Shown here: piece by piece, positions 1 through 64,000 of the stretch
How positions within the stretch are numbered: position 1 is the stretch's first letter
Layout of the letters: each line of letters opens with the position of its first letter
Assembly (NCBI GenBank): GCA_028288485.1
Contig: JAQBNO010000137.1
Coordinates: 1 to 64,000, forward strand
Source: Segetibacter sp.
Lineage (GTDB): Bacteria > Bacteroidota > Bacteroidia > Chitinophagales > Chitinophagaceae
Reading direction: 5' to 3'
DNA length: 64,000 nt
The notes under the pieces: model-generated
Databases searched by the model: none
What the model was told of the DNA's origin: nothing
The model's input: the letters and a program-made list of their open reading frames with translations, nothing else
Translations under genes and position numbers: made by a program

Positions 1-123
1 TCCTGTCAAGGCTACTAAACCGCAAGGGTTCACGCTAAACCCTTCTTTATTTATCCCAGTAGGAAAATCGACTTTCCAATACTTACATTTAAAACAGTGA
101 GCTCTGGTAATTTTTGTTGTCAT
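1..123 (-). CDS. Partial hypothetical protein, N-terminal 41 codons
   Basis: Reading the minus strand from an ATG at 123 gives 41 open codons without a stop up to the left edge, so the 3' end lies outside the window. The visible peptide starts MTTKITRAHCFKCKYWKV and carries a CxxC pair (HCFKC) and a further Cys (VNPCG), which could be a small metal-binding motif. An AGGA lies nine bases upstream of the ATG. I do not recognise the family. The call rests on the open frame, the protein-like composition and the possible ribosome binding site; a chance ORF is possible. Confidence 0.45.
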   Translation of the reverse strand, partial: MTTKITRAHCFKCKYWKVDFPTGINKEGFSVNPCGLVALTG

Positions 124-196
124 CCAATCCTGAAAGATCGATTAGTGCTGAACCCGGAACTGCCTGGAAAACCGCACAAAAAACAAGATCGCCGGG

Positions 197-367
197 CTAA
201 TTTTCAAGTTTTGAATTCAAAAGAACCCGTGGTACAGGAACTAATTTTACAAATAGCGATTTGAAGAAATCGATTGTAGATTTAAAAATGTAAATAAAAA
301 GCATCATGATAAACAGGAAGGAAAAAATTACGGGAAGTATCAAGAACAAAATAACGGGCTTTATCAT
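197..367 (-). CDS. Small single-pass membrane protein, 56 aa (hypothetical)
   Basis: ATG at 367, stop at 199-197. The peptide begins MIKPVILFLILPVIFSF and is one long hydrophobic helix (about residues 4-27) followed by a short basic tail. It lies on the same strand as the partial gene at 1-123 and resembles the 51-aa ORF at 499-654 in layout (N-terminal helix with an I-P near its middle, then a polar tail). Family unknown. It may be a real small membrane protein or a chance hydrophobic ORF in AT-rich DNA. Confidence 0.4.
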   Translation of the reverse strand: MIKPVILFLILPVIFSFLFIMMLFIYIFKSTIDFFKSLFVKLVPVPRVLLNSKLEN

Positions 368-498
368 AAAAATATTTCTAAATCAGCAAATACAAAATCG
401 CTGCCAATAAATTACTTTAAAAACAGCTCTACTTGTAGAAGAGTATTCACATTTTATTAACGGCATGCAAAACAAAAGTATTGGCAAAAGAGATTACT

Positions 499-654
499 TT
501 AAAACAAAAGTAGCTTAATATAAAAGAAATGGTACAAAGTCAGGTTGAAGCTTCTTTTGTCAGAATTAAAACAGTCGAACAACAACGCTGCTAACAACAG
601 GAGTAAAAGCACAAATAAAAAGGGTATCACCAAAATAATTAGAGTTTGTCTCAT
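499..654 (-). CDS. Small single-pass membrane protein, 51 aa (hypothetical)
   Basis: ATG at 654, stop at 501-499. The peptide begins MRQTLIILVIPFLFVLL, with a leucine-rich helix over about residues 4-26 and then a polar segment with DCFNSDKRSF. It sits 131 bases upstream of the similar ORF at 197-367 on the same strand, which suggests a tandem pair of small membrane peptides. No family is recognised and no strong ribosome binding site is visible. Confidence 0.38.
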   Translation of the reverse strand: MRQTLIILVIPFLFVLLLLLLAALLFDCFNSDKRSFNLTLYHFFYIKLLLF

Positions 655-1263
655 CCAACATTAATTAGAAATAAAGACGCAGTTTAAATTTTCCACTTTC
701 AAATAGTGCCCGGAAGCTGCATTTGTTTTCATTCACCATATCAACGAAGCTAAAATTTCTTTTACATATAACAGTCCGTGACTTCTACGCGAGCATCAGA
801 TTAAACATCTATCAGTTTTATTAAAAATACTTTATACAATCATACAAGTACATTCATACCCTGCGCATTGGGTGAAAGTCGTATTCAAATCGGTAAGTGA
901 TGGGTAAGCAGGTGCGAGAGAACACTTTACTTTGTTTCCTCCTAGTACCGTCGTCTTCATCTTCTGTAATTTCACAGCCTTTAACATCAAAATTCTATGT
1001 CTGGTGATTCTACTTTGCACCATCAGCGAGGGTAATTGATTTAGGTTTTTATACAAACGGATCCTTATTCCACTTGCCAAAATAGATTTTTTGCAATAGC
1101 GTTATAAGGGCATGGTCGTTCGACCCTTCGCAATGAAACTTTCAACGTTAGAAAGTAGACAAAGCAACAAAAACTAAAGCCGCCATTAGTACTTCAGCTA
1201 AAGTGCTTGCGACGCAACGATGATGCCTGCCCGTACTGAAGTTCGTATCACATAAAATAAAAT
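655..1263. other. Intergenic region without a supported gene
   Basis: About 600 bases. An 82-codon minus-strand frame (832-1080) has no family resemblance and is probably chance. The right part holds one copy of the dispersed CAACGATG repeat (1203-1222). I see no terminator or RNA gene. Confidence 0.5.
1203..1222 (+). repeat. Dispersed intergenic repeat, copy 1 (partial)
   Basis: Contains GCGACGCAACGATG, the conserved core of the repeat family found 18 times in this window. Only the core is recognisable here. Confidence 0.6.
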
Positions 1264-2706
1264 TTGAAAGCGCTTATAAGAGAACTTACTTTCGAAATTC
1301 TTTTAAGGGCATACATGTTCATTGTTAAAGTAACTATACCAATGCAATGGTGGATTAAATATAAAAGGTTGGTAGAATCCAATACCCTTGCAAAAGCAGA
1401 TCCTGAAATTCGCGGTCTTGCCTATTGGCGCGACAGACTTTTTACAAACATTCTTCTCTATTTACTACCGGTAAGCCTGGTAGCTCTTGTTCCGGGGGTA
1501 GTGATGTCGGTTAAAGATAACGTTCCGTTATTGGCAGTGTATGATATTTTTATAGCCATAGTTATTGGTGTCATTACTTTTAACCGCAGCTTCTCATTAG
1601 CCGCACGAAAAACCTTGATTGTTATTTGCCTGTACCTGTTGTCTGTGATCCTGCTCGTTTATCTGGGTGCTTTAGGTCCGGGCTTGCTATACCTCTTTGG
1701 CCTTACCATTTTTATCACACTCATATTTTCAGTATCTGTCGCCTGGTTGTCAATAGCAATCAATACCGTCATTGTAATCATCTCCGCGTTAATCATTTAC
1801 TTTAAACACCCTGGAACTGCCTTGCCTCAATTATACTCACTCGGACCGTGGATCGCCGTCTCCTCAAACCTGCTCTTCCTGAGCGTGGTTGTAGTAGCGT
1901 CACTAAATCTATTGTTTAATGGTCTTGAAGCATCGATTCTTAAAGCAAACCGTCTGCAAAACGAATTGCGTGAAGAGAGCAAATCGCTGGAAAGAGCTCT
2001 TTCTTTGATGGAAACAAAAAACCGGGAACTCGAGCAATTTGCGTATATAGCATCGCACGATTTGCAGGAGCCTTTAAAAACAATCAGTAATGTGGTAAAC
2101 ATTTTTGAAGACCAATACAAAGGCAGGTTGGATAACGATGCAGTCACTTACCTCAGCTTTCTTTCGTTGTCTGCTGAACGGATGAGATTATTGATCACCG
2201 GGCTGCTCGATTATGCAAGGATCGGTAAAGAAGGAGAGATGGAACTTGTAAACTCGCAGGTTCTCTTACAGGAGCTGATCAGTGACCTGGATATGCTGAT
2301 TACCGAATCAAGAGCAAATATTTTTATAGGAAAAATGCCTGCTTTGCCAGCCTACCGCCTCGAGTTAAAACAGTTGTTTCAAAATTTAATTAGTAATGCT
2401 ATAAAATTCAGGCAGCCGGGCGGGCAAGTTGAAGTAAGAATTTGCGCACAGGAAGAGAATGACTGCTGGACATTTTCAGTAAAAGACAATGGAATTGGAA
2501 TCGGCGAGAAATTTCATAAGAAGATTTTTATGATCTTTAAAAGATTGCATGCGCGATCAAAATATGAAGGCTCGGGAATAGGTCTTTCCCATTGTAAAAA
2601 GATCGTTGAATTACATCACGGGAAAATCTGGGTTGAATCTGTTGCCAATGAAGGAAGTACCTTTTATTTCACCATACCAAAAAATGGCGGCGTCAATGCA
2701 AAATAA
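1264..2706 (+). CDS. Membrane-bound sensor histidine kinase
   Basis: A 480-aa hybrid of an N-terminal membrane sensor (about six hydrophobic segments between residues 55 and 225), a short coiled coil (about 225-255) and a C-terminal kinase. The HisKA phospho-acceptor is H265 in ASHDLQEPLK. The ATPase domain shows the N box (LFQNLISNAIKF), G1 (DNGIGIG) and G2 (GSGIGLSHCKKIV). The first possible start is TTG at 1264; ATG codons at 1315 and 1342 are alternatives. The stop overlaps the start of the following response regulator, so the two are translationally coupled and probably form one signalling pair. The stimulus is unknown. Confidence 0.93.
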   Translation: MKALIRELTFEILLRAYMFIVKVTIPMQWWIKYKRLVESNTLAKADPEIRGLAYWRDRLFTNILLYLLPVSLVALVPGVVMSVKDNVPLLAVYDIFIAIVIGVITFNRSFSLAARKTLIVICLYLLSVILLVYLGALGPGLLYLFGLTIFITLIFSVSVAWLSIAINTVIVIISALIIYFKHPGTALPQLYSLGPWIAVSSNLLFLSVVVVASLNLLFNGLEASILKANRLQNELREESKSLERALSLMETKNRELEQFAYIASHDLQEPLKTISNVVNIFEDQYKGRLDNDAVTYLSFLSLSAERMRLLITGLLDYARIGKEGEMELVNSQVLLQELISDLDMLITESRANIFIGKMPALPAYRLELKQLFQNLISNAIKFRQPGGQVEVRICAQEENDCWTFSVKDNGIGIGEKFHKKIFMIFKRLHARSKYEGSGIGLSHCKKIVELHHGKIWVESVANEGSTFYFTIPKNGGVNAK

Positions 2707-3112
2707 ATTAAACTGCGTACTGCTTGTAGACGATGATGAGATAACCAATTTTTTACAAAAGCATGTCATATTGCGCACAGGCATTGCCCGTAATATCCAT
2801 ATTGCCGAATCGGTGAGGGATGGGATTGACATTGTAAAGGAATTTGAAGGTTCTGAAAACCCGGAACTCATTTTTCTCGATCTGAACATGCCGGGTTTAA
2901 CCGGGTGGGATTTTATTGAAGAGTTCAAAACGGTTAGAGAAACTTACGGTAAAAAAAGCGTTGTAATTATTTTAACTGCTTCTGCAAATCCTGATGATGA
3001 AAAAAAAGCGTCCACACTTGAAGATATTAGTGAATACCGGAGCAAGCCTTTAACCGATGTTATGGTGAACGAAATTGTTGAAAAATATTTTGGAGTTAGC
3101 GCTGGAATATAA
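2696..3112 (+). CDS. Single-domain response regulator (Rcp1-like receiver)
   Basis: A stand-alone CheY-like receiver of 138 aa without an output domain. The acidic pocket is VDDDE (residues 11-15), the phospho-acceptor is D62 in IFLDLNMPG, and the conserved Thr (ILTAS) and Lys (RSKPL) follow. I place the start at the ATG at 2696, inside the last codons of the kinase gene; ATG 2684 is also possible, and longer frames to 2606 would merely duplicate kinase sequence. The overlap suggests co-translation with the kinase. As a lone receiver it probably acts through protein contact rather than DNA binding. Confidence 0.92.
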   Translation: MQNKLNCVLLVDDDEITNFLQKHVILRTGIARNIHIAESVRDGIDIVKEFEGSENPELIFLDLNMPGLTGWDFIEEFKTVRETYGKKSVVIILTASANPDDEKKASTLEDISEYRSKPLTDVMVNEIVEKYFGVSAGI

Positions 3113-3430
3113 TCACTGACATCTGAAGCGCTTGCCGTTTTGAATTTATTCGTCGTTCGAATAAAATGATCAACCGGGGATAATCTTTTTTTTGCGGGAC
3201 GAGCAGGAACGCTTCATGCAGCTTTCGTTGTGTCACTCACTTCAGCCGTATAACTCCTATGTACAGTCTCCAATCGCAGCCGGCAAGTGATCCATTTACA
3301 ATTATCCTTCATATTCTAATCAAATGTTGTTTGTAATTTAGCCTCTCTTTTCAATCTTTTTAATTAACCCATAGTAGTCTTAACCACCATAGCAGTATTC
3401 CTCAGAATAATTTCCAACCCCATTGGAAAT
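3113..3430. other. Intergenic region; repeat copy and hidden 5' end of the transporter gene
   Basis: Holds one copy of the dispersed repeat (3222-3244). Bases 3368-3430 are open in the frame of the downstream transporter and encode what looks like its first membrane helix (see that entry). No other gene is seen. Confidence 0.55.
3222..3244 (-). repeat. Dispersed intergenic repeat, copy 2
   Basis: Minus-strand copy with the TCGTTGTGTCACTCACTT form of the core (the GAGTGACACAACGA flavour). Confidence 0.6.
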
Positions 3431-4249
3431 GTGTTTCAAAAGCAGCTTACAACTACAGGCAACCACCCCTTAGTGGTTAATTTTATCACCTACCTGGCCC
3501 TAAGTTTCGTTTGTTTGTTGGGGGCATTTAATGTTAGCTGGTCCGAATTGTCGGCAGAATTCTGGATCTATTCAATTGCAGGAGGAATGGTAGGCGCTTT
3601 GGGAAACGCATTTTTAGTAAAGGCATTACAAGGTGGCGATCTATCTGTACTTGGCCCTATAAATTCTTACAAATCAGTCGTAGGAATGATAGCCGGGATA
3701 ATTCTTCTTGCCGAGATCCCATCTGTTTGGGGACTGGTGGGCATATTATTAATTATATACGGAAGTTATTTCGTGTTAGATACTACCGAGGATAAATTTT
3801 CATGGGCGCTTTTACAACGAAAGGAAATCCAGTTCCGGCTTTGGGCGTTGATCTTAACAGCTATAGAAGCAGTATTCGTCAAAAAAGTAATTTTAGCTTC
3901 ATCCACTGTTGTTTCCTTTATAAGCTGGTGTTGGTTTGGTGCAATTTTTTCTTTTTGCCTCCTGTTTGTGTATCGGCTGAATGCAAGAAATGAATTAAAA
4001 AAGGTAAACTCTTCAAGCTTTAATAAATATGCATTACTGGTAATTTGTATTGGAACAATGCAGTTCACTACAAACTATGTTTTCAGCAACATGCCCGTAG
4101 GTTATGCCTTGTCATTATTCCAGTTGTCCACAATCGTAAGTGTACTACTGGGTCACCGAATATTTAAAGAGCAGGGTATAGGCAAGAAACTGTTGGGTTC
4201 GGCAATAATGATCATCGGTTCGGTCGTTATTATCCTCCTGAAGAATTAA
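3431..4249 (+). CDS. EamA/DMT-superfamily membrane transporter
   Basis: A 272-aa polytopic membrane protein, about nine to ten hydrophobic helices in two homologous halves, as in drug/metabolite transporters of the EamA type. Motifs include GALGNAFLVKALQGGDLS and LGPINSYKSVVGMI in the first half and PVGYALSLFQLSTIVSVLLG in the second. Substrate unknown. The first ordinary start codon is GTG 3431, but the frame stays open upstream to a stop at 3365-3367 and encodes VVLTTIAVFLRIISNPIGN, which looks like the missing first helix. No ATG, GTG or TTG precedes it; the natural start may be ATA at 3371 or the start may be mutated. Confidence 0.88.
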   Translation: MFQKQLTTTGNHPLVVNFITYLALSFVCLLGAFNVSWSELSAEFWIYSIAGGMVGALGNAFLVKALQGGDLSVLGPINSYKSVVGMIAGIILLAEIPSVWGLVGILLIIYGSYFVLDTTEDKFSWALLQRKEIQFRLWALILTAIEAVFVKKVILASSTVVSFISWCWFGAIFSFCLLFVYRLNARNELKKVNSSSFNKYALLVICIGTMQFTTNYVFSNMPVGYALSLFQLSTIVSVLLGHRIFKEQGIGKKLLGSAIMIIGSVVIILLKN

Positions 4250-4307
4250 TAGACTTAAATTTGGGAGTAGCAGATATGAGAATGCGGGTGGAATAAAACA
4301 GTCGAAA

Positions 4308-4709
4308 CTACTTTCTTGCTTGATAAGCCTTTCTTAAGGTAATTTCCTTGAACGTTTTTACTCCAGTCTTACGTAATCTCAACACTCTCCCGTTCAAAAA
4401 AAGGACCTTATATTTTTCTCCGTTCGATAAAGTAAGGCTGCTGTCACTCCCGAGTTCGAAAGTTAAATTATGAGACTGCTCAGGATAACGGTTAATATAT
4501 TTCGCCGTCTTATCGTCCTTCAATTGAATCTGTAACGGTAAGTAATAAGTTTTCTTTTTCTTATAAATTTCAAACCAATTCCCCGTCATCAGCGAATCAA
4601 GAACCTGCGACTTTACGGAAGGCTGTAGTAAGAGTAAGGCAATTGCAAGGAAAAAACTTTTAAGGGCATTTCCAAAAAGAGCATTTTGAAACCTTGATAA
4701 CTTTTCCAT
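4308..4709 (-). CDS. Exported small protein, candidate immunity protein for the adjacent amidase
   Basis: With the ATG at 4709 the product is 133 aa and starts MEKLSRFQNALFGNALKS followed by a hydrophobic stretch (FFLAIALLLLQPSVKS), a good Sec signal peptide. The mature part appears beta-rich with many Lys, Tyr and Leu. The gene overlaps the 3' end of the Tae4-like gene by 50 bases on the same strand. Export to the periplasm and coupling to an amidase toxin fit an immunity role, but the protein does not look like the helical Tai4 family, so this is inference from context. A TAAATTTG motif (4713-4720, minus) ten bases ahead of the start could be an internal promoter element. A longer frame from 4820 would lack the signal peptide at its N-terminus. 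Confidence 0.72.
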   Translation of the reverse strand: MEKLSRFQNALFGNALKSFFLAIALLLLQPSVKSQVLDSLMTGNWFEIYKKKKTYYLPLQIQLKDDKTAKYINRYPEQSHNLTFELGSDSSLTLSNGEKYKVLFLNGRVLRLRKTGVKTFKEITLRKAYQARK

Positions 4710-5172
4710 TATCAAATTTATCGTAAAGATTGAAGTAATCGTGTCCACCCGAATATAGCAATTCCTCTCCATTCCATAATGTAAAATGTCCTGAAGCATC
4801 TCCCCAGCCGGTAACATCAAATGCTATTATTCCCTTTAGGCCTTTTATCGACACGTTATCAATTACTCCCTGCGTTGTTGCAGTTAACGTTCTGAATGGC
4901 AAGGAATATCTCAACTTTAAATAGTTCTTTAACTCTTTAACCCTCACTGCATATCTTTTTCTATCCACTCCTCTCACTGTTAATAAACCTTCTCTTCTCG
5001 GAATTTCATGTCCCGCGCATGCATTCAGTGCCATCGATACCCTCATTGCACAAGTGTTCTGAAACGCAGGGTCGTTTTCTAAAGCCGGGTTTATTTCCCT
5101 TAAGATCCGTTTGTAATCTGACGTGGTAGGATAGTTAGCGTCTAATTTATCGAATTTTGGAAGCAATGGCAT
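4660..5172 (-). CDS. Tae4-family type VI secretion amidase effector
   Basis: The 170-aa protein matches the Tae4 layout of peptidoglycan amidases delivered by type VI secretion. The presumed catalytic Cys is C41 in NTCAMRVSMALN and the catalytic His is H129 in SGHFTLWNG. Two Cys at the C-terminus (KCSFWKCP) could form the disulfide common in this family. Tae4 enzymes cut the D-Glu to mDAP bond of the peptide stem in the target periplasm. There is no signal peptide, as expected for an injected effector. The downstream overlapping gene encodes an exported protein that may confer immunity. No Hcp, VgrG or PAAR gene is adjacent, so delivery must depend on genes elsewhere. Confidence 0.85.
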   Translation of the reverse strand: MPLLPKFDKLDANYPTTSDYKRILREINPALENDPAFQNTCAMRVSMALNACAGHEIPRREGLLTVRGVDRKRYAVRVKELKNYLKLRYSLPFRTLTATTQGVIDNVSIKGLKGIIAFDVTGWGDASGHFTLWNGEELLYSGGHDYFNLYDKFDNGKVIKVSKCSFWKCP

Positions 5173-5617
5173 AATCTGATTTGACTGTTTTTTGAGTGAT
5201 AATGTGGTTTGAAGAAGAGCTTATAGCTACGGTGTATTAATTACAAGAAACAGGTTTATTGGCAAAAATGCAAACTCACAGTTTCGGGTTCGAAGCTTTT
5301 AACGCATCAAATATTCCAATTAACATTTTAAGCCGTTTACCTGATAATGTCTTCTTTGCTGAATAAAATACTCCACGTACAAGGGAGTGACACAACGATG
5401 ATGAATAGTATTCAGATGCTGGTCAATAAAAAATAAAACCGCGGATAACAACCTGCACTAAAAAGAAATGGGGCGCACACTGTTGGAAAACCCCGTACGA
5501 AAACAATAATTTTAAAACATAACTGTTCGTGAAACCGTTATTTTTTTCCGGCAGAATAAAAATATTGAGCATAAAGGTTTAAAAAATTATATCTTAAGTG
5601 CTTTAAAAGTATAAAAA
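5173..5617. other. Divergent intergenic region
   Basis: 445 bases between the divergent effector and hydrolase genes. It contains a repeat copy (5377-5400). Otherwise AT-rich with no supported gene. Confidence 0.5.
5377..5400 (+). repeat. Dispersed intergenic repeat, copy 3
   Basis: Clear 24-base core: GTACAAG then GGAGTGACACAACGATG (the GAGTGACACAACG flavour). Confidence 0.75.
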
Positions 5618-6787
5618 GTGAATATTTATAAAACGATTTTCCGTGTGGCATTTTTGCTTGCTATGTTTCAATCCACCCCAGGTCGTAGCCAGGGTGGCAG
5701 ACCTGCTATACCTGAAGAGGATGGCAAGCGAAATTTAGACAGTTTCGCAACTACTTTTCATGATAAAGCTTCATGGGAAAAGAGAGCTACTTTAATACGA
5801 CAAAATATATTAAAAGGATTACAGCTAAAACCATTGCCTGCAAAAACAGACTTAAAGCCAATTTTGCGTAACAAAAAAGTAATGAATGGGTACACTGTAG
5901 AAAATGTTGCATTTGAAAGTAAACCGGGCTTTTGGGTTACAGGAAATTTGTATAAGCCGTTGAATACAAAAGGTAAATTGGCCGGCATTTTATGCCCCAC
6001 AGGGCACTCTCAAAAGCCGGCAGAAGCACGTGGAAATGAAGACTGGCAAAAGTTATGTGCAGGGTTAGCAAAAATGGGTGCAGTAGTTCTTGCATATGAT
6101 ATGGCAGGTTATAGTGAAGCAACACAATGTGAACATAAAATTGCTATTGCCGCTAAAATACACTCGTGGAACAGCATGAGGGGGATTGATTTCTTATTGA
6201 CCCAAAAAGAGGTAGACCCAAACCGGATTGCAGTTACAGGAGCGTCGGGTGGCGGAACGCAAACATTCTTATTAACTGCCCTCGATAAGCGGGTGGCCGT
6301 TTCTGCTCCCGTTGTAATGGTTTCTGCTTATTTTTATGGCGGATGTGTTTGCGAAAGCGGTATGCCGATTCATACGGGGCCGGGTATCGAAACTAACAAT
6401 GCAGAAATTGCTGCTTTAATGGCGCCTAAGCCAATGATCGTTGTTTCTGATGGAAAGGATTGGACCAAGAACGTTCCAAACGTTGAATTTCCCTATATTA
6501 AGAATGTATATGGTTTGTACGGAGCGACTGGCAATGTTCAAAATGCTCATTTCCCTGAAGAAGGTCACGATTATAAATTTTCAAAAAGAAAGCCGGTGTA
6601 CGCTTTTTTTGCCCAACACCTTAAGCTTGATCTGAGTAAAATCACCAATGCGTCAAACGAAATTGACGAAAGTTTTATAACAGTTCAGCCATATAGTGCC
6701 TTAAAGGTTTTTACAGAAGGTAACCCGAGACCCGCATATGCAGTAATGGGAAATGATAAAGTTATTGCCCTGTTCTCATCAAAATAA
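5618..6787 (+). CDS. Exported alpha/beta hydrolase (acetyl-xylan-esterase-like)
   Basis: A 389-aa protein with an N-terminal signal peptide (FRVAFLLAMFQSTPGRSQ). The nucleophile elbow is G-A-S210-G-G-G-T, the probable acid lies in the strand ending MIVVSDGKDW, and the catalytic His is H317 in EGHDYKF. The fold and length fit large alpha/beta hydrolases annotated as acetyl xylan esterases or dienelactone-hydrolase-like proteins; the actual ester substrate cannot be told. The start is GTG 5618, chosen because it gives a complete signal peptide. It stands alone, with DUF4286 46 bases downstream on the same strand. Confidence 0.85.
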   Translation: MNIYKTIFRVAFLLAMFQSTPGRSQGGRPAIPEEDGKRNLDSFATTFHDKASWEKRATLIRQNILKGLQLKPLPAKTDLKPILRNKKVMNGYTVENVAFESKPGFWVTGNLYKPLNTKGKLAGILCPTGHSQKPAEARGNEDWQKLCAGLAKMGAVVLAYDMAGYSEATQCEHKIAIAAKIHSWNSMRGIDFLLTQKEVDPNRIAVTGASGGGTQTFLLTALDKRVAVSAPVVMVSAYFYGGCVCESGMPIHTGPGIETNNAEIAALMAPKPMIVVSDGKDWTKNVPNVEFPYIKNVYGLYGATGNVQNAHFPEEGHDYKFSKRKPVYAFFAQHLKLDLSKITNASNEIDESFITVQPYSALKVFTEGNPRPAYAVMGNDKVIALFSSK

Positions 6788-6833
6788 TAATTGGAAATAG
6801 AAACCATTATATTGCCGCTTAAAAAGCGCCGAT

Positions 6834-7139
6834 ATGATTATTTATAATATTACGATTAAAATAGACTGGACGATTGCAGAAGACTGGGTACAATGGATGC
6901 AGGACGTTCATATACCGGCGGTGTTAGCAACAGGCTGTTTTGATAGACACCAGTTTGTGAGGCTATTGCAGGTAGATGAAACGGAGGGACCTACTTATGC
7001 AGTACAATATTATGCGCCTACGCTAACCAAATACGACGAATACCTGCAGCACCATGCGCCATCTTTTCGTAAACAGGTGGGCGACAAATGGGGTGAAAAA
7101 TATATAGATTTCCGTACTTTAATGCAGGTATTGGGGTAA
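6834..7139 (+). CDS. DUF4286 family protein
   Basis: A 101-aa soluble protein beginning MIIYNITIKIDWTIAEDW, typical for DUF4286, a small ferredoxin-like (dimeric alpha/beta barrel) family common in Bacteroidota. Recognisable stretches are WMQDVHIPAVLATG and YAVQYYAP. The fold resembles small monooxygenase or antibiotic-biosynthesis-like proteins, but no function is established. It probably shares a transcript with the upstream hydrolase or has its own promoter in the 46-base gap. Confidence 0.88.
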   Translation: MIIYNITIKIDWTIAEDWVQWMQDVHIPAVLATGCFDRHQFVRLLQVDETEGPTYAVQYYAPTLTKYDEYLQHHAPSFRKQVGDKWGEKYIDFRTLMQVLG

Positions 7140-7316
7140 AAGAAAAAATCACTAAAACGTATCTTGCTTAACTTTCAGCACCGATCTATTTCTGCAGTTA
7201 TTTGTAAACAGCCCCCCAGGTTTATTAAGTATATGACGTAGAATAACAAAGTAATCCTTTAAATCCTTTATTGCTCAGTGTTACCGTGTGTAAAAGTGCA
7301 TTAAAATGGGAGAAAA

Positions 7317-7348
7317 ATTTTTCGCGTAAGCAAAAGCCAATAAATTTG
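7317..7348 (+). promoter_or_regulatory. Candidate promoter of the HU gene
   Basis: TAAATTTG at 7341-7348 fits the Bacteroidota -7 consensus TAnnTTTG. About 20 bases upstream is only a T-rich stretch (TTTTTC), an imperfect -33 box. The ATG lies 31 bases further on. Confidence 0.5.
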
Positions 7349-7379
7349 CCGAAGTTTTCCTCTACCAAAATATACTAAA

Positions 7380-7649
7380 ATGAACAAAGCTGAATTGATT
7401 GCAAAAATTTCTGAAGATACTGAAGTAACGAAGACACAGGCAAACGCTGTGATAGACTCATTTGTTGATACGGTTACTAAAACTTTAAAGGCCGGCGGTA
7501 AAGTTACTTTAGTGGGCTTTGGAACTTTTTCTGTTTCCAGGAGATTGGCGCGTAATGGACGTAATCCTCAAACCGGTGAAGTCATAAAGATTAAGGCTAA
7601 AAAAGTAGCAAAATTTAAAGCAGGTAAAGAACTTTCAGCAAGAATATAA
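7380..7649 (+). CDS. HU family DNA-binding protein
   Basis: An 89-aa histone-like protein, full length for HU. It shows the N-terminal MNKAELIAKISE helix, the GGKVTLVGFGTFSV saddle, and the DNA-binding arm with the conserved RNPQTGE. It binds and bends DNA as a dimer and compacts the nucleoid. A promoter-like TAAATTTG precedes it and a strong hairpin terminator follows at 7669, so it is a single-gene transcript. Confidence 0.97.
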   Translation: MNKAELIAKISEDTEVTKTQANAVIDSFVDTVTKTLKAGGKVTLVGFGTFSVSRRLARNGRNPQTGEVIKIKAKKVAKFKAGKELSARI

Positions 7650-7668
7650 TCGCCGCTCATAATATAAC

Positions 7669-7694
7669 AAAAGCAGGATCAATGTCCTGCTTTT
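7669..7694. terminator. Intrinsic terminator after the HU gene
   Basis: Perfect inverted repeat AAAAGCAGGA / TCCTGCTTTT with a six-base loop, 20 bases after the HU stop, with T residues on both strands. Confidence 0.85.
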
Positions 7695-7757
7695 GTATTT
7701 TTGACTCGATCTTTATGTAATACTTAACCACCTGTAAGGTATAAAGAACAATTCTGC

Positions 7758-7789
7758 TTTGATAATTTACACAACTTAGTGTAGGTTTG
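7758..7789 (+). promoter_or_regulatory. Bacteroidota-type promoter of the THX gene
   Basis: TTTG at 7758-7761, a 20-base spacer, then TAGGTTTG at 7782-7789: an exact match to the Bacteroidota -33/-7 consensus. Transcription would begin near 7796, leaving a leader of about 27 bases. Confidence 0.75.
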
Positions 7790-7822
7790 CAGCCTATTTA
7801 AAATTATTTAAAAAAAATTGTT

Positions 7823-7942
7823 ATGGGAAGAGGTGATAAAAAAACTAAAAAAGGAAAGATTTTTAAAGGTTCTTTTGGTAAAAGCCGGCCGGCAAGAATT
7901 GCTAAGGCAGCTAAACCAGCAGAAGCAAAGAAAGAAGCTTAA
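7823..7942 (+). CDS. 30S ribosomal protein THX
   Basis: A 39-aa, strongly basic protein with the family signature MGRGDKKTKKGKIFKGSFG followed by KSRPA and an Ala/Lys-rich tail. THX (bTHX) is a small 30S subunit protein that fits into the head of the subunit in Thermus and is widespread in Bacteroidota. ATG 7823 is supported by a consensus promoter 34 bases upstream and by the MGRGDKKT start typical of the family. Confidence 0.9.
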   Translation: MGRGDKKTKKGKIFKGSFGKSRPARIAKAAKPAEAKKEA

Positions 7943-8070
7943 TTGGTGTGAAGGTTGATTGGGTCGGGTAGTTAAAGCACAACTCAATCAACCAGATCAA
8001 TTGATCAAGGTGCGATGAAGGGTAACGATTATTTCATTTTAATCCTTATCAAGTCTTCAAGGTCAGGCGC

Positions 8071-8709
8071 TCAAGGAGCTAATCTTCCTGTTCTCCACTC
8101 TCCATTTTGCCTGAGATACTGTATCCTGTCGTGCAGGCGACTACTTCTGCCTTGCCAGAATTCTAATTTTACAGGCTTTACAATATATCCGCCCCAATGC
8201 GGCGGACGCGGAATATTTTCGCCAAATTGCGCTTTATATTTTTGAACGCTTTCCTCGATGATATCGCGGCTGGCGATTACTGTGCTTTGCGGAGATGCCC
8301 AAGCCCCAATCCTGCTTCCCGCAGGCCGGGATTGGAAATACGCATCACTGTCTAATTCTGATACCTTCTCTACAGTTCCTTCTATTCTAACCTGGCGCTC
8401 CAGTTCTTTCCAGTAAAAGGTTAAGGCAGCGCGGGGGTTTTTAGCAAGTTCGGTTCCTTTATGGCTCAGGTAATTGGTGAAAAATATAAAGCCTTCGTTG
8501 GTAAACCCCTTTAATAAAACAACCCTCGCAGAAGGAATTCCATCGGGTGTTGCAGTGGATAAAGTCATCGCATTTACTTCATCAATCTTGCTGTCGATTG
8601 CTTCAGTCCACCAGGTAGAAAATTGTTCTATAGGGTTAGCTTGTACGTCTTCTTCAAGCAACGATTTTAACATATAGTCCTTTCTTATACCCGAAATGTG
8701 CTCGTTCAT
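8071..8709 (-). CDS. pdxH: Pyridoxamine 5'-phosphate oxidase
   Basis: A 212-aa, full-length PdxH. It oxidises pyridoxamine or pyridoxine 5'-phosphate to pyridoxal 5'-phosphate using FMN, the last step of vitamin B6 synthesis and salvage in the cytosol. Family stretches include PSARVVLLKG, FFTNYLSHKG, ALTFYWKELERQVRIEG, FQSRPAGSRIGAW, PPHWGGY and the C-terminal FWQGRSSRLHDR plus WRTGRLAP. The ATG at 8709 gives the usual N-terminus. It stands alone on the minus strand. Confidence 0.97.
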   Translation of the reverse strand: MNEHISGIRKDYMLKSLLEEDVQANPIEQFSTWWTEAIDSKIDEVNAMTLSTATPDGIPSARVVLLKGFTNEGFIFFTNYLSHKGTELAKNPRAALTFYWKELERQVRIEGTVEKVSELDSDAYFQSRPAGSRIGAWASPQSTVIASRDIIEESVQKYKAQFGENIPRPPHWGGYIVKPVKLEFWQGRSSRLHDRIQYLRQNGEWRTGRLAP

Positions 8710-8821
8710 TGTTATGCTTTTAATGGTGCAAATGTTATAACCAACAAGTTATATACAAGGAGGAAAAAGCCGAAAAGAATGGTTGCCATTGAACGAAATG
8801 TGCCCCTTTGTGCTTTGCCTG

Positions 8822-8849
8822 ACCCTTCGACAATGCTGGGGGTAAAAAC
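8822..8849 (-). repeat. Short dispersed repeat, CCCTTCG type
   Basis: CCCTTCGACAATGCTGGG followed by GGTAAAAAC resembles the repeats at 16601-16626 and 33498-33543 (CCCTTCGGCAGGCTC..GGGTAAAAAC). Confidence 0.4.
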
Positions 8850-8943
8850 TGCTATGCTGACTTCCATTAGAATTCAAAGGTTGAAATGTTACGATGTATC
8901 GGAAGCAACAGGTTTAACAGGATGAAAACCTGTATCGAAAACA

Positions 8944-8969
8944 TAAAAAAAGCGGTCTTAAGACCGCTT
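8944..8969 (-). terminator. Intrinsic terminator of pyrH
   Basis: Self-complementary AAGCGGTCTTAAGACCGCTT at 8950-8969, 15 bases beyond the pyrH stop, with an A-run on the plus strand giving a U-tract in the minus transcript. Confidence 0.85.
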
Positions 8970-8983
8970 AACATTTTCTACGT

Positions 8984-9694
8984 TTAACTCACATACGTTC
9001 CAACATTCATACCTTCCACCACTTGCAGCAAAGTGCCCGGCGTATTCATATCGAAGACGATAATGGGAAGGCTGTTCTCCTGGCACAAGGTAAAGGCGGT
9101 CATATCCATTACTTTCAGGTTGTTATTGATAACCTCCTGGAAAGAAATTTTTTCGTACCGGATAGCTGTCGGATCTTTCTCTGGATCTGCAGTATAAATT
9201 CCATCGACACGGGTACCTTTCAAAATTACGTCGGCTTTAATTTCAATTGCCCTTAGCGAGCCGGCAGTGTCGGTGGTGAAATAGGGGTTGCCCGTTCCTG
9301 CACCGAAAATAACCACACGGCCTTTTTCAAGATGGCGTATGGCGCGGCGCCGAATGTAAGGTTCAGCTATCTGTTCCATTTTTATCGCACTCTGTAACCT
9401 GGTAAACACACCTACTTTTTCGAGCCCCGCCTGTAGTGCCATACCATTAATTACAGTGGCAAGCATTCCCATATAATCACCCTGTGCCCGTTCAATACCT
9501 GTCTCAGCCTCGTTCATTCCACGGTAAATATTGCCGCCGCCAATCACAATGGCTACCTGCACTCCTAATTCGATCACTTGTTTTATGTCCTGCGCATATT
9601 GAGAGATCACCTCTGAATCAAGTCCGTAGCTCTTGTCACCCATCAGCGACTCACCACTCAACTTAAGAAGAATTCGTTTGTACTTAGGTAGCAT
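8984..9694 (-). CDS. pyrH: UMP kinase
   Basis: A 236-aa amino-acid-kinase-fold enzyme that phosphorylates UMP to UDP in pyrimidine nucleotide synthesis. Visible motifs are KLSGES (residues 11-16), GGGNIYRG (52-59), the UMP-binding [16 protein letters not shown] and [12 protein letters not shown]. Length is normal for bacterial PyrH. In many bacteria it lies next to tsf; here tsf is 35 kb away and pyrH is a single gene with its own terminator. Confidence 0.98.
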
Positions 9695-9820
9695 GTATAA
9701 TTATATATTTGGAGTGCAAAGAAAACAAAAAGTAACGGTTGAAAAACATCGATCTTCAACACCAGTTCTGAAGAAGGGTATAAATGCCTTTTGGTTGCAA
9801 GCTAAATAACCTTCATGAAA

Positions 9821-9838
9821 CATCGTTGCGTCGCATTC
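9821..9838 (-). repeat. Dispersed intergenic repeat, copy 4 (partial)
   Basis: Core only, CATCGTTGCGTCGCATTC, reverse of the GCGACGCAACGATG form. Confidence 0.6.
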
Positions 9839-9889
9839 CGTTCGTCTATTGTTTCGCTATTCGGCTTTGCCCATGCTACATCTGGTCGT

Positions 9890-10621
9890 TTAAAAATTGA
9901 AGTAAGTATTTATAATAACTCCATTGTTGTATTGAAAAACATTTTTACCCTCAATTTCCCTTCCAAGCTGAACTGTTTGATTTAAGAAACCACCTTCTAC
10001 TCTAAAATTTTTGTTTGCCTTATACCCCATCAATGCGCTAACCCTGTTTTGGTCAAACACGTTTTCACCCACATTCTTTCCAAAACCAATAAAGATTTCA
10101 TCATAGAAAGCCGCATACCACTTAGCACTTAAAGGAATATCGAGTCTTGGCATATACCGAAGGCGGTTGAGGAAAACATAAGAGGGCCTGTCTGTATCCA
10201 TAGAAGCAAAACGTCCAAGCCAGCGTTGCTCCAGGCGGAGCCGGTGCATTAAAGCCGACTTTCCCACATTGGCTGTTACAACCAGCTGTTCGTATACCCG
10301 GTGCTCCGGAAATCTTCTAGGTACCGATGAAAGTGTATAAGTGCCGTAAGGAAAGGTTTCAATCCAGGCATAACCGGCGTGTAAAGTTACCTGTGGATGA
10401 ATTTTGTAGTTTACCCCTACACGTAAGAGGCTTTGCTGCCAGTTTTTAACAAGATCATCGCGGCGCCATTGGTATTCGCCGTGGAGGCTTACTTTTTTAC
10501 TTACGGCCGGAGTGATCGTGGTACTAAACCACCCTATCGTATTGTGTTCGCTGATCCGGCTCTGGGCAAGTGAAAAATGTGTGACTAATGTGGCGGTAAT
10601 AAAACCGAAAATTTTCCTCAT
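9890..10621 (-). CDS. DUF2490 domain-containing outer-membrane protein
   Basis: A 243-aa protein with a signal peptide (RKIFGFITATLVTHFSLAQ) and a series of amphipathic beta strands ending in a terminal Phe (IINTYFNF), the layout of an outer-membrane beta barrel. The pattern (EHNTIGWFSTTITPAVSKKVSLHGEYQWRR in two parts, GVNYKI, LRLEQRWLGRF, LRYMPRLDIPL) is that of DUF2490. Function is unknown; these barrels are common in Bacteroidota. Confidence 0.88.
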   Translation of the reverse strand: MRKIFGFITATLVTHFSLAQSRISEHNTIGWFSTTITPAVSKKVSLHGEYQWRRDDLVKNWQQSLLRVGVNYKIHPQVTLHAGYAWIETFPYGTYTLSSVPRRFPEHRVYEQLVVTANVGKSALMHRLRLEQRWLGRFASMDTDRPSYVFLNRLRYMPRLDIPLSAKWYAAFYDEIFIGFGKNVGENVFDQNRVSALMGYKANKNFRVEGGFLNQTVQLGREIEGKNVFQYNNGVIINTYFNF

Positions 10622-10774
10622 GGTATTTTTTAAAGCCGCAAAGTTAAATGCCGGTCACTGCTTTTACCGAATACATCATGGGAATTTTATTTTCTCGGCG
10701 TTTACTCTTCAATAATAACCATCAGGCCCTTTGGAATGTTCCCCGAGACTGAATAAGGAAACGCTTTAAGCAAA

Positions 10775-11737
10775 CTATTCCTTCACTGCTAAAACGTCCC
10801 CCTCCTGCTTTCCATTCTCTCCTTCCGTATCATGTGCTTTTATTTCTACCATTTTATACTTGATCGCATAATGGGCGGCTTTTATCGGGTCGTTCACAAA
10901 CGACGCGTATACCTTCGTGAAGCAGGCACCATAATAGAGAATGAATGAAGTATAAAATACAAACAACAGTAACAGCACAATAGAACTCGATGCGCCGAAA
11001 ATGTTGGTCAGGTTTCCAAAAGAAAGCATATAACGAATAATAATTTTACCAATTGTAAAAAGAAGCCCGGTAAAAAATCCGCCTGTAAGCACAACTCTCC
11101 ATGAGGCCCGGGCGTCGGGTAATACTTTAAATAATATGGCAAACCAGGTTGTAACTATAACAAGAGAAATAGACTGATCAAAAAGAATGTTTAAAAAGTT
11201 GGCCGCGTGAGAATTTATTTCGCCTGAGTACTGGTGTAGAAAAGTTTCCAATCCCTCGCCCAGCATCGCTCCTAAGAACAAAATGCCAGCCAGCAATATT
11301 ATTATCATTGAAATGCCGCGGCTGGCTAACTGTAATTTGAATGCATGCTGGGGGGTTGCCTTTACATTCCAAAGCTGGTTGATTGAATCCTTAATAACTT
11401 TAAAGAGCGTAGTGGCCACAAACATCAAAAATATAAATCCCCCAATTGCTAAAACCCAATTGTCAGCAAGAGATGTAAACCCTAAAAAAGTAGATCGTAC
11501 CTGTATCGCACTTTGCCTTCCCAAAAGTTCGGAAAGATGTCCAAAAACTTTGTCGCTTAAATTATTAATACTAAAAAGAAAGCCTATTACCTGCACAAGA
11601 ATTATCATAATAGGCGGTAAAGCAAACGTGGTAAAGAAAGCAGTCGCGCCGGCCAGCCGTAAAGGCTCGTTTCTTTTAAATTCGCTAAAAGAAACTCCGA
11701 TTATTTTGCCCAGGTCTTTAGCTGTAAGCCACTTCAT
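10775..11737 (-). CDS. YihY/BrkB-family inner-membrane protein
   Basis: A 320-aa polytopic membrane protein with about six helices. The family features LAGATAFFTTFALPPIMI near the N-terminus and SSIVLLLLFVFYTSFILYYGA plus CFTKVYA near the C-terminus are visible. YihY/BrkB proteins were once called ribonuclease BN by mistake; their true role is unknown, possibly transport. The hydrophilic C-terminal tail ends in EGENGKQEGDVLAVKE. Single gene on the minus strand. Confidence 0.9.
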   Translation of the reverse strand: MKWLTAKDLGKIIGVSFSEFKRNEPLRLAGATAFFTTFALPPIMIILVQVIGFLFSINNLSDKVFGHLSELLGRQSAIQVRSTFLGFTSLADNWVLAIGGFIFLMFVATTLFKVIKDSINQLWNVKATPQHAFKLQLASRGISMIIILLAGILFLGAMLGEGLETFLHQYSGEINSHAANFLNILFDQSISLVIVTTWFAILFKVLPDARASWRVVLTGGFFTGLLFTIGKIIIRYMLSFGNLTNIFGASSSIVLLLLFVFYTSFILYYGACFTKVYASFVNDPIKAAHYAIKYKMVEIKAHDTEGENGKQEGDVLAVKE

Positions 11738-11913
11738 TAATTAATTTTATTCGGTAAGAGTGTTATACAAAAAACCTTTGTTACTTGTTCAGTTACTTGC
11801 TTTGGGTAAAAGATGATTGCTGGAAGCAGATCAGGAAGAAAAAATAAATTAAGACATACCTGTGCCGTTCAGGATGAATTAATAATACCGCTGGCAGGCT
11901 GTGTATATAAAAG

Positions 11914-11945
11914 AAGCAGGTAACTTTTTAAAGAGTTACCTGCTT
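11914..11945 (-). terminator. Hairpin terminator after the 91-aa gene
   Basis: Perfect 11-bp stem AAGCAGGTAAC / GTTACCTGCTT with a ten-base loop, 26 bases beyond the stop of the minus-strand gene. The U-tract is weak. Confidence 0.65.
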
Positions 11946-11971
11946 AAGATCTTAATCGAATATTTTTGGGC

Positions 11972-12247
11972 TTATTTAACAGCCTCGGCCTTCTTCTTGG
12001 TTACCGATAAACGGGTAAACTCGCTTCCGTTAAACATTTTGGCACTATTTATATCTTTAGATTTATGCCAATTCTCAAGGTTTGTTTCTGTAACCAATCT
12101 CCAGAAGTTCTTTGACTTTAGTTCATCATAGTCATTTAATCTTACAAACAGGCCGATGATTGAGTTACGTTTTTTAAATTCAACTTTAACTGTTGGGTTA
12201 TTCAATTGTTCGGTTTCAACAAATTTAGCTATCTGCTCTGGCAACAT
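11972..12247 (-). CDS. Conserved hypothetical protein, 91 aa
   Basis: A small soluble, basic protein beginning MLPEQIAKFVETEQLNN with a later NFWRLVTETNLENWHKSK stretch. It looks structured and ends in a Lys/Ala-rich tail (VTKKKAEAVK). I do not recognise a domain. The gene is followed by a perfect hairpin at 11914, which supports a real transcript. An opposite-strand frame (11901-12131) is a shadow. Confidence 0.7.
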   Translation of the reverse strand: MLPEQIAKFVETEQLNNPTVKVEFKKRNSIIGLFVRLNDYDELKSKNFWRLVTETNLENWHKSKDINSAKMFNGSEFTRLSVTKKKAEAVK

Positions 12248-12421
12248 ATTAATTTATTTATATAAGAGATGTCGGTAAAGCTAACAAATTTGTGTTCATA
12301 AAAAAATAATAATTTAGGCTATGTGAACATATTAACGTATTAGTATTCCAAAATAACCTGCCATTAAAAGAAGAATTCCGGCATTTCTACTGCAAACAAC
12401 ATTGGTAACCAATTTTTTCCG

Positions 12422-12646
12422 TTAATTCAACTGCATATTTGAAGATTTTATGATAGAACTCAAAAGGAACTCTTTTATTGGTCCTCCTTTATGTTTTGGA
12501 ATTCTTATAGTAAATCTTTTCAAATCGTTAGCCAGATCCTCAACTTTTCCCTGCATCATTTCAACCTCTATATTAAAAAGTGAAATAAGTTCTTTTGCCA
12601 GCTCCGGCGATATTTCCATCGTCAACAATCCATATTCTGTTTTCAT
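12422..12646 (-). CDS. Hypothetical protein, 74 aa
   Basis: The product begins MKTEYGLLTMEISPELAKE and is predicted helical up to about residue 45, then basic (RFTIRIPKHKGGP). Composition is protein-like and better than the opposite-strand frame at 12450-12668. No family recognised and no terminator or promoter evident, so the call is tentative. Confidence 0.48.
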   Translation of the reverse strand: MKTEYGLLTMEISPELAKELISLFNIEVEMMQGKVEDLANDLKRFTIRIPKHKGGPIKEFLLSSIIKSSNMQLN

Positions 12647-13040
12647 AAGTTGCTTTTGGTATACCTAATCAAAAAAAATACCGTTAATTCTATAAACAAC
12701 ATGAAAATTTGCCTGCTTCCAAATCCGGATAAAAAGACTGTTTTTAACAAAACCAGCTTTCACCTGAGTAAATTTCACCCTTAGTTATATGAAGATCATG
12801 CGGTAAAGTATTTGCAGCAAGGGTAATTAGCAAAAAGTGGAACACTTAATGTTAAATTATAATCTACACTTAATTCAAATAATGTAAAGACTGTACACCC
12901 TAAATTTGTAATAATAATGTTGCACGCTCATTTACGACCTGCCGGTTGAAGTGTGCGACGCAACGATGTTGCAAGAAGCGATAAAGGTGGCTACATAGAA
13001 AAACTTTCGCTATTTATCGCATTCGAAAAAAGTACCAATA
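12647..13040. other. Intergenic region upstream of icmF
   Basis: About 390 bases with one repeat copy (12951-12968). No cobalamin riboswitch-like box or other gene recognised. Confidence 0.5.
12951..12968 (+). repeat. Dispersed intergenic repeat, copy 5 (partial)
   Basis: Core GTGTGCGACGCAACGATG; the left GTACAAG is degenerate. Confidence 0.65.
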
Positions 13041-16000
13041 ATGCCTTACTCACCCCACAATAAAGTTAGAATTGTTACTGCAGCTTCCTTATTTGATGGC
13101 CACGATGCTGCCATAAATATTATGCGACGGATACTGCAATCAAAGGGCGCAGAAATCATTCATCTTGGTCATAACCGAAGTGTTGCAGAAATCGTGGAAT
13201 GTGCAATTGAAGAAGATGCGCAGGGGATAGCGATCACAAGCTACCAGGGCGGCCATGTAGAATTCTTCAAATACATAAAAGACCTGTTGGAAGAAAATGG
13301 GTGCGGACACATAAAAATATATGGGGGAGGCGGAGGTACTATTCTGCCCGCAGAAATCAGGGAACTGCAGAATTATGGCATTACCCGCATTTATAGCCCC
13401 GATGACGGACGCCTGATGGGGCTCGAAGGAATGATTGAAGATGTTGTAAAAGGCTGTGATTTTCCTGTTAACGGCAATCTTAAAATTTCAGGTAAGCTGA
13501 AACTTAAAGAGGTAAAAGATATACGATTTATTGCACGTGCTATAAGTCATGCAGAAAACGGGCAGGAGTTTGATAAACTTTTGGCACCGGTAGCGGCAAA
13601 TAAAGGAGATACGGGTAAAAAGCTTTCCCCGGTTTTAGGAATTACCGGAACCGGCGGCGCAGGAAAATCTTCCGTTACTGACGAAATTGTGCGTCGCTTT
13701 TTACATACCTATACTTCTAAAACAGTCGCAGTAATTTCTGTTGATCCGTCGAAAAAGAAGACCGGCGGCGCTTTACTGGGGGATAGAATTCGAATGAACT
13801 CTATCCATAGCGGACGGGCGTATATGCGCAGCCTGGCTACCCGTGAAAATGATAAAGCCCTAAGTAACCATGTACAGGAGGCAATTGATATTGTAAGCAG
13901 TGCAGGATTTGACTTTATCATCCTCGAAAGTGCAGGGGTTGGACAAAGCGATGCGAGCATTTTAGATTATTGCGATGTTAGTATGTACGTAATGACACCT
14001 GAATATGGGGCAGCATCACAATTGGAAAAAATAAACATGCTGGACTATGCAGACGTGGTATGTATTAATAAATTTGATAAGGCCGGTGCTTTAGACGCAT
14101 TAATGGAAGTACGGAAACAATACAAACGCAATCACTCACTATGGACTGTTGAAGATGAAGAATTGCCAATTGTAGGAACGACTGCTTCAAAGTTTAATGA
14201 TGAAGGTGTAAACAAGCTTTTCGTTGAAATAATAAAAGCAATTGAAGTAAAAACAAAGACGTGTTTCGGCGAAAGAAGTATTGGAGAAATTGAAATTAAC
14301 CATTCGGTAAGCGGACTGATTGTACCACCGAAAAGAGTTCGTTACTTGTCGGAAATTGTTGAAAGCAACCGAAAATATGATAGCTGGGTAAATGAACAAT
14401 GTACCATTGCCACCAGGATCTATCAAATCACGGGGGCAATTGAAGTATTGAAAGAAATACGAACCGGGTTAGATACGTCGGCATCTGTTCAGGAACTTGG
14501 AACGGCGAGGAAACAGTATGAAGAAAAGCTTGATAAAGAATGCCATCAACTTATTGAGCAATGGCCGGAGGTAATAAAGAAATACAATCAGGATTTTTTT
14601 GAGTACGAGGTTCGGGATAAGGTGATTAAAAAATCTCTCACAACTATTAGTTTATCAGGAACGCATATACCTAAGGTAGTACTACCAAAATATAAAGATT
14701 GGGGCGATCTGCTCCGTTGGCGGCTACAGGAAAACATTCCAGGAGAGTTTCCTTATACTGCCGGCGTATTTGAATTGAAACGGGAAGGCGAAGATCCAAC
14801 GAGGATGTTTGCAGGCGAAGGTGGCCCGGAGCGTACAAACAAGCGGTTCCATTATGTTTCAATAGGACAACCGGCAAAACGGCTTTCGACTGCATTTGAT
14901 AGTGTTACATTGTATGGAGAGGACCCCGCTCTTCGTCCTGATATCTTTGGAAAGATTGGCAACAGCGGCGTAAGTGTGGCAACAGTTGACGATGCGAAAA
15001 AGCTCTACAGCGGCTTCGACCTTTGTGATTCGAGAACATCTGTTAGCATGACGATCAACGGCCCTGCACCAGTCATCCTTGCTTTTTTCATGAATGCCGC
15101 CATCGACCAGCTATGCGAAAAATGGATAGAGGCGAACGGTCAATGGGAACTGGTTAATGAAAAGTTTCAGGAAAAGTATAAAAATTTCTCCCGCCCATTG
15201 TATTACAACCCCGGATCGCCGGAAAGATTGCCCGAAGGAAATAAAGGATTAGGCTTAAAATTACTGGGTTTATCGGGCGACGAAGTATTACCACCCGGGG
15301 TTTACCAGCAGTTAAAAATGGAAGCTCTAAGCCAGGTAAGAGGTACCGTACAAGCAGATATTTTAAAAGAAGACCAGGCGCAGAACACCTGCATTTTCAG
15401 CACCGAATTTGCGCTGACCTTAATGGGTGATGTTCAGCAATATTTTATTGACAATAAAGTTCGAAATTTTTATAGCGTAAGTATTAGCGGTTATCATATT
15501 GCTGAAGCTGGTGCAAACCCAATAACCCAGCTTGCATTTACACTGGCCAATGGCTTTACTTACGTGGAATATTACCTGAGCCGCGGAATGCACATCGATG
15601 ATTTCGCGCCTAATCTATCCTTCTTTTTCAGCAATGGAATGGACGCTGAATATAGCGTGATCGGCCGTGTTGCGCGCAGGATCTGGGCAAAGGCAATGAA
15701 ATATAAATACAATGCAAATGACAGGAGTCAAAAGCTAAAGTATCACATTCAAACAAGCGGGCGAAGCCTTCATGCACAGGAGATCGACTTCAACGATATA
15801 CGCACAACCTTACAGGCGCTCTATGCCATGTACGATAACTGCAATAGCCTTCATACCAACGCATACGATGAAGCAATTACAACACCAACGGAAGAAAGTG
15901 TGCGCCGGGCGATGGCCATCCAGTTAATTATCAACCGCGAACTTGGTACTGCCAAAAATGAAAATCCAAACCAGGGAAGCTTTTTAATTGAAGAACTTAC

Positions 16001-16439
16001 CGACCTTGTAGAAGAAGCGGTACTGGCAGAGTTTGACCGTTTAAACGACCGCGGCGGCGTGCTCGGTGCAATGGAAAGAATGTACCAGCGCAATAAAATC
16101 CAGGAAGAGAGTATGTATTATGAGCATCAGAAGCATACGGGTGAGTTACCATTGATTGGCGTGAATACTTTCCTGAATAAAAAGGGCAGCCCAACCATTT
16201 TACCCGGCGAAGTTATTCGTAGTACAACCGAAGAAAAGCAACAACAGATCCAGAATCTTCACGCCTTTAAAAAACGTAACCAGCCTAAATGTGCTGAAAT
16301 GTTAACACGACTGAAGAAGGCCGCCGTTACTAACCAAAATATGTTTGAAGAACTAATGGAAACTGTAAAGTATTGTTCGCTGGGACAAATTACGAATGCA
16401 TTATACGAGGTTGGCGGGCAGTACAGAAGAAGTATGTAA
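13041..16439 (+). CDS. icmF: Fused isobutyryl-CoA mutase (IcmF)
   Basis: A 1132-aa fusion of three modules. Residues 1-145 form the adenosylcobalamin domain ([13 protein letters not shown], axial ligand H21). Residues 200-420 form a MeaB-like G-protein chaperone with P-loop GTGGAGKSS (K209) and CINKFDKAG as the base-recognition motif. Residues 560-1132 form the CoA-mutase TIM barrel ([41 protein letters not shown]). This order is the hallmark of IcmF, which interconverts isobutyryl-CoA and n-butyryl-CoA, and it differs from methylmalonyl-CoA mutase. The G domain loads or repairs the cofactor. The gene stands alone; no cobalamin gene is nearby. A related branched acyl-CoA could be the real substrate. 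Confidence 0.95.
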
Positions 16440-16769
16440 CAAGTAATGATTGTAAAACGCAGGGCTGCTTAATTACGTTTTCAAAAGATTTTCCAGCACA
16501 AAATCTAAATAAATGTTTTCTTTTATGCTCCAAACAACTGATTTCTTTTGAACATAGTTGCCACGCTCGCTTGTACTGTAACCCATTATTCACCCTGGCA
16601 GTTTTTACCCTGAGCCTGCCGAAGGGCCACACACTTATACCGCACAACCTTATCAACCTTTCAACTGGTTAACCGAAAACCTTATGTTTAACTATTCAGC
16701 CTTCCTTTGGTTTTTTCAATTAAATTGCCACTCTTTCAAAACTTTCGTTAGGCGCAGGCTTCCTATCTG
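16440..16769. other. Intergenic region with composite repeat
   Basis: 330 bases, including the composite repeat 16556-16630. No gene supported. Confidence 0.5.
16556..16630 (-). repeat. Composite dispersed repeat, copy 6 plus CCCTTCG element
   Basis: AGTTGCCACGCTCGCTTGTAC (16556-16576) is the GCGAGCGTGGCAAC flavour of the main repeat. It is joined to TTTTTACCCTGAGCCTGCC and GAAGGG. The whole 75 bases are matched, inverted, at 33511-33590. Confidence 0.75.
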
Positions 16770-17861
16770 ATGAGAAAATTTCTACAACGACTACTATCGA
16801 AGCGTGTAAGCAGAATTGCTGATAAATATTCGTCGCGTCCCGATAAAGATCGCATTCACCGGGCCTTGACAGCGCTTTACAATAAGATCTCTTCGGGCCA
16901 GGAAAAAAAAGGGCTGCTAATTCCCTTCGATAATGCCGATCAAAAATTTATCATTCTGTCTGACCAGCACAAAGGCGCGAGAAACGGTTCAGATGATTTT
17001 GCCTTTTGCGAAAAAAATTACCTTGCTGCTTTAGACTATTATAACCAGGCAAACTACCATTTCATATCACTGGGAGATTCAGAAGAGCTTTGGGAAAACA
17101 GGATACCTGCAGTTGCAAAACACAATGTTGCCGGATTTGAAAAGGAAGCGCTTTTTCTTCAACGAAATGCCTTCACCAAAGTTTTTGGAAATCATGATCT
17201 TGACTGGGATAATAACCCTTTGGCAGGTATTGAACTTCAAAAAATTTACGGGCAAAAAGTGCCTATATATGAAGGTGTGATTTTAAGAACAATTGTTAAT
17301 AGTCGACCGCTCGATATTTTTCTCACTCACGGTCACCAGGGCGACGAATTGAGCGACGGGAACTGGTTCAGTAAATGGTTTGTTGCAAATATCTGGGCTC
17401 CTCTACAGGCATATCTTTCCATCAATCCTAATACACCTGCGTACGAAGATCACTTAAAAACCGACCACAACCGGTTTATGTATGAATGGATAGCGCAGCA
17501 GGAAAACATTGTGCTGGTTACAGGTCATACGCATCAACCGGTGTTTCAATCAATGACACAAATGGAAGGATTATACAGGAAGCTGGCAGTAGCCAAAGAA
17601 GCAAAAAACGAAACAAATGCACAACTGATAGAGCTGGAAATTCAAAAGAAAAAACTGAAAGGACAAACACTTCCCGACTTTACCGGTTACAAACCGACTT
17701 ACTTTAACAGCGGTTGTTGTTGTTTCAACGATGGCGACATTACAGGAATTGAAATAGCATCGACAAATATCAGGCTCGTAAAATGGGAATACGGAAACGA
17801 CAAAAAAGGCTTGCCCGGCCGAGTATTGCTCGACGAAGCGTCTTTAGTAAGTCTTATATAA
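16770..17861 (+). CDS. Calcineurin-like metallophosphoesterase
   Basis: A 363-aa cytosolic protein with the full set of metallophosphoesterase motifs: SDQHKG (D65, H67), LGDSEE, FGNHDLDW, THGHQGDE and VTGHTHQPVF, which bind a dinuclear metal centre. The N-terminus (residues 1-50) is a basic helical extension, and a Lys/Gln-rich helix interrupts the domain near residues 270-300 (AKEAKNETNAQLIELEIQKK in part). Substrate unknown. The stop is 131 bases from the stop of a convergent gene. Confidence 0.9.
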   Translation: MRKFLQRLLSKRVSRIADKYSSRPDKDRIHRALTALYNKISSGQEKKGLLIPFDNADQKFIILSDQHKGARNGSDDFAFCEKNYLAALDYYNQANYHFISLGDSEELWENRIPAVAKHNVAGFEKEALFLQRNAFTKVFGNHDLDWDNNPLAGIELQKIYGQKVPIYEGVILRTIVNSRPLDIFLTHGHQGDELSDGNWFSKWFVANIWAPLQAYLSINPNTPAYEDHLKTDHNRFMYEWIAQQENIVLVTGHTHQPVFQSMTQMEGLYRKLAVAKEAKNETNAQLIELEIQKKKLKGQTLPDFTGYKPTYFNSGCCCFNDGDITGIEIASTNIRLVKWEYGNDKKGLPGRVLLDEASLVSLI

Positions 17862-17991
17862 TTGTCAGAAATTTATAATTATGCCGGGAAGCAGTTATGG
17901 CAACAGCCATACATACAAACTCCGACATGCCTAAAGCTAAATCTGAAACAAATATCCACTGTCAACCTTTTAGGGCCCTGCAACTTTCGGG

Positions 17992-18903
17992 TTAATAGTT
18001 CACTTCCATTCCGTCATTATTTACATAAATCGTTTTACCGTTTCTTGTTTGTACCTCATACATATCCGGCTTTCCCTGGATCTCTACTTTATATATTGAA
18101 ACTACTTCAAAGTTGGCAGGTTGTTTTGCAATGAAAACACTAACAGGGCGGGGAGCCTGGGGCAAAGGATATTCAGTTCTCATATCCAATCTTTGCCCGG
18201 CGGCGTTATAATTGGTAGTTACCCACGATACGCCGGACTTATATCGGGCAGAAAAAATAGAAGTATCCACGTTGTTCCTTGTCCAGGTTGCGGTGTTAGC
18301 TTCGGGAAATTGCTTATTGAACGACGCGGTTATGGGTGGCGGAACGGTCCATTGGCTCTCTCCAACGGTACTCCTGCTGCTGCCCCAATTGGTCTGGCCA
18401 AACTGTGACTGCCCCGAGCGGTCTACAGCACCGGAATTAGTTGTTATTCCACCATTGTTAATGGTATTTGCATTAAAGGTTGTATCGTTTCCGCCCCTGA
18501 TAGTTGTACTCGATGTATTATTCCCCCTGTTAACATTATTGCTGGTATTTAAAGTATCGAATGTTTTACCTGCATTGCCTCCTGCATAAACGCCTCCTAC
18601 AAACGGGCTCGCATTCGTGCTATTTCCATTGGTTGCCGGGTTATTATTAGCAGCGTTATTTGTTGTTGAATTTTTTGTCGCCGAACTTTTCCTTTCCGCA
18701 CCGTTAAGGTAACGCTCTGTTACAGTCTGGCGCGGCGCAGCAGTTTGCGTAGCGTTATTTCTGCCCTGGGCATTAGCTGATTTACCCTGGGTATTAGTAT
18801 TGTTCGAAGTTCTCTTTTGACTGCGGGCCCCGATCGGGCTTGTATTTTGACCGTAAGTGCTTAATAACAGTACGGTGGAAACAAAAAATAATATCGCCTT
18901 CAT
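17992..18903 (-). CDS. Secreted protein with Asn/Thr-rich region and PepSY-like C-terminus
   Basis: Starting at ATG 18903 the product is 303 aa with a signal peptide (MKAILFFVSTVLLLSTYG). Residues about 30-180 are low complexity, rich in Asn, Thr, Ser and Gly (for example TNAASN-type runs such as NGNSTNASPFVGG). The last 110 residues (FNKQFPEANTATWTRNN to VNNDGMEVNY) resemble the PepSY-like beta-lactamase-inhibitor fold that is common in Bacteroidota periplasmic proteins. A longer frame to 18972 would bury the signal peptide. Function unknown. Confidence 0.8.
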   Translation of the reverse strand: MKAILFFVSTVLLLSTYGQNTSPIGARSQKRTSNNTNTQGKSANAQGRNNATQTAAPRQTVTERYLNGAERKSSATKNSTTNNAANNNPATNGNSTNASPFVGGVYAGGNAGKTFDTLNTSNNVNRGNNTSSTTIRGGNDTTFNANTINNGGITTNSGAVDRSGQSQFGQTNWGSSRSTVGESQWTVPPPITASFNKQFPEANTATWTRNNVDTSIFSARYKSGVSWVTTNYNAAGQRLDMRTEYPLPQAPRPVSVFIAKQPANFEVVSIYKVEIQGKPDMYEVQTRNGKTIYVNNDGMEVNY

Positions 18904-19119
18904 AACCTCGTTTATTACAATGGAGGCAAAAACCGTACTAAGCAAAACACATAAAAAGGCTTCACAATGCAATTATATCAATCCTCAGCAAAAAATAACT
19001 ACATGAAAGGAACTACGATTGGTAGTAACAGGTAAAAAATTCACTTAAACCGCCTTTCTCTGTTTGCGGAGTTGCACTATTTCAAACTTTTCATTCAATT
19101 CAACATCTCGCACGTCGCA

Positions 19120-19407
19120 CTATGTCTCTCTTTTAATTAATTTAAAAAAGCGGCTCTCTTTTCCACCGGCGGTATGATCCTGGTATAAAAAAGCAAGCTC
19201 GCGGTCGTTAAACGTCTCATACCACTCTTCCCACGAAATTTCTTCTAAACTGCCTTCACCTGAGTAACCTGGAAAATCAATTCGTAAAACTCCTCCGCCT
19301 TCATCATCGGCTGTGCTCTTGACCCTTGAGGGTTTCCCACCTCTTTCTTCGGCCCATGTTTGTATGGTTTTTAAGTCCGTTGTAGTTTGTGATGACGACT
19401 CCGACAT
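19120..19407 (-). CDS. Conserved hypothetical protein, 95 aa
   Basis: A small acidic cytosolic protein of a type often seen in Chitinophagaceae and some other bacteria: TIQTWAEERGGKPSRVK, then GVLRIDFPGYSGEGSLEEIS, WEEWYETF and FLYQDHTAGGKESRFFKLI. The Arg-rich GGKPxxV opening and the SRFFKL end suggest a small nucleic-acid- or stress-related protein, but no function is known. Some database entries carry unreliable enzyme names for it. Confidence 0.78.
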   Translation of the reverse strand: MSESSSQTTTDLKTIQTWAEERGGKPSRVKSTADDEGGGVLRIDFPGYSGEGSLEEISWEEWYETFNDRELAFLYQDHTAGGKESRFFKLIKRET

Positions 19408-19569
19408 AACATATAATTTTTATTATTAAAGCATAAAAACAGGATTATCTAAAACTGTGCTAGCCACAATATGGGGAAGAATCCAGAGCGTAATTGAAAT
19501 TTAAGGCTGAAACCGGTAATGATGAACTGAGCGGCCCATCTTTTGCAATTAACAAACCAAAAACAAATA

Positions 19570-19764
19570 ATGGAAAAAAAGATTTTTGGAATTATACTAA
19601 CCATTCTTGGAATTGTTGGTCTGATTGCCGCAGCAGTGAATTTCGTGAACAGTAGCGGTGGAACCTATAATATTAAAATGATTACGGTTTACGGCCTATT
19701 AGGTCTTATCTTTTTCTTTACCGGTATCGGCCTCATCAGGGCCACTAAAGACAGGTCGATGTAG
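19570..19764 (+). CDS. Small two-helix membrane protein, 64 aa
   Basis: Starts MEKKIFGIILTILGIVGL at ATG 19570. Two transmembrane helices (about residues 5-25 and 38-57) are linked by a short Asn/Ser/Gly loop (NFVNSSGGTYNIKM), with a basic end (IRATKDRSM). Such proteins are common in Bacteroidota and lack a known function. The gene lies directly upstream of the tail-tube debris on the same strand. Confidence 0.7.
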   Translation: MEKKIFGIILTILGIVGLIAAAVNFVNSSGGTYNIKMITVYGLLGLIFFFTGIGLIRATKDRSM

Positions 19765-19776
19765 AGGAGTTGAACT

Positions 19777-20246
19777 ATGCCCACAGCTAATGGTAGTGCT
19801 AGGCCGCAAGATGGCCGATGCCGAAATTTAGATTTGAAGTGGACCTGGGAGCATCGGTGATCACGCACGTCGCATTCCGGGAAATCTGTTAGATGAATGT
19901 AGAAACGCAGGTAATCGAATACCGCAAGCAATAGTAAGCTTTGTTCTACTGAAAAAATAGCCGGTATTAAAAAGTATGGAAACGTAACTAGGAAAAGAGG
20001 AGCGTTTACTAACGACAATACTTTTGGGAACTGGCACGAGCAAATTTTAATGAATACAATTGCCGGAAGAACACTCGTGATCAAGCTTCTCGACAAGTCG
20101 GGCAATGTAACCACGCAATGGTAGTTATTAAACGCATGGCGAACCAAAATCACCTCCATCGATTTCAAGTCCGACGAAATGAAGTGGTTGTAGATACAAT
20201 TGAAATTGCACACGAACAATTCATTATAAGCAATGGCGAGTCCTAA
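19777..20246 (+). pseudogene. Decayed contractile-injection-system tail-tube gene (gp19/Afp1-like)
   Basis: The stretch can be pieced together across frames into a tail-tube protein: KFRFEVDLGASVITHVAF, then NVETQVIEYRKQ, then KIAGIKKYGNVT, KRGAFTNDN, MNTIAGRTLVIKLLDKSG, LNAWRTKITSIDFKSDE and finally EVVVDTIEIAHEQF. This order matches the main tube subunit of eCIS/T6SS-iii-like systems (NVETEVIEYR, LKRG, NAWP, SDxNEVAVEx motifs). At least two frameshifts and in-frame stops (after EYRKQ and before LLNAW) destroy it. Its old stop at 20244-20246 overlaps the start of the intact second tube gene, as in an operon. Confidence 0.8.
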
Positions 20247-20679
20247 CTACCCGGCCGGTTTTTATTTTAAGCTTTCCTTTAAAGGTGAAGACGCGGCTTT
20301 CCAGGAAGTGTCGGGCATTTCAAAAGAAATGAATATTGAAGAAGTAGTTTGCGGCGGTGAGAACCGCTTTAAATACCGGCCTCCGGTTGTCGCAAGCAGC
20401 CAGAACCTGCTTCTTAAAAGATCATTGGTACCAAAAGGTTCGAAGTTGCTTAACTGGTGTTCAAACTGTATAGACCTTGGGCTTACTAGCAAAATTATAA
20501 CAGAGGATGTTTCGGTAAGCCTGCTGAACGCCGACACCACGGTATTCGTCATGTGGACTTTTCACGATGCCTATCCTGTTAAATATTCAGTTTCCGATTT
20601 GAAGGCCCGGGAAAGTGAAGTGGTGATTGAAACAATAGAGCTTGCTTATTCCTATTATCAAATTTGGGAAAATGATTGA
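20233..20679 (+). CDS. Phage tail-tube-like protein (gp19 family, Afp5-like)
   Basis: A 148-aa intact protein of the T4 gp19 tail-tube family. Diagnostic stretches are YPAGFYFKLSF, FQEVSGISKEM, GGENRFKYRPPV, LLLKRSLVPKG, VSVSLLNADTTVFVMWTF, DAYPVKYSVSDLKA and VIETIELAYSYYQ. In extracellular contractile injection systems two or three such tubes line the inner tube; this one resembles the second type (Afp5/Pvc5). No sheath, baseplate or ATPase gene is nearby and the first tube is decayed, so this is probably an orphan left from a lost cluster or one that serves a cluster elsewhere. Confidence 0.88.
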   Translation: MASPNYPAGFYFKLSFKGEDAAFQEVSGISKEMNIEEVVCGGENRFKYRPPVVASSQNLLLKRSLVPKGSKLLNWCSNCIDLGLTSKIITEDVSVSLLNADTTVFVMWTFHDAYPVKYSVSDLKARESEVVIETIELAYSYYQIWEND

Positions 20680-21048
20680 CTGTCGAAACAATAGAGTAAA
20701 TAACTGAAAGGGAACTGGAAGTACTGAAAAGACAAGTTCCGGATGAACGTAAAAAAGAATTGTTTCAGAAAGCACTAAGAAAAATATTTATCACCCATAA
20801 AAATAAAAGCGTCTTGGGGTGTTAAAACTTCTTGTTGTAGCAGTAATAAAAGCATAATGTGGCTACCAACATCCGATCGTATAGCGTCATCGTTGCGTCG
20901 CAATACGTTTATCGGCAAACCCAAATGCGGCTTCAGCCTTTATTACCACAGGTAAAAAAAGATATTCTACATAATGCGAATGGCAGGATTTTTTATCGAA
21001 AGGCTTGAGAGTTTTTAATTCCACATTAATAAATAAAAACAAGTATTT
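20680..21048. other. Intergenic region with coding debris and a repeat copy
   Basis: A frame from 20704 to 20823 encodes VPDERKKELFQKALRKIF and nearby residues but has no start codon and a stop just upstream; it may be gene debris from the lost injection-system locus. A dispersed repeat copy lies at 20888-20904. Confidence 0.4.
20888..20904 (-). repeat. Dispersed intergenic repeat, copy 7 (partial)
   Basis: CATCGTTGCGTCGCAAT, minus-strand core. Confidence 0.6.
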
Positions 21049-21192
21049 ATGAAAAAAGTATTCATGCTGTTAAGCTCCCTCGTTCTTGCCTCGGTAGTTA
21101 TACAACAATTGTTAGGGGAAAAGCCCAGGAAGCATATCAAGTCGAGAAAAGATGATCCAACAATTCCCCCTATATCAACAAAGGCATTTTAA
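21049..21192 (+). CDS. Small exported or membrane-anchored peptide, 47 aa
   Basis: ATG 21049 opens a frame for MKKVFMLLSSLVLASVVIQQ followed by a basic tail (EKPRKHIKSRKDD, then PTIPPISTKAF). The start is a classic signal peptide or signal anchor. A strong hairpin terminator follows 18 bases after the stop (21211), which supports a genuine short transcript. Family and function unknown. Confidence 0.6.
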   Translation: MKKVFMLLSSLVLASVVIQQLLGEKPRKHIKSRKDDPTIPPISTKAF

Positions 21193-21210
21193 GATCCATA
21201 ATTTTTGCCG

Positions 21211-21243
21211 GAGGCTGTTTCTTAATGAGGCAGCCTCTTTTTT
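21211..21243 (+). terminator. Intrinsic terminator after the 47-aa peptide gene
   Basis: GAGGCTG / CAGCCTC stem with a 13-base loop, directly followed by a run of six or more T. Confidence 0.85.
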
Positions 21244-21315
21244 CCACCAATTTCTTCAGCTATACATTTTTTTCGCTGCTTTCAGCTTCGTGCATCGCTT
21301 CGTACCGAACAAAAA

Positions 21316-21373
21316 GTATAAGAGTGCGACGCAACGATGTTTATAGTAGCAGTACAGCCGGGTACAAAAAGAA
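21316..21373 (+). repeat. Dispersed intergenic repeat, copy 8 (full length)
   Basis: Core GTATAAGAGTGCGACGCAAC then GATG, about 15 variable bases, and the distal GTACAGCCGGGTACAAAAAG. It matches the copy at 45443-45500 over nearly its full length. Confidence 0.85.
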
Positions 21374-21440
21374 CCCAAACCTTTTATTGGAACGTGTGTA
21401 AATAACCACTACTTACCAGTTTTATTACCCCTGGTTTAGC

Positions 21441-21448
21441 TAATTTTG
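21441..21448 (+). promoter_or_regulatory. Candidate -7 promoter box for the DUF763 gene
   Basis: TAATTTTG matches TAnnTTTG and ends seven bases before the ATG at 21456. If active, the mRNA would be leaderless or nearly so. No clear -33 TTTG is present. Confidence 0.4.
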
Positions 21449-21455
21449 TTAGCAA

Positions 21456-22670
21456 ATGAAACGATCAGGTTCTGCAAATCTTCCCCTGCATTATGGTTAT
21501 GTACCACAATGGCTTGCTATTAGAATGGCTAAGTTAGGGCTTGCAATTACCGAATCGATCATTGCAGAATATGGTAAAAATGAAATACTTCGTCGCCTTA
21601 GTGATCCTTTCTGGTTTCAAAGCTTAGGGGCAGTAATGGGTATGGACTGGCATTCTTCCGGAATCACAACATCAGTAATGGGGGCATTGAAACGGGCGAT
21701 TAACCCGCATTCGAAAGAACTAGGTATTTTTATTTGCGGTGGAAAGGGAAAGTCGTCGAGACAAGCACCGGATGAACTTATTTCGGTGGCAGAACGAACA
21801 GGACTCGACGGACACAACCTGGTACGATGCAGTAGGCTAAGTGCAAAAGTTGACAATACAGCCATCCAGGACGGGTTTCAATTGTACATGCATAATTTTA
21901 TTGTTAGCGATAGCGGAGAGTGGACGGTGGTTCAGCAGGGGATGCATACTGGCAATAAAACAGCCAGGCGTTATCACTGGCATTCGGAAGGTCTACGATC
22001 TTTTGTAGAAGAACCTCATACAGCAATCTGTGGTCCTAACCAGGGAACGATATTGAATATGACGGATGCGGAGGCCAATCCCGTTAGAAATGGAGTAATT
22101 ACGATCACGCGCGAAAAGCCTGAGCTGATGATGCAGGAAATACAGCAACTCGTAATGCCTTCGCGTCACGACGTAAGAAGTGAGGATATAGATTTAAGGA
22201 GGCTTGGTACGATCCTATGGCTTGCACATGACACAAAACCTGCAGACTTTGAAGAATTATTATTGCTGGAAGGTGTTGGACCACGTACTATGCAATCACT
22301 CGCTTTGGTAAGCGAGGTTATACACGGAACGCCATCAAGGTTTAAAGACCCGGCAAGGTTTTCATTTGCACATGGCGGAAAAGATGGACATCCTTTTCCT
22401 GTTCCTGTAAATGTGTACGACGAAACAATAAGCACGCTACAAAATGCCGTACAAAAGGCAAAACTTGACAACAGCGATAAGCAAACCGCCATTAAAAAAC
22501 TGCATGAAATAGCGCAGCGGGCAGAAAAGGATTTTATACCCCGGGATAATGTAGAAGCATTAATTCAAAAAGAAAGAGATGATAGCTGGAAATATGGCGG
22601 CAAAACAGTTTTCGGCGATGCTAAACCGCCAAAGAAAGTAAGTAAGGGAGTGCAGTTGAGAATGTTTTGA
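21456..22670 (+). CDS. DUF763 domain-containing protein
   Basis: A 404-aa full-length member of DUF763, a family found in archaea and bacteria. It begins MKRSGSANLPLHYGYVPQWL, shared by the family, and includes GLDGHNLVRCSRLSAKVDN, GEWTVVQQGM, ARRYHWHSEG and HTAICG. A helix-hairpin-helix motif (LLLEGVGPRTMQSLAL, about residues 268-283) points to nucleic-acid binding. Function is unknown; DNA repair is a frequent guess. A C-terminal Lys-rich tail ends in VQLRMF. It stands as a single gene with a promoter box just ahead of its start. Confidence 0.93.
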   Translation: MKRSGSANLPLHYGYVPQWLAIRMAKLGLAITESIIAEYGKNEILRRLSDPFWFQSLGAVMGMDWHSSGITTSVMGALKRAINPHSKELGIFICGGKGKSSRQAPDELISVAERTGLDGHNLVRCSRLSAKVDNTAIQDGFQLYMHNFIVSDSGEWTVVQQGMHTGNKTARRYHWHSEGLRSFVEEPHTAICGPNQGTILNMTDAEANPVRNGVITITREKPELMMQEIQQLVMPSRHDVRSEDIDLRRLGTILWLAHDTKPADFEELLLLEGVGPRTMQSLALVSEVIHGTPSRFKDPARFSFAHGGKDGHPFPVPVNVYDETISTLQNAVQKAKLDNSDKQTAIKKLHEIAQRAEKDFIPRDNVEALIQKERDDSWKYGGKTVFGDAKPPKKVSKGVQLRMF

Positions 22671-22779
22671 GAAAAGTGTCCATAGTAGTCCATAAACCAT
22701 AGTTAATATAACAATTCGAACCCGCCCGACGGTTGATTACTGAAGATGCGTATGCGACTCATTCTCTGTGGACTATAAA

Positions 22780-23931
22780 CTATCCCCTGATTCCTACATG
22801 AGGCGTTGGGCTTTTTTCTGCAGTTACCTTTTTGCCATTCATTTCCGGCAGTGGCTCTCGTTCAGGTTCATTATCTACCAGCGTCCGGGTTTTAGGAAGA
22901 CAACCGGGATAGTTTTTCTTTATGAAAGTAATGAGGTTTTCACGAACATAGCATCTCAGGTCGAATGCATCTCCTGAATTTGCTGCACTCATCAAACAAC
23001 GCACCTCGATGCTACTATTCTTTGCATCTGTTACCTGCAAATTGCTTGCTCTTCTATCCCACAAATCTGAACTTTCTATCAGGCGCTTAAACTCCGTTCT
23101 CAATTTGTCAATAGGTGCAGTATAGTCAAGGTGCAGGAAAACGGTTCCTATAATCTCAGCCGAATTTCTTGTCCAGTTTTGAAATGGTTTTTGAAGAAAG
23201 TAATTGATCGGTAAAATCATCCTGCGTTGATCCCAGATATTCAGCACGACATACGTAAGCGTAATTTCCTCTACCCTTCCCCATTCACCTTCCACCACAA
23301 GCACATCATCAATACGTATTGGTTGCGTAAATGCTATTTGGAGGCCCGCAAGTATATTTCCAAGTGATTGTTGTGCAGCAAAGCCAATGATAATCCCACT
23401 TATTCCGACACCGGTAAGCAGGCCTGTCCCAAGCCGACGGAGGTTAGGAAAACTCATCAAAATGGCGCAGCCTGTAAGAATGATAATGATTGAAACGACC
23501 ATTTTTTTAAGAAACTGTAGCTGGGTTCGTATTTTTCTTGCCTTCAGGTTATCCTTAACGCTCAAATCATAGTTATGCATTATGATATCCTGGAAAACCT
23601 GCACAGTGCCAATTAATAATACAGCAAACGATATGATGAGAAGTATTGCTGTTATACGATCAACAATATTAAGTTCCTCCCTGGTAAGATGCATAAAAGG
23701 CATCATGAGGTTGAAAACAAATAACGGCAGAAAAAGCGCTACCGGCTTTCCCAGCCTGTTTAATATCGATCTGAACAGGGAATATTCGTTTGCCTGTATT
23801 GAATATCGTTTAAATAATAAAGACAGTACCCATTTAAAAATTAATCCTATTAAAAGAGCAAGAGCTGTGATCATTGCATTCCAGGCAAGTGGTGGAAGGG
23901 AGTCAAACTGCTTCAAAACATTTTCGAACAT
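22780..23931 (-). CDS. MscS-family mechanosensitive ion channel
   Basis: A 383-aa inner-membrane protein with about five N-terminal helices and the MscS core: the pore-lining helix (GVGISGIIIGFAAQQSLGN in part), GLQIAFTQPIRIDDVL, and the beta domain with GEWGRVEEITLTYVVL and NWTRNS. Such channels open under membrane tension to release solutes during hypo-osmotic shock. The C-terminal tail after residue 345 is polar and charged. Start ATG 23931. It stands alone between convergent DUF763 and a same-strand isomerase upstream. Confidence 0.93.
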   Translation of the reverse strand: MFENVLKQFDSLPPLAWNAMITALALLIGLIFKWVLSLLFKRYSIQANEYSLFRSILNRLGKPVALFLPLFVFNLMMPFMHLTREELNIVDRITAILLIISFAVLLIGTVQVFQDIIMHNYDLSVKDNLKARKIRTQLQFLKKMVVSIIIILTGCAILMSFPNLRRLGTGLLTGVGISGIIIGFAAQQSLGNILAGLQIAFTQPIRIDDVLVVEGEWGRVEEITLTYVVLNIWDQRRMILPINYFLQKPFQNWTRNSAEIIGTVFLHLDYTAPIDKLRTEFKRLIESSDLWDRRASNLQVTDAKNSSIEVRCLMSAANSGDAFDLRCYVRENLITFIKKNYPGCLPKTRTLVDNEPEREPLPEMNGKKVTAEKSPTPHVGIRG

Positions 23932-24188
23932 AGGGAGCCTATTTAGTATTATGCCAATTTTTAAAATATGACCCCTTTTTTACAAAAAATAAGCCATAAT
24001 AGAACGAGCTATAAACTTTTAAGAAACAGTTCTGCTTAAAAAAGCAAAGGACAAGCTATAGAGTCCCCAATTGCACTACTAACAAGTCAACTTAAAAGTG
24101 TGGCTTAGTGAAAGGCCATATATGATCCCACTGTTCCGGAAAAAGACTTTCTCAATCTGACCTTTGAAGTTTCACGTTTAACATGGCA

Positions 24189-25040
24189 TTAATGTAATCC
24201 CCACTTGTGTGCCTGTTTTCGCATAAACGCCAAACTTTCCTGTGCAAGGGTTGCTGCATTGTATTTTGACGGTCGCCATAAAGAAGTAGGTCCCACCAGT
24301 TCAGTAATTTCGGAAGAAAAGTTTTCAAGAACGAGGTTGCCGGAAAAATTAATTTCGGAGAGTGCCCTAAATAAATCTTCCCAATGAACATTTCCCTCGC
24401 CTAACATTCCCCGGTCGCTTTCTGTAAGATGTAGGTGTTTTAACAAACTCTCTGCCTTGATGATGGGATCGTAAAAATTGCTTTCTTCGATATTCATATG
24501 AAAGGTATCGAGGTGTAGAGCAAGGTTACCTGCTTCAATAGAACGGATAGCGTCTAACACTTCCTCCGCACACGTAAAAACATAACTTTCGTAGCGGTTA
24601 ACGGGCTCGATTGCTATGGTAATAGCCCTTTGTTTTGCATATGTTGCCACCTCGGTTATTACTTCCTTAACGATAGCTCTTTCATCGGCAGTACAGGGCT
24701 TGCCAGTAAATGTTCCAATGGCTGAATGTAAAACACCTCCTAAAAGATCACCTTCCATTTCTGCTACCTTATCCAATGCCGCTTTAATCAATTTTACTGC
24801 ATTTTCCGGATAAAAAGGAATGTGGCATTCAGTAGGAAGATTAAGGGTGCATACAGCATCAATTCCGTTTTTGGCTAACTGCTTTTTTACTGTTACAGAA
24901 TCAAACTCCATCGAACAAGGTAGCAATATTTCGAGCAGGTCAAATCCTGCTTCAGCAGTCTTTTCAATTGCATATAGTCCTGAAGCTGCTGTCCATTTTG
25001 GAGGGATCCAAGACAGTATTGATGCACCGAATTTTAACAT
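24189..25040 (-). CDS. Sugar phosphate isomerase/epimerase (xylose-isomerase-like TIM barrel)
   Basis: With ATG 25040 the product is 283 aa, typical for this family (a longer frame to 25097 adds an unlike N-terminus). The barrel begins MLKFGASILSWIPPKW and carries metal-binding acids: E in AIEPVNRYE, D and H in LALHLDTFHMN, H in HLHLTESDRG and E in LVLENFSSE. These residues bind a divalent metal in D-tagatose/psicose 3-epimerase-like enzymes. The exact sugar is unknown. It is isolated from other carbohydrate genes. Confidence 0.88.
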   Translation of the reverse strand: MLKFGASILSWIPPKWTAASGLYAIEKTAEAGFDLLEILLPCSMEFDSVTVKKQLAKNGIDAVCTLNLPTECHIPFYPENAVKLIKAALDKVAEMEGDLLGGVLHSAIGTFTGKPCTADERAIVKEVITEVATYAKQRAITIAIEPVNRYESYVFTCAEEVLDAIRSIEAGNLALHLDTFHMNIEESNFYDPIIKAESLLKHLHLTESDRGMLGEGNVHWEDLFRALSEINFSGNLVLENFSSEITELVGPTSLWRPSKYNAATLAQESLAFMRKQAHKWGLH

Positions 25041-25309
25041 AACTGAAGAAGTTAGAAGATTATTTTCAAGCCGAAATAAAATCCGAAAATGTGACAACTA
25101 TACCGTGACGAACAATGTTACGACAACCAACAATTATAAAGCATTTAATGTTGCCGGGTAGATTGCACCAAAAGCCACCCCCAAAAGGATGGCCTTCTTA
25201 CGCTCAACCCATTATTTTTAATCCCCATAACCTATTGGTGCGCACGAGTTCCAGTCCTGAACCCACGTTTGCAAGCGGTAATTAGGTGAAACTCCTTCGA
25301 GTATTACTG

Positions 25310-25483
25310 CTAATCCCTTTCAGTCAATGCTTCTTTATATTTCTGCTCATTTTCAATATCCTCTTGGGTGATTTGTTTATCGTCGTTAGGATCAAAGGGA
25401 TTGGGCACAGTAGTTTCCTTTTCGTCTTTTGAAGAATTATCGTCATTGCCGACACCGATGGCCGGGTTATTCGCATTATTCAT
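25310..25483 (-). CDS. Small acidic hypothetical protein, 57 aa
   Basis: ATG at 25483 opens a frame for MNNANNPAIGVGNDDNSS, a Lys/Glu stretch, PNPFDPNDDKQ and a helical end (EDIENEQKYKEALTERD). The strongly polar, disordered-then-helical make-up and clean start and stop suggest a real small protein. It is on the minus strand upstream of the isomerase gene and downstream of the glycine-zipper lipoprotein gene. Function unknown. Confidence 0.6.
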   Translation of the reverse strand: MNNANNPAIGVGNDDNSSKDEKETTVPNPFDPNDDKQITQEDIENEQKYKEALTERD

Positions 25484-25660
25484 AATTGTATTTTAATTAC
25501 TATTAAAAAAATAAGACCACGAGATTCAAAGACAACTGCCTATTAATTATTCCTGCTTTTTAAAGTCCCGGAATTTTTTATATCTGAAGTTTTGCTTATG
25601 GACAGCTAATTTACCCTTTGCTTCCGCACTTACACATTTTACAACAAGCACTTTAAACAG

Positions 25661-25688
25661 AAAGAGCCCGGGGAAACCCGGGCTCTTT
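25661..25688 (-). terminator. Intrinsic terminator of the glycine-zipper lipoprotein gene
   Basis: AAAGAGCCCGGG / CCCGGGCTCTTT inverted repeat with a four-base loop, 33 bases past the stop at 25721. Confidence 0.9.
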
Positions 25689-25720
25689 CGTAAGCTTTAT
25701 AACTAAATCAACTAATATAT

Positions 25721-26305
25721 TTATTGAACCCTGCCATCTTTTTTGTCGGCTTTACGGCCAATTATATAACCTCCGCCTGCACCTATAAGACCACCTACTA
25801 CGGCTCCCACACCTTTCTTCTTGCTAATGATAGCTCCGGCAACCGCACCTGTACCGGCGCCAATTGCTGCACCTTTAGCTGCCTTACTCCAACCTTTCTT
25901 TTTTGCAGGAACCGGTGCTGTTTCAGTATATACCGGGCCGGCTCCGCTAGAGCTGCTCGATCCGGTACTTGCTGTGCTTGTACCAGATGAACTACTACTG
26001 CCTGACCTTGTTTTTGTCCTGGTTCTCTTCGTAGTAGTTGATTTTCTTTCTGTTGCTTCAGGTGCTACTACTGCTGCCGCGTTAGGATTTACCTTAACGT
26101 ATTGAGACCCGTCTTTTGTTACCAAAGTGTCGCTTAAACCGTTCAATTGAACTTCATTCGCCTTATCATTTAACAAGTTCTGGTTGTTAATTGAGTCGGT
26201 ATAGCTTAAACTCCTGGTAGTGTCAGCTGTCGGTTGCGTGCTCTTGTTGCTCTGGCAAGCTGCAAATACTGATGCAACTGCAATAGCAAATAATGTCTTT
26301 TTCAT
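25721..26305 (-). CDS. Glycine-zipper lipoprotein
   Basis: A 194-aa protein with a lipoprotein signal (MKKTLFAIAVASVFAAC, lipid on C17). The middle part is Ser/Thr-rich with a basic stretch (KSTTTKRTRTKTRS). The C-terminus is a YMGG/OmpA-like glycine zipper (AAIGAGTGAVAGAIISKKKG and VGGLIGAGGGYIIG) followed by a charged tail. It is likely anchored in the outer membrane with the zipper inserted in a membrane. Its function is unknown; such proteins are often envelope-stress related. A GC-rich terminator follows. Confidence 0.88.
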   Translation of the reverse strand: MKKTLFAIAVASVFAACQSNKSTQPTADTTRSLSYTDSINNQNLLNDKANEVQLNGLSDTLVTKDGSQYVKVNPNAAAVVAPEATERKSTTTKRTRTKTRSGSSSSSGTSTASTGSSSSSGAGPVYTETAPVPAKKKGWSKAAKGAAIGAGTGAVAGAIISKKKGVGAVVGGLIGAGGGYIIGRKADKKDGRVQ

Positions 26306-26606
26306 AACTTTTATTTTAAGAAGTTTTCAATTACCAACTCCTTTAAACCATAATTATTAAGGGAGCAGGCATTTTTAATATCATTAGGGATTTTATATTC
26401 TCTTAAATTTAGACGGGCTTTTCTTGTGAAAGTTTACTGTAAACAAATAAAAAACCAGTTTAAATCCTTATATGCCTCTATAAGAGAAAACTATGCCAAA
26501 AATATTTGGAGAAAAATTGCTACTAAAAAAGCGATTGTAACGGGTTCAGCATAAACAGGTTATGCTTGGTTTGAAAGAAGCTCAAAAAGAAATAGCATGT
26601 TCTCTT
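26306..26606. other. Intergenic region without recognised features
   Basis: About 300 AT-rich bases upstream of the lipoprotein gene and downstream of the PLC-like gene, all minus strand. I see no gene, repeat or clear promoter. Confidence 0.5.
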
Positions 26607-27500
26607 TTAAATTCTATATGGGTCAGGTACTTTCTTTTCTATTGCTAACACCAGTTTTACTACTTTTTTGTTTGGTGAACCGCTTTTTCCGGGTGAAGTA
26701 TTATTCTTTACTGAAGAATTATAAGGAAGGTCTTTCAAGAATTTAGCTAAAGAAGAAATTTTGTTTGTATTAATAAAATCCACGCGGATGTTTATAAGGG
26801 TTTGCCATGCATTCAGGTTATCGGGGGCATCCCAAAATCGCAATGGTTTGTTTAAGCTGTGGCACAAATTTATTTCTGACTCAATTTTCTTTTTATCCTT
26901 CTCATAAATTTTGCCCTTTCCGTTCCAGGTAGTATAATCTTTTAGATTAGCGCTCATAAGGGCAATCTTTGCCAATGCTTCTTTACTGTATTTCTTCCTT
27001 AATTCTCCGTCGAACATAATATACGAAGGATACTTTTCGAACAAACCTTGCCAGGGCCGTTTTCCGGAAATCGTGAATTGTACCAGCGGATTTTGGGTTA
27101 GTTCAGGAAACCTTTCAATTGTTTCCACGAGTTTATTTAACGTAGCAACCGCATTCGTTTTTACATCGATCAGTAACTGAAGCTTTTTAGATTTATCAGG
27201 AAAGGGAGAACCTCCATTTTTTCTAATACAATCTACAATAGGCATTAAATAAGTAGAATCAAGTCTTATTTTCCTCGAACCCAACTCCTTTTTCTTGTGA
27301 GCTACCAGTAATTCATCAAATTCTTTTACCAAAAAGATATCCGCTTCAATGCTTTCAAATCCGTGATTATAGGCATCCCAAAAGGGAACTTTTTGTTTAT
27401 AGTCATTATGTGAATGCCCATTTAAATTATAATAATCATAGGGCTGCGAGAAGGCAGACAAATTGAAAAAGCAGAAGAAACAGAACAGGGTTAAATGCAT
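26607..27500 (-). CDS. Secreted PLC-like/GDPD-superfamily protein
   Basis: A 297-aa exported protein (signal peptide in HLTLFCFFCFFNLSAFSQ). The sequence GHSHNDYKQ near residue 28, followed by FESIEADIFL and ELLVAHKKK, is the PI-PLC/glycerophosphodiesterase barrel pattern in which His, Glu and Asp act on a phosphodiester. Further barrel strands are LQLLIDVKT, YIMFDGEL and RFWDAPDN. The resemblance is closest to Aim6-like PLC-type proteins of Bacteroidota. Substrate unknown, perhaps a phospholipid head group. Confidence 0.82.
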   Translation of the reverse strand: MHLTLFCFFCFFNLSAFSQPYDYYNLNGHSHNDYKQKVPFWDAYNHGFESIEADIFLVKEFDELLVAHKKKELGSRKIRLDSTYLMPIVDCIRKNGGSPFPDKSKKLQLLIDVKTNAVATLNKLVETIERFPELTQNPLVQFTISGKRPWQGLFEKYPSYIMFDGELRKKYSKEALAKIALMSANLKDYTTWNGKGKIYEKDKKKIESEINLCHSLNKPLRFWDAPDNLNAWQTLINIRVDFINTNKISSLAKFLKDLPYNSSVKNNTSPGKSGSPNKKVVKLVLAIEKKVPDPYRI

Positions 27501-27913
27501 GTTCTAGGAAATTATTTAAGTTATTGGATTTACAAGTGAATGCAGAATCTATTAAAGCAGTCACAACTACTTTTCATATTTTGCTTCAAGCCGGGTAAAA
27601 ACAGGTTGTAATGCCTTAAAGCCATTTACATGACTTCTTCCACATATGAAAGTACCTGCTGATAACTTTGGAAAGAACCGTGAATCCACGGAAAATTCTT
27701 TCTATTTTTCATTCTCAAGCAACACAAAAAAGAATAGTGACGATTTAACTACTCCTTTTCATTTAACTTAATTTTATTACTTCTTATTGCGTGAGGAAAA
27801 AACTTTTATTAACATAAGGGTACACTCTCTCTGAACGTTTTTTACATCCCTATAAATTCGAAACGAAAAACTACGGGCAGTTTCAATTAAATACAGACTA
27901 GATGGTAAAACTG

Positions 27914-27973
27914 ATTTTTTGGGAAACCGGCTGTAGTTTTTATTGCATCTGTGGTTGTGTCACTCACTTGTAC
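27914..27973 (-). repeat. Dispersed intergenic repeat, copy 9 (full length)
   Basis: TTTTTTGGG and CCGGCTGTAG at its left (distal) end and GTTGTGTCACTCACTTGTAC as core at its right end. Confidence 0.75.
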
Positions 27974-28167
27974 AGTTGGTTTTAGTGGCGTCGCGAAAGG
28001 GGAATACTCTTATTTGTCTTAATTCTTTTATGGTAATGTTATTTATTACCCGTTTAACCATTCACCATCATTGCCGTTGGCTCAAGATTGTATTTGCCGT
28101 AAAAAGTATAGGGTTATAGAGAAGAAACAGAAACAATTATCGTCTCAGGAGGAGTGCCGTCAAAACA

Positions 28168-28186
28168 CCGAGCTCCTTCGGAGCTC
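28168..28186. repeat. Short palindrome in the long gap
   Basis: The GAGCTC..GAGCTC inverted repeat around CTTCGG forms a tight hairpin with a UUCG-type loop; no T-run follows it. Confidence 0.45.
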
Positions 28187-28254
28187 AAATACTTTCGGGT
28201 CTGCGATTTTCTATAAACACGAAGCCCAGGGGCTTAAGTAAACAACATTGATCC

Positions 28255-28300
28255 ACATTCACCTTTCCCCATTCACTTTTCTCCATTCACCTCTTTCACC
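28255..28300. repeat. Degenerate tandem CCATTCAC units
   Basis: Three to four imperfect units of about 14 bases (CATTCACCTTTCC, CCATTCACTTTTCT, CCATTCACCTCTTT) end just before the DUF4249 stop codon. Confidence 0.55.
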
Positions 28301-28302
28301 TA

Positions 28303-29085
28303 CTACGGCACAACCAATGTTTTTCGCTGAACTGTGTGTGCACTAAAATATCCTAAAGCTCCACCTTCAATATTGGTTACCGGGTTAGCCGGTGTAGCGC
28401 TTTGGTTGTCGCCGGTCGAACTTTCTGTCAGGCTGTACCAATATTTATAAATGGGATAATCGATGCATAACATTTCAACCTGCAGGTTATCGCCCGTTTT
28501 CATTGCAGCGCTGTCGTCGCCGTTGAAGTAAAACAGCGTTCTGGTGATGGTGCGACCGTCGCTTAAATCATCATCCCTCACAAAAATTGTCTTTTCTTTT
28601 ACTCCGTTTACAGACTGAATATAACGGTAAGCATTGCCTTTCCCGGAAGGATCGTTGTAGATTATTGTTGCAAACTTTCTTGTATCTCCGAAGATATTTC
28701 TTTCGCTAACATAAATACTATCGATAGGAACGAGTGAAGGCATAGTAGAAGCAGCGGTAAATACCTGCCCGTTTATTATCACGTTTAGTTTGTATATGTG
28801 CCCTGGCTTTCCGGTAAAAGCGGGTGCTGCATAAACACCTGCGCTCGTTTCTGTAAGTTTTACCGGCGTTTCATTGTTATCTGCGATGGTTATTTGTGCA
28901 CCGCTAATACCGTTGAAACTATTATCATCCTCAAAATTCTTTGTTTGCGACAGGGTCACTGTTGCTGAATTCGGTTGGTCGGTAACTACAGCTTCGATCA
29001 CATATTTCTTTTCTGCCTCATTTAACTGAACGTTGATTACTTTTTCGCAAGACGCAAAAAGGGCTGATGCAATTACAATAAACAT
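28303..29085 (-). CDS. DUF4249 domain-containing lipoprotein
   Basis: With ATG 29085 the product is 260 aa and starts MFIVIASALFASCEKV, a short lipoprotein signal with lipid on the Cys. The mature protein is beta-rich and matches DUF4249 (NVQLNEAEKKYVIEAVVTD, GVYAAPAF, GHIYKLNVIING). DUF4249 proteins are regularly encoded next to a TonB-dependent receptor, as here, and probably serve as its surface-exposed partner. An upstream frame to 29472 reads into the receptor gene and is not credible as N-terminus. A repeat copy separates the two genes. Confidence 0.85.
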   Translation of the reverse strand: MFIVIASALFASCEKVINVQLNEAEKKYVIEAVVTDQPNSATVTLSQTKNFEDDNSFNGISGAQITIADNNETPVKLTETSAGVYAAPAFTGKPGHIYKLNVIINGQVFTAASTMPSLVPIDSIYVSERNIFGDTRKFATIIYNDPSGKGNAYRYIQSVNGVKEKTIFVRDDDLSDGRTITRTLFYFNGDDSAAMKTGDNLQVEMLCIDYPIYKYWYSLTESSTGDNQSATPANPVTNIEGGALGYFSAHTVQRKTLVVP

Positions 29086-29147
29086 CAAAGTGAAACTACG
29101 GCGGGATAGAAAATGGTGGTTGGCCTTCGGCGAATAAAGTAGTTGCC

Positions 29148-29210
29148 GTACAAGTGAGTGACACAACGGAAGCCGAATGAAGTTAAAAAGCCGGCCCCAA
29201 AAAAAAGAAC
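29148..29210 (+). repeat. Dispersed intergenic repeat, copy 10 (full length)
   Basis: GTACAAGTGAGTGACACAAC with GGAAGCC, then AAAAAGCCGGCCCCAAAAAA. It sits in the gap between the receptor and its DUF4249 partner. Confidence 0.85.
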
Positions 29211-29239
29211 ATAACTGTATATATTGCGATGACATGTTT

Positions 29240-31561
29240 TTAAAATTTGAAGTTGAAGGAAACAGACGGAATGTATTTAAACAAGGCTGTCTGAACGACT
29301 TCTGTTTTCTGGGGATTGTCTTCTGCCTCCCGAAAAGTGATGGTATAGGCATTTTCACGGCCGTAGGCATTGTACAGGCTAAAGGCGAGCTCAGATGAAT
29401 ACTTCTTTTTCTTTTGCAGCTGCAGCGTAGCTCCAAGATCGAGGCGGTGATAATCGGGTAAACGATAGCCATTGCGTTCGGTATAATAAAAGATTACCTG
29501 GTTATCGATCCTGTATTTGCCACTCGGGAAGGTGACAGCATCGCCTGTATAATAGATCCAGTTGGCAGAGAACGTCCACTTTTTATTCAATTGATAAACT
29601 CCAACAACCGCTATATCATTCGTGCGGTCCTGGCGTGCATTGTACCATTGATCGTTATTGATACCATTAATTTTTCGTTCAGTTTTTGAAAGCGTATAAC
29701 TAAGCCAACCCGTAAACTTGCCCGTTTGTTTGCGCAGCAACGCTTCAATACCATAGGCTCTTCCCTTACCGAAAAGCAATTGCGTTTCGATAGCGTCGTT
29801 GCTAAACACATTCGCACCGTTGCGATAGTCGATCTGGTGCTGCATACTTTTATAATAACCTTCAATGGTAAGCTCAAATTTATTATCGGCCAGGTTCTTA
29901 TACCAGCCCAGGGAAACCTGGTCAGAAATTTCAGGCTTAATAATATTGGTACTTGCCACCCATTTATCGGTTGGAGAACTGGTGGTAGAGTTTGAAATAA
30001 GGTGCAGGTTTTGAACATTTCGTACATAAGAAGCCTTTACAGAAGCTGAAGGATTTATGACATAGCTGAGCGCAACACGCGGTTCAACATTTACGTATGT
30101 TTTCACAAATTCACCGCTTTTATAAGTGCTTGTGTCTGTAATATTTCCGGCAGCATTGATGGTATAAAAATCGCCCTTACCCAGGATGCTGAAAGCCGTG
30201 AAGCGGGCCCCGTAGGTAAGATTAATATTATCGGACGCCTTAAAGGTATTGGTAGCATAAGCTGCATTCTCCCACGAATACCTTCTCTGGAGATCTTCAT
30301 TGTTTAAGTTCGATAATGCCGAAGCAGTTATTTCGCCGGGACGGATCGTGTGATGAATTGAGTTTATTCCAAATCGCAGGGTGTTTCGGCCGCCTGTATA
30401 CCACTGGAACTCCTGTTTCAGGTTCAAATCCCGAATTTGTGAGAATACTTCGAAATCGTTACTACCACTGCGGATAGAAATTTTGTAATCGTAATTGCTG
30501 TAAATGAGCGAAGTGTTTGAAAATAGCTTACTGCTGAAGATGTGGTTCCACCGTACAGTTCCTGTACCATTACCCCATTGCAGGCCAAAAGTTTCTCCCA
30601 CGCCCAGTTTATCACGTCCAAAATAACCTGAAAGATACAGGCGGTCTTTTTTGCCTAACTGGTAATTGATTTTTGTATTTAGGTCGTAAAAGTATAAACT
30701 GTTACTATTAATATTTGAATCTTTTGAAAGCTTAAGAAACATATCAGCATACGTTCTACGGCCTGAAAGCAGGAAGGACGATTTGCCCTTTTGAATCGGG
30801 CCTTCCACGTTTAGTTTTGTGGAGATAAGGCCGATGCCGCCACTTACATCATACTCCTGGTTGTTGCCATCGTTCATTTTAATATCGAGAACCGAGGACA
30901 GCCTTCCTCCGTATTGTGCCGGCATACCACCTTTATAAACGGTAACGTCTTTAATTGCATCGGAGTTGAAGGTGGAGAAAAAGCCGAGGAGATGGGAGGC
31001 ATTATAAACAGTAGCCTCGTCTAACAAGATCAGGTTTTGGTCGGCTGCCCCGCCACGCACAAAAAAACCACTGTTGCCCTCGCCGGCCGGCTTAATCCCC
31101 GGCAAAAGCTGGATCGCCTTTAATATGTCTCTTTCGCCCAGGAGCATCGGGATATTTTTCGTTTCTGCAATTGTTAGCCTGTCCATGCCCATTTGGGTGT
31201 TGGTAATGCTTCGCCTGTTAGGTGTAGCCGTAACTACAACTGTTTGCAGTTCCCTGGTTTCTTCTTCGAGCGATATATTCAGCACTATATTTTTGTCGAG
31301 CTGCACTTGTGCCGGTTTCGATTTTTGTCCTACCGCACTTACTTCTATACTATAGCTGCCTTTTAATAATGTGAGAGAATAGAACCCGTACTCATTACTG
31401 CTTGTGCCAGCTGTGGTTTTAGCAACGCGAACAGAAGCTCCGATAACTGTTTCACCTGTTTTAGCTGAAGTAACAGTTCCACTGATAGTAAATTTTTGCT
31501 GGGAGAAGAGTAATGTTGAAGAACCAAGCGAGATGATAAAGAAAGAGAATAAAAGTCGCAA
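29240..31561 (-). CDS. TonB-dependent receptor with carboxypeptidase-like N-terminal domain
   Basis: A 773-aa outer-membrane receptor. After a signal peptide (RLLFSFFIISLGSSTLLFSQ) comes a carboxypeptidase-regulatory-like beta domain (residues 24-100, ISGTVTSAKTGETVIGASV), then the plug (ILKAIQLLPGIKP, FFVRGGAADQNLILLD, KGGMPAQYGGRLSSVLDI), then a beta barrel ending in Phe (YIPSVSFNFKF). It takes up an unknown ligand across the outer membrane using TonB energy. The start is TTG 31561, directly after an in-frame TAA, so no longer N-terminus is possible. It precedes the DUF4249 gene on the same strand. Confidence 0.95.
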   Translation of the reverse strand: MRLLFSFFIISLGSSTLLFSQQKFTISGTVTSAKTGETVIGASVRVAKTTAGTSSNEYGFYSLTLLKGSYSIEVSAVGQKSKPAQVQLDKNIVLNISLEEETRELQTVVVTATPNRRSITNTQMGMDRLTIAETKNIPMLLGERDILKAIQLLPGIKPAGEGNSGFFVRGGAADQNLILLDEATVYNASHLLGFFSTFNSDAIKDVTVYKGGMPAQYGGRLSSVLDIKMNDGNNQEYDVSGGIGLISTKLNVEGPIQKGKSSFLLSGRRTYADMFLKLSKDSNINSNSLYFYDLNTKINYQLGKKDRLYLSGYFGRDKLGVGETFGLQWGNGTGTVRWNHIFSSKLFSNTSLIYSNYDYKISIRSGSNDFEVFSQIRDLNLKQEFQWYTGGRNTLRFGINSIHHTIRPGEITASALSNLNNEDLQRRYSWENAAYATNTFKASDNINLTYGARFTAFSILGKGDFYTINAAGNITDTSTYKSGEFVKTYVNVEPRVALSYVINPSASVKASYVRNVQNLHLISNSTTSSPTDKWVASTNIIKPEISDQVSLGWYKNLADNKFELTIEGYYKSMQHQIDYRNGANVFSNDAIETQLLFGKGRAYGIEALLRKQTGKFTGWLSYTLSKTERKINGINNDQWYNARQDRTNDIAVVGVYQLNKKWTFSANWIYYTGDAVTFPSGKYRIDNQVIFYYTERNGYRLPDYHRLDLGATLQLQKKKKYSSELAFSLYNAYGRENAYTITFREAEDNPQKTEVVQTALFKYIPSVSFNFKF

Positions 31562-31822
31562 TTAGTGTAGAGTTTGGGTGTGAAAGTAGGCAAACAATCT
31601 TTTGCAACAGGAGATGTGATGGTTAAAACTATATGAATTTTAGAAATTCGAGCGGGAGAAGCGTGGCTGTCGGCATAGTATTAAAAATTAAAGAATCAGT
31701 CCCATCGCTATAAAAAGATAGTATTATCGGCGTTTAAAGTTATATGAACAACTTCTGCCATCCGCTTATTATAAGATAACTGACAGTACATATCTGGCAT
31801 TAAAATTATACGTCTTGCTTAC

Positions 31823-32458
31823 ATGATTCATCCGAATACTGAACTTCGGTTTATTAGTGAAGTGATAGGCTTTGGCGTTGTTGCCACCCGTTTCATACCT
31901 AAAGGTACCATTACATGGGCGTACGATAAACTGGACCGGGCTTTCAAGCCTGCGCAGGTTGAAGCAATGGATAAAGTGTACAAAGACATTTTGTACAAAT
32001 ACACCTATCGTGACCCCGATGGTAATTATATTCTTTGCTGGGACCATGCAAGATTTGTCAACCACAGCTTCAACTCAAATTGTATAACAACAGCATATGG
32101 CTTTGAACTGGCAGTCAGAGATATTCACCCCGGAGAAGAGCTTACAGATGACTATGGTTACCTTAATTGTTCTGAACCTTTTGCCTGCCTGCGTGAACCA
32201 AATACCACCCGAACTTATGTAATGCCGGATGACCTGCTCCATTTTTATAAAGAATGGGACAGTAAACTTATTGACGCATTTCACCATTTCAATAAAGTAT
32301 CCCAACCTCTGGCTACAATTATTGACCCTGCTTACCGGAATAAAGTTGCCGCTATTGCCAATGGTTTCGAACCTATGGATTCTATTTTAAACTGCTACTA
32401 TAGCGACGATGATAATTTAATGCTGGTGAAAGAAGGACTGCTGCATAGCTACGCCTGA
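31823..32458 (+). CDS. SET domain protein
   Basis: A 211-aa protein whose first 120 residues carry SET-domain motifs: GFGVVATRFIPKGTITW, FVNHSFNSNC (the RFxNHSCxPN-type knot) and ELTDDYGY. SET proteins transfer methyl groups from S-adenosylmethionine to lysines. Bacterial SET proteins are common in Bacteroidota and Chlamydiae, but targets are rarely known. The C-terminal part (residues 125-211) is helical with Cys residues near LNCSEPFACL that might bind zinc. Single gene on the plus strand. Confidence 0.88.
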   Translation: MIHPNTELRFISEVIGFGVVATRFIPKGTITWAYDKLDRAFKPAQVEAMDKVYKDILYKYTYRDPDGNYILCWDHARFVNHSFNSNCITTAYGFELAVRDIHPGEELTDDYGYLNCSEPFACLREPNTTRTYVMPDDLLHFYKEWDSKLIDAFHHFNKVSQPLATIIDPAYRNKVAAIANGFEPMDSILNCYYSDDDNLMLVKEGLLHSYA

Positions 32459-32510
32459 TTAAGCCGGGAGTTTTAACCCCTGGCAACTATTATATATGAC
32501 CTGTGAGTGA

Positions 32511-33368
32511 TTAATTGTTTGAAGACAGAACAGGCGTTTCTCTTTTACAGATTCTCGCCTCCATTTCCAGGAATGAGTAATACAAAGAGGTGGTTATTTC
32601 TCCTGGTTTTCCATCACCAATTGTTTTGCCATCCACATGAACAACGGGCAGAATGCGTTTCGTAGTACTCGTTATAAAAATTTCCGAAGCGTTCTTCAAC
32701 TCCCCTACTGTTACATCCCGTTCTTCCACTTTATGATTTCCGCTGGCAAGCTCCAGCACTTTCATTCGTGTAATTCCAGGTAAAACATTTTTGGCAGGGG
32801 TAACAATCGTACGGTCTTTTGTAATTATAAAAACATTTGACCTGGGAAATTCCAGTATGTAGTTGTTATGGTAATACAACACTTCGTCCGCCATTTGTTG
32901 CTGCAATTTTTCTGTTAAGTAGATACCAACAAGGTAGTTTATGGATTTAGCGTGTGGTATATCACGCATGTAATCGTGAAGGAGAATCCTAACTCCCTTG
33001 TTGAATTTTTCTGGCGATGGCAGTTGAACGGGATGCTGACCGATGATAAAATTAGGTGTGGCCGGTTCGAAACCGTCAGCAGAGTAACCGCCGGTTAAGA
33101 TCATTTTAAAGCCTGCGGCCGGCTGGTTGTTTAGCCTGATCATGTCGCTGATGATGCTTCTTAATTCTTCCCTGTTATGGAGTGGTTGTAAGCGTAATAT
33201 TTTCGCGGATTTGTAAAAACGGTCGAGATAATCGTCCAGGAAAAGCGGGATATAATTGCTTGTACGAAAAAAATCAAATATGCCATAACCTCTTTGTATA
33301 GAAAGGTCTCCTATACCCAGAACAGCTTTTTCCTCGTCGATAAATGTATTGTTTACAAAAGCAACCAT
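32511..33368 (-). CDS. Class IV aminotransferase (branched-chain or D-amino-acid type)
   Basis: A 285-aa fold-type IV PLP enzyme. The PLP lysine is in PHAKSINYLVG; other signatures are GYGIFDFFR near the N-terminus, LEFPRSNVFII and PGITRMKVLELA. This family includes branched-chain aminotransferase, D-alanine aminotransferase and aminodeoxychorismate lyase; the sequence alone does not settle which, so I leave the symbol empty. The start ATG 33368 gives the usual FVNNTFIDEEKAVLG opening. Confidence 0.9.
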   Translation of the reverse strand: MVAFVNNTFIDEEKAVLGIGDLSIQRGYGIFDFFRTSNYIPLFLDDYLDRFYKSAKILRLQPLHNREELRSIISDMIRLNNQPAAGFKMILTGGYSADGFEPATPNFIIGQHPVQLPSPEKFNKGVRILLHDYMRDIPHAKSINYLVGIYLTEKLQQQMADEVLYYHNNYILEFPRSNVFIITKDRTIVTPAKNVLPGITRMKVLELASGNHKVEERDVTVGELKNASEIFITSTTKRILPVVHVDGKTIGDGKPGEITTSLYYSFLEMEARICKRETPVLSSNN

Positions 33369-33494
33369 AAAGGTGTTGGTCTTTAAGCTGCTAATTTAAA
33401 CATCTTTCAACGCCGGCGCATGGTTGGAGGAAAACAATTTCGAGGAGCTTTGTTCTTTTTAAAATATTGGGCAAAAATTACAGGTACAGGTGTA

Positions 33495-33550
33495 CGACCC
33501 TTCGACTAGCTCAGGGCACCCTTCGGCAGGCTCGGGGTAAAAACGGCTAG
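33495..33550. repeat. CCCTTCG/GCTCAGGG palindromic repeat
   Basis: CCCTTCGACTAGCTCAGGG followed by CCCTTCGGCAGGCTCGGGG and TAAAAAC. It joins the repeat copy at 33569 to make a composite also found inverted at 16556-16630. Confidence 0.7.
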
Positions 33551-33568
33551 GTTGAGTAATTTGTTACA

Positions 33569-33631
33569 GTACAAGCGAGCGTGGCAACGGAAGCCCAATT
33601 ACTGACTGTTGCCGGCCCACAAGAAAAAAAC
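33569..33631 (+). repeat. Dispersed intergenic repeat, copy 11 (full length)
   Basis: GTACAAGCGAGCGTGGCAAC with GGAAGCC and the distal GCCGGCCC then an A-run. This is the GCGAGCGTGGCAAC flavour. Confidence 0.85.
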
Positions 33632-33654
33632 ATTCACCTTTAACGAATGAAGTT

Positions 33655-35730
33655 TTATATGACCGGGTCTACCCAGGCATCGCTCTCCTTCAAAAGCATT
33701 ATGAGTTCGGAAACTGCAATCTCGCTGTTTACATTTCGTTTAACCACTTCTTTTCCCCTGTATAAAGTTATTTTACCAATACCGCTGCCGACATAACCAA
33801 AATCGGCATCAGCCATTTCGCCCGGCCCATTGACTATGCAACCCATAATAGCAATTTTAACGCCTTTAAGGTGGTTAGTTACAGAGCGAATTTTTGCAGT
33901 GGTTTCCTGCAAATCGAACAGGGTTCTGCCGCACGAAGGGCACGAAATATATTCGGTTTTTGAAATGCGGGTACGGGTAGCCTGTAAAATTGAAAAGGCT
34001 GTATTATTAATGAACTGCTCGAGGGTTTGATTGTTAAGATAATTTCGTCCGGAAGCATTGTTCACAGAAGCATTGTTGTAAGCATCGCCGGTTATTCCAA
34101 GACAAATACCGTCTCCAAAACCGTCGAGCAGCAAGGCGCCACATTCGGTAGCATAATGAATAAGATGTTCATCGGCAGTTTGCCAGGAACTGTCGCAAAT
34201 AATTACTGCGGGGTTAAGGATATTTCGGCACTGCAGCTCCATAAACATGCGTCGAACTGCAGGCATTGCATGAGCATTTGTACTGGTTAAACAAAGAACA
34301 ACCGTTGTATCGTTAGCTAATCTATCTAAATAAGTAAAGTCGTTTACATGCGTTTCGTCGTTAAAGCAATCGATCATCACAAAATTTACCTGGTTGCTTC
34401 TTGCATCGGCCTGCGCATACCCGCTATCCTGGAAAATAGGAAAGTACTTAGCTTTGTCATCCACCTGCATCCAGGCAGTCGGATAAACAATAACTTTTAA
34501 TGTTCCCGGAAGTGCAAAAGGTAAAACCTGGTTGCCGGTAAAAACATAATCAGCAGCCGCATCGCTAATAGTCCACTTATCGGTTTTCTCATTGTAGGTG
34601 TATCCGATACTTTGCAAGTGTTGTTCGGTTATGCTGCCTATTTTACTAAGATCGGCAATTACAACGGGAACATGATGCCCGCCAATATTATCAACAGCAA
34701 AAGATTGTCGCCTTTGATAGACAAAAGGATTGTAAGGAACTTTGTCGATGGGAGGGATTGTTGAGGAAATAGTTGACGGATCACTGTTGACAGTTGGTGC
34801 AACAGAATTGCTATCTTCTGTCATCCGACGGCCGACAACCGTCATCCTTCTCTCGTACCTCTTCACCAGGTCTCGGCAAACAGGTATTTCAAACTCCGGG
34901 TCTTCCGTGAGGCTTACGCGAACAGTGTCTCCAATTCCGTCTTCCAATAAAGTTCCGATGCCTGCTGCACTTTTCACTCGTCCATCTTCACCGTCGCCGG
35001 CTTCGGTAACACCCAAATGCAACGGATAACATTCGTGAAACTCCTGCATCATTTGCTGAATTAGTAAGCGGTAAGCCTGCACCATAACCTGCGGGTTGCT
35101 GCTCTTCATACTGAGAATAATATTGTGGTAGCTTTCACTTCGCGCTACGCGTAAAAACTCCATGGCACTTTCCACCATTCCCATCGGGGTGTCGCCATAA
35201 CGGCTCATGATACGATCGCTTAAACTTCCATGGTTGGTGCCAATACGCATGGCAGTCCCGTACTCCCTGCATATTTTAACCAGCGGTGTAAAACGTTCTC
35301 TTATCCTTTCAATCTCTTCGTTGTATTCAACATCGGTATAGTCGATAAACTCGAACTTCTTTTTATCAACGTAATTGCCCGGGTTAACACGAACTTTCTC
35401 TATAATGCGGGCCGCAATTTCTGCTGCATTAGGGGTGAAATGGATATCAGCAATCAGCGGCACGGTATAACCTCTTTTTTTTAGTTCCTCCTTTATGTTG
35501 CGTAAATTCTCCGCTTCTTTTTTACTTGGGGCGGTAATACGCACTAATTCTGCACCTGCGTCGACGCAACGGATCGTTTGTTCAACCGTTGCCAATGTAT
35601 CCATGGTATCGGTGGTCGTCATTGTTTGAAGACGAATGGGATGGTTATTTCCCAGCAGTAGATCACCTACTTTTACTTCACGCGTTGCCAGTCTTTTATA
35701 TTCAGTAAGCGAATTACAATATAATTGCAT
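33655..35730 (-). CDS. ispG: 4-hydroxy-3-methylbut-2-enyl diphosphate synthase
   Basis: A 691-aa enzyme, much longer than the roughly 370 aa of the E. coli form. It reductively converts MEcPP to HMBPP in the MEP isoprenoid pathway. The N-terminal TIM barrel (PIRLQTMTTTDTMDT, LIADIHFTPNAA, KVRVNPGNYVD) is followed by the extra central domain found in plants, Chlamydia and Bacteroidota, and by the [4Fe-4S] domain with cysteines in SCPSCGRTLFDL and MGCIVNGPGEM. A Ser/Thr/Pro-rich linker near residues 300-325 looks flexible. It lies on the same strand after the Bat genes. A -7-like TAATTTTG lies 40 bases before the start. Confidence 0.97.
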   Translation of the reverse strand: MQLYCNSLTEYKRLATREVKVGDLLLGNNHPIRLQTMTTTDTMDTLATVEQTIRCVDAGAELVRITAPSKKEAENLRNIKEELKKRGYTVPLIADIHFTPNAAEIAARIIEKVRVNPGNYVDKKKFEFIDYTDVEYNEEIERIRERFTPLVKICREYGTAMRIGTNHGSLSDRIMSRYGDTPMGMVESAMEFLRVARSESYHNIILSMKSSNPQVMVQAYRLLIQQMMQEFHECYPLHLGVTEAGDGEDGRVKSAAGIGTLLEDGIGDTVRVSLTEDPEFEIPVCRDLVKRYERRMTVVGRRMTEDSNSVAPTVNSDPSTISSTIPPIDKVPYNPFVYQRRQSFAVDNIGGHHVPVVIADLSKIGSITEQHLQSIGYTYNEKTDKWTISDAAADYVFTGNQVLPFALPGTLKVIVYPTAWMQVDDKAKYFPIFQDSGYAQADARSNQVNFVMIDCFNDETHVNDFTYLDRLANDTTVVLCLTSTNAHAMPAVRRMFMELQCRNILNPAVIICDSSWQTADEHLIHYATECGALLLDGFGDGICLGITGDAYNNASVNNASGRNYLNNQTLEQFINNTAFSILQATRTRISKTEYISCPSCGRTLFDLQETTAKIRSVTNHLKGVKIAIMGCIVNGPGEMADADFGYVGSGIGKITLYRGKEVVKRNVNSEIAVSELIMLLKESDAWVDPVI

Positions 35731-35897
35731 GATAAATGATATTCTAATACGTCAAAAGCCTGACGGGGCACAAAATTACAAATAATTGCCCGAACGGGGT
35801 TAAAGGAGCGATTACGGAAGGGTTAAAGTTGAAGGGAAGAAGAATTAGGAATTGGAAAATAGTAATTAGTAATTCTTAGCTGTTTAATTACCAATTT

Positions 35898-36530
35898 CTA
35901 CCAGTCTTTACCATTGGAACTGCCGGTACTATTTTTCTTCTGAATGTTTTGCTGAAGCTTTTTCTCGTCCTGGCGCAAGGCATTCAGCATTTGCTCGACC
36001 TGCTTTTTGTTGAGCTTACTATTGTTTTGAGGCTCAGGCTGCTTTTTGTTTTGCTGGTTATTCTGCTTCTTTTTATCCTGCTTTGGTTGCTGTTGGGGGG
36101 GCTGCTTTTTTAATTCGTTCAATGCCTTTTGCAGGTTTTCCCTCGCCTGTTCATCTACAGGGTTGAGTCGCAGGGTTTCTTTGTATGCCTGGATACTCTC
36201 TACCAGTTTGTTCTGCCGGGTTAGTGAAACTCCTTTATTATAAAGTGCTTTCGATTTTGGGGCCGCTGCTTTAGCATTTTTTGCGGCTGCAGCATAAGCC
36301 TTTTCAGCGGCTTCCGTTTTCTTTGATTTATATAATGCGTTTCCCAGGTTGTAGCCTGCTGTGGAATTTTTAGCATTAATATCACTGGCTTTGGTGTACT
36401 CCTCCGCTGCTTTCTCAAATTGCTGCTTTTTGTACAACTCATTCCCTCTTCCAATCAAAGCCTGGTCTTCCTGCGACTTTACACTTTTCGAAAGGAATAT
36501 TACGAGTATAGTAAAAATTATTTTCCCCAT
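35898..36530 (-). CDS. TPR-repeat protein, BatC-like
   Basis: From ATG 36530 the product is 210 aa with a signal peptide (MGKIIFTILVIFLSKSVKS). Residues 25-130 form about three tetratricopeptide repeats (GRGNELYKKQQFEKAAEEY, TAGYNLGNALYKS, YNKGVSLTRQ). The rest is Gln/Lys/Asn-rich with KKQPPQQQPKQDKKK. The gene overlaps the end of the upstream VWA gene by 13 bases. This TPR partner of a VWA protein is the BatC of Bacteroidota aerotolerance operons, thought to act with BatB in the periplasm. Confidence 0.88.
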   Translation of the reverse strand: MGKIIFTILVIFLSKSVKSQEDQALIGRGNELYKKQQFEKAAEEYTKASDINAKNSTAGYNLGNALYKSKKTEAAEKAYAAAAKNAKAAAPKSKALYNKGVSLTRQNKLVESIQAYKETLRLNPVDEQARENLQKALNELKKQPPQQQPKQDKKKQNNQQNKKQPEPQNNSKLNKKQVEQMLNALRQDEKKLQQNIQKKNSTGSSNGKDW

Positions 36531-37531
36531 GAGAACCACTTCATTTTTCGTTCAGGAATAACTGTTTCAAGTATCAGCAAAATAAAAGCTACCAGTAAAA
36601 ACCACTGGAAATAAGAGTTATACACTCTTATCCCTGTTCCACCTATTTGTTTCTTTTCCATCTGGTCCAATGAAGCTATTACCTGCCCTGCAACCTCATC
36701 AGCATCTGCAAACAGGTGATACTCGCCACCGGTTTGGGCAGCAATTAACTGAAGGTCCTTTTCATTCAGTTTTGTAACAACGGTGTTGCCGTTTTCATCC
36801 TTTTTATAATCGTTTAACCCGGGATCGAAAATAGGAGCTCCTTCAGGTGAACCGATCCCTATTGTATGTACGACAACGCCATTCTCCTGCATCACTTTTA
36901 AGGCTTCAGCAGCCTTCTCATCGTGATCTTCACCATCTGATATCAGGATAATAGCTTTGTATTTTTTTTCTCTTGTGTCTAACGAAGCATTGCACATCTT
37001 CAGTGCATCACCGATTTCTGTTCCCTGCGTTGGCACCGCATCTGGGCTCGCATTCGAAACATATAATTTTGCTGCAGCAAGGTCAGAAGTTAAAGGCATC
37101 TGTAAAAAAGCCTGCCCGGCAAAAACTACAAGGCCCATCCTGTTATTGCCCATTTTATCGATGATCCTGCTCAGCACCTGTTTGGCTCTTTCAAGCCTGT
37201 TCGGTTTTACATCCTGCGCAAGCATGCTGTTGCTTACGTCTAAAGCAATCATTACATCAACTCCTGACCTGTTACCGGTATTACCAGCTTTAGGAGAACG
37301 GATATTTGCGGCCCCGATTATGCAAAACACAATGGCGAGGGCAATTAAAAGAAATTTTAGATTATAATTTTTAGCGGAATAATCTTCAGTTAAGGCATTC
37401 ACCAATTCTTCATCGCCTATTTGCCTTTTTACTTTTTTCTTCCAGTACAGTACAAAAAAGAATAACGAACAAAGCGGTACCAGTACCAGCAGTCCCAATA
37501 AAAATTCGATATGTTGAAATGATAACATCAA
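36518..37531 (-). CDS. VWA-domain membrane protein, BatB-like
   Basis: A 337-aa inner-membrane protein with a helix at each end: two near the N-terminus (HIEFLLGLLVLVPLCSLFF and LKFLLIALAIVFCIIGAA) and one at the C-terminus (FLLVAFILLILETVIP). Between them lies a von Willebrand A domain with the MIDAS motif DVSNS, VVFAGQAF and ISDGEDHD. This is the BatB type. In most Bacteroidota the operon also has MoxR, DUF58, BatA and BatD; here only BatB and BatC remain and the next gene upstream is a beta-lactamase. Proposed roles are protein assembly or stress resistance. Confidence 0.9.
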   Translation of the reverse strand: MMLSFQHIEFLLGLLVLVPLCSLFFFVLYWKKKVKRQIGDEELVNALTEDYSAKNYNLKFLLIALAIVFCIIGAANIRSPKAGNTGNRSGVDVMIALDVSNSMLAQDVKPNRLERAKQVLSRIIDKMGNNRMGLVVFAGQAFLQMPLTSDLAAAKLYVSNASPDAVPTQGTEIGDALKMCNASLDTREKKYKAIILISDGEDHDEKAAEALKVMQENGVVVHTIGIGSPEGAPIFDPGLNDYKKDENGNTVVTKLNEKDLQLIAAQTGGEYHLFADADEVAGQVIASLDQMEKKQIGGTGIRVYNSYFQWFLLVAFILLILETVIPERKMKWFSWGK

Positions 37532-37596
37532 TTAAACAAGTGCATTTGCTGCAAGCTACGGTGGAAGTTTACTAAGGAAAACAAAAAACGAACCAA

Positions 37597-38412
37597 TTAC
37601 ATCTTGCCTTGCAGGAAACCAAGTTGTTTTAATATCCCTTTTAAAACATTGGTTCTTATTTCCCGAATATCCAGACCAGGTGCACCTTCAAGATTTAAAG
37701 CAAAAAAATACGGATGCCGGTTTTCTTCGACCCAGCCGACAACCCAACCCAACTCGTTGCCATTCTCCCGATTTCCCCACCCGGTTTTATAAGCTAAAGT
37801 ATAATTCGAATTTTTTTCCTGCACCATCATCTCCTTAACAACACGCATGCTTCTTTTTTGAAACGGCAATTGGTCAAAATACAATCTTTTCACAAGGCCC
37901 AGCTGTTCATCTGCCGTAATTTTTATAGAGTTATCGAGCCAGAAGGTATCTATCTTTCCTATTTTAGCCTTTTCGTAACGTGCACCGTACCCCAAACTGT
38001 CGAGCCAAAATTGCATCGTATCCTTTCCAACACGCCTGGCCACTTCCTGGTAATATGGCACAGCTGAAACTTTAAAAGCCTGCTCCATTGTTAAATCTTT
38101 ATTCCATTCATCAATCCGCCTGGTAACACCATCCCACTTTATCACCATTCTTTCATCCCTTATCTTCCCGGTTTCCAAACCGACAAGAGAATTCACAATT
38201 TTAAAAGTGGATGCCGGCAGATAAGCGCTGTCTTTAAAACGACTTAGATTGTAGATAGTAAATTCGCGAATGCCATTTTTATAGATCCCAAAAGTTCCGG
38301 TAACATGATTATCGTCGAAGAATTTTTTAAGACTGTTATCAATTGTTACATTATTCGGACTACAGGCGCCCAAAAAAATTACTGAAAGCAAAACAACACA
38401 CCAATTCTTCAT
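37597..38412 (-). CDS. Class D beta-lactamase (OXA-type)
   Basis: With ATG 38412 the product is 271 aa, the usual OXA length, with a lipoprotein signal ending in GAC (C17). Active-site motifs are S68-T-F-K71 (LPASTFKIV), S-A-V (the SxV motif), and KTGW. Trp and Tyr contexts around YGARYEKAKI fit class D. It hydrolyses penicillins; spectrum unknown. A frame up to 38667 would add an unlikely extension. The gene lies 65 bases ahead of batB on the same strand, so the two may share a transcript. Homologues in environmental Bacteroidota are chromosomal. Confidence 0.92.
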   Translation of the reverse strand: MKNWCVVLLSVIFLGACSPNNVTIDNSLKKFFDDNHVTGTFGIYKNGIREFTIYNLSRFKDSAYLPASTFKIVNSLVGLETGKIRDERMVIKWDGVTRRIDEWNKDLTMEQAFKVSAVPYYQEVARRVGKDTMQFWLDSLGYGARYEKAKIGKIDTFWLDNSIKITADEQLGLVKRLYFDQLPFQKRSMRVVKEMMVQEKNSNYTLAYKTGWGNRENGNELGWVVGWVEENRHPYFFALNLEGAPGLDIREIRTNVLKGILKQLGFLQGKM

Positions 38413-38775
38413 TAAAAATATTTGCTCAAAGATAGAACGCGAAACGAAGTCAATTCTATTGATTTTTAAAGGAACATAACAGGTAACTACATTCCGTTTA
38501 AATGATCTTAGAGAACTATAAAAAAATTGCGCAAAAGAAGCGATTGTTTTTTTGCAGCGAACATAGTTTAAAGCCCACATGGTGGTCCGGACGGTCCCTT
38601 TGGTGATGTCAGTCACTCGCACTTTCACTTCTAATTGCCGCGATTCTACCGATGTGTATTGCTTCATTAGTTAATAATCGCGGTTAAACTGCATTTGTCT
38701 TATTGCTTTAATTGATAGGTGGAATAGTTTTTTGGGAGTTGATTGTACTCCTCATTTTTAAATAACAATAGCCGC
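38413..38775. other. Divergent intergenic region with repeat-like element
   Basis: About 360 bases between the divergent beta-lactamase and the 93-aa gene. It contains GGTCCGGACGGTCCCTTTGG (38585-38604) and TGATGTCAGTCAC, related to a stretch near 48583. No gene supported. Confidence 0.45.
38581..38625 (-). repeat. Second dispersed repeat type, copy A
   Basis: Read on the minus strand: GTGACTGACATCACC, AAAGGGACC, GTCCGGACCACCATG. The order matches 48583-48643. Confidence 0.5.
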
Positions 38776-39057
38776 ATGGAACCACTTTTTGAAGCAAAAG
38801 CAACAGTCAATGAAATTCTCACTGCCTACAATATCTACAGAATAGACCAGGAAAATTATAAGGCGGAAATTGTCAAAGACGAAGATTCCGATTATAACAC
38901 TTCAGCACCGGAAGAATTGACTCTTACTAAAAACCACGGGACATGGACAACGCATGACAACAACAACAACATCGATCTTGTAGCCACTTTGGGTATTGAA
39001 ATCGACGTTTTCAATAATGGATATGGCGCACTGCTGGGTAGAATTGGTGTTAGGTGA
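38776..39057 (+). CDS. Hypothetical protein, 93 aa
   Basis: From ATG 38776 the protein begins MEPLFEAKATVNEILTAYNI and continues with an acidic stretch (KDEDSDYN), KNHGTWTTHDNNNN and IDLVATLGIEIDVFNNGYG. The mix looks like a small soluble alpha/beta protein. No family recognised. A longer frame from 38743 is less likely. Confidence 0.6.
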   Translation: MEPLFEAKATVNEILTAYNIYRIDQENYKAEIVKDEDSDYNTSAPEELTLTKNHGTWTTHDNNNNIDLVATLGIEIDVFNNGYGALLGRIGVR

Positions 39058-39363
39058 AATAATCGCTTCTACCCATACTGTAGCCGGACCAGGTGTTCAT
39101 TACCCCGGAAACGGATAAGCAATAAAGATGTACTTTTAATTTGTTTGCTTCACTTCTATTTACCAGCTTAGGTTTTACAATGTTGCATGAATTGGTTTTG
39201 TTTTTGATGATAATAGCCATGCACTAAAAAGCCAGTTATCTCTTGTATGCCTAATGGTGCCAGGAAATAAGTAAGTAGAACAGGCATCAAATATGAAGCT
39301 GAAGGATTTAGGTGAACAAAATTTCTGACTTTTAATAAACACTGGAAAACTTAATACTCATTT
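39058..39363. other. Intergenic region upstream of the galactose genes
   Basis: About 300 AT-rich bases. No gene, hairpin terminator or clear promoter box recognised. Confidence 0.45.
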
Positions 39364-40317
39364 ATGGCCTTTGAAACTATTATTTCTTCTTTTGGCAACC
39401 GTTCTGTTATAACCCTCAAGGACTTATCTACCAATACCTTTGCAGAAATTTATTCGTACGGCGCTTTATTAAATCAATTCTCGGGAAGGCACGGAGGCGG
39501 AATGTTGAATGTAGTGGATGGTTTTTCAGGATTACAGGAAGCAACAGAAAAACTAACTACATTTTTTAAAAGCGCCAAACTATCTCCATACGCATGCAGG
39601 GTTAATAATTCAAAGTACAATTTTGGAGAAGGGAATTATTCTCTTACAAAGTTCTCGTTACGTGGCACTGCCATTCACGGATTGTTATACGACGCAGATT
39701 TTTCAATTAAACAACACTCTCACGACGAAAACGGTGCCCGCGTTAAGCTGGAATTTACTTATGACAAAGCCAGCGAAGGTTACCCTTTCTCTTACAAGTG
39801 CGAAGTTGAGTATACATTAACTGAAGGAAACGCACTTTCTGTAAGTACCACCGTAAGCAATGTAGACGAAAAGTTGTTACCTGTTGTAGATGGATGGCAT
39901 CCTTATTTCACCCTGGGAGACAGCATTGACGATTATCAAATGGAATTTCAAAGCAAGGAAATGCTTGAGTTTGATGAGAACCTCATTCCTACAGGCAATG
40001 TTCTGCCGTACCAGGAGTTCGGCTCTCTTAAACCCTTTGGTCCTACCTTACTCGATAATTGCTTTACTCTGAATTTTGCAGAGTGCCAGCCGATGTGTGT
40101 GGTAAGGAATCCTAAAAGAAAAGTGCAGCTTGAAATTTATCCTGAGAAATCTTATCCTTACCTGCAGATCTACACCCCCGACCACCGGAAAAGTATTGCG
40201 ATAGAAAATCTTAGTGCGGCTCCCGATGCTTTTAATAATGGCCTCGGGTTAAAGGTTCTTGAACCGGGTGAAGCTGCTACTTTTACAACTAAATTTATTA
40301 TCAGATCACTACAATAA
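39364..40317 (+). CDS. galM: Aldose 1-epimerase (galactose mutarotase)
   Basis: A 317-aa cytosolic mutarotase of the aldose 1-epimerase family. It interconverts alpha and beta anomers of galactose or glucose. Family features are YGALLNQF, LSPYACRVNN, IHGLLYDADF (active-site His), VVDGWHPYF (second His) and LDNCFTL. Glu near IAIENLSAAPDAFN fits the catalytic base. It lies five bases before galK, so the two form a galactose operon. Confidence 0.9.
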   Translation: MAFETIISSFGNRSVITLKDLSTNTFAEIYSYGALLNQFSGRHGGGMLNVVDGFSGLQEATEKLTTFFKSAKLSPYACRVNNSKYNFGEGNYSLTKFSLRGTAIHGLLYDADFSIKQHSHDENGARVKLEFTYDKASEGYPFSYKCEVEYTLTEGNALSVSTTVSNVDEKLLPVVDGWHPYFTLGDSIDDYQMEFQSKEMLEFDENLIPTGNVLPYQEFGSLKPFGPTLLDNCFTLNFAECQPMCVVRNPKRKVQLEIYPEKSYPYLQIYTPDHRKSIAIENLSAAPDAFNNGLGLKVLEPGEAATFTTKFIIRSLQ

Positions 40318-40322
40318 TTTTT

Positions 40323-41477
40323 ATGTCATCAGAAACCATTATCGCAACATTTGCCGAAAAGTTTGGAACTACACCAAGACTATTTTTTTCGCCGGGAAGG
40401 ATTAACCTGATCGGCGAGCACATAGATTATAATGACGGCTTTGTAATGCCTGCGGCTATTGATAAAGGAATCTGGCTGGCTGTTGCCCCGAATGCAACGG
40501 ATACCGTTAATTTTTATAGTGTTGATCTTAAGGAAGCCTATTCGACGCCGTTATCTATAATTGCACCTGTTCCCGGATGGCAGAATTATTTGTTGGGTGT
40601 AATTGACCAGGTACAAAAAAGGGAATTGACTATTCACGGTTTCGATGTTGCTTTTGGAGGTAATTTACCAATTGGTGCCGGCATGTCTTCTTCGGCAGCA
40701 ATAGAAGGCGGCTTACTGTTTGCGCTTAACGAAATTTTCGACCTTCACTTGCTAAGGCCTACCATGGCTACTATGGCCCAGAAAGCAGAGCATACTTTCC
40801 CCGGGGTAAAAGTTGGTATTATGGATATGTTTGCAAGCCTGATGGGTAAACGCGACCAGGTAATTCTGCTTGACTGTGTAACACTCGATTATAAATACCT
40901 CCCCTTACAATTGAACGACTATTCTTTAGTACTTATTAATACCAAAGTTCACCATTCGCTGGCGAGTGGCGAATATAATGTTCGCCGGCAGCAATGCCAG
41001 GAAGGCTTTGCCATCTTACAGCAAAAGTTACCCAATGTAAAATCGTTCAGGGATATAAAACCCGAAGACGTCGAAAAGCATAAAGATGCCTTAACCGGTG
41101 TTATTTATAACCGCTGCTTATTTGTAACCCAGGAAATTGAGCGAACACAAAAAGCGGCAACCCTGCTGGAAAGCAACCAGGTTGAAGAGTTCGGAAAGTT
41201 AATGTTTCAAACACATGAAGGACTTAGCAAACTATACGAAGTAAGCTGCCCTGAACTTGATTTCCTGGTAAACAAGGCTAAAGAACACCCCTCTATTATA
41301 GGAAGCCGGGTGATGGGCGGGGGCTTTGGTGGTTGCACCCTAAACCTGATCCATAAAAACGATTGGGCCAGGGTAGTTAGTTCAATTACAGATGAATATA
41401 AAAAGGAGTTTAATATAGACGCAGAAGTGTACGAAGTGGCGCCAAGCGATGGCACGTACGAAGCAGCCCAGGCATAA
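40323..41477 (+). CDS. galK: Galactokinase
   Basis: A 384-aa GHMP kinase that makes galactose 1-phosphate with ATP. The three GHMP motifs are clear: PGRINLIGEHIDYNDG from residue 24, PIGAGMSSSAAIEGG near 118, and VMGGGFGGCTLNL near 327. It follows galM with a five-base gap. No galT or galE is in the window, so the rest of the Leloir pathway is encoded elsewhere. A 10-bp-stem hairpin follows 35 bases after the stop. Confidence 0.97.
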   Translation: MSSETIIATFAEKFGTTPRLFFSPGRINLIGEHIDYNDGFVMPAAIDKGIWLAVAPNATDTVNFYSVDLKEAYSTPLSIIAPVPGWQNYLLGVIDQVQKRELTIHGFDVAFGGNLPIGAGMSSSAAIEGGLLFALNEIFDLHLLRPTMATMAQKAEHTFPGVKVGIMDMFASLMGKRDQVILLDCVTLDYKYLPLQLNDYSLVLINTKVHHSLASGEYNVRRQQCQEGFAILQQKLPNVKSFRDIKPEDVEKHKDALTGVIYNRCLFVTQEIERTQKAATLLESNQVEEFGKLMFQTHEGLSKLYEVSCPELDFLVNKAKEHPSIIGSRVMGGGFGGCTLNLIHKNDWARVVSSITDEYKKEFNIDAEVYEVAPSDGTYEAAQA

Positions 41478-41512
41478 TTAAGCAATTCCGGTTTTTTTTG
41501 TACTATTTTCCC

Positions 41513-41543
41513 CAATTCCCGCGTTACATATAGGCGGGAATTG
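41513..41543 (+). terminator. Hairpin terminator after galK
   Basis: Perfect CAATTCCCGC / GCGGGAATTG inverted repeat with an 11-base loop, followed by a weak T-rich tail. Confidence 0.65.
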
Positions 41544-41583
41544 TTGTTTAACAACGGTCATTAGTGCTTCATAGAGATATAAC

Positions 41584-41647
41584 CGTAGAAGAGTGCGACG
41601 CAAGAGAAGCTAAATTGGAGTAATGAAGCCAGGCCCAAAAAAAAGAA
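41584..41647 (+). repeat. Dispersed intergenic repeat, copy 12 (full length)
   Basis: GTAGAAGAGTGCGACGCAAG core and distal GCCAGGCCC followed by AAAAAAAAGAAC. Core and distal ends are conserved; the middle differs. Confidence 0.8.
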
Positions 41648-41752
41648 CTTTCCCGTTTTTTAGATCGTTTTACCGTTAACAGTATTGTTGTATAGCGTAC
41701 TGCCGGCTAACGATTTCCCTGGAAACCTTATTCTAAAAAACCCGGTGGTTCT

Positions 41753-43204
41753 ATGCTTTTCAATTCGTTCGAATTTCTTGTTTTCTTTCCAATAGTTACC
41801 ATTGCATATTTCTTGTTGCCACACAAATTCAGATGGCTTCACCTGCTTATCGCCTCGTGCATTTTTTACATGTATTTTGTTCCTGTTTATATTCTTATAC
41901 TTTTCGCAACCATTATTATAGACTACGTAGCGGGAATATTGATTGAAAAAGCTGAAGGTGGCAGGCGAAAGACATTTTTGATCATGAGCCTGCTGGCAAA
42001 TATTGGCGTGCTCGCGGTGTTTAAATACTATAACTTTTTTATTGATAACATTAATCATGTTACCGGCTCGGGACTGCCTTTTTTAAAGATCATTCTTCCT
42101 ATCGGTCTTTCATTTCACACTTTCCAGGCGATGAGTTATACCATTGAAGTATACCGAAAAAATTTTGCTGCGGAAAAACACTTCGGACTTTATGCCTTGT
42201 ATGTTATGTTCTACCCCCAGTTGGTTGCGGGGCCAATAGAACGGCCAAACAATGTGCTGCCACAATTTCGTGAAAAGAAAACGTTTAGCTATCTGAATGC
42301 AGTAGCAGGCTTCCGGCTAATATTATGGGGCCTGTTTAAAAAAGTAGTGATCGCGGACCGCCTGGCTCAATTTTCAGATCCGGTGTTTGATAACCCTCAG
42401 TCTTTTCCCGGAATTACTATTGCAATAGCAGCTTTTTTCTTTGCATTCCAGATTTTCTGCGACTTCTCAGGCTATTCCGATATTGCTTTAGGAACTGCAC
42501 GGGTAATGGGCTTTAAGTTAATGACCAACTTTAATAAGCCTTATTTTTCGAGGAGTATCTCAGAATTCTGGAAAAGATGGCATATCTCTCTATCAACCTG
42601 GTTCAAAGACTACCTGTACATTCCTTTGGGTGGAAACCGGGTGCCGCTTCCGCGGGCTTACTTCAATCTTTTCTTTGTATTTCTTATCAGCGGCTTTTGG
42701 CATGGAGCAAGCTGGACATTTCTTGCCTGGGGCGCCTTGCACGGCTTCTATTTAATTTTTGCATTAGTTACCAGGAAACCGAGGGAGCTATTCTGCAAAA
42801 AGGTGGGTTTAGATAGCATGGGCCCTTTATATAATTTTATTAATGTAGCTACTGTTTTTATTTTGGTTACAGTAGCCTGGATCTTTTTTAGAGCCCACGA
42901 TGTTGGCAATGCTGTTTTTATGATTAAAAAAATGGCTGGTATTCCTCGCGAGTTCGTTTCATGTATTAGTACCAACGACATTAGCATCTTGAATTTCCCG
43001 ATAAAGCTCCGCCTGGTTTATACCTGTTTGCTATTAATTGTTCTGCTCGAAGCAGTACACGTGATACAGTTGAAGGCACATGGAAATAATTTGTTGGATA
43101 AACTTCCGTTATACTTCCGGTGGGGCGTTTATTATACTGCCATAGCAATGATTATATTCCTCGGGGTTTACGAGGACAAAATGTTTATTTACTTCCAATT
43201 CTAA
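41753..43204 (+). CDS. MBOAT family O-acyltransferase (AlgI-like)
   Basis: A 483-aa inner-membrane protein with about ten helices, typical of membrane-bound O-acyltransferases in the AlgI/DltB branch. The family pattern MLFNSFEFLVFFPIVTIAYF (first 20 residues), LVAGPIERPNN, FCDFSGYSDIALG and the catalytic His region SGFWHGASWTFLAWG are all visible. Such enzymes move an acyl group across the membrane to a cell-surface glycan or secreted sugar. The downstream gene, five bases away, encodes a partner of the SGNH/AlgX type. Confidence 0.93.
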   Translation: MLFNSFEFLVFFPIVTIAYFLLPHKFRWLHLLIASCIFYMYFVPVYILILFATIIIDYVAGILIEKAEGGRRKTFLIMSLLANIGVLAVFKYYNFFIDNINHVTGSGLPFLKIILPIGLSFHTFQAMSYTIEVYRKNFAAEKHFGLYALYVMFYPQLVAGPIERPNNVLPQFREKKTFSYLNAVAGFRLILWGLFKKVVIADRLAQFSDPVFDNPQSFPGITIAIAAFFFAFQIFCDFSGYSDIALGTARVMGFKLMTNFNKPYFSRSISEFWKRWHISLSTWFKDYLYIPLGGNRVPLPRAYFNLFFVFLISGFWHGASWTFLAWGALHGFYLIFALVTRKPRELFCKKVGLDSMGPLYNFINVATVFILVTVAWIFFRAHDVGNAVFMIKKMAGIPREFVSCISTNDISILNFPIKLRLVYTCLLLIVLLEAVHVIQLKAHGNNLLDKLPLYFRWGVYYTAIAMIIFLGVYEDKMFIYFQF

Positions 43205-43209
43205 GTTTA

Positions 43210-44199
43210 ATGAATGCATTTCCTTTCATAAAAAAACTTTTGATCTTTACTGCAGGCCTAGTGCCTATTGTAGGTGTTTTGGCTGTCTATACTTACAGGA
43301 GCGACATAAGGTTGCACGGTTTTAGAAGTATGCCTACTAACAATTTTTCTAACTCAATTTCATTTAATGCCCTGGTTCAAAACCTACATGAGACGAATAA
43401 AATTAACGAGTTGGAGTTTCTTGTTCTCGGTTCGTCAATGGCATTAAACAATGTTTCGGCAGAAATGATGGAAGACTCTCTTCACCTGAAAACCTACAAC
43501 TTCTCTTCATGGGGAACAAAAGGACCAGGGCTTCTTAGAATCATAGAGAATATTGATTTTAGTAATTGCAGGCAGGTTTTGCTTCCTTTTGGCAACCAGG
43601 ACTTGAACGACTCTATTCAGTTTGAAATTAATAACCTGCCCTTAATCAACACTTACCTACGCAACAGTAATAATTGGGTGTCGCAGGCTGAGGCATTTTT
43701 CTATAAGTTCAATTTCAACAATTTTCTTGATACCTGGAAAGTACGGTCCAGAGATCTGTATAAAACGAATACTTATACAAGCCTTAAATATGGAAGATGC
43801 GGCTCGGTGTTACTCGATTCTACAGAATTTGAAATTAGCGCTAAGAGGTATGAGCGATATTTCGATACAACCGGCTTTTCCAGTTTCTTTACAAACATAA
43901 ATTCTCTTCACGCGCTGTTAGCAAAGAAAAACGTTACACTCACACTTGTTTATTTGCCTTGGAGAAATGACCTTATTACGCCCGGGAGACAGCAGGCGAA
44001 TAATAACGTTGTTGCAGCTTTAAAGGCAAAGTTTGGAAAACATTTTATTAATCTCAATAACTTAAAAATAGACAAGTCATTATTTTGCGACGGAAGTCAT
44101 TTATTTAGACCAGGGGCTGAAATGCTTACCAGAAATATTATTGATTCGATCAGGGGCAATAAAAAAGAAACGCTTCTGGTGACCGGCTTAAACAAATAG
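43210..44199 (+). CDS. Membrane-anchored SGNH-hydrolase-like partner of the MBOAT protein
   Basis: From ATG 43210 the product is 329 aa with an N-terminal anchor helix (FIKKLLIFTAGLVPIVGVLA) and a periplasmic domain. LVLGSSMALNNVSAEMM provides the GxS nucleophile of an SGNH fold and DGSHLFRPGAEML the C-terminal Asp-x-x-His pair. This resembles DltD/AlgX-like proteins that receive the acyl group from the MBOAT protein. A longer frame from 43120 overlaps the acyltransferase and is not needed. Sequence divergence is high, so the assignment is from motif and context. Confidence 0.75.
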   Translation: MNAFPFIKKLLIFTAGLVPIVGVLAVYTYRSDIRLHGFRSMPTNNFSNSISFNALVQNLHETNKINELEFLVLGSSMALNNVSAEMMEDSLHLKTYNFSSWGTKGPGLLRIIENIDFSNCRQVLLPFGNQDLNDSIQFEINNLPLINTYLRNSNNWVSQAEAFFYKFNFNNFLDTWKVRSRDLYKTNTYTSLKYGRCGSVLLDSTEFEISAKRYERYFDTTGFSSFFTNINSLHALLAKKNVTLTLVYLPWRNDLITPGRQQANNNVVAALKAKFGKHFINLNNLKIDKSLFCDGSHLFRPGAEMLTRNIIDSIRGNKKETLLVTGLNK

Positions 44200-44300
44200 C
44201 TCAACATCGTCGCCGCCACTATGCGGCTCACTTACACAGAAAACCACCATTGAATATCTTTTTATACAACGTCAACTTACTTAACGCCGGCTCATTTAAT

Positions 44301-44420
44301 TTAAAACTTCACCAGCAATCCAATTCCACGGTTATTTGCGCCGATGCTGTGCACAGGTTTAAACTTGCTCCTGTTAAAGGATGTAAGATTTGTATTGTAA
44401 ATATCGACCGCTGACTTGAA
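44301..44420 (-). pseudogene. C-terminal debris of an outer-membrane beta-barrel gene
   Basis: Minus-strand reading gives FKSAVDIYNTNLTSFNRSKF, KPVHSIGANNRG and IGLLVKF then stop, the alternating pattern and terminal Phe of an outer-membrane barrel. Only about 40 codons remain, cut off at the tsf terminator, with no start codon. It could be remains of a longer gene; family unknown. Confidence 0.45.
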
Positions 44421-44423
44421 AAT

Positions 44424-44456
44424 AAAAATCCCGGAACTGTGAGTACCGGGATTTTT
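44424..44456. terminator. Intrinsic terminator of tsf
   Basis: AAAAATCCCGG / CCGGGATTTTT inverted repeat with an 11-base loop, T-runs on both strands, 24 bases past the tsf stop. Confidence 0.85.
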
Positions 44457-44479
44457 AAAAACAATATTTTAAAGGTCAC

Positions 44480-45319
44480 TTATCCTAAAGCCACTCTCTT
44501 AAATTCCAGCACCTTCAGTTCACTATCAACACTCTTCAAATATTCAGCAACTGATTTACTGTTATCTTTTACGAAGGGTTGTGCAGCTAATGTGTTTTCT
44601 TTAAAGAACGCATTTAGTTTACCATCAGCAATTTTCGAAATCATTTCTGCAGGTTTGCCAGCCATTTTAGGATCAGCAGCAATTTGTTCAGTAACAATTG
44701 CTCTTTCTCTTTCAATAGTTTCAGCAGGTACAGCCGAAGGATCAACAGCCAAAGGGTTCATAGCTGCAATTTGCATGGCAACATCTTTACCTGCATCAGG
44801 AGCAACATGGTTTAAAGCAACCAAAACGCCCATACGGTGTGCACCATGTATATAAGATGCAACGTAAGGAGCTTCAATTCTTTCGAAACGGCTTACGGCT
44901 ATTTTTTCGCCGATAGAAGCAAGTTTGTCGTTAATCATGTCTGAAACCTTGGCCCCGTTAACGGTAACTTCGTTTAGTTCTTCAACACTTTTTACATTGT
45001 TACCAATAGCAGCATCAGCTACGCTGGTAGCAAAAGCAACGAAATCGGCATTCTTGCTTACAAAGTCAGTTTCGCAACTAATGGTAAGAACAATACCTGT
45101 TTTATTATCGAAAGTAGTACGGGCTACAACCACACCTTCTTTCGCTTCACGGTCGCTACGCTTTGCAGCAACTTTCTGACCTTGTTTACGTAACCAGTCA
45201 ATAGCACCTTCAAAATCGCCGTTGGTTTCGGTAAGTGCTTTACGGCAATCCATCATACCGGCTCCTGTTGCCTGGCGCAATTTATTAATATCCTGGGCTG
45301 TAATTGTTGCAGTTGACAT
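44480..45319 (-). CDS. tsf: Translation elongation factor Ts
   Basis: A 279-aa full-length EF-Ts, the guanine-nucleotide exchange factor of EF-Tu. The N-terminal UBA-like part has INKLRQATGAGMMDCRKAL and the TDFVSKN core contact motif follows (SCETDFVSKNADF). It is the last gene of the rplM-rpsI-rpsB-tsf operon, followed by a strong terminator. A 50-base hairpin and a dispersed repeat copy separate it from rpsB. Confidence 0.98.
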   Translation of the reverse strand: MSTATITAQDINKLRQATGAGMMDCRKALTETNGDFEGAIDWLRKQGQKVAAKRSDREAKEGVVVARTTFDNKTGIVLTISCETDFVSKNADFVAFATSVADAAIGNNVKSVEELNEVTVNGAKVSDMINDKLASIGEKIAVSRFERIEAPYVASYIHGAHRMGVLVALNHVAPDAGKDVAMQIAAMNPLAVDPSAVPAETIERERAIVTEQIAADPKMAGKPAEMISKIADGKLNAFFKENTLAAQPFVKDNSKSVAEYLKSVDSELKVLEFKRVALG

Positions 45320-45363
45320 AGTATATAATTTGAAAATGAATTAATTTGAAAATTGAAAATGAA

Positions 45364-45413
45364 AACCACATAGATCCATAGCACATGTTATGTGTCTATG
45401 TGCCTATGTGGTT
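45364..45413 (-). repeat. Long imperfect hairpin between rpsB and tsf
   Basis: AACCACATAG at the left end pairs with CTATGTGGTT at the right; inner parts (CATAG, CACAT / ATGTG, CTATG) pair again. It lies 45 bases upstream of the tsf start in the operon transcript. Confidence 0.65.
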
Positions 45414-45442
45414 ATTTTATAAAGAGCCAAAACGTTTTGTCA

Positions 45443-45500
45443 GTACAAGAGTGCGACGCAACGATGTAAAATAGTAGTCGTACAGCCGGGCTCAAAAAAG
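45443..45500 (+). repeat. Dispersed intergenic repeat, copy 13 (full length)
   Basis: GTACAAGAGTGCGACGCAAC with GATG, then GTACAGCCGGGCTCAAAAAA. Nearly identical to copy 8 at 21316. Confidence 0.88.
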
Positions 45501-45564
45501 TCCTCCATTTCTCAACGACCGAATTCCTCTATGACTTAATGGCCCTAAGACTTAGTGACTAGAA

Positions 45565-46464
45565 TTATCTGGGGCCACCCGGACCACTTGGTCTGCGACT
45601 TGCTCCACCCGGAACACGACGCTTTTGAGGACCACCGGGACCGCCTGGTCCAGCTTGTTGTCCACGACCTCTTCCACCACGTGCAGCTTCACCTTCGGCT
45701 TCAGCTTGTAAACGGGCAGCTCTTTTTTCAGCTTCATTGTCGGTATCTTCAACCTCATCGTCTTTTGCGGCGTGACGTTCGGCAAGACCTTCAGCAATAG
45801 CAGCAGCGATGTAGTTGGTTACGATTGCGACAGATTTAGTAGCATCGTCGTTTGCAGGAATAGAGAAGTCAACTTTGTTAGGATCGCAGTTGGTATCTAC
45901 CATACCAAAAGTTGTAATGCCAAGGCGTTTTGCTTCAGCAAGAGCAATGTGCTCGTGCCCGATATCAACAAGGAATAAAGCAGCCGGGGCACGACCTAAC
46001 TGGGCGATACCACCTAAAACTTTCTCCATTTTGTCTTTGTCGCGGGTAAGTGTTAAACGCTCTTTTTTAGTAAGGCTCTCAGCACTGCCGTCGTTCAACA
46101 TTTTTTCGATATTCTGCATTTTCTTCACGCTCTTACGAACCGTGTTGAAGTTCGTAAGCATGCCGCCTAACCAACGTTCGGTTACGAAAGGCATGTTTAT
46201 TTTCTTGGCAGCTTCGGTAACAATTTCTTTTGCTTGTTTCTTGGTAGCAACAAACATGATCTTTTTACCGCTCTTAGCAATACTTTTCATAGCTGCAGCA
46301 GCTTCCTGCAAACCTTCTACGGTTTTGTTAAGGTCGATAATGTGAATGCCTTTTTTTTCAGCGAAGATGTAAGGCAACATCTTTGGGTTCCACTTCTTCT
46401 TCAGGTGACCAAAGTGTACACCGGCCTCCAGAAGTTGCTGTTGTAGTGAAGTGTTATTTTCCAT
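45565..46464 (-). CDS. rpsB: 30S ribosomal protein S2
   Basis: A 299-aa S2, longer than the roughly 240 aa of E. coli. The core is standard (LEAGVHFGHLKKKWNPKM, FVTERWLGGMLTNF, PAALFLVDIGHEHIALAEA, VDTNCDPNKVDFSIPANDDA). The extra C-terminal tail after residue 230 is acidic, then Gly/Arg/Pro-rich (GGRGRGQQAGPGGPGG), as often found in Bacteroidota. S2 joins the 30S subunit late and is needed for mRNA binding with S1. Confidence 0.98.
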   Translation of the reverse strand: MENNTSLQQQLLEAGVHFGHLKKKWNPKMLPYIFAEKKGIHIIDLNKTVEGLQEAAAAMKSIAKSGKKIMFVATKKQAKEIVTEAAKKINMPFVTERWLGGMLTNFNTVRKSVKKMQNIEKMLNDGSAESLTKKERLTLTRDKDKMEKVLGGIAQLGRAPAALFLVDIGHEHIALAEAKRLGITTFGMVDTNCDPNKVDFSIPANDDATKSVAIVTNYIAAAIAEGLAERHAAKDDEVEDTDNEAEKRAARLQAEAEGEAARGGRGRGQQAGPGGPGGPQKRRVPGGASRRPSGPGGPR

Positions 46465-46478
46465 TGTTTTCTATTTTG

Positions 46479-46569
46479 TCCATGGACCACAGACCATAGT
46501 CCATTGTTTGTATTTTGATAAAAATGTTTTTCAGGAACTACCATCGTCCATGGTCTATGGACTACGGTC
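46479..46569. repeat. Inverted-repeat pair with CCATGG/GTCCAT units between rpsI and rpsB
   Basis: GTCCATGGACCACAGACC.. (46479-46504) and GTCCATGGTCTATGGACTAC (46546-46565) are related inverted units. Similar words occur at 22679-22701. Confidence 0.45.
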
Positions 46570-46578
46570 TTCTTCAAA

Positions 46579-46968
46579 TTATCTCTTACTGAACTGGAAG
46601 CTCTTTCTTGCTTTCTTCTTACCTGGTTTTTTACGCTCAACACTTCTCGGGTCGCGCTTTAATAAACCTGCGGCTTTCAATATAGGACGTAATTCTGGGT
46701 TAACTTCAAGTAAAGCACGGGCAATACCTAACTTTGCAGCTTCAGCCTGTCCTTTAAGTCCGCCGCCTGTAGCGTTGATTTTCACATCAAACTTGTCGGA
46801 GGCTTCAACAGCTTTAAAAGGTTGTTCTACCTGGTTCTGTAAGTAAACAAGCGGAAAATATACTTTATAATCTTTATCGTTTACAATGATCTTGCCTTCG
46901 CCCCTGTTAAGGAAAACACGTGTCACAGCTTCCTTACGACGACCTACGGCATTTTTTTGTTTTTCCAT
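46579..46968 (-). CDS. rpsI: 30S ribosomal protein S9
   Basis: A 129-aa S9, full length. It has GRRKEAVTRVFLNRGEGKI at the N-terminus, GGLKGQAEAAKLGIARAL in the middle, and the conserved RDPRSVERKKPGKKKARK and FQFSKR tail that reaches toward the P-site tRNA. It follows rplM, the usual pairing, with a 97-base gap. Confidence 0.98.
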   Translation of the reverse strand: MEKQKNAVGRRKEAVTRVFLNRGEGKIIVNDKDYKVYFPLVYLQNQVEQPFKAVEASDKFDVKINATGGGLKGQAEAAKLGIARALLEVNPELRPILKAAGLLKRDPRSVERKKPGKKKARKSFQFSKR

Positions 46969-47065
46969 TTTTTTGTATGATTTTAGTAGTAAGTAGCAGG
47001 TAGTAAGATTAAAACGATTGTGGGTATTGTGTCTTAATACTTGATACTAACTTCTTGATACTTTT

Positions 47066-47509
47066 TTAGAATTTAAGTTCCTTAGGTTGTTGTGCAGTGT
47101 GTGGATGCTGGGTACCTGCGTACACGAATAATTTTTTGTACATCTTGCGGCCTAAACGGTTTTTAGGAAGCATGCCTTTTACAGCTCTTTCAACAATCAC
47201 TTCAGGACGACGCTTCAAAAGGTCTTTTGCAATTTCTACTTTTTGGCCACCAGGGTAACCAGTGTAGTGCATGTATTCCTTTTCGTCCATTTTGTTTCCG
47301 GTAAGTTTTACCTTATCGCAGTTTATTACGATTACAAAATCACCACAATCAACGTGGGGAGTATAATACGCTTTGTTCTTACCTCGAAGAACTGCTGCGA
47401 TTTTAGCACAAATGCGACCAACGGTTTGATTAGTACCGTCTACAACATACCAGTTATGTGTTACGGTAGCCTCGTTCGCACTTTTGGTTGTGAAATGTAG
47501 TTTGCTCAT
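47066..47509 (-). CDS. rplM: 50S ribosomal protein L13
   Basis: A 147-aa L13 with WYVVDGTNQTVGRICAKIA, LRGKNKAYYTPHVDCGDFV and the AVKGMLPKNRLGRKMYKKL signature. L13 is an early-assembly 50S protein. It is the first gene of the rplM-rpsI-rpsB-tsf operon, preceded by a consensus promoter (47563-47594) and a leader hairpin (47529-47548) whose base lies 19 bases from the start codon. Confidence 0.98.
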   Translation of the reverse strand: MSKLHFTTKSANEATVTHNWYVVDGTNQTVGRICAKIAAVLRGKNKAYYTPHVDCGDFVIVINCDKVKLTGNKMDEKEYMHYTGYPGGQKVEIAKDLLKRRPEVIVERAVKGMLPKNRLGRKMYKKLFVYAGTQHPHTAQQPKELKF

Positions 47510-47528
47510 TATTTATAGTTTAAATTAG

Positions 47529-47548
47529 ATTGGCGCTATCCCGCCAAT
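47529..47548 (-). promoter_or_regulatory. Leader hairpin of the rplM operon
   Basis: ATTGGCG / CGCCAAT forms a perfect 7-bp stem around a six-base loop in the 5' untranslated region, ending 19 bases before the L13 start codon. Could be a ribosomal-protein autoregulatory leader; this is inference. Confidence 0.6.
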
Positions 47549-47562
47549 TTTTAAATGGACGG

Positions 47563-47594
47563 CAAAGGTATGCGGATATATTTTAATAAAGCAA
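47563..47594 (-). promoter_or_regulatory. Bacteroidota-type promoter of the rplM-rpsI-rpsB-tsf operon
   Basis: On the minus strand TTG, a 21-base spacer, then TACCTTTG, an exact TAnnTTTG box at 47563-47570. Transcription would start about 45-50 bases before the L13 start codon. Confidence 0.75.
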
Positions 47595-47682
47595 GATTTT
47601 AAGTACTTATTTTTTATGCTACCTTTGTAACTACTTGATTTTCAATCAAAATTTTGTTGTTAAATTTTAGTTGTGGTTTGGT

Positions 47683-47731
47683 TACCGGCATTTTTGCTAC
47701 TATTCGGCATCGTTGTGTCACTCACTTGTAC
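47683..47731 (-). repeat. Dispersed intergenic repeat, copy 14
   Basis: ACCGGCA at the distal end and CATCGTTGTGTCACTCAC plus TTGTAC as core. Confidence 0.8.
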
Positions 47732-47861
47732 ACATTCCGGTAATGGAGCTGCTAACGATGAGGGAGTTAAAGGCAAGAAAAACTGAAGTTGGATTAGCTC
47801 CCGTTAGGCTTTTGGAAGTTGTAGTAACTTAAAATGGTACAATAATTATATAGTTTTTTCC

Positions 47862-48476
47862 ATGCTAATCCACTTACACCCGGTAAACCCTCAACCGCGG
47901 CAAATAAAAACAATTGTTGAATGCCTGCTCGATGGGGGTGTAATTATTTACCCTACAGATACTATTTATGGGTTGGGGTGCGATATTTACCAGAAAAAAG
48001 CAGTCGAACGAATTTGCCGCATCAAGCATGTAGATCCTGAAAAGGCGCAGTTAAGTTTTGTTTGTCACGATTTAAGCGACCTGAGCAAATACACAAAAAG
48101 TATTTCAACCCCGCTTTACAGGTTATTAAAAAATTACTTACCGGGGCCGTATACTTTTATTTTACCTGCAAGCCGCGAGGTTCCGAGAATATTACAAAGC
48201 AAAAAAAGCACAATAGGTTTGCGCGTGCCCGATAATGTAATAGCAAATACAATTGTTGAACAATTAGGCCACCCCTTGCTAAGTGCATCGTTACCAGGCG
48301 AAATGGTGGAAGAATATACCGACCCCGAACTCATGTATGAAAACTTTGAGAAACTTGTAGATATTGTAATTGATGGTGGGAACGGAGGTATGACTCCTTC
48401 TACAATTATTGATTGCACAAGAGAACCATACGAAGTTATTCGACAAGGATTGGGGGAATGGGTAGAAACAATGTAG
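47862..48476 (+). CDS. L-threonylcarbamoyladenylate synthase (Sua5/YciO/YrdC family)
   Basis: A 204-aa YrdC-domain protein. The signatures VIIYPTDTIYGLGCDI near residue 30 and KLSFVCHDL-like QLSFVCHDLSDLSKY fit the enzyme that joins threonine, bicarbonate and ATP to make threonylcarbamoyl-AMP for the t6A modification of tRNA. The length is close to the short YciO/TsaC form without a Sua5 domain. The YciO paralogue cannot be excluded. It stands alone on the plus strand. Confidence 0.9.
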   Translation: MLIHLHPVNPQPRQIKTIVECLLDGGVIIYPTDTIYGLGCDIYQKKAVERICRIKHVDPEKAQLSFVCHDLSDLSKYTKSISTPLYRLLKNYLPGPYTFILPASREVPRILQSKKSTIGLRVPDNVIANTIVEQLGHPLLSASLPGEMVEEYTDPELMYENFEKLVDIVIDGGNGGMTPSTIIDCTREPYEVIRQGLGEWVETM

Positions 48477-48582
48477 CACTAAGCCCTAAAAGGGGAATAA
48501 AAAGCAACCATAAATTTCGGCGCTAAAGATGTGTGAAGGTTGTTTAGATCATTTGTGAAAGCTCAATATAGATTTGCCGATG

Positions 48583-48643
48583 TAGTGACTGTCATCACCT
48601 CCAAAGGTGTCATTAGACAAAGGGATCCCTGCGGACCGGGATG
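48583..48643 (+). repeat. Second dispersed repeat type, copy B
   Basis: GTGACTGTCATCACC, CAAAGGTG, AAAGGGATCCCTGCGGACC and GGGATG, similar in order to the inverted copy at 38581-38625. Contains a small CACC..GGTG hairpin. Confidence 0.5.
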
Positions 48644-48770
48644 TTAAACTTTTGTTCATAAGCTGGTGCCAAAAAAACCCGATAACTAAGCTTTTGTTAC
48701 CTTTCGCACCATAAAGTTTGCGCTTAGACCTGTTCTTACTATCTTCTCTTTTTAAACCAACAAACAGCTT

Positions 48771-50480
48771 ATGAAACTTCTTCGTTTAACGTCGTTGTTA
48801 ATTTTTGCCTTCGCCTTAATTACTTCCTGTAAAAAGCCATTTCCAAACCAAACCCGGTACATTCCAAAAAGTGCAGCGTTTGTAGCCACCATAAATACAA
48901 AAGCATTACAAGGTAAACTTCAAAAGAACCAGGCTGCCATTGAAAATATCTTAAAATCTGTAAATGGAAGCGATACTTCGGTAACAAAAGGAAAGCAGGA
49001 ATGGGAGGATCTGAAAGCATCAGGAATTGATCTTAATGAAAATGTTTACTTGGCCGTAGTGCAAAAAGGTGGCGGAATGAGTATGGGAGAAGGCGCAATG
49101 ATAAGTTCGGGCATTGGAACGCTAAAAGATGAAGGTAAACTTGAGGCCTACATACAAAAGAAACAACCTGGCAGCGAGGTAAAAAAAGAAAAAGATTATT
49201 CGTACAGTACCATGCAGGGAAATAAAATGATTGCCTGGGGGAAAGACGTTGTAATAATGATGTTTTATCAAAAATCTTTTGCAAACCAAATGGAACTTGA
49301 TACAACTACCGGTGCTTACAATTTCAAAGCGCCTGTAAATGCCGCGGCAGACATGAAAGTTGAAATGGACAGCTATTTTAATTTGAAAGAAGAGCAATCT
49401 GTGGCTTCGATTCCAGAATTCCGGGATTTAATGCAGGACAAAAGTGATATGAGCATGTGGGTAAACTCAGCCTCAAGCATCGACAACCTGCCTTTACCTT
49501 TACCAAAACTTAAAGACCTTCTTGCCAATAGCTTTACAGCTGCCACGTTGAACTTTGAAGACGGACAGATTACGGTAAACAGTAAATCTTATTATAGCAA
49601 GGAATTAAGAGACCTTCTTAATAATTATACCGCTCCTGATGCCAACCTTGCTTTAATAGAAAATTATCCTTCCAGTAATATAAACGGATTTAGCGTTTTT
49701 TCTTTCAACCCCGATTTCTTTAACGGTCTTGTTAACTACCTGGAAGTAGGGGCAATGGTCGATGGAACGCTGACAAAAATGATGGGAAGTAACTATACTC
49801 TTCAAGAGGCCTTGAAGGCGCTTAAAGGAGATATAGCAGTTGTAGTTTCCGACTTTGCCTCTGATTCTACCCGGGGAACCAGGAACAACATTATCCCTAA
49901 AATGAAAATGGTAGTTAATATTACCATAGGTGACAAAGTACAAATGAACAGGTTATTGGATAAAGTTGTTGAGATGAGGTTATTGGTTAAAGACAATACT
50001 GGTTACCACCTAAATCCGTCTATGCAACAAACTGGGTTACGGTTATCAGTAGACGATAAAAATCTCCTTTTTTCAACCGACGAATCTACAATGGATCAAT
50101 ACAGAGCGAAATCAGGAAAAGCAGTTTTCAAAAATGATGTGATGGATGAATTTAAGGGCAAATCGCTCGTAGCCTATGTAGATCTCGAAGGCATTTTAAA
50201 TGGAGTTGTCGCGGAAAATGGAGGTGACCTCTCAAAAGTGCTGCCTAAAGCGAAAGAAACTTTTAAAGACGTTATTGCTTACACAGAGAAATTTACTGGA
50301 AAATCGGTGGAAGGACATTATGAACTTCGCTTTAAAAATGAAAAAGAAAACAGCCTTACGTCGTTGCTCGGCTTTATTGAAGTTGCCAGTAAAAATGTGC
50401 ATTGGGGTAACATGAGAATCAATGGACAAGATGTAATGGCCGATTCTCCTTCTGTAGCCATACCTGTAATTCCAAGATAA
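48771..50480 (+). CDS. DUF4836 family lipoprotein
   Basis: A 569-aa lipoprotein (signal LLRLTSLLIFAFALITSC, lipid on the Cys). The mature N-terminus TRYIPKSAAFVATINTKAL is the DUF4836 hallmark. The family is made of large envelope proteins of Bacteroidota with unknown role. Here the rest is alpha/beta with repeated motifs such as INGFSVFSFNPDFF and GDIAVVVSDFAS. A terminator lies 20 bases after the stop. Confidence 0.9.
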   Translation: MKLLRLTSLLIFAFALITSCKKPFPNQTRYIPKSAAFVATINTKALQGKLQKNQAAIENILKSVNGSDTSVTKGKQEWEDLKASGIDLNENVYLAVVQKGGGMSMGEGAMISSGIGTLKDEGKLEAYIQKKQPGSEVKKEKDYSYSTMQGNKMIAWGKDVVIMMFYQKSFANQMELDTTTGAYNFKAPVNAAADMKVEMDSYFNLKEEQSVASIPEFRDLMQDKSDMSMWVNSASSIDNLPLPLPKLKDLLANSFTAATLNFEDGQITVNSKSYYSKELRDLLNNYTAPDANLALIENYPSSNINGFSVFSFNPDFFNGLVNYLEVGAMVDGTLTKMMGSNYTLQEALKALKGDIAVVVSDFASDSTRGTRNNIIPKMKMVVNITIGDKVQMNRLLDKVVEMRLLVKDNTGYHLNPSMQQTGLRLSVDDKNLLFSTDESTMDQYRAKSGKAVFKNDVMDEFKGKSLVAYVDLEGILNGVVAENGGDLSKVLPKAKETFKDVIAYTEKFTGKSVEGHYELRFKNEKENSLTSLLGFIEVASKNVHWGNMRINGQDVMADSPSVAIPVIPR

Positions 50481-50499
50481 TATGATCACCTATTCTTAA

Positions 50500-50523
50500 A
50501 GGTTGCTGCAAAGCAGCCTTTTT
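50500..50523 (+). terminator. Intrinsic terminator after the DUF4836 gene
   Basis: GGTTGCT / AGCAGCC stem (one G-U pair) with a GCAA loop and a T6 run. Confidence 0.85.
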
Positions 50524-50564
50524 TAGTTTATGTAACTAGTTCAACTAAAAAGCAGTAGCGATAA

Positions 50565-51212
50565 ATGCAGATACAATTACATGGAGTAGTTCCTGTACCT
50601 CTGAAAGACAAATTCAGCAAAAGAGATTCTGACCTGTGGAACACTTCTGTTACTTTTTTGCCCGGAGAATGGATCAAAATTGTAGCACCAAGCGGAACAG
50701 GCAAGACTACTTTGATGAATATCCTTTATAAGATCAGACACGATTATGAAGGTTCTGTTAGCTGGGATAATAAAGACCTGAAAACGATTTCGAGGGACGA
50801 ACTTGCGTATCTCCGGCAACAAAAGGTGAGTGTGATCTTCCAGGATCTGAGGCTGTTTGAAAACCTGACCGCCAGGGAGAACATCGAACTGAACAGGGTT
50901 TTGCAAAAGCCGTATTACGAAGCCGGCAAAATCGATGAGATGGCAGAGGTGGTTGGTATTACGCACATCCTCAGCCAAAAAGCAGGCGTATGCAGTTACG
51001 GAGAGCAACAAAGAATAGCCATTATTCGTGCACTTGTTCAACCGTTTGACTGGCTGATCATGGACGAGCCTTTTAGCCATTTAGATATCGCAAATACCAA
51101 TAAAGCTGCTACGCTGATTGCAGCAGAATGCAGGAAACGAAATGCTGGATTTGTTTTAACGGATCTTGATGAAGATTCTCTCTTTCCTTATACCAAATCG
51201 TTTAGCTTATAA
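50565..51212 (+). CDS. ABC transporter ATP-binding protein with degenerate switch
   Basis: A 215-aa ATPase of the FtsE/MacB/LolD kind. Walker A is APSGTGKTT (residues 41-49) where Ala replaces the usual first Gly. The Q-loop (VIFQDLRLFENLTARENIEL), a signature of the form CSYGEQQRIAI instead of LSGGQ, Walker B (LIMDEPFSHLD) follow. At the H-loop position the sequence reads VLTDLDED, so the usual His is missing. It pairs with the permease 15 bases downstream. Cargo unknown. Confidence 0.92.
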   Translation: MQIQLHGVVPVPLKDKFSKRDSDLWNTSVTFLPGEWIKIVAPSGTGKTTLMNILYKIRHDYEGSVSWDNKDLKTISRDELAYLRQQKVSVIFQDLRLFENLTARENIELNRVLQKPYYEAGKIDEMAEVVGITHILSQKAGVCSYGEQQRIAIIRALVQPFDWLIMDEPFSHLDIANTNKAATLIAAECRKRNAGFVLTDLDEDSLFPYTKSFSL

Positions 51213-51227
51213 TTTCAAGGACTGGAC

Positions 51228-52412
51228 ATGCTCAATCAACTATTAAAGAAAATTATCAGGACAGGTGTTGGACCGGGACGTTTTATAATGGCGGCTGCAG
51301 GGTTAACCATTGCAATGTTACTTATTTTGTCGGCAGTTCAAATCCAGGTTAACTATAACGAGCTTTTGTATGGAAAAAATAACCAGGATAGCATTGCTAA
51401 CTTTCTGGTGATTAATAAAGTGATCAACGGCAACAAAAGAGAAAATACCTTAAGCAAGGAAGAAATTGAAAAACTTAAACAACAGCCTTTTGTCGAGGAA
51501 GTCGGGCTATTAACAGCCAGCCGTTTTAAAGTTTCCGCTCAAAGTCCGAGCGATAATTTTCCCTTTTACACCGACCTTTTCTTTGAAAGTGTGCCAGATA
51601 AATTTATTGACGTGCAAAGCAAAGACTGGGCATGGCAGCCCGGCTCTACAACCATTCCGCTGATCATTCCGAACCAGTTTTTAGATATGTATAATTTCGG
51701 CTTCGCCCCCTCACAAAACCTGCCTCAGTTAACGCAAACTATGGTGATGGCCCTGCCCATTGTACTGAATGTGTCGTTCCAGGGCCACCCGGTTCGCTTT
51801 ACCGGGAAGGTAGTAGGGTTCAGCGACCGGATCTCATCGGTTCTTGTTCCGCAGAATTTTTTGGAGATGGCAAATAAACAATTTGCGTCACAGGCTGAAA
51901 TAAAACCTTCGAGAGTGGTAATTCGAACTAAAGATCCGGGTAGCCCTGAATTAGTACAGTATTTAAAAGACAATGGAATGGTAACCGATGCAGACAAAAC
52001 AAGGTTTAGCCAATACCGTAAAATAGTAAATACAATCGTCAATGCTTCGGGAATAACAGGCGGCGTAATGCTTTTGTTTGCCTTACTGGTATTTTCATTG
52101 TTCATTCAACTAACCATTGCCGCAACTAAAAATGAGATCAACTTACTGATAACACTTGGTACCTCTCCTAAACAGTTACAACGTTTCCTGGTGAAACAGT
52201 TTCTTCCGGCTAACGTAATTATCACATTTGTCTGTTTGGCCGTAGTTGCCATTCTTCAGTACGTGCTGCAGGGTTATCTACAAAAGCAGAATATGCATAT
52301 CAGTTCTTTAGTATCTTATTATACAATTGCTGCTGCCGGTATCATACTATTAGTACTCTGGATAACGAATGTTTCGACTATTAGAAAATATATACATCAA
52401 ACAGAAAAATAA
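51228..52412 (+). CDS. FtsX/MacB-type ABC transporter permease
   Basis: A 394-aa membrane protein with one N-terminal helix (FIMAAAGLTIAMLLILSAV), a large periplasmic domain (about residues 45-265) and three C-terminal helices. The layout is that of FtsX/MacB/LolC type permeases, which act mechanically rather than forming a pore. LITLGTSPKQLQRFLVKQF is the typical coupling stretch after helix 2. It forms an operon with the ATPase before it; a shared terminator follows. Confidence 0.9.
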   Translation: MLNQLLKKIIRTGVGPGRFIMAAAGLTIAMLLILSAVQIQVNYNELLYGKNNQDSIANFLVINKVINGNKRENTLSKEEIEKLKQQPFVEEVGLLTASRFKVSAQSPSDNFPFYTDLFFESVPDKFIDVQSKDWAWQPGSTTIPLIIPNQFLDMYNFGFAPSQNLPQLTQTMVMALPIVLNVSFQGHPVRFTGKVVGFSDRISSVLVPQNFLEMANKQFASQAEIKPSRVVIRTKDPGSPELVQYLKDNGMVTDADKTRFSQYRKIVNTIVNASGITGGVMLLFALLVFSLFIQLTIAATKNEINLLITLGTSPKQLQRFLVKQFLPANVIITFVCLAVVAILQYVLQGYLQKQNMHISSLVSYYTIAAAGIILLVLWITNVSTIRKYIHQTEK

Positions 52413-52420
52413 TTATTACA

Positions 52421-52448
52421 AAAAAGCCCTGCAAATTGCAGGGCTTTT
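52421..52448. terminator. Bidirectional intrinsic terminator
   Basis: AAAAAGCCCTGCAA / TTGCAGGGCTTTT inverted repeat with T-runs on both strands. It ends the ABC operon on the plus strand and the PSP1 gene on the minus strand, three bases from its stop. Confidence 0.9.
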
Positions 52449-52450
52449 AG

Positions 52451-53992
52451 TTATATCGAAGGTTCCGGAGCAGCCTCACTTCCTTGTTTGGGAGGCGTTT
52501 GCTGCGGTGGTCGTTGTTGTTGTCTTTGCTGTTGCTGTCTCTGGTCACCGGGCTTTTGCTGACCGCCGGGCCTTTGAGGCTGCCTCTGCTGAGGTGGCCG
52601 GTTTTGCACATTTTGTTGTCCGCCCAGGTTAGAACCACGTTGAGGATTTTGCTGTTTTCCTTGAGCAGGAGTACCTCCGGCTGCAGGTTTTGAAACATTT
52701 CTCTGCTGTGCAGGGTTTTGAACCGCTTTTTGTTGCCCGCCCTGCCCTTGCTGAACCGGTCCCCTTTTTTGCTGGTTTTGTTGAGGCTGTCGACTTTGCT
52801 GACCTGTAGCCGGTTGATTACCTCTTGGTTGTGCATCCCTGCTGTCGTTCGGTCTCGTATCCCTGCCTTGTTCTTTATCTTTGCGCCGGCGACTGTTTCT
52901 CTCAAGACTTCGTAGGCTTATCTGTCCCACAACATCTACAAATTCAGGCTCAACTTCCTTCGGCTTCGAACTTACAATCTCGACAGGCTCCAGTTCATCA
53001 GGCTTTAATCCCTGCGCATTCATTTTTTGAATTTCCTTTACACGTACGATGGTAAGCGGGTAATGTTTCGTACTATCCGGCATCGTATACCACATTAGGT
53101 TTTTGAAAATATCTTTTTTTACAAGATACGCGGGGCTACGTGTAATATGTATTACATCTGCATTGTCTGGAAAGTGTTGTAATGCGTCAAGGTAGGTATC
53201 CAGTTCATAATTCAGGCAGCACTTAAGACGACCGCACTGGCCGCTCAGCTTTGTCTGGTTGATCGACAGGTTCTGGTACCGTGCTGCTGTAGTGTTTACG
53301 CTTTTAAAATCGGTAAGCCAGGTAGCGCAACATAACTCACGACCGCAACTACCAATCCCACCAACTTTACCTGCTTCCTGGCGAGCACCAATTTGGCGCA
53401 TTTCTACTTTTACTTTAAACTCTCCGGCGTAAGAGCGTATTAATTCTCTAAAATCTACCCTGTCGTCTGCTGTATAATAAAAGGTCGCTTTTTTGCCATC
53501 TGCCTGTATTTCAACTTCTGCGAGTTTCATTTCCAGGTTCAGTGCTCTCGCCATGGCCCGGCTTCTCACCAAAGCTTCCTTTTCCCTCGCTTTATTTTCC
53601 TTCCATTTACTTACATCACTATCTGTACTTCTACGTAAAATTTTCTTTATTTCCGGGCTAAATTCATCCACCCCTTTTTTCTTCATCTGAACCCGAACCA
53701 GTTCACCGCTCAGGCTTACTTCGCCAACATCAAAACCGCTTACTCCCTCTACAGTTACACATTCACCTTTTTCAAAATACTGCAAGGTTGCGTTTCTAAA
53801 AAATTCTTTTCTGCTGCCATTATTAAAACTAACCTCCACAATTTTACAAGTGCTTTCAGGGTCGCTGAAAGGAAGGTTCATTAGCCAATCGTGTACGTTC
53901 ATCCGATTACAGCCGCCCGTACTGCAGCCTCCGTTACTTTTACAACCGCCCGGTTTTCCACCTGTAGCAGTTCCACAACTTCCACATCCCAT
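52451..53992 (-). CDS. PSP1/RicT-like protein with Gln/Pro-rich tail
   Basis: A 513-aa protein. The first 30 residues are Gly/Cys-rich (GCGSCGTATGGKPGGCKSNG). Residues about 40-340 form the PSP1/RicT (YaaT) domain with family cysteines in GGIGSCGRELCCATWL and SGQCGRLKCCLNYE. In Bacillus, RicT joins a complex with an Fe-S cluster that tunes RNase Y. The C-terminal 150 residues are low complexity, rich in Gln, Pro, Gly and Arg (QQRQQQRPPQQTPPK). The tail is unlike the Bacillus form and is probably disordered. It is immediately downstream of holB on the same strand. Confidence 0.92.
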   Translation of the reverse strand: MGCGSCGTATGGKPGGCKSNGGCSTGGCNRMNVHDWLMNLPFSDPESTCKIVEVSFNNGSRKEFFRNATLQYFEKGECVTVEGVSGFDVGEVSLSGELVRVQMKKKGVDEFSPEIKKILRRSTDSDVSKWKENKAREKEALVRSRAMARALNLEMKLAEVEIQADGKKATFYYTADDRVDFRELIRSYAGEFKVKVEMRQIGARQEAGKVGGIGSCGRELCCATWLTDFKSVNTTAARYQNLSINQTKLSGQCGRLKCCLNYELDTYLDALQHFPDNADVIHITRSPAYLVKKDIFKNLMWYTMPDSTKHYPLTIVRVKEIQKMNAQGLKPDELEPVEIVSSKPKEVEPEFVDVVGQISLRSLERNSRRRKDKEQGRDTRPNDSRDAQPRGNQPATGQQSRQPQQNQQKRGPVQQGQGGQQKAVQNPAQQRNVSKPAAGGTPAQGKQQNPQRGSNLGGQQNVQNRPPQQRQPQRPGGQQKPGDQRQQQQRQQQRPPQQTPPKQGSEAAPEPSI

Positions 53993-54593
53993 ATTTTAAT
54001 ACATAAAAAAATTAAAAAATAATACATGGGACTAATAAGAAAGAGATTTTGGTAGCCGGCATATTGCTGCTATATGGCATTCGTTGCGTCGCACACTTGT
54101 ACTATTGTAGGTATATCCTGCTTTTACTTCTAACAATAAAAGCATTGTTCTTCTCCTTTAGTTTATTTCGCATTAATAAAGGAAAAAGTATTTTAAAAAC
54201 GGTTTATAGATCCTACATACTCAACTTCTCCAACTTCCTGCCTTCTTCACAATTGTCCGCCCACACATTATCTCTCCTTCTGCCAAACAAAACGTTATGG
54301 CTTCCCTAACTTCAAAAATATGATTTAAAAAGAATAAAAACTCATAAAGGTTGCAATAGCATTGATAATCAGCTTTTTTTCTTCCCCGAAAGCAACTTTA
54401 CAACCGAATATTAAAGGAAAAAAGGATTGAAATAACCCGGTCCAACGGTTGAATTTGAAGGAGAATAGCGAAAGGGTCGATAGACTATACCAGAGAAAAT
54501 GTTCAAAAAGTCAACGACAATCGCCTTTCCAATTGTTGTTTCCAGGTCAGGCAGGATATAGAAAAGGATGTAATTAAATTTAAACGAAAGTAA
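53993..54593. other. Intergenic region with repeat copy
   Basis: 600 bases. A full repeat copy lies at 54051-54102. An 86-codon plus-strand frame (54049-54309) begins within the repeat and is not credible. Confidence 0.55.
54051..54102 (-). repeat. Dispersed intergenic repeat, copy 15 (full length)
   Basis: GGTAGCCGGCATATTGCTGC at the distal end and TTCGTTGCGTCGCACACTTG then TAC at the core end. Confidence 0.85.
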
Positions 54594-55811
54594 TTACGAT
54601 GCACTGACTACCACCTTGTCTCTTATAATATGCAACATCTTTATAGTTAGTGCGTGAAACAGCATTTTACCATTGGCATTTCTTTCGATGTAATACGAGG
54701 CCTTGTCCAATTCTGTAACTATTGCCTGTTGCTGCGTTACGCTTGTAATTTTATTTAATCGCTGTGCAAAATCTCTTTCAGCCTCTGAAAGACTAAGATT
54801 TTCAGGTCCTAAGATTCTGAGGCGCACGCATTGCTCCAGTAAATGATTATAATACCGTAAAAACTGCTTTTGATTTTCGCGGCCGAGTTTTGATACCTCG
54901 TCTACCCATTTTACCTGCGCACCATTGTTTGCTTTAAGCGTTGCATTCATCCAATCGCGTAGCAGGCTAAGCCAGTCTTCTTCTGCATGTTGCAAAAGCT
55001 GGAGGGCTTCGTGATAATCACCCTGAGCAATACCGGCAACCAGCCTTGCCTGTTCCGGTGCGACCTGGCTTCTTTCAATCAACGCATTTTCAACCTCTAA
55101 ATTTTCAAGCAACGGAATTTTTACCAATTGCGTTCTTGATAAGATTGTCTGCAGAATTTGCTCTTCACTTTCGGCAACCAAAACAAATAAAGTATTGGGG
55201 GGCGGCTCTTCTATAAGTTTTAAAAGCTTGTTACCTTCTTTGCCAAGGTATTCAGGCATCCACATGACCAGTATTTTGTACTCACTTTCAAAACTCTTTA
55301 AACTCAATTGCCTGATAATATCGTTGCATTCTTCCGCCGTTATATTTCCCTGTTTATTCTCTGCTCCTATAAACTGCAGCCAGTCATACACATTTCCGTA
55401 AGGGTTTTGCAGGAAAAACTCACGCCATTCTGCCGCAAAGTCGGTTGACTTAGGTTTGTCACCACTTTTTTTTGTAATCACGGGGTAGGAAAAATGGATA
55501 TCGGGATGTACCAATTGCCTCGCCTTACTACAGGCAGAACATTCTCCGCACGCATCCTCCCACGACTTACCACTCTGTAAATCAACAACAGGTTCTTCAA
55601 AACCAAATAATGGCGCTCCCTGTTGGTTAGACGCAGATTTACCATTTACCTTTTCACAAACTACAAATTGTGCAAAAGCCATTGCCAAAGGCAAAGCGCC
55701 GCTTCCCTGTTTACCTAAAAACAGCAATGCATGGCTAAGCCGGTTCAATTGCACCATTTCAGCCAGGTGCTGCTTTATTTCACTTTGCCCGATAACATCT
55801 TTAAAAAGCAT
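54594..55811 (-). CDS. holB: DNA polymerase III delta' subunit (HolB-like)
   Basis: A 405-aa AAA+ clamp-loader protein. The N-terminus FKDVIGQSEIKQHLAEM, a P-loop-like GKQGSGAL and the Zn module with CGECSACSKARQLVHPDIHF are those of delta' and DnaX-type subunits. The sensor-type stretch ILSRTQLVKIP (SRC-like position reads SRT) follows LIEEPPPNTLF. It lies on the lagging-strand clamp-loading complex and holds the beta clamp loader together. Length is near that of Bacteroidota delta'; the C-terminal 200 residues are helical. Confidence 0.88.
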   Translation of the reverse strand: MLFKDVIGQSEIKQHLAEMVQLNRLSHALLFLGKQGSGALPLAMAFAQFVVCEKVNGKSASNQQGAPLFGFEEPVVDLQSGKSWEDACGECSACSKARQLVHPDIHFSYPVITKKSGDKPKSTDFAAEWREFFLQNPYGNVYDWLQFIGAENKQGNITAEECNDIIRQLSLKSFESEYKILVMWMPEYLGKEGNKLLKLIEEPPPNTLFVLVAESEEQILQTILSRTQLVKIPLLENLEVENALIERSQVAPEQARLVAGIAQGDYHEALQLLQHAEEDWLSLLRDWMNATLKANNGAQVKWVDEVSKLGRENQKQFLRYYNHLLEQCVRLRILGPENLSLSEAERDFAQRLNKITSVTQQQAIVTELDKASYYIERNANGKMLFHALTIKMLHIIRDKVVVSAS

Positions 55812-55914
55812 AAGGACGAAGTTAGGCTGTTAACCACTTTCTAAAAACCAAAAAGTTTTTGAAACAGGTACAACGGTTTTAACTAATAAAGTGCCAGCAG
55901 GAAAAAGGAAATTT

Positions 55915-56510
55915 ATGAAACAATTTATTGTATTTTTTGCAGCCTTTCTGGTACTGGCCGCCTGCAACAAAACAAATGAACACCTGGTTATCAAGGGAAA
56001 ACTAGTTTACAGGAGTTGTGCTCGGTAGTAGTACAGGTTCTTGATTCAACAAAATATTTTATTTCACAAGATAGCTGGCAGCTGCATTCGTCGAAGCCGG
56101 TTTACAATTATGTTTTTACCGCTTCAAACCATGTTCTTTTCCGGGTTCTGTTACTGTAGGCCAGGAGTTTAATTTTATTGTAATTTCAAAAGATCCGCTG
56201 CAGAAACTTTGTGTTGTATGTGCGCTCTTCCACGATCGGCCTAAAAAAATGAACATGATCAAGGTAGTGGGAGGAGAAGATTAAAAATGACGTGAAGGAT
56301 GAAAATAAGTGCAGGATAAAAGATGCCTGGAGAGATAAGGATGAACGGAGCGTCGCAATCACTGCTCCTTTAAGTACAACAGGCGGAAAACTAAACATTA
56401 CTTGGCAGTACTGTGAGCCTTTAACCGGAAAAGAAATTGCAGGCAAAGAAAATTGGGTGTTCATGAAAAAGGCCTCTTACGAGGCCCATTCAGTTATTTT
56501 AGATATTTAG
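55915..56510 (+). pseudogene. Broken small lipoprotein gene
   Basis: ATG 55915 starts MKQFIVFFAAFLVLAACNKT, a clear lipoprotein signal, and runs into a stop after KLVYRSCAR. The next frame continues VVVQVLDSTKYFISQDSWQL and VFTASNH, then another frame TVGQEFNFIVISKDPLQKL and MNMIKVVGGED, then a third DERSVAITAPLSTTGGKLNI and EIAGKENWVF. At least two and probably three frameshifts separate these. The last part (from 56292) might instead be a separate small ORF. Confidence 0.65.
56466..56486 (-). terminator. Intrinsic terminator of the glutathione peroxidase gene
   Basis: GGCCTCTTACGAGGCC hairpin (56471-56486) preceded on the plus strand by an A5 run, which gives a U-tract in the minus transcript, about eight bases past the stop at 56494. 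Confidence 0.8.
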
Positions 56511-57054
56511 TTATTTCTTCCGATTCCGGCGTCACTTTGCTTTCAAAGGCCGCTAACAGTTTTCCGTTTTCGTCGAGCAAGAATTTCGTGAAGTTCCATT
56601 TAACAGTTGCATCCAACACACCATTTTGATCTTTTTTCGTAAGCCATTTAAACAGAGGATGCGTATTGTCGCCAACGACATCTACTTTGCTTGCCAAAGG
56701 AAAAGTTACTCCGAACCTTACTTTACAGAATTCCTGGATCTCTTCATTGGTTCCCGGCTCCTGGTGTCCGAAGTTGTCTGCAGGAAACCCTACGATGACC
56801 AACTCATCTTTATGTGCTTTATACAATTTCTCAAGACCCTCGTATTGCGGGGTGAAACCGCATTTGCTTGCAGTATTAACAATCAGTATTTTCTTCCCTT
56901 TATACTGCGAGAAGTCAATTACACCACCTTCAATCGAAGGCACTTTAAATTCATGTATCGTTTTTGGTGCTGCCATAGTATCTGTTTTTTTATCTTTTGA
57001 AGTTGCCGAAGTACAGGCAATAAACAATACAAGCGCGAAGAGAAACTTATTCAT
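56494..57054 (-). CDS. Glutathione peroxidase-family lipoprotein
   Basis: A 186-aa thiol peroxidase of the GPx fold. The peroxidatic Cys is C65 in NTASKCGFTPQYEGLEKLY; Gln and Trp partners occur in the QxxGLE context and VKWNFTKFL. Residues 1-14 form a lipoprotein signal (LFALVLFIAC, lipid on C14), so it is periplasmic or outer-membrane bound. It reduces hydrogen and lipid peroxides, most likely with thioredoxin, as most bacterial Cys-type enzymes do. Single gene with a terminator. Confidence 0.95.
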   Translation of the reverse strand: MNKFLFALVLFIACTSATSKDKKTDTMAAPKTIHEFKVPSIEGGVIDFSQYKGKKILIVNTASKCGFTPQYEGLEKLYKAHKDELVIVGFPADNFGHQEPGTNEEIQEFCKVRFGVTFPLASKVDVVGDNTHPLFKWLTKKDQNGVLDATVKWNFTKFLLDENGKLLAAFESKVTPESEEITKYLK

Positions 57055-57115
57055 TTTTAAGGATTTACTATTAATAAGACAAAAAGAAGGAGGTAAAGTT
57101 TAGTAAAGATAAAAA

Positions 57116-58534
57116 TTAATGTTCATAACATCCCAGGTCGGGTAAATCTGTACCTCCACCCATGGGTCTTTGTTTTCCGTCCAGGTCAATAGTAACACCT
57201 ATATAAGCACCTTTGTTAATTGCAGGCGAGATTGCAGGGGAACCTGTTTTCAGGTGAAAATCGAAATATCTCCTGCTAACGTCTACGCTATCGAAAAGCG
57301 GCAGGGCGTTCCGGATAATGTTGTTAAACTTAGCGGCCGGCTGGTCGTCTTTGTTTTTATACAACACATTTTCAAATTTTACATCAAAATCAGGGGAAGC
57401 AGCCGACGCTTTCCTGGCAACAATTACTTCATTTTCAGCAGTGCCTCCCTCGCCGTAAAAGATACAATTGCGAAATATTGCTAATAAGGGATATGGGATA
57501 TCGTCGTAAGCATCGGTTACATATAAAACAGGATTTTTATGAGGTACGAAAAAACTTCCGTAGGTAACCACTGTACAATGGGCAAATGAATACGAGCCAC
57601 CGGCAACAATGGCAATGTTGCTTCCGCAATTGCTGATCAGGCAATTGACTGCCCTAATACTGCTTGCCACGCCAATAATTCCTGCATCATATATATTATC
57701 TATGGTACATTGGTTCAAAATAATTTTCGGACTGGCATTCCTTGAAGGGAGTTCGGCGATTATGCCCTGGTAAGCATTTTTAATTACAGCATAATCGAGC
57801 ACATTGTTTTTACTTGAACTGGAAAAGTAAACTCCCGGCCAGCTTCCCGGGAAGTCCCTGTAGTCGGGGTCGAGCCGGTCGCCCTGCAAAACTACATTTG
57901 AACTTTCGTTGGCTTCGCCTTTAATTCTCAAAGTTCCGTTCACAATAAAAGGGGCATCGGCATGAAAGTATACCTTACAGCCTTTATTGATTGTAAGGGT
58001 AATATTGCTGTCTACTGTTACGCCTCCCAGAATAACAAAAGGCAAGTTATTATTCCATGAACTATCGGTGGTTATATGGCGGTTGCGGTAAAAGTTTGCA
58101 TTTTGTCCAAATGCCTCTAACTGGAGGAACTTGTCATTTCCATTATAATTTACCAGGATGCTATCGCGAACAATAAAAGGGAGATTTGCAGCATTTGGAT
58201 TAACAGTTACAGATACGAAAACGTACACACTATCGTTAGGCTCCAGTTCAATTCCCGAGAAACTTGCACCTGGTGTGCCATCAACATTTAGTTTAAATGC
58301 AGATGAGACCCCGCCCATTAGTTTAACGGAAGACAACCGCAATTTTTGCTCATTCTGGTTAAAAATCTTAAAAGCCTGGGTTACCGAGCCGGTTGAGGTA
58401 AAAACGGTATCGAAGTGTAGTGTATCTGTTGAAAGGCTTACTAATGCGTCGCCCCTCTCAATAAAAGAAGTTTTTTTGCAAGAGGTGATAAGAAAAAATA
58501 AGATGACTACAAATCCATAGAACAGGGGCTTCAT
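57116..58534 (-). CDS. Right-handed beta-helix lipoprotein
   Basis: A 472-aa lipoprotein (MKPLFYGFVVILFFLITSC, lipid on the Cys). Residues about 30-140 look like an Ig-like choice-of-anchor domain (DTLHFDTVFTSTGSVTQAF), followed by repeated parallel beta-helix coils from about residue 170 to 380 (VLDYAVIKNAYQGIIAEL, IILNQCTIDNIYDAGIIGV, AIVAGGSYSFAHCTVVTYG). Such proteins bind or cleave polysaccharides at the cell surface or serve as scaffolds. No catalytic residues could be picked out. Function unknown. Confidence 0.88.
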   Translation of the reverse strand: MKPLFYGFVVILFFLITSCKKTSFIERGDALVSLSTDTLHFDTVFTSTGSVTQAFKIFNQNEQKLRLSSVKLMGGVSSAFKLNVDGTPGASFSGIELEPNDSVYVFVSVTVNPNAANLPFIVRDSILVNYNGNDKFLQLEAFGQNANFYRNRHITTDSSWNNNLPFVILGGVTVDSNITLTINKGCKVYFHADAPFIVNGTLRIKGEANESSNVVLQGDRLDPDYRDFPGSWPGVYFSSSSKNNVLDYAVIKNAYQGIIAELPSRNASPKIILNQCTIDNIYDAGIIGVASSIRAVNCLISNCGSNIAIVAGGSYSFAHCTVVTYGSFFVPHKNPVLYVTDAYDDIPYPLLAIFRNCIFYGEGGTAENEVIVARKASAASPDFDVKFENVLYKNKDDQPAAKFNNIIRNALPLFDSVDVSRRYFDFHLKTGSPAISPAINKGAYIGVTIDLDGKQRPMGGGTDLPDLGCYEH

Positions 58535-58559
58535 TACTTCAAAAGTAAATTAAAAAGCT

Positions 58560-59261
58560 TTATAAGGTATAGCCTAAAGTGGCGATACTCAAGGTAGTTC
58601 CACGAACTTTTAATAGTTCTGATCCACACGCTTCCAATGATGCACCGGTTGTTACCAAATCATCTACCAGCATTATGTGTTTGTTTTCAAGTGCTTCCGG
58701 TTGTGAAACTGCAAAAACACCGTCCATATTTTCCCACCTGGTAATTCGACCCCGCTGTGTTTGTGTTTCGGTATATACCTTTCTAATGACTGCGTTATTT
58801 AAAACCGGTTTCTTCCAGGCCGATGTTATTCCCTCGCATATCACTACTGACTGGTTATAGCCTCTTTTCTTTTCGCGTCGCGGATTTAGCGGCAAGGGCA
58901 CTAAAGCATCGACACCTGAAAAGCGTTCGTTATTCATAAGGAATTTCGACAGCAGCTTTCCGAAATAGAACCCAATCTCTTTATTGCCTTTATACTTCAA
59001 TCGATGCAGCAAGGTTTGGATTAATGAATTTTTAGTAAAAAAATATCCTGCTGCTGCACTCCTTACAGGAATTCTTCCATAAAAAATTTTTTCTACCGGG
59101 TTGTGTGGCAGATAAAAGAAGTTCGTTTCGGGAAGTTCGGATAAACAGTGCAGGCACAACAGTTGTTTGTCATTTAGTATATCAGAGCCACATCCTGTAC
59201 AAACATGCGGAAAGAAGAGATGAACCAAATCCTGAAACGAAGTTTGTATACCTGACATCAA
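58560..59261 (-). CDS. ComF family phosphoribosyltransferase-like protein
   Basis: A 233-aa protein with a Zn ribbon at the N-terminus (C21-x2-C24 and C36-x2-C39 in HVCTGCG and LCLHC) and a type I phosphoribosyltransferase domain with the PRPP motif IMLVDDLVTTGAS and PLPLNPRREKKRGYNQS. In competent bacteria ComFC acts in natural transformation and in DNA uptake and processing. Whether this bacterium is competent is not shown. It lies downstream of radA, separated by a repeat copy, and could be co-transcribed. Confidence 0.92.
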   Translation of the reverse strand: MMSGIQTSFQDLVHLFFPHVCTGCGSDILNDKQLLCLHCLSELPETNFFYLPHNPVEKIFYGRIPVRSAAAGYFFTKNSLIQTLLHRLKYKGNKEIGFYFGKLLSKFLMNNERFSGVDALVPLPLNPRREKKRGYNQSVVICEGITSAWKKPVLNNAVIRKVYTETQTQRGRITRWENMDGVFAVSQPEALENKHIMLVDDLVTTGASLEACGSELLKVRGTTLSIATLGYTL

Positions 59262-59280
59262 TATAAATTTTTATCGTGAC

Positions 59281-59335
59281 GTTTTTTTGATACCAGCACT
59301 GGTTTTTATTGAATCACCGTTGCGTCGCAATCACT
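59281..59335 (-). repeat. Dispersed intergenic repeat, copy 16
   Basis: TTTTTTTGATACCAGCACTGG distal part (partly altered) and CCGTTGCGTCGCAATCACTT core. Confidence 0.7.
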
Positions 59336-59416
59336 TCATCCGCAAACCAATGGGCAGCTGCAGCTTTAATGGCTGGAACCCTTTTTTTGCACTTAAATAA
59401 TTCCTGGTTGTATATG

Positions 59417-60796
59417 TTAATTTACAAACAGCAGTTGATACACTTCCTGTACTTCCCCTACCGGTATCACCTTAATACCTGTTTTCTGGTTATCAAATCC
59501 TTTCTTATTGTATTTCGATACTATGATCTTTTCAAATCCCAGCTTTTCAGCTTCAGCTATTCGCTGTTCTATCCGGTTAACTGCCCGGATTTCACCATTT
59601 AGGCCAACTTCGCCGGCAAAACAAATCTTCTGGGGTAAGGGAACGTCTTCGAAACTACTCAGCAAAGCACAGATGACCGATAAATCAATCGACGGATCTT
59701 CTACTTTTAAGCCTCCGGCAATATTTACAAAAACATCTTTAATACCAAAATGAAAGCCGCCCCGTTTTTCAAGCACAGCAAGCAGTAATTGTAACCTTCT
59801 AAGATCGAAACCACTTACCGTTCGTTGAGGCGTGCCATATACGCTTTGTGTTACCAGCGCCTGCACTTCAATTAACAAAGGTCTTATTCCTTCCAGGGTT
59901 GCAGCAATGGCGCTACCGCTTAGTTGCTCTTCTTTTTGTGTAATTAATATTTCTGAAGGATTTGATACGCTTCTCATGCCGTCTCCGGTCATTTCGTAAA
60001 TGCCTAACTCTGCAGTACTTCCAAACCGGTTTTTTAGTGTTCGTAATATTCTATAAGCGTAATGACGGTCGCCTTCAAATTGAAGAACAGTGTCTACCAT
60101 ATGCTCTAAAATTTTTGGCCCTGCGATGCTTCCGTCTTTTGTGATATGTCCTATTAAAAAAACCGGCGTATCTGTTTCTTTTGCAAACCGTTGAAACTCT
60201 GCTGCACATTCTCTTATTTGCGATACACTTCCGGGAGAGGACTCTATAAAGTTAGATTGTAGCGTTTGAATTGAATCTACAATGACCAGTTGTGGACGAA
60301 GTTTTTTAATTTCCTGGAAAAGAACGTTTGTTGCAGTTTCTGTTAAAAGGTAAAAGTCGTCGTTAGAGGATTTTAGCCTGTCGGCTCTCATTTTTATTTG
60401 CTGCTCGCTTTCTTCACCGCTGATGTACAAAGTCCGAACGCCTTTCAGCTGCAGGCCGACCTGCAAAAACAACGTACTCTTTCCTATACCGGGTTCACCC
60501 GCCACTAATACAATACTTCCCGGAACAATGCCTCCACCTAAAACCCTGTTCAGCTCCCCGTCTGCTGTTAAAATACGGTCTTCTTCGGTAGCACTTACTT
60601 TGTTTAACAGGATCGTTTTCGTATTTCGTTTATCGCCATGGTAATCTTTCCAGCCATTTTCATTTTTTTCGGTTCCTTTCGACAATACTTCTTCAGAGAA
60701 AGTATTCCATGAACTGCACGAAGGGCATTTTCCCAGCCATTTTGCACTTTCATACCCACAATTACTACAGAAATAAGCTGTCTTTACTTTGCTCAT
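59417..60796 (-). CDS. radA: DNA repair protein RadA
   Basis: A 459-aa full-length RadA, a RecA-like helicase that aids branch migration in recombination. It has the C4 zinc finger (C10, C13, C24, C27), Walker A GEPGIGKST, the RadA-specific KNRFG (in LKNRFGSTAELGIYEM), and a C-terminal Lon-like domain (VNIAGGLKVEDPSIDL, LNGEIRAVNRIEQRI). Start ATG 60796. A hairpin with U-tract lies 74-100 bases upstream of the start on the same strand (60870-60896), which may control it. Confidence 0.97.
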   Translation of the reverse strand: MSKVKTAYFCSNCGYESAKWLGKCPSCSSWNTFSEEVLSKGTEKNENGWKDYHGDKRNTKTILLNKVSATEEDRILTADGELNRVLGGGIVPGSIVLVAGEPGIGKSTLFLQVGLQLKGVRTLYISGEESEQQIKMRADRLKSSNDDFYLLTETATNVLFQEIKKLRPQLVIVDSIQTLQSNFIESSPGSVSQIRECAAEFQRFAKETDTPVFLIGHITKDGSIAGPKILEHMVDTVLQFEGDRHYAYRILRTLKNRFGSTAELGIYEMTGDGMRSVSNPSEILITQKEEQLSGSAIAATLEGIRPLLIEVQALVTQSVYGTPQRTVSGFDLRRLQLLLAVLEKRGGFHFGIKDVFVNIAGGLKVEDPSIDLSVICALLSSFEDVPLPQKICFAGEVGLNGEIRAVNRIEQRIAEAEKLGFEKIIVSKYNKKGFDNQKTGIKVIPVGEVQEVYQLLFVN

Positions 60797-61167
60797 GCCC
60801 TAAAGGTAATTTTCAAAGTAATGCCAATGATAAAAGGAAGAAAAAGCAGTGGAGATAATCTAATTAAACAAAAAGGGCTGGCAAGAATGCCGGCCCTGTT
60901 ACTTACTAACCCATTAAATTCTGACACTAAATTACAAATATGACTCACATTTCAAAAATTATTTTTGACCGTGTGAATAACTTTTAAGGGTAAAAATCAG
61001 CTCAGATTGCTACAAACCGCCCGATAATTCGAAGCTCTCTCCTAAGTTTAAGACAATCTGTCTACGCATTATTCTTTCTGCGCCTTTCTGTCATGCCAGA
61101 TGGCGAGATGTGACAAATGAATGAATTGGAAGAAAATTTGCAATCACTCTTAAAAACACAAATAATC
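60797..61167. other. Divergent region between radA and the metallopeptidase gene
   Basis: Holds the minus-strand hairpin (60870-60896). No gene besides. An alternative start of the metallopeptidase lies at 61117. Confidence 0.5.
60870..60896 (-). terminator. Terminator-like hairpin in the radA leader
   Basis: GGGCTGGC / GCCGGCCC stem (one G-U pair) with a six-base loop and an A5 run on the plus strand, hence a U-tract in minus-strand RNA. No minus-strand gene lies upstream, so it is either an attenuator of radA or the end of a small RNA. Confidence 0.6.
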
Positions 61168-61854
61168 ATGTCATCTATATTTTTAATATCCCTCATTTTC
61201 CTCGGAATTAGTCTCCTGGTTTCGTCGATATTAAAAGGAAAATTTACTACTTATAGCCGAATTCCTTTACGAAACGGGATGTCGGGCAGAGAGGTAGCTG
61301 AAAAAATGCTGCGCGACAACGGGATTTATGATGTGAAAGTTACATCAGTCGAAGGCCACCTGACCGACCACTACAACCCGGCAAATAAAACTGTAAATTT
61401 AAGTGCAGATAATTATGTTGGGCAAAGTGTTGCTGCGGCCGCAGTGGCTGCCCACGAATGTGGGCATGCAGTTCAACACGCAAGGGCTTACCAGTGGTTA
61501 ACGTTACGCAGTACTTTGGTACCAATAGTGCAGTTCAGCAGCAATTTGGTTCAGTGGGTCTTGCTTGCAGGCATTATATTAATGCAGGTATTTCCCGGGT
61601 TGTTGCTTTTTGGTATTGCCTTATTTGCTGTCACCACATTGTTTGCCTTTATTACTTTACCGGTAGAATTTGATGCGAGCCGGAGAGCTTTAGTATGGTT
61701 AAATACTACAAACATTGCATCGGGCGAACAACATGATAAAGCCAAAGATGCTTTAAAATGGGCTGCAATGACTTACGTGGTAGCGGCAATTGCATCACTG
61801 GCTACTTTAGTACAATACATATTACTATTCCTTGGTAACAGGGACAGGGATTAA
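61168..61854 (+). CDS. Zinc metallopeptidase (YugP-like)
   Basis: From ATG 61168 the product is 228 aa, close to the family norm; a start at 61117 would give 245 aa. It has one N-terminal helix, the RIPLRNGMSGREVAEKML segment, the zinc motif HECGHAVQH (H96, H100) and three further helices (LVQWVLLAGIILMQVFPG and others). This is the neutral zinc metallopeptidase family YugP, an inner-membrane protease of unknown substrate. A GC-rich hairpin follows 100 bases on. Confidence 0.92.
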   Translation: MSSIFLISLIFLGISLLVSSILKGKFTTYSRIPLRNGMSGREVAEKMLRDNGIYDVKVTSVEGHLTDHYNPANKTVNLSADNYVGQSVAAAAVAAHECGHAVQHARAYQWLTLRSTLVPIVQFSSNLVQWVLLAGIILMQVFPGLLLFGIALFAVTTLFAFITLPVEFDASRRALVWLNTTNIASGEQHDKAKDALKWAAMTYVVAAIASLATLVQYILLFLGNRDRD

Positions 61855-61887
61855 TAAAGTAAAGCTTATGTTGCAAATTGAACATAA

Positions 61888-61938
61888 GTACAAGTGTGCG
61901 ACGCAAGAATGTTTAGTATTGTTTCAAAGCTGGAAACC
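61888..61938 (+). repeat. Dispersed intergenic repeat, copy 17
   Basis: GTACAAGTGTGCGACGCAAG core with ATG; the distal part is altered (AAAGCTGGAAACC). Confidence 0.75.
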
Positions 61939-61953
61939 AAATTACCGATACCT

Positions 61954-61976
61954 AGCCGGAGAAATCCGGCTTTTTT
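61954..61976 (+). terminator. Intrinsic terminator of the metallopeptidase gene
   Basis: AGCCGGA / TCCGGCT stem with a GAAA loop and a T6 run. It abuts the end of the convergent hydroxylase gene. Confidence 0.9.
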
Positions 61977-62770
61977 CATACCTGCTCTTTAACGATCGTT
62001 TTTGCGGTTTTTTCCTCAAACAGCGAGGTATATCGTGGGCTTTCGGTTCTTTTTAGTTTATCCCAAAAAGTAAAGTACAGGCCGAAGTTGTATTTAAATT
62101 GTTTGTGGTGCAACGAATGATGAGTAGCGCCGATCATCCACTTGCCGATAAAATGACGGTGAAAGTTAGCGGGGTAGGTTTCAATTTCAAGGTGATTGAT
62201 CACACTGCTAAAAGTCATTATGGTAAGTTGAAACAGCAACACATAAACATGCATAGGAAGAACCATGATCGTAAGCGGTAGAATAATTGCCTGCAAGAGA
62301 CCTTCAAGCGGGTGAAATGAAAATGCAGTCCAGGCGCTTGTGGTGTTGCTATCGTGATGAACCTTATGTAATAGCTTAAAAACCGACGGCCTGTGCATCC
62401 AACGGTGAAGCCAGTAATAATATGTTTCGTGAATAAACATCGACATTACAAGACTTACGGGCAGGTACCAAAAACCATATTCGTTTATGTCGGCATACAT
62501 ACGAGTGTGGCCTTTTTGCCAAAGAACGGCCGTTGCAGAACCGGCGAAGGCAAAAATCAAAGAAGTGAAGACCGACCACTTAACCTCCGTATTAAATTGC
62601 TTTATATCAACCGCTTTCTTCCCCAGCCTCCTGTTAAACCACTTGTCTTTAGCCCAAACATAAAACCACAAATGAAAGAAGGCAGCAATTAAAAAATACC
62701 TGCCCACCACTACAAGAAACATCAGTAGGGTAATTGCAAAAAAATTAACCGGGTTTAATAGATCAGGCAT
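61976..62770 (-). CDS. Sterol desaturase/fatty acid hydroxylase-family protein
   Basis: A 264-aa inner-membrane protein with about four helices and the histidine-rich motifs that hold a di-iron centre: HETYYYWLHRWMHR, LHKVHHDSNTT and HSLHHKQFKYNFG. Members hydroxylate or desaturate sterols, fatty acids or carotenoids. Substrate not determinable. The C-terminal end contains the charged TSLFEEKTAKTIVKEQV. It is followed upstream, on the same strand, by the RNase E/G gene across a repeat copy. Confidence 0.92.
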   Translation of the reverse strand: MPDLLNPVNFFAITLLMFLVVVGRYFLIAAFFHLWFYVWAKDKWFNRRLGKKAVDIKQFNTEVKWSVFTSLIFAFAGSATAVLWQKGHTRMYADINEYGFWYLPVSLVMSMFIHETYYYWLHRWMHRPSVFKLLHKVHHDSNTTSAWTAFSFHPLEGLLQAIILPLTIMVLPMHVYVLLFQLTIMTFSSVINHLEIETYPANFHRHFIGKWMIGATHHSLHHKQFKYNFGLYFTFWDKLKRTESPRYTSLFEEKTAKTIVKEQV

Positions 62771-62857
62771 AGACCGTTGCTTTTAAGAATGCTGTTTGCT
62801 TTGCCAACTTCCTTCCACTGCATTTGTTGTTGCAGTAAATAAACCTATTTTTCTTTT

Positions 62858-62909
62858 GTAGCCAGCTTCACGACTCTCACCAGGCTTGGGTTGCGTCGCA
62901 CACTTGTAC
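62858..62909 (-). repeat. Dispersed intergenic repeat, copy 18 (full length)
   Basis: TGTAGCCAGCTTCACGACTC at the distal end and GGTTGCGTCGCACACTTG then TAC as core. Confidence 0.8.
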
Positions 62910-62989
62910 TTTCTATCCACCGCAACTGGAAGTCGGCGAGACAAATGTGTTTAACAATGGAACTAACAATCGAGGCAGAAGTAAGTTCA

Positions 62990-63022
62990 AAAAAATACCC
63001 GGCAAAAAGCCGGGCATTTTTT
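62990..63022 (-). terminator. Intrinsic terminator of the RNase E/G gene
   Basis: CCCGGC / GCCGGG stem at 62998-63014 with an AAAAA loop and A/T runs on both sides, overlapping the end of the RNase gene. Confidence 0.88.
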
Positions 63023-64000
63023 AAATTTTGATCTCTTCTTCATTTTGATCGAAGAAATGAAACTCGATGAGGTGGTAATTGGTATTAGGCAGAACCTTTA
63101 TTTTGGTTTTAAACTTTTTATTCCACTTATACTTAATAGAATTGAAAAACCAACCTTTGGTAAGATGCGAATGAACGATTGGGTTTACAAACAGGGTGAG
63201 GTTTTTATGCTGGTGCGTAACCATGTACAACAACCTTTTCTCTATTTCATCAACCAACAATAAAGTAGAGGTTATTTTTCCGGTTCCGTTACACGCAGGG
63301 CAAAATTCTGAGGTGTTAATATTCATTTCAGGCTTCATTCTTTGCCTGGTAATTTGCATTAAACCAAACTTCGAAATAGGTAGTACAGCGTGCTTAGCTC
63401 TATCAGTCCTCATGAAGCCGTCCATGGCATCCTGCAATTTTTTCTTATTGTCGGGCAGCTTCATATCGATGAAGTCCACAACTATAATTCCGCCAATGTC
63501 ACGAAGTCTCAACTGGCGCGCAATTTCCTCCGCCGCTTCCATATTGGTCTGTAAAGCATTCTCCTCCTGGTTGTTACTTACGCTTTTATAACCGCTGTTA
63601 ACATCAATCACATGCAAAGCCTCGGTGTGCTCGATTATCAAATAAGCACCGCTGTTTAGGTTTACTGTTTTACCAAATGCACTTTTAACCTGCTTTGTAA
63701 TCCCGTAATGATCAAATATTGAAGCACCGTTTTGGTGCATTCCAACTATTTCAGCTTTCTCGGGCGCAAATTTCTGGATGTAATTTTTTGCTTCCTGGTA
63801 AATATTGGTATCGTTAACAATTATTTTATTGAAATCCTCGGTAAGAAGGTCGCGCAACATGCTTGTTGCTTTCGTCTGTTCACTTAAAATTTTCGCAGGC
63901 GCTTCTGCCCCTTTCAAATTTTTCTGAATAGTCTTCCAGGTGTTAATAAGCGTAGTAAGGTCTTCGTGTAGTTCAGCTGTATTTTTTCCTTCAGCAGCGG
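63021..64000 (-). CDS. Ribonuclease E/G family protein, partial at its 5' end
   Basis: The C-terminal 326 or more residues of an RNase E/G. The frame stays open to the right edge (AAEGKNTAELHEDLTTLINT upstream of 63917), so the N-terminus, including the S1 domain, lies outside. Seen here are the catalytic acids in LHVIDVNSGYKSV and GGIIVVDFIDMKL, and the Zn-link CPACNGTGK. The enzyme cuts single-stranded RNA in rRNA maturation and mRNA decay. The length after the Zn-link is short, as in RNase G, not the long scaffold of RNase E. Confidence 0.95.
   Translation of the reverse strand, partial: AAEGKNTAELHEDLTTLINTWKTIQKNLKGAEAPAKILSEQTKATSMLRDLLTEDFNKIIVNDTNIYQEAKNYIQKFAPEKAEIVGMHQNGASIFDHYGITKQVKSAFGKTVNLNSGAYLIIEHTEALHVIDVNSGYKSVSNNQEENALQTNMEAAEEIARQLRLRDIGGIIVVDFIDMKLPDNKKKLQDAMDGFMRTDRAKHAVLPISKFGLMQITRQRMKPEMNINTSEFCPACNGTGKITSTLLLVDEIEKRLLYMVTHQHKNLTLFVNPIVHSHLTKGWFFNSIKYKWNKKFKTKIKVLPNTNYHLIEFHFFDQNEEEIKI

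Follow-up and report, generated by a model that had tools for sequence, protein, structure and literature searches.

The window analysed here, a 64-kb stretch of DNA from Segetibacter sp., carries 18 copies of a dispersed repeat, nine on each strand, and no tRNA or tmRNA gene was found in it. A core was recovered at all 18 positions at which an earlier note had placed the repeat. The copies are listed below, with all ends estimated from the family boundaries (-19 to +57); core types are defined further on.

1180..1256, + strand: copy of type D
3189..3265, - strand: copy with type A core, GGCTGAAG replacing GTACAAG
5358..5434, + strand: copy of type A
9787..9863, - strand: copy of type D
12926..13002, + strand: copy with type B core, GGTTGAAG replacing GTACAAG
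16519..16665, - strand: composite copy of type C (outer end approximate)
20854..20930, - strand: copy of type D
21297..21373, + strand: copy of type B
27916..27992, - strand: copy of type A
29129..29205, + strand: copy of type A (also a profile match, 29129-29206)
33465..33626, + strand: composite copy of type C (outer end approximate)
41566..41642, + strand: copy of type B
45424..45500, + strand: copy of type B, between the S2 (45565-46464, -) and EF-Ts (44480-45319, -) genes
47674..47750, - strand: copy of type A
54045..54121, - strand: copy of type B
59281..59357, - strand: copy of type D
61869..61945, + strand: copy of type B
62852..62928, - strand: copy of type B

With up to three mismatches, the 16-mer GTGCGACGCAACGATG matches the window 11 times against 0.22 expected, a count reached by none of 100 shuffled versions. 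The element is about 77 bp long and consists of a left arm (-19 to -1), a 21-nt core, GTACAAGNGNGYGACRCAACG, containing the dyad GTGACAC or GCGACGC, a right arm and a CAAAAA end; since the left arm also belongs to it, the unit exceeds the 60 bp first attributed to it. The heptamer GTACAAG, initially taken as the start of the core, is exact in 10 of the 18 copies and one base off in two, and is replaced by another heptamer in the remaining six. Four core types were distinguished: A (AGTGACAC, five copies), B (TGCGACGC, seven), C (AGCGTGGC, the two composites) and D (TTGCGACGC or ATGCGACGC, preceded by a heptamer resembling GATGAACG/GATGAAGTG, four). Core columns 9, 11 and 15 are linked by 0.94-1.0 bit, so that the two dyad classes rarely mix. 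The left arm, by contrast, is almost unlinked to both core and right arm and combines nearly freely with them across GTACAAG, which argues against the two arms being a target duplication. Arms are built of shared words, their best matches being closer than those in column-shuffled copies, and the element as a whole comprises separable modules in varying combinations, as expected of a BOX-like repeat. The composites extend this pattern: at 16519..16665 the left half of an element is followed by an insert at the dyad centre, made up of a CCCTTCG..CTCAGGG hairpin plus another left unit, and the insert at 33465..33626 contains two CCCTTCG hairpins. Other candidate features were rejected. Reading frames break between core types (judged by eye), which argues against a protein-coding core; flank composition gave no sign of a further left extension of about 100 nt, only the strand skew of neighbouring genes; and conservation along the arms showed no significant helical period. 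No terminal inverted repeat is evident by eye in the consensus, and there was no alignable empty site from which a target-site duplication could be read.

The density seen in the window extends genome-wide: the whole Segetibacter genome contains 971 matches to the 21-nt core with up to two mismatches, against none for a reversed-pattern control, and a congener contains 1313 in 4.1 Mb. The claim of a dense dispersed intergenic repeat, which an absence of excess over chance was to have overturned, is thus borne out. Of 117 Chitinophagaceae genomes searched with a profile, 70 contain the family. Among the other genomes of the phylum, 12 of 285 gave one two-mismatch match, about the control level, and the element is restricted to Chitinophagaceae in the samples searched. 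A 35-base pattern had no match in the genome contig collection, nor did a 24-base pattern in viral contigs. Within the genus, copy number can be as low as 4 or as high as 1313, and it stands at 0 versus at least 38 in two genomes of one genus; the element is therefore dispensable.

Copies inside genes number 3 of 155 in genome G000, 4 of 41 in G009 and 1 of 135 in G001 (8 of 331 together), and one of the 88 copies in loci whose titles do not name Segetibacter is genic, so that the frequent genic copies named beforehand as a ground for refutation did not appear. Within the window, 17 of the 18 cores lie outside the gene calls, and the remaining one, at 16566, overlaps a weak and probably spurious 38-codon call, so that no copy sits in a convincing gene. 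Convergent spacers are enriched in copies, and back-to-back arrangements account for 9 of 10 pairs in G000 and 17 of 19 in G001. In four data sets the right end lies nearer to stop codons (medians 65, 41, 34 and 8 nt) than the left end (183, 99, 99 and 121 nt). Within 170 nt of stop codons in codirectional spacers, antisense copies outnumber sense-only copies (56/16, 49/20 and 16/11); across all codirectional spacers the overall bias is weak (65/38, 45/33, 13/13 and 26/26).

An RNA-level element, one of the earlier proposals, finds no support in folding. RNAalifold returned no conserved pair on either strand for 60 copies, pairing of the covarying dyad (columns 11-15) would leave a 3-base loop, and Rfam gave no match in the window. 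A structured cis-regulatory or small RNA was rejected on these grounds, since neither conserved nor covarying secondary structure was found. An intrinsic-terminator role was likewise discarded, presence of the element being unassociated with the absence of an intrinsic terminator. A hairpin directly precedes a T-run in 19% of 57 cases in G001, versus 4% in shuffled sequences, and in 7% of 82 in G000, versus 11%; given the excess in G001, elements may partly overlap with terminators in that genome.

At orthologous sites the core has changed less than the sequence around it, as expected of a selected DNA-binding site: for kept copies in three orthologous spacers, core identity is 0.91, against 0.60 and 0.65 for the arms and 0.65 and 0.62 for the flanks (60 non-independent pairs, copies accepted with up to six core mismatches). 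In the spacer between the S2 and EF-Ts genes, found by synteny, a copy occurs on the same strand in all eight relatives, with 0, 0, 2, 0, 5, 6, 0 and 0 core mismatches. The five to six mismatches belong to G006 and G007, and the one match to a candidate replacement motif in G007 proved to be the known site itself. The copy at 54102 is retained with up to three mismatches in 6 of 7 relatives, and 4 of 6 liftable copies are retained between G009 and G005 with strand and class unchanged. Core, strand and class therefore persist at several orthologous spacers. Some copies are lost or lineage-specific: those at 61888 and 62909 are retained in none of four and none of seven relatives, that at 59328 in one of eight, and that at 47731 in two of five (with up to one mismatch).

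We tentatively favour an old dispersed repeat whose core has come under selection, probably as a DNA-binding site for a putative factor. Because the core is nearly invariant where its surroundings have drifted, it looks, judging from sequence, like a protein docking site rather than plain genomic litter. An old intergenic family of about 77 bp would have spread through Chitinophagaceae as a non-autonomous repeat, its 21-bp core now being held by purifying selection at part of the sites. The core, GTACAAG followed by the GTGACAC or GCGACGC dyad, would, we infer, be read in duplex DNA by a putative sequence-specific protein, or possibly by a related pair of proteins, given that both core classes occur side by side and seldom mix. 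A function at gene ends is suggested by the element's frequent position just behind a stop codon with its right end gene-ward, where the bound putative protein could insulate or stop transcription; an alternative role may lie in chromosome organisation, as is thought for BIMEs. A bolder version, which we consider possible but less likely than not, is that fixed 21-bp sites at gene ends, in two non-mixing classes, form a code spanning the chromosomes of Chitinophagaceae. Putative related DNA-binding factors reading it would keep transcription units insulated or give the chromosome its organisation, and sites would decay in species that lose the factors, as the five to six core mismatches of G006 and G007 at the S2/EF-Ts site might illustrate.

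The main rival, a realistic possibility, is that the element is parasitic and nothing more, a modular non-autonomous repeat of BOX or MITE kind whose enzyme is lost or unrecognised: gene ends would tolerate insertions, and sameness of the core would arise through gene conversion or because copies re-insert at preferred spots. Patchy copy numbers, almost freely combining arm words, back-to-back pairs and lineage-specific copies speak for it, a tolerated parasite would likewise be expected at gene ends and in convergent spacers, and according to passages of one account pneumococcal repeats and IS elements share that enrichment (PMC3049150). Against it, no mobiliser was found, and at orthologous sites the core is kept, with strand and class unchanged, where arms and flanks have drifted. 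A MITE-like origin, suggested earlier, may still apply, but decay of dead copies fails to explain the fixed core. A special form of the reading we favour, in which the putative bound protein is a polar terminator or insulator blocking RNA polymerase arriving from the right end, accords with the proximity of right ends to stop codons and the antisense excess there; we judge it improbable, given the weak bias over all codirectional spacers and the lack of association with missing intrinsic terminators. Moreover, S2 and EF-Ts genes commonly form one operon, and the best kept copy sits between them.

Mobilisation in trans of a REP by a RAYT, another of the earlier suggestions, would suit the high copy number, intergenic placement and inverted pairs, yet the element falls short on two defining tests: no conserved hairpin-forming palindrome was seen, copies are not concentrated near Y1 genes, and the presence of RAYT genes does not follow the number of copies. 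PF01797 matches occur in 28 of 36 genomes but are absent from G006 (138 copies) and G033 (203 copies) and weak or broken in G001 (1313 copies); the 31 loci (94 kb) around Y1 matches contain eight loose core matches, some in coding sequence, and the intact Y1 gene of the element's own genome has no copy within its 2-kb locus. As noted earlier, no transposase is seen beside the copies. We regard this explanation as most unlikely, though an unrecognised or since-lost transposase could have been involved. In the Segetibacter genome of the window, other, palindromic repeats sit nested at the element's dyad centre; these resemble REPs more than the element itself does and illustrate precisely how one repeat can target the centre of another. 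Spread as a DNA uptake signal, through biased uptake in transformation, is in keeping with a fixed asymmetric core that recurs very many times between less conserved flanks, but appears highly unlikely: copying better fits the almost exclusively intergenic placement, the length of about 77 bp and the shared arm words, and an open-access literature search turned up no report of uptake sequences from these bacteria.

The element was originally called undescribed, which holds for the open-access library searched: we found there no published description of it, nor any intergenic repeat reported for Segetibacter or Chitinophagaceae. Should the core prove to be bound by protein, an entire family of bacteria would possess an undescribed gene-end or chromosome-organising system; if the element is parasitic, it would be a very dense family of small repeats with a hairpin-free design and a putative mobiliser.

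KOPS, matS and uptake signals are chromosome-wide sites of 8-13 bp, short, conserved and highly repeated, that are not confined almost entirely to intergenic DNA. The Chitinophagaceae element resembles them in having one conserved short site in hundreds to thousands of copies but, unlike KOPS, has no clean replichore polarity: in G013, the one complete genome inspected (by eye, among the matches listed, 100 of 170), runs on both strands occur either side of dnaA (1.93 Mb). With enterobacterial REP/BIME and RAYT-associated REPs (PMC3733652) it shares hundreds of intergenic copies and inverted pairs; it differs in having no palindromic hairpin and in the lack of a RAYT in two copy-rich genomes. 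The pneumococcal BOX, RUP and SPRITE are, in the relevant passages of PMC3049150, similarly small, modular or A/T-ended interspersed intergenic repeats, enriched between convergent genes and sometimes nested, SPRITE lying near gene 3' ends like the element described here. Those repeats are predicted to form stem-loops (same passages), whereas the Chitinophagaceae element, without a conserved fold, is present in far more copies and has a fixed core that is kept at orthologous sites.

All 18 copies claimed in the earlier note, in both orientations, are present in the window, nine on each strand, and the 16-mer GTGCGACGCAACGATG has 11 matches there at ≤3 mismatches against 0.22 expected. Scanning the window with Rfam returned no match, and a tRNA scan of it found none. 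A genome-wide excess is shown by the 21-nt core GTACAAGNGNGYGACRCAACG, which has 971 matches at ≤2 mismatches in the window's own genome (G000; 6.4 Mb, 220 contigs), as against 0 for a reversed-pattern control. The intergenic placement also holds: with genes called by ORF/hexamer scoring made for this analysis, only 3 of 155 elements in G000 (856 kb), 4 of 41 in Segetibacter aerophilus (G009) and 1 of 135 in another Segetibacter record (G001) lie inside called genes; of these 8 elements, 2 fall within calls that are long and score well.

With the G of GTACAAG as the origin of numbering, conserved positions of the element run from -19 and peter out near +57. The order is a left arm (GCTGAATA...ACA), GTACAAG, a dyad, AACGATG, a right arm (TTGAATAGTAG or GATGCTATGAAAA) and then GCCGGnnnCAAAAA. 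The dyad reads AGTGACAC in class A and TGCGACGC in class B (69 and 68 copies in G000, 68 and 63 in G001, 25 and 14 in G009), and type D copies, 63 at ≤4 mismatches in 1.63 Mb of three genomes, carry GATGAACG or GATGAAGTG in place of GTACAAG. Linkage between core columns 9, 11 and 15 amounts to 0.94-1.0 bit across 268 copies of classes A and B, and the right arm is linked to core class, the left arm showing no visible link. How similar two copies are in the left arm is nearly uncorrelated with their similarity in the right arm (Mantel r 0.03, p 0.09 in G000; 0.04, p 0.04 in G001; 0.15, p 0.01 in G009), and the best matches of each arm are closer than in column-shuffled copies. The conserved secondary structure considered earlier did not emerge, RNAalifold predicting 0 pairs on either strand of a 60-copy alignment.

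Some copies are composites, with palindromic repeats, CCCTTCGGCTTCGCTCAGGG and CTACGCTCAGTTCAA...TTGAACTGAGCGTAG, nested at the dyad centre; two lie in the window:

16519-16665 (core at 16566): composite copy, palindromic repeat at the dyad centre
33465-33626 (core at 33579): composite copy, palindromic repeat at the dyad centre

A hairpin-type insert sits at the dyad centre (...GYGA / insert / CAACG...) in 49 cores across 1.09 Mb of G000; 40 of these cores have a pairing partner, and 32 have the element's left half plus a CCCTTCG..CTCAGGG hairpin upstream, with an insert of 54-101 nt. Among 69 such hairpins in G000, the left half precedes 51, the hairpin core follows 45 and 7 have neither. 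Samples of other genomes yielded 4 (G001), 1 (G009) and 0 (G005) insert-bearing cores and 0 full composites, which among the samples were seen only in G000; the G009 orthologue of composite C53_19946 of G000 is a simple copy. In the window, a 25-nt CATTCACCTTTCCCCA-like repeat, partly tandem, occurs at 23273-23297 and 28247-28285.

We located orthologous spacers through synteny, independently of the motif, and loci fetched by motif were excluded from kept/lost counts. In the spacer between the S2 and EF-Ts genes (identified by Pfam), the element is found on the same strand in 8/8 relatives, with core mismatches of 0 (G001, G003, G005, G008, G009), 2 (G004), 5 (G006) and 6 (G007), the best of 20 shuffles per spacer giving 6-7; G002, whose locus came from a motif search, also retains it. 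The copy at 54102 is kept in 6/7 relatives (mismatches 3,1,1,1,1,1; missing in G004). That at 47731 has ≤1 mismatch in 2/5, has lost one base in G009 and is decayed or absent in G006 and G007. Retention is 0/4 for 61888, 1/8 for the type D copy 59328 and, on the same strand, 0/7 for 62909, where G001 has an opposite-strand copy. Of four sites outside the window compared between G000 and G009, one is kept, another is kept as a simple copy where G000 has a composite, and two are not; between G009 and G005, 4/6 liftable copies are retained with strand and class, and 3 more were not liftable.

The S2/EF-Ts spacer of G007 (L142, contig C108) has a recognisable right arm, its core being GTGCAACGCATTGCAC, a perfect inverted repeat unique in that genome. 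In the window, a long inverted repeat, AACCACATAG...CTATGTGGTT, lies between the EF-Ts gene and the element (about 45347-45415) and is possibly an EF-Ts leader hairpin; CTATGTGGTT-like sequence also occurs in the orthologous spacers of G001, G005, G006, G008 and G009.

Kept copies from three sites were compared in 60 pairs; the pairs are not independent, copies were admitted at ≤6 core mismatches, and one G002 row came from a motif search. Identity is 0.91 in the core, 0.60 and 0.65 in the arms and 0.65 and 0.62 in the flanks. The arms drift like spacer DNA and the core does not, which is our main reason for thinking that the core is used. By origin the element is a dispersed repeat with a core that looks selected. 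Given the lack of a fold, the dyad core and the use of both orientations, the most economical reading is a putative duplex-DNA binding site, for which we infer a binder and a function.

The core pattern was found in 25/59 genomes, G000 included: 9/9 congeners, from 4 copies (G007) to 1313 (G001), 14/26 other Chitinophagaceae and 1/23 genomes of other families, with one copy. A profile built on sequence alone, from 60 copies in G000, G001 and G009, with ≤38 candidates scored per genome so that top counts read "at least 38", was positive in 70/117 Chitinophagaceae genomes and 61/100 genera, G000 and G009 matching by construction. In a phylum-wide set, 18/296 genomes match: 6/11 Chitinophagaceae, one with 1286 copies, and 12/285 others, each with a single match at 2 mismatches, about the control level. 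An exact-pattern scan of genome_contigs gave at least 106 stretches; among the matches listed, titles are Segetibacter, Ferruginibacter, Foetidibacter, Pinibacter, Chitinophagaceae, Bacteroidota/Bacteroidetes bacteria and Sphingobacteriales bacteria. This patchiness, including that between G012 and G134 (same genus; none versus at least 38 copies), shows that the element is dispensable. Each of the same-genus pairs G012/G134, G015/G137 and G135/G013 combines a genome with 0 or 1 profile matches and a second with at least 38; such pairs are natural comparisons for seeking a gene that tracks the element.

The REP-associated transposase suggested as a mobiliser does not follow the element: PF01797 (Y1) was found in 28/36 genomes and in neither G006 (138 copies) nor G033 (203 copies), G001 has one match with three stops and one weak match, and no clustering of copies beside Y1 genes was seen.

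Relative to genes, convergent spacers hold 37/149 elements in G000 (~24 expected from spacer length), 32/124 in G001 (~29) and 5/37 in G009 (~3), and divergent spacers 15/149 (~36), 16/124 (~26) and 7/37 (~12). The right end is nearer stop codons than the left in 4/4 data sets, with median distances of 65 against 183 nt (G000), 41 against 99 (G001), 34 against 99 (G009) and 8 against 121 in 53 non-Segetibacter-titled loci. In codirectional spacers, copies lying within 170 nt of a stop are antisense or sense-only in the ratios 56/16, 49/20 and 16/11, a bias that is weak across all codirectional spacers (65/38, 45/33, 13/13, 26/26). Pairs <260 bp apart are back-to-back in 9/10 (G000), 17/19 (G001) and 1/4 (G009) cases. 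A less probable reading than a duplex-DNA binding site is an unusual parasite. Convergent enrichment alone is also compatible with a parasitic element, and for pneumococcal repeats such enrichment is argued to fit parasites (PMC3049150).
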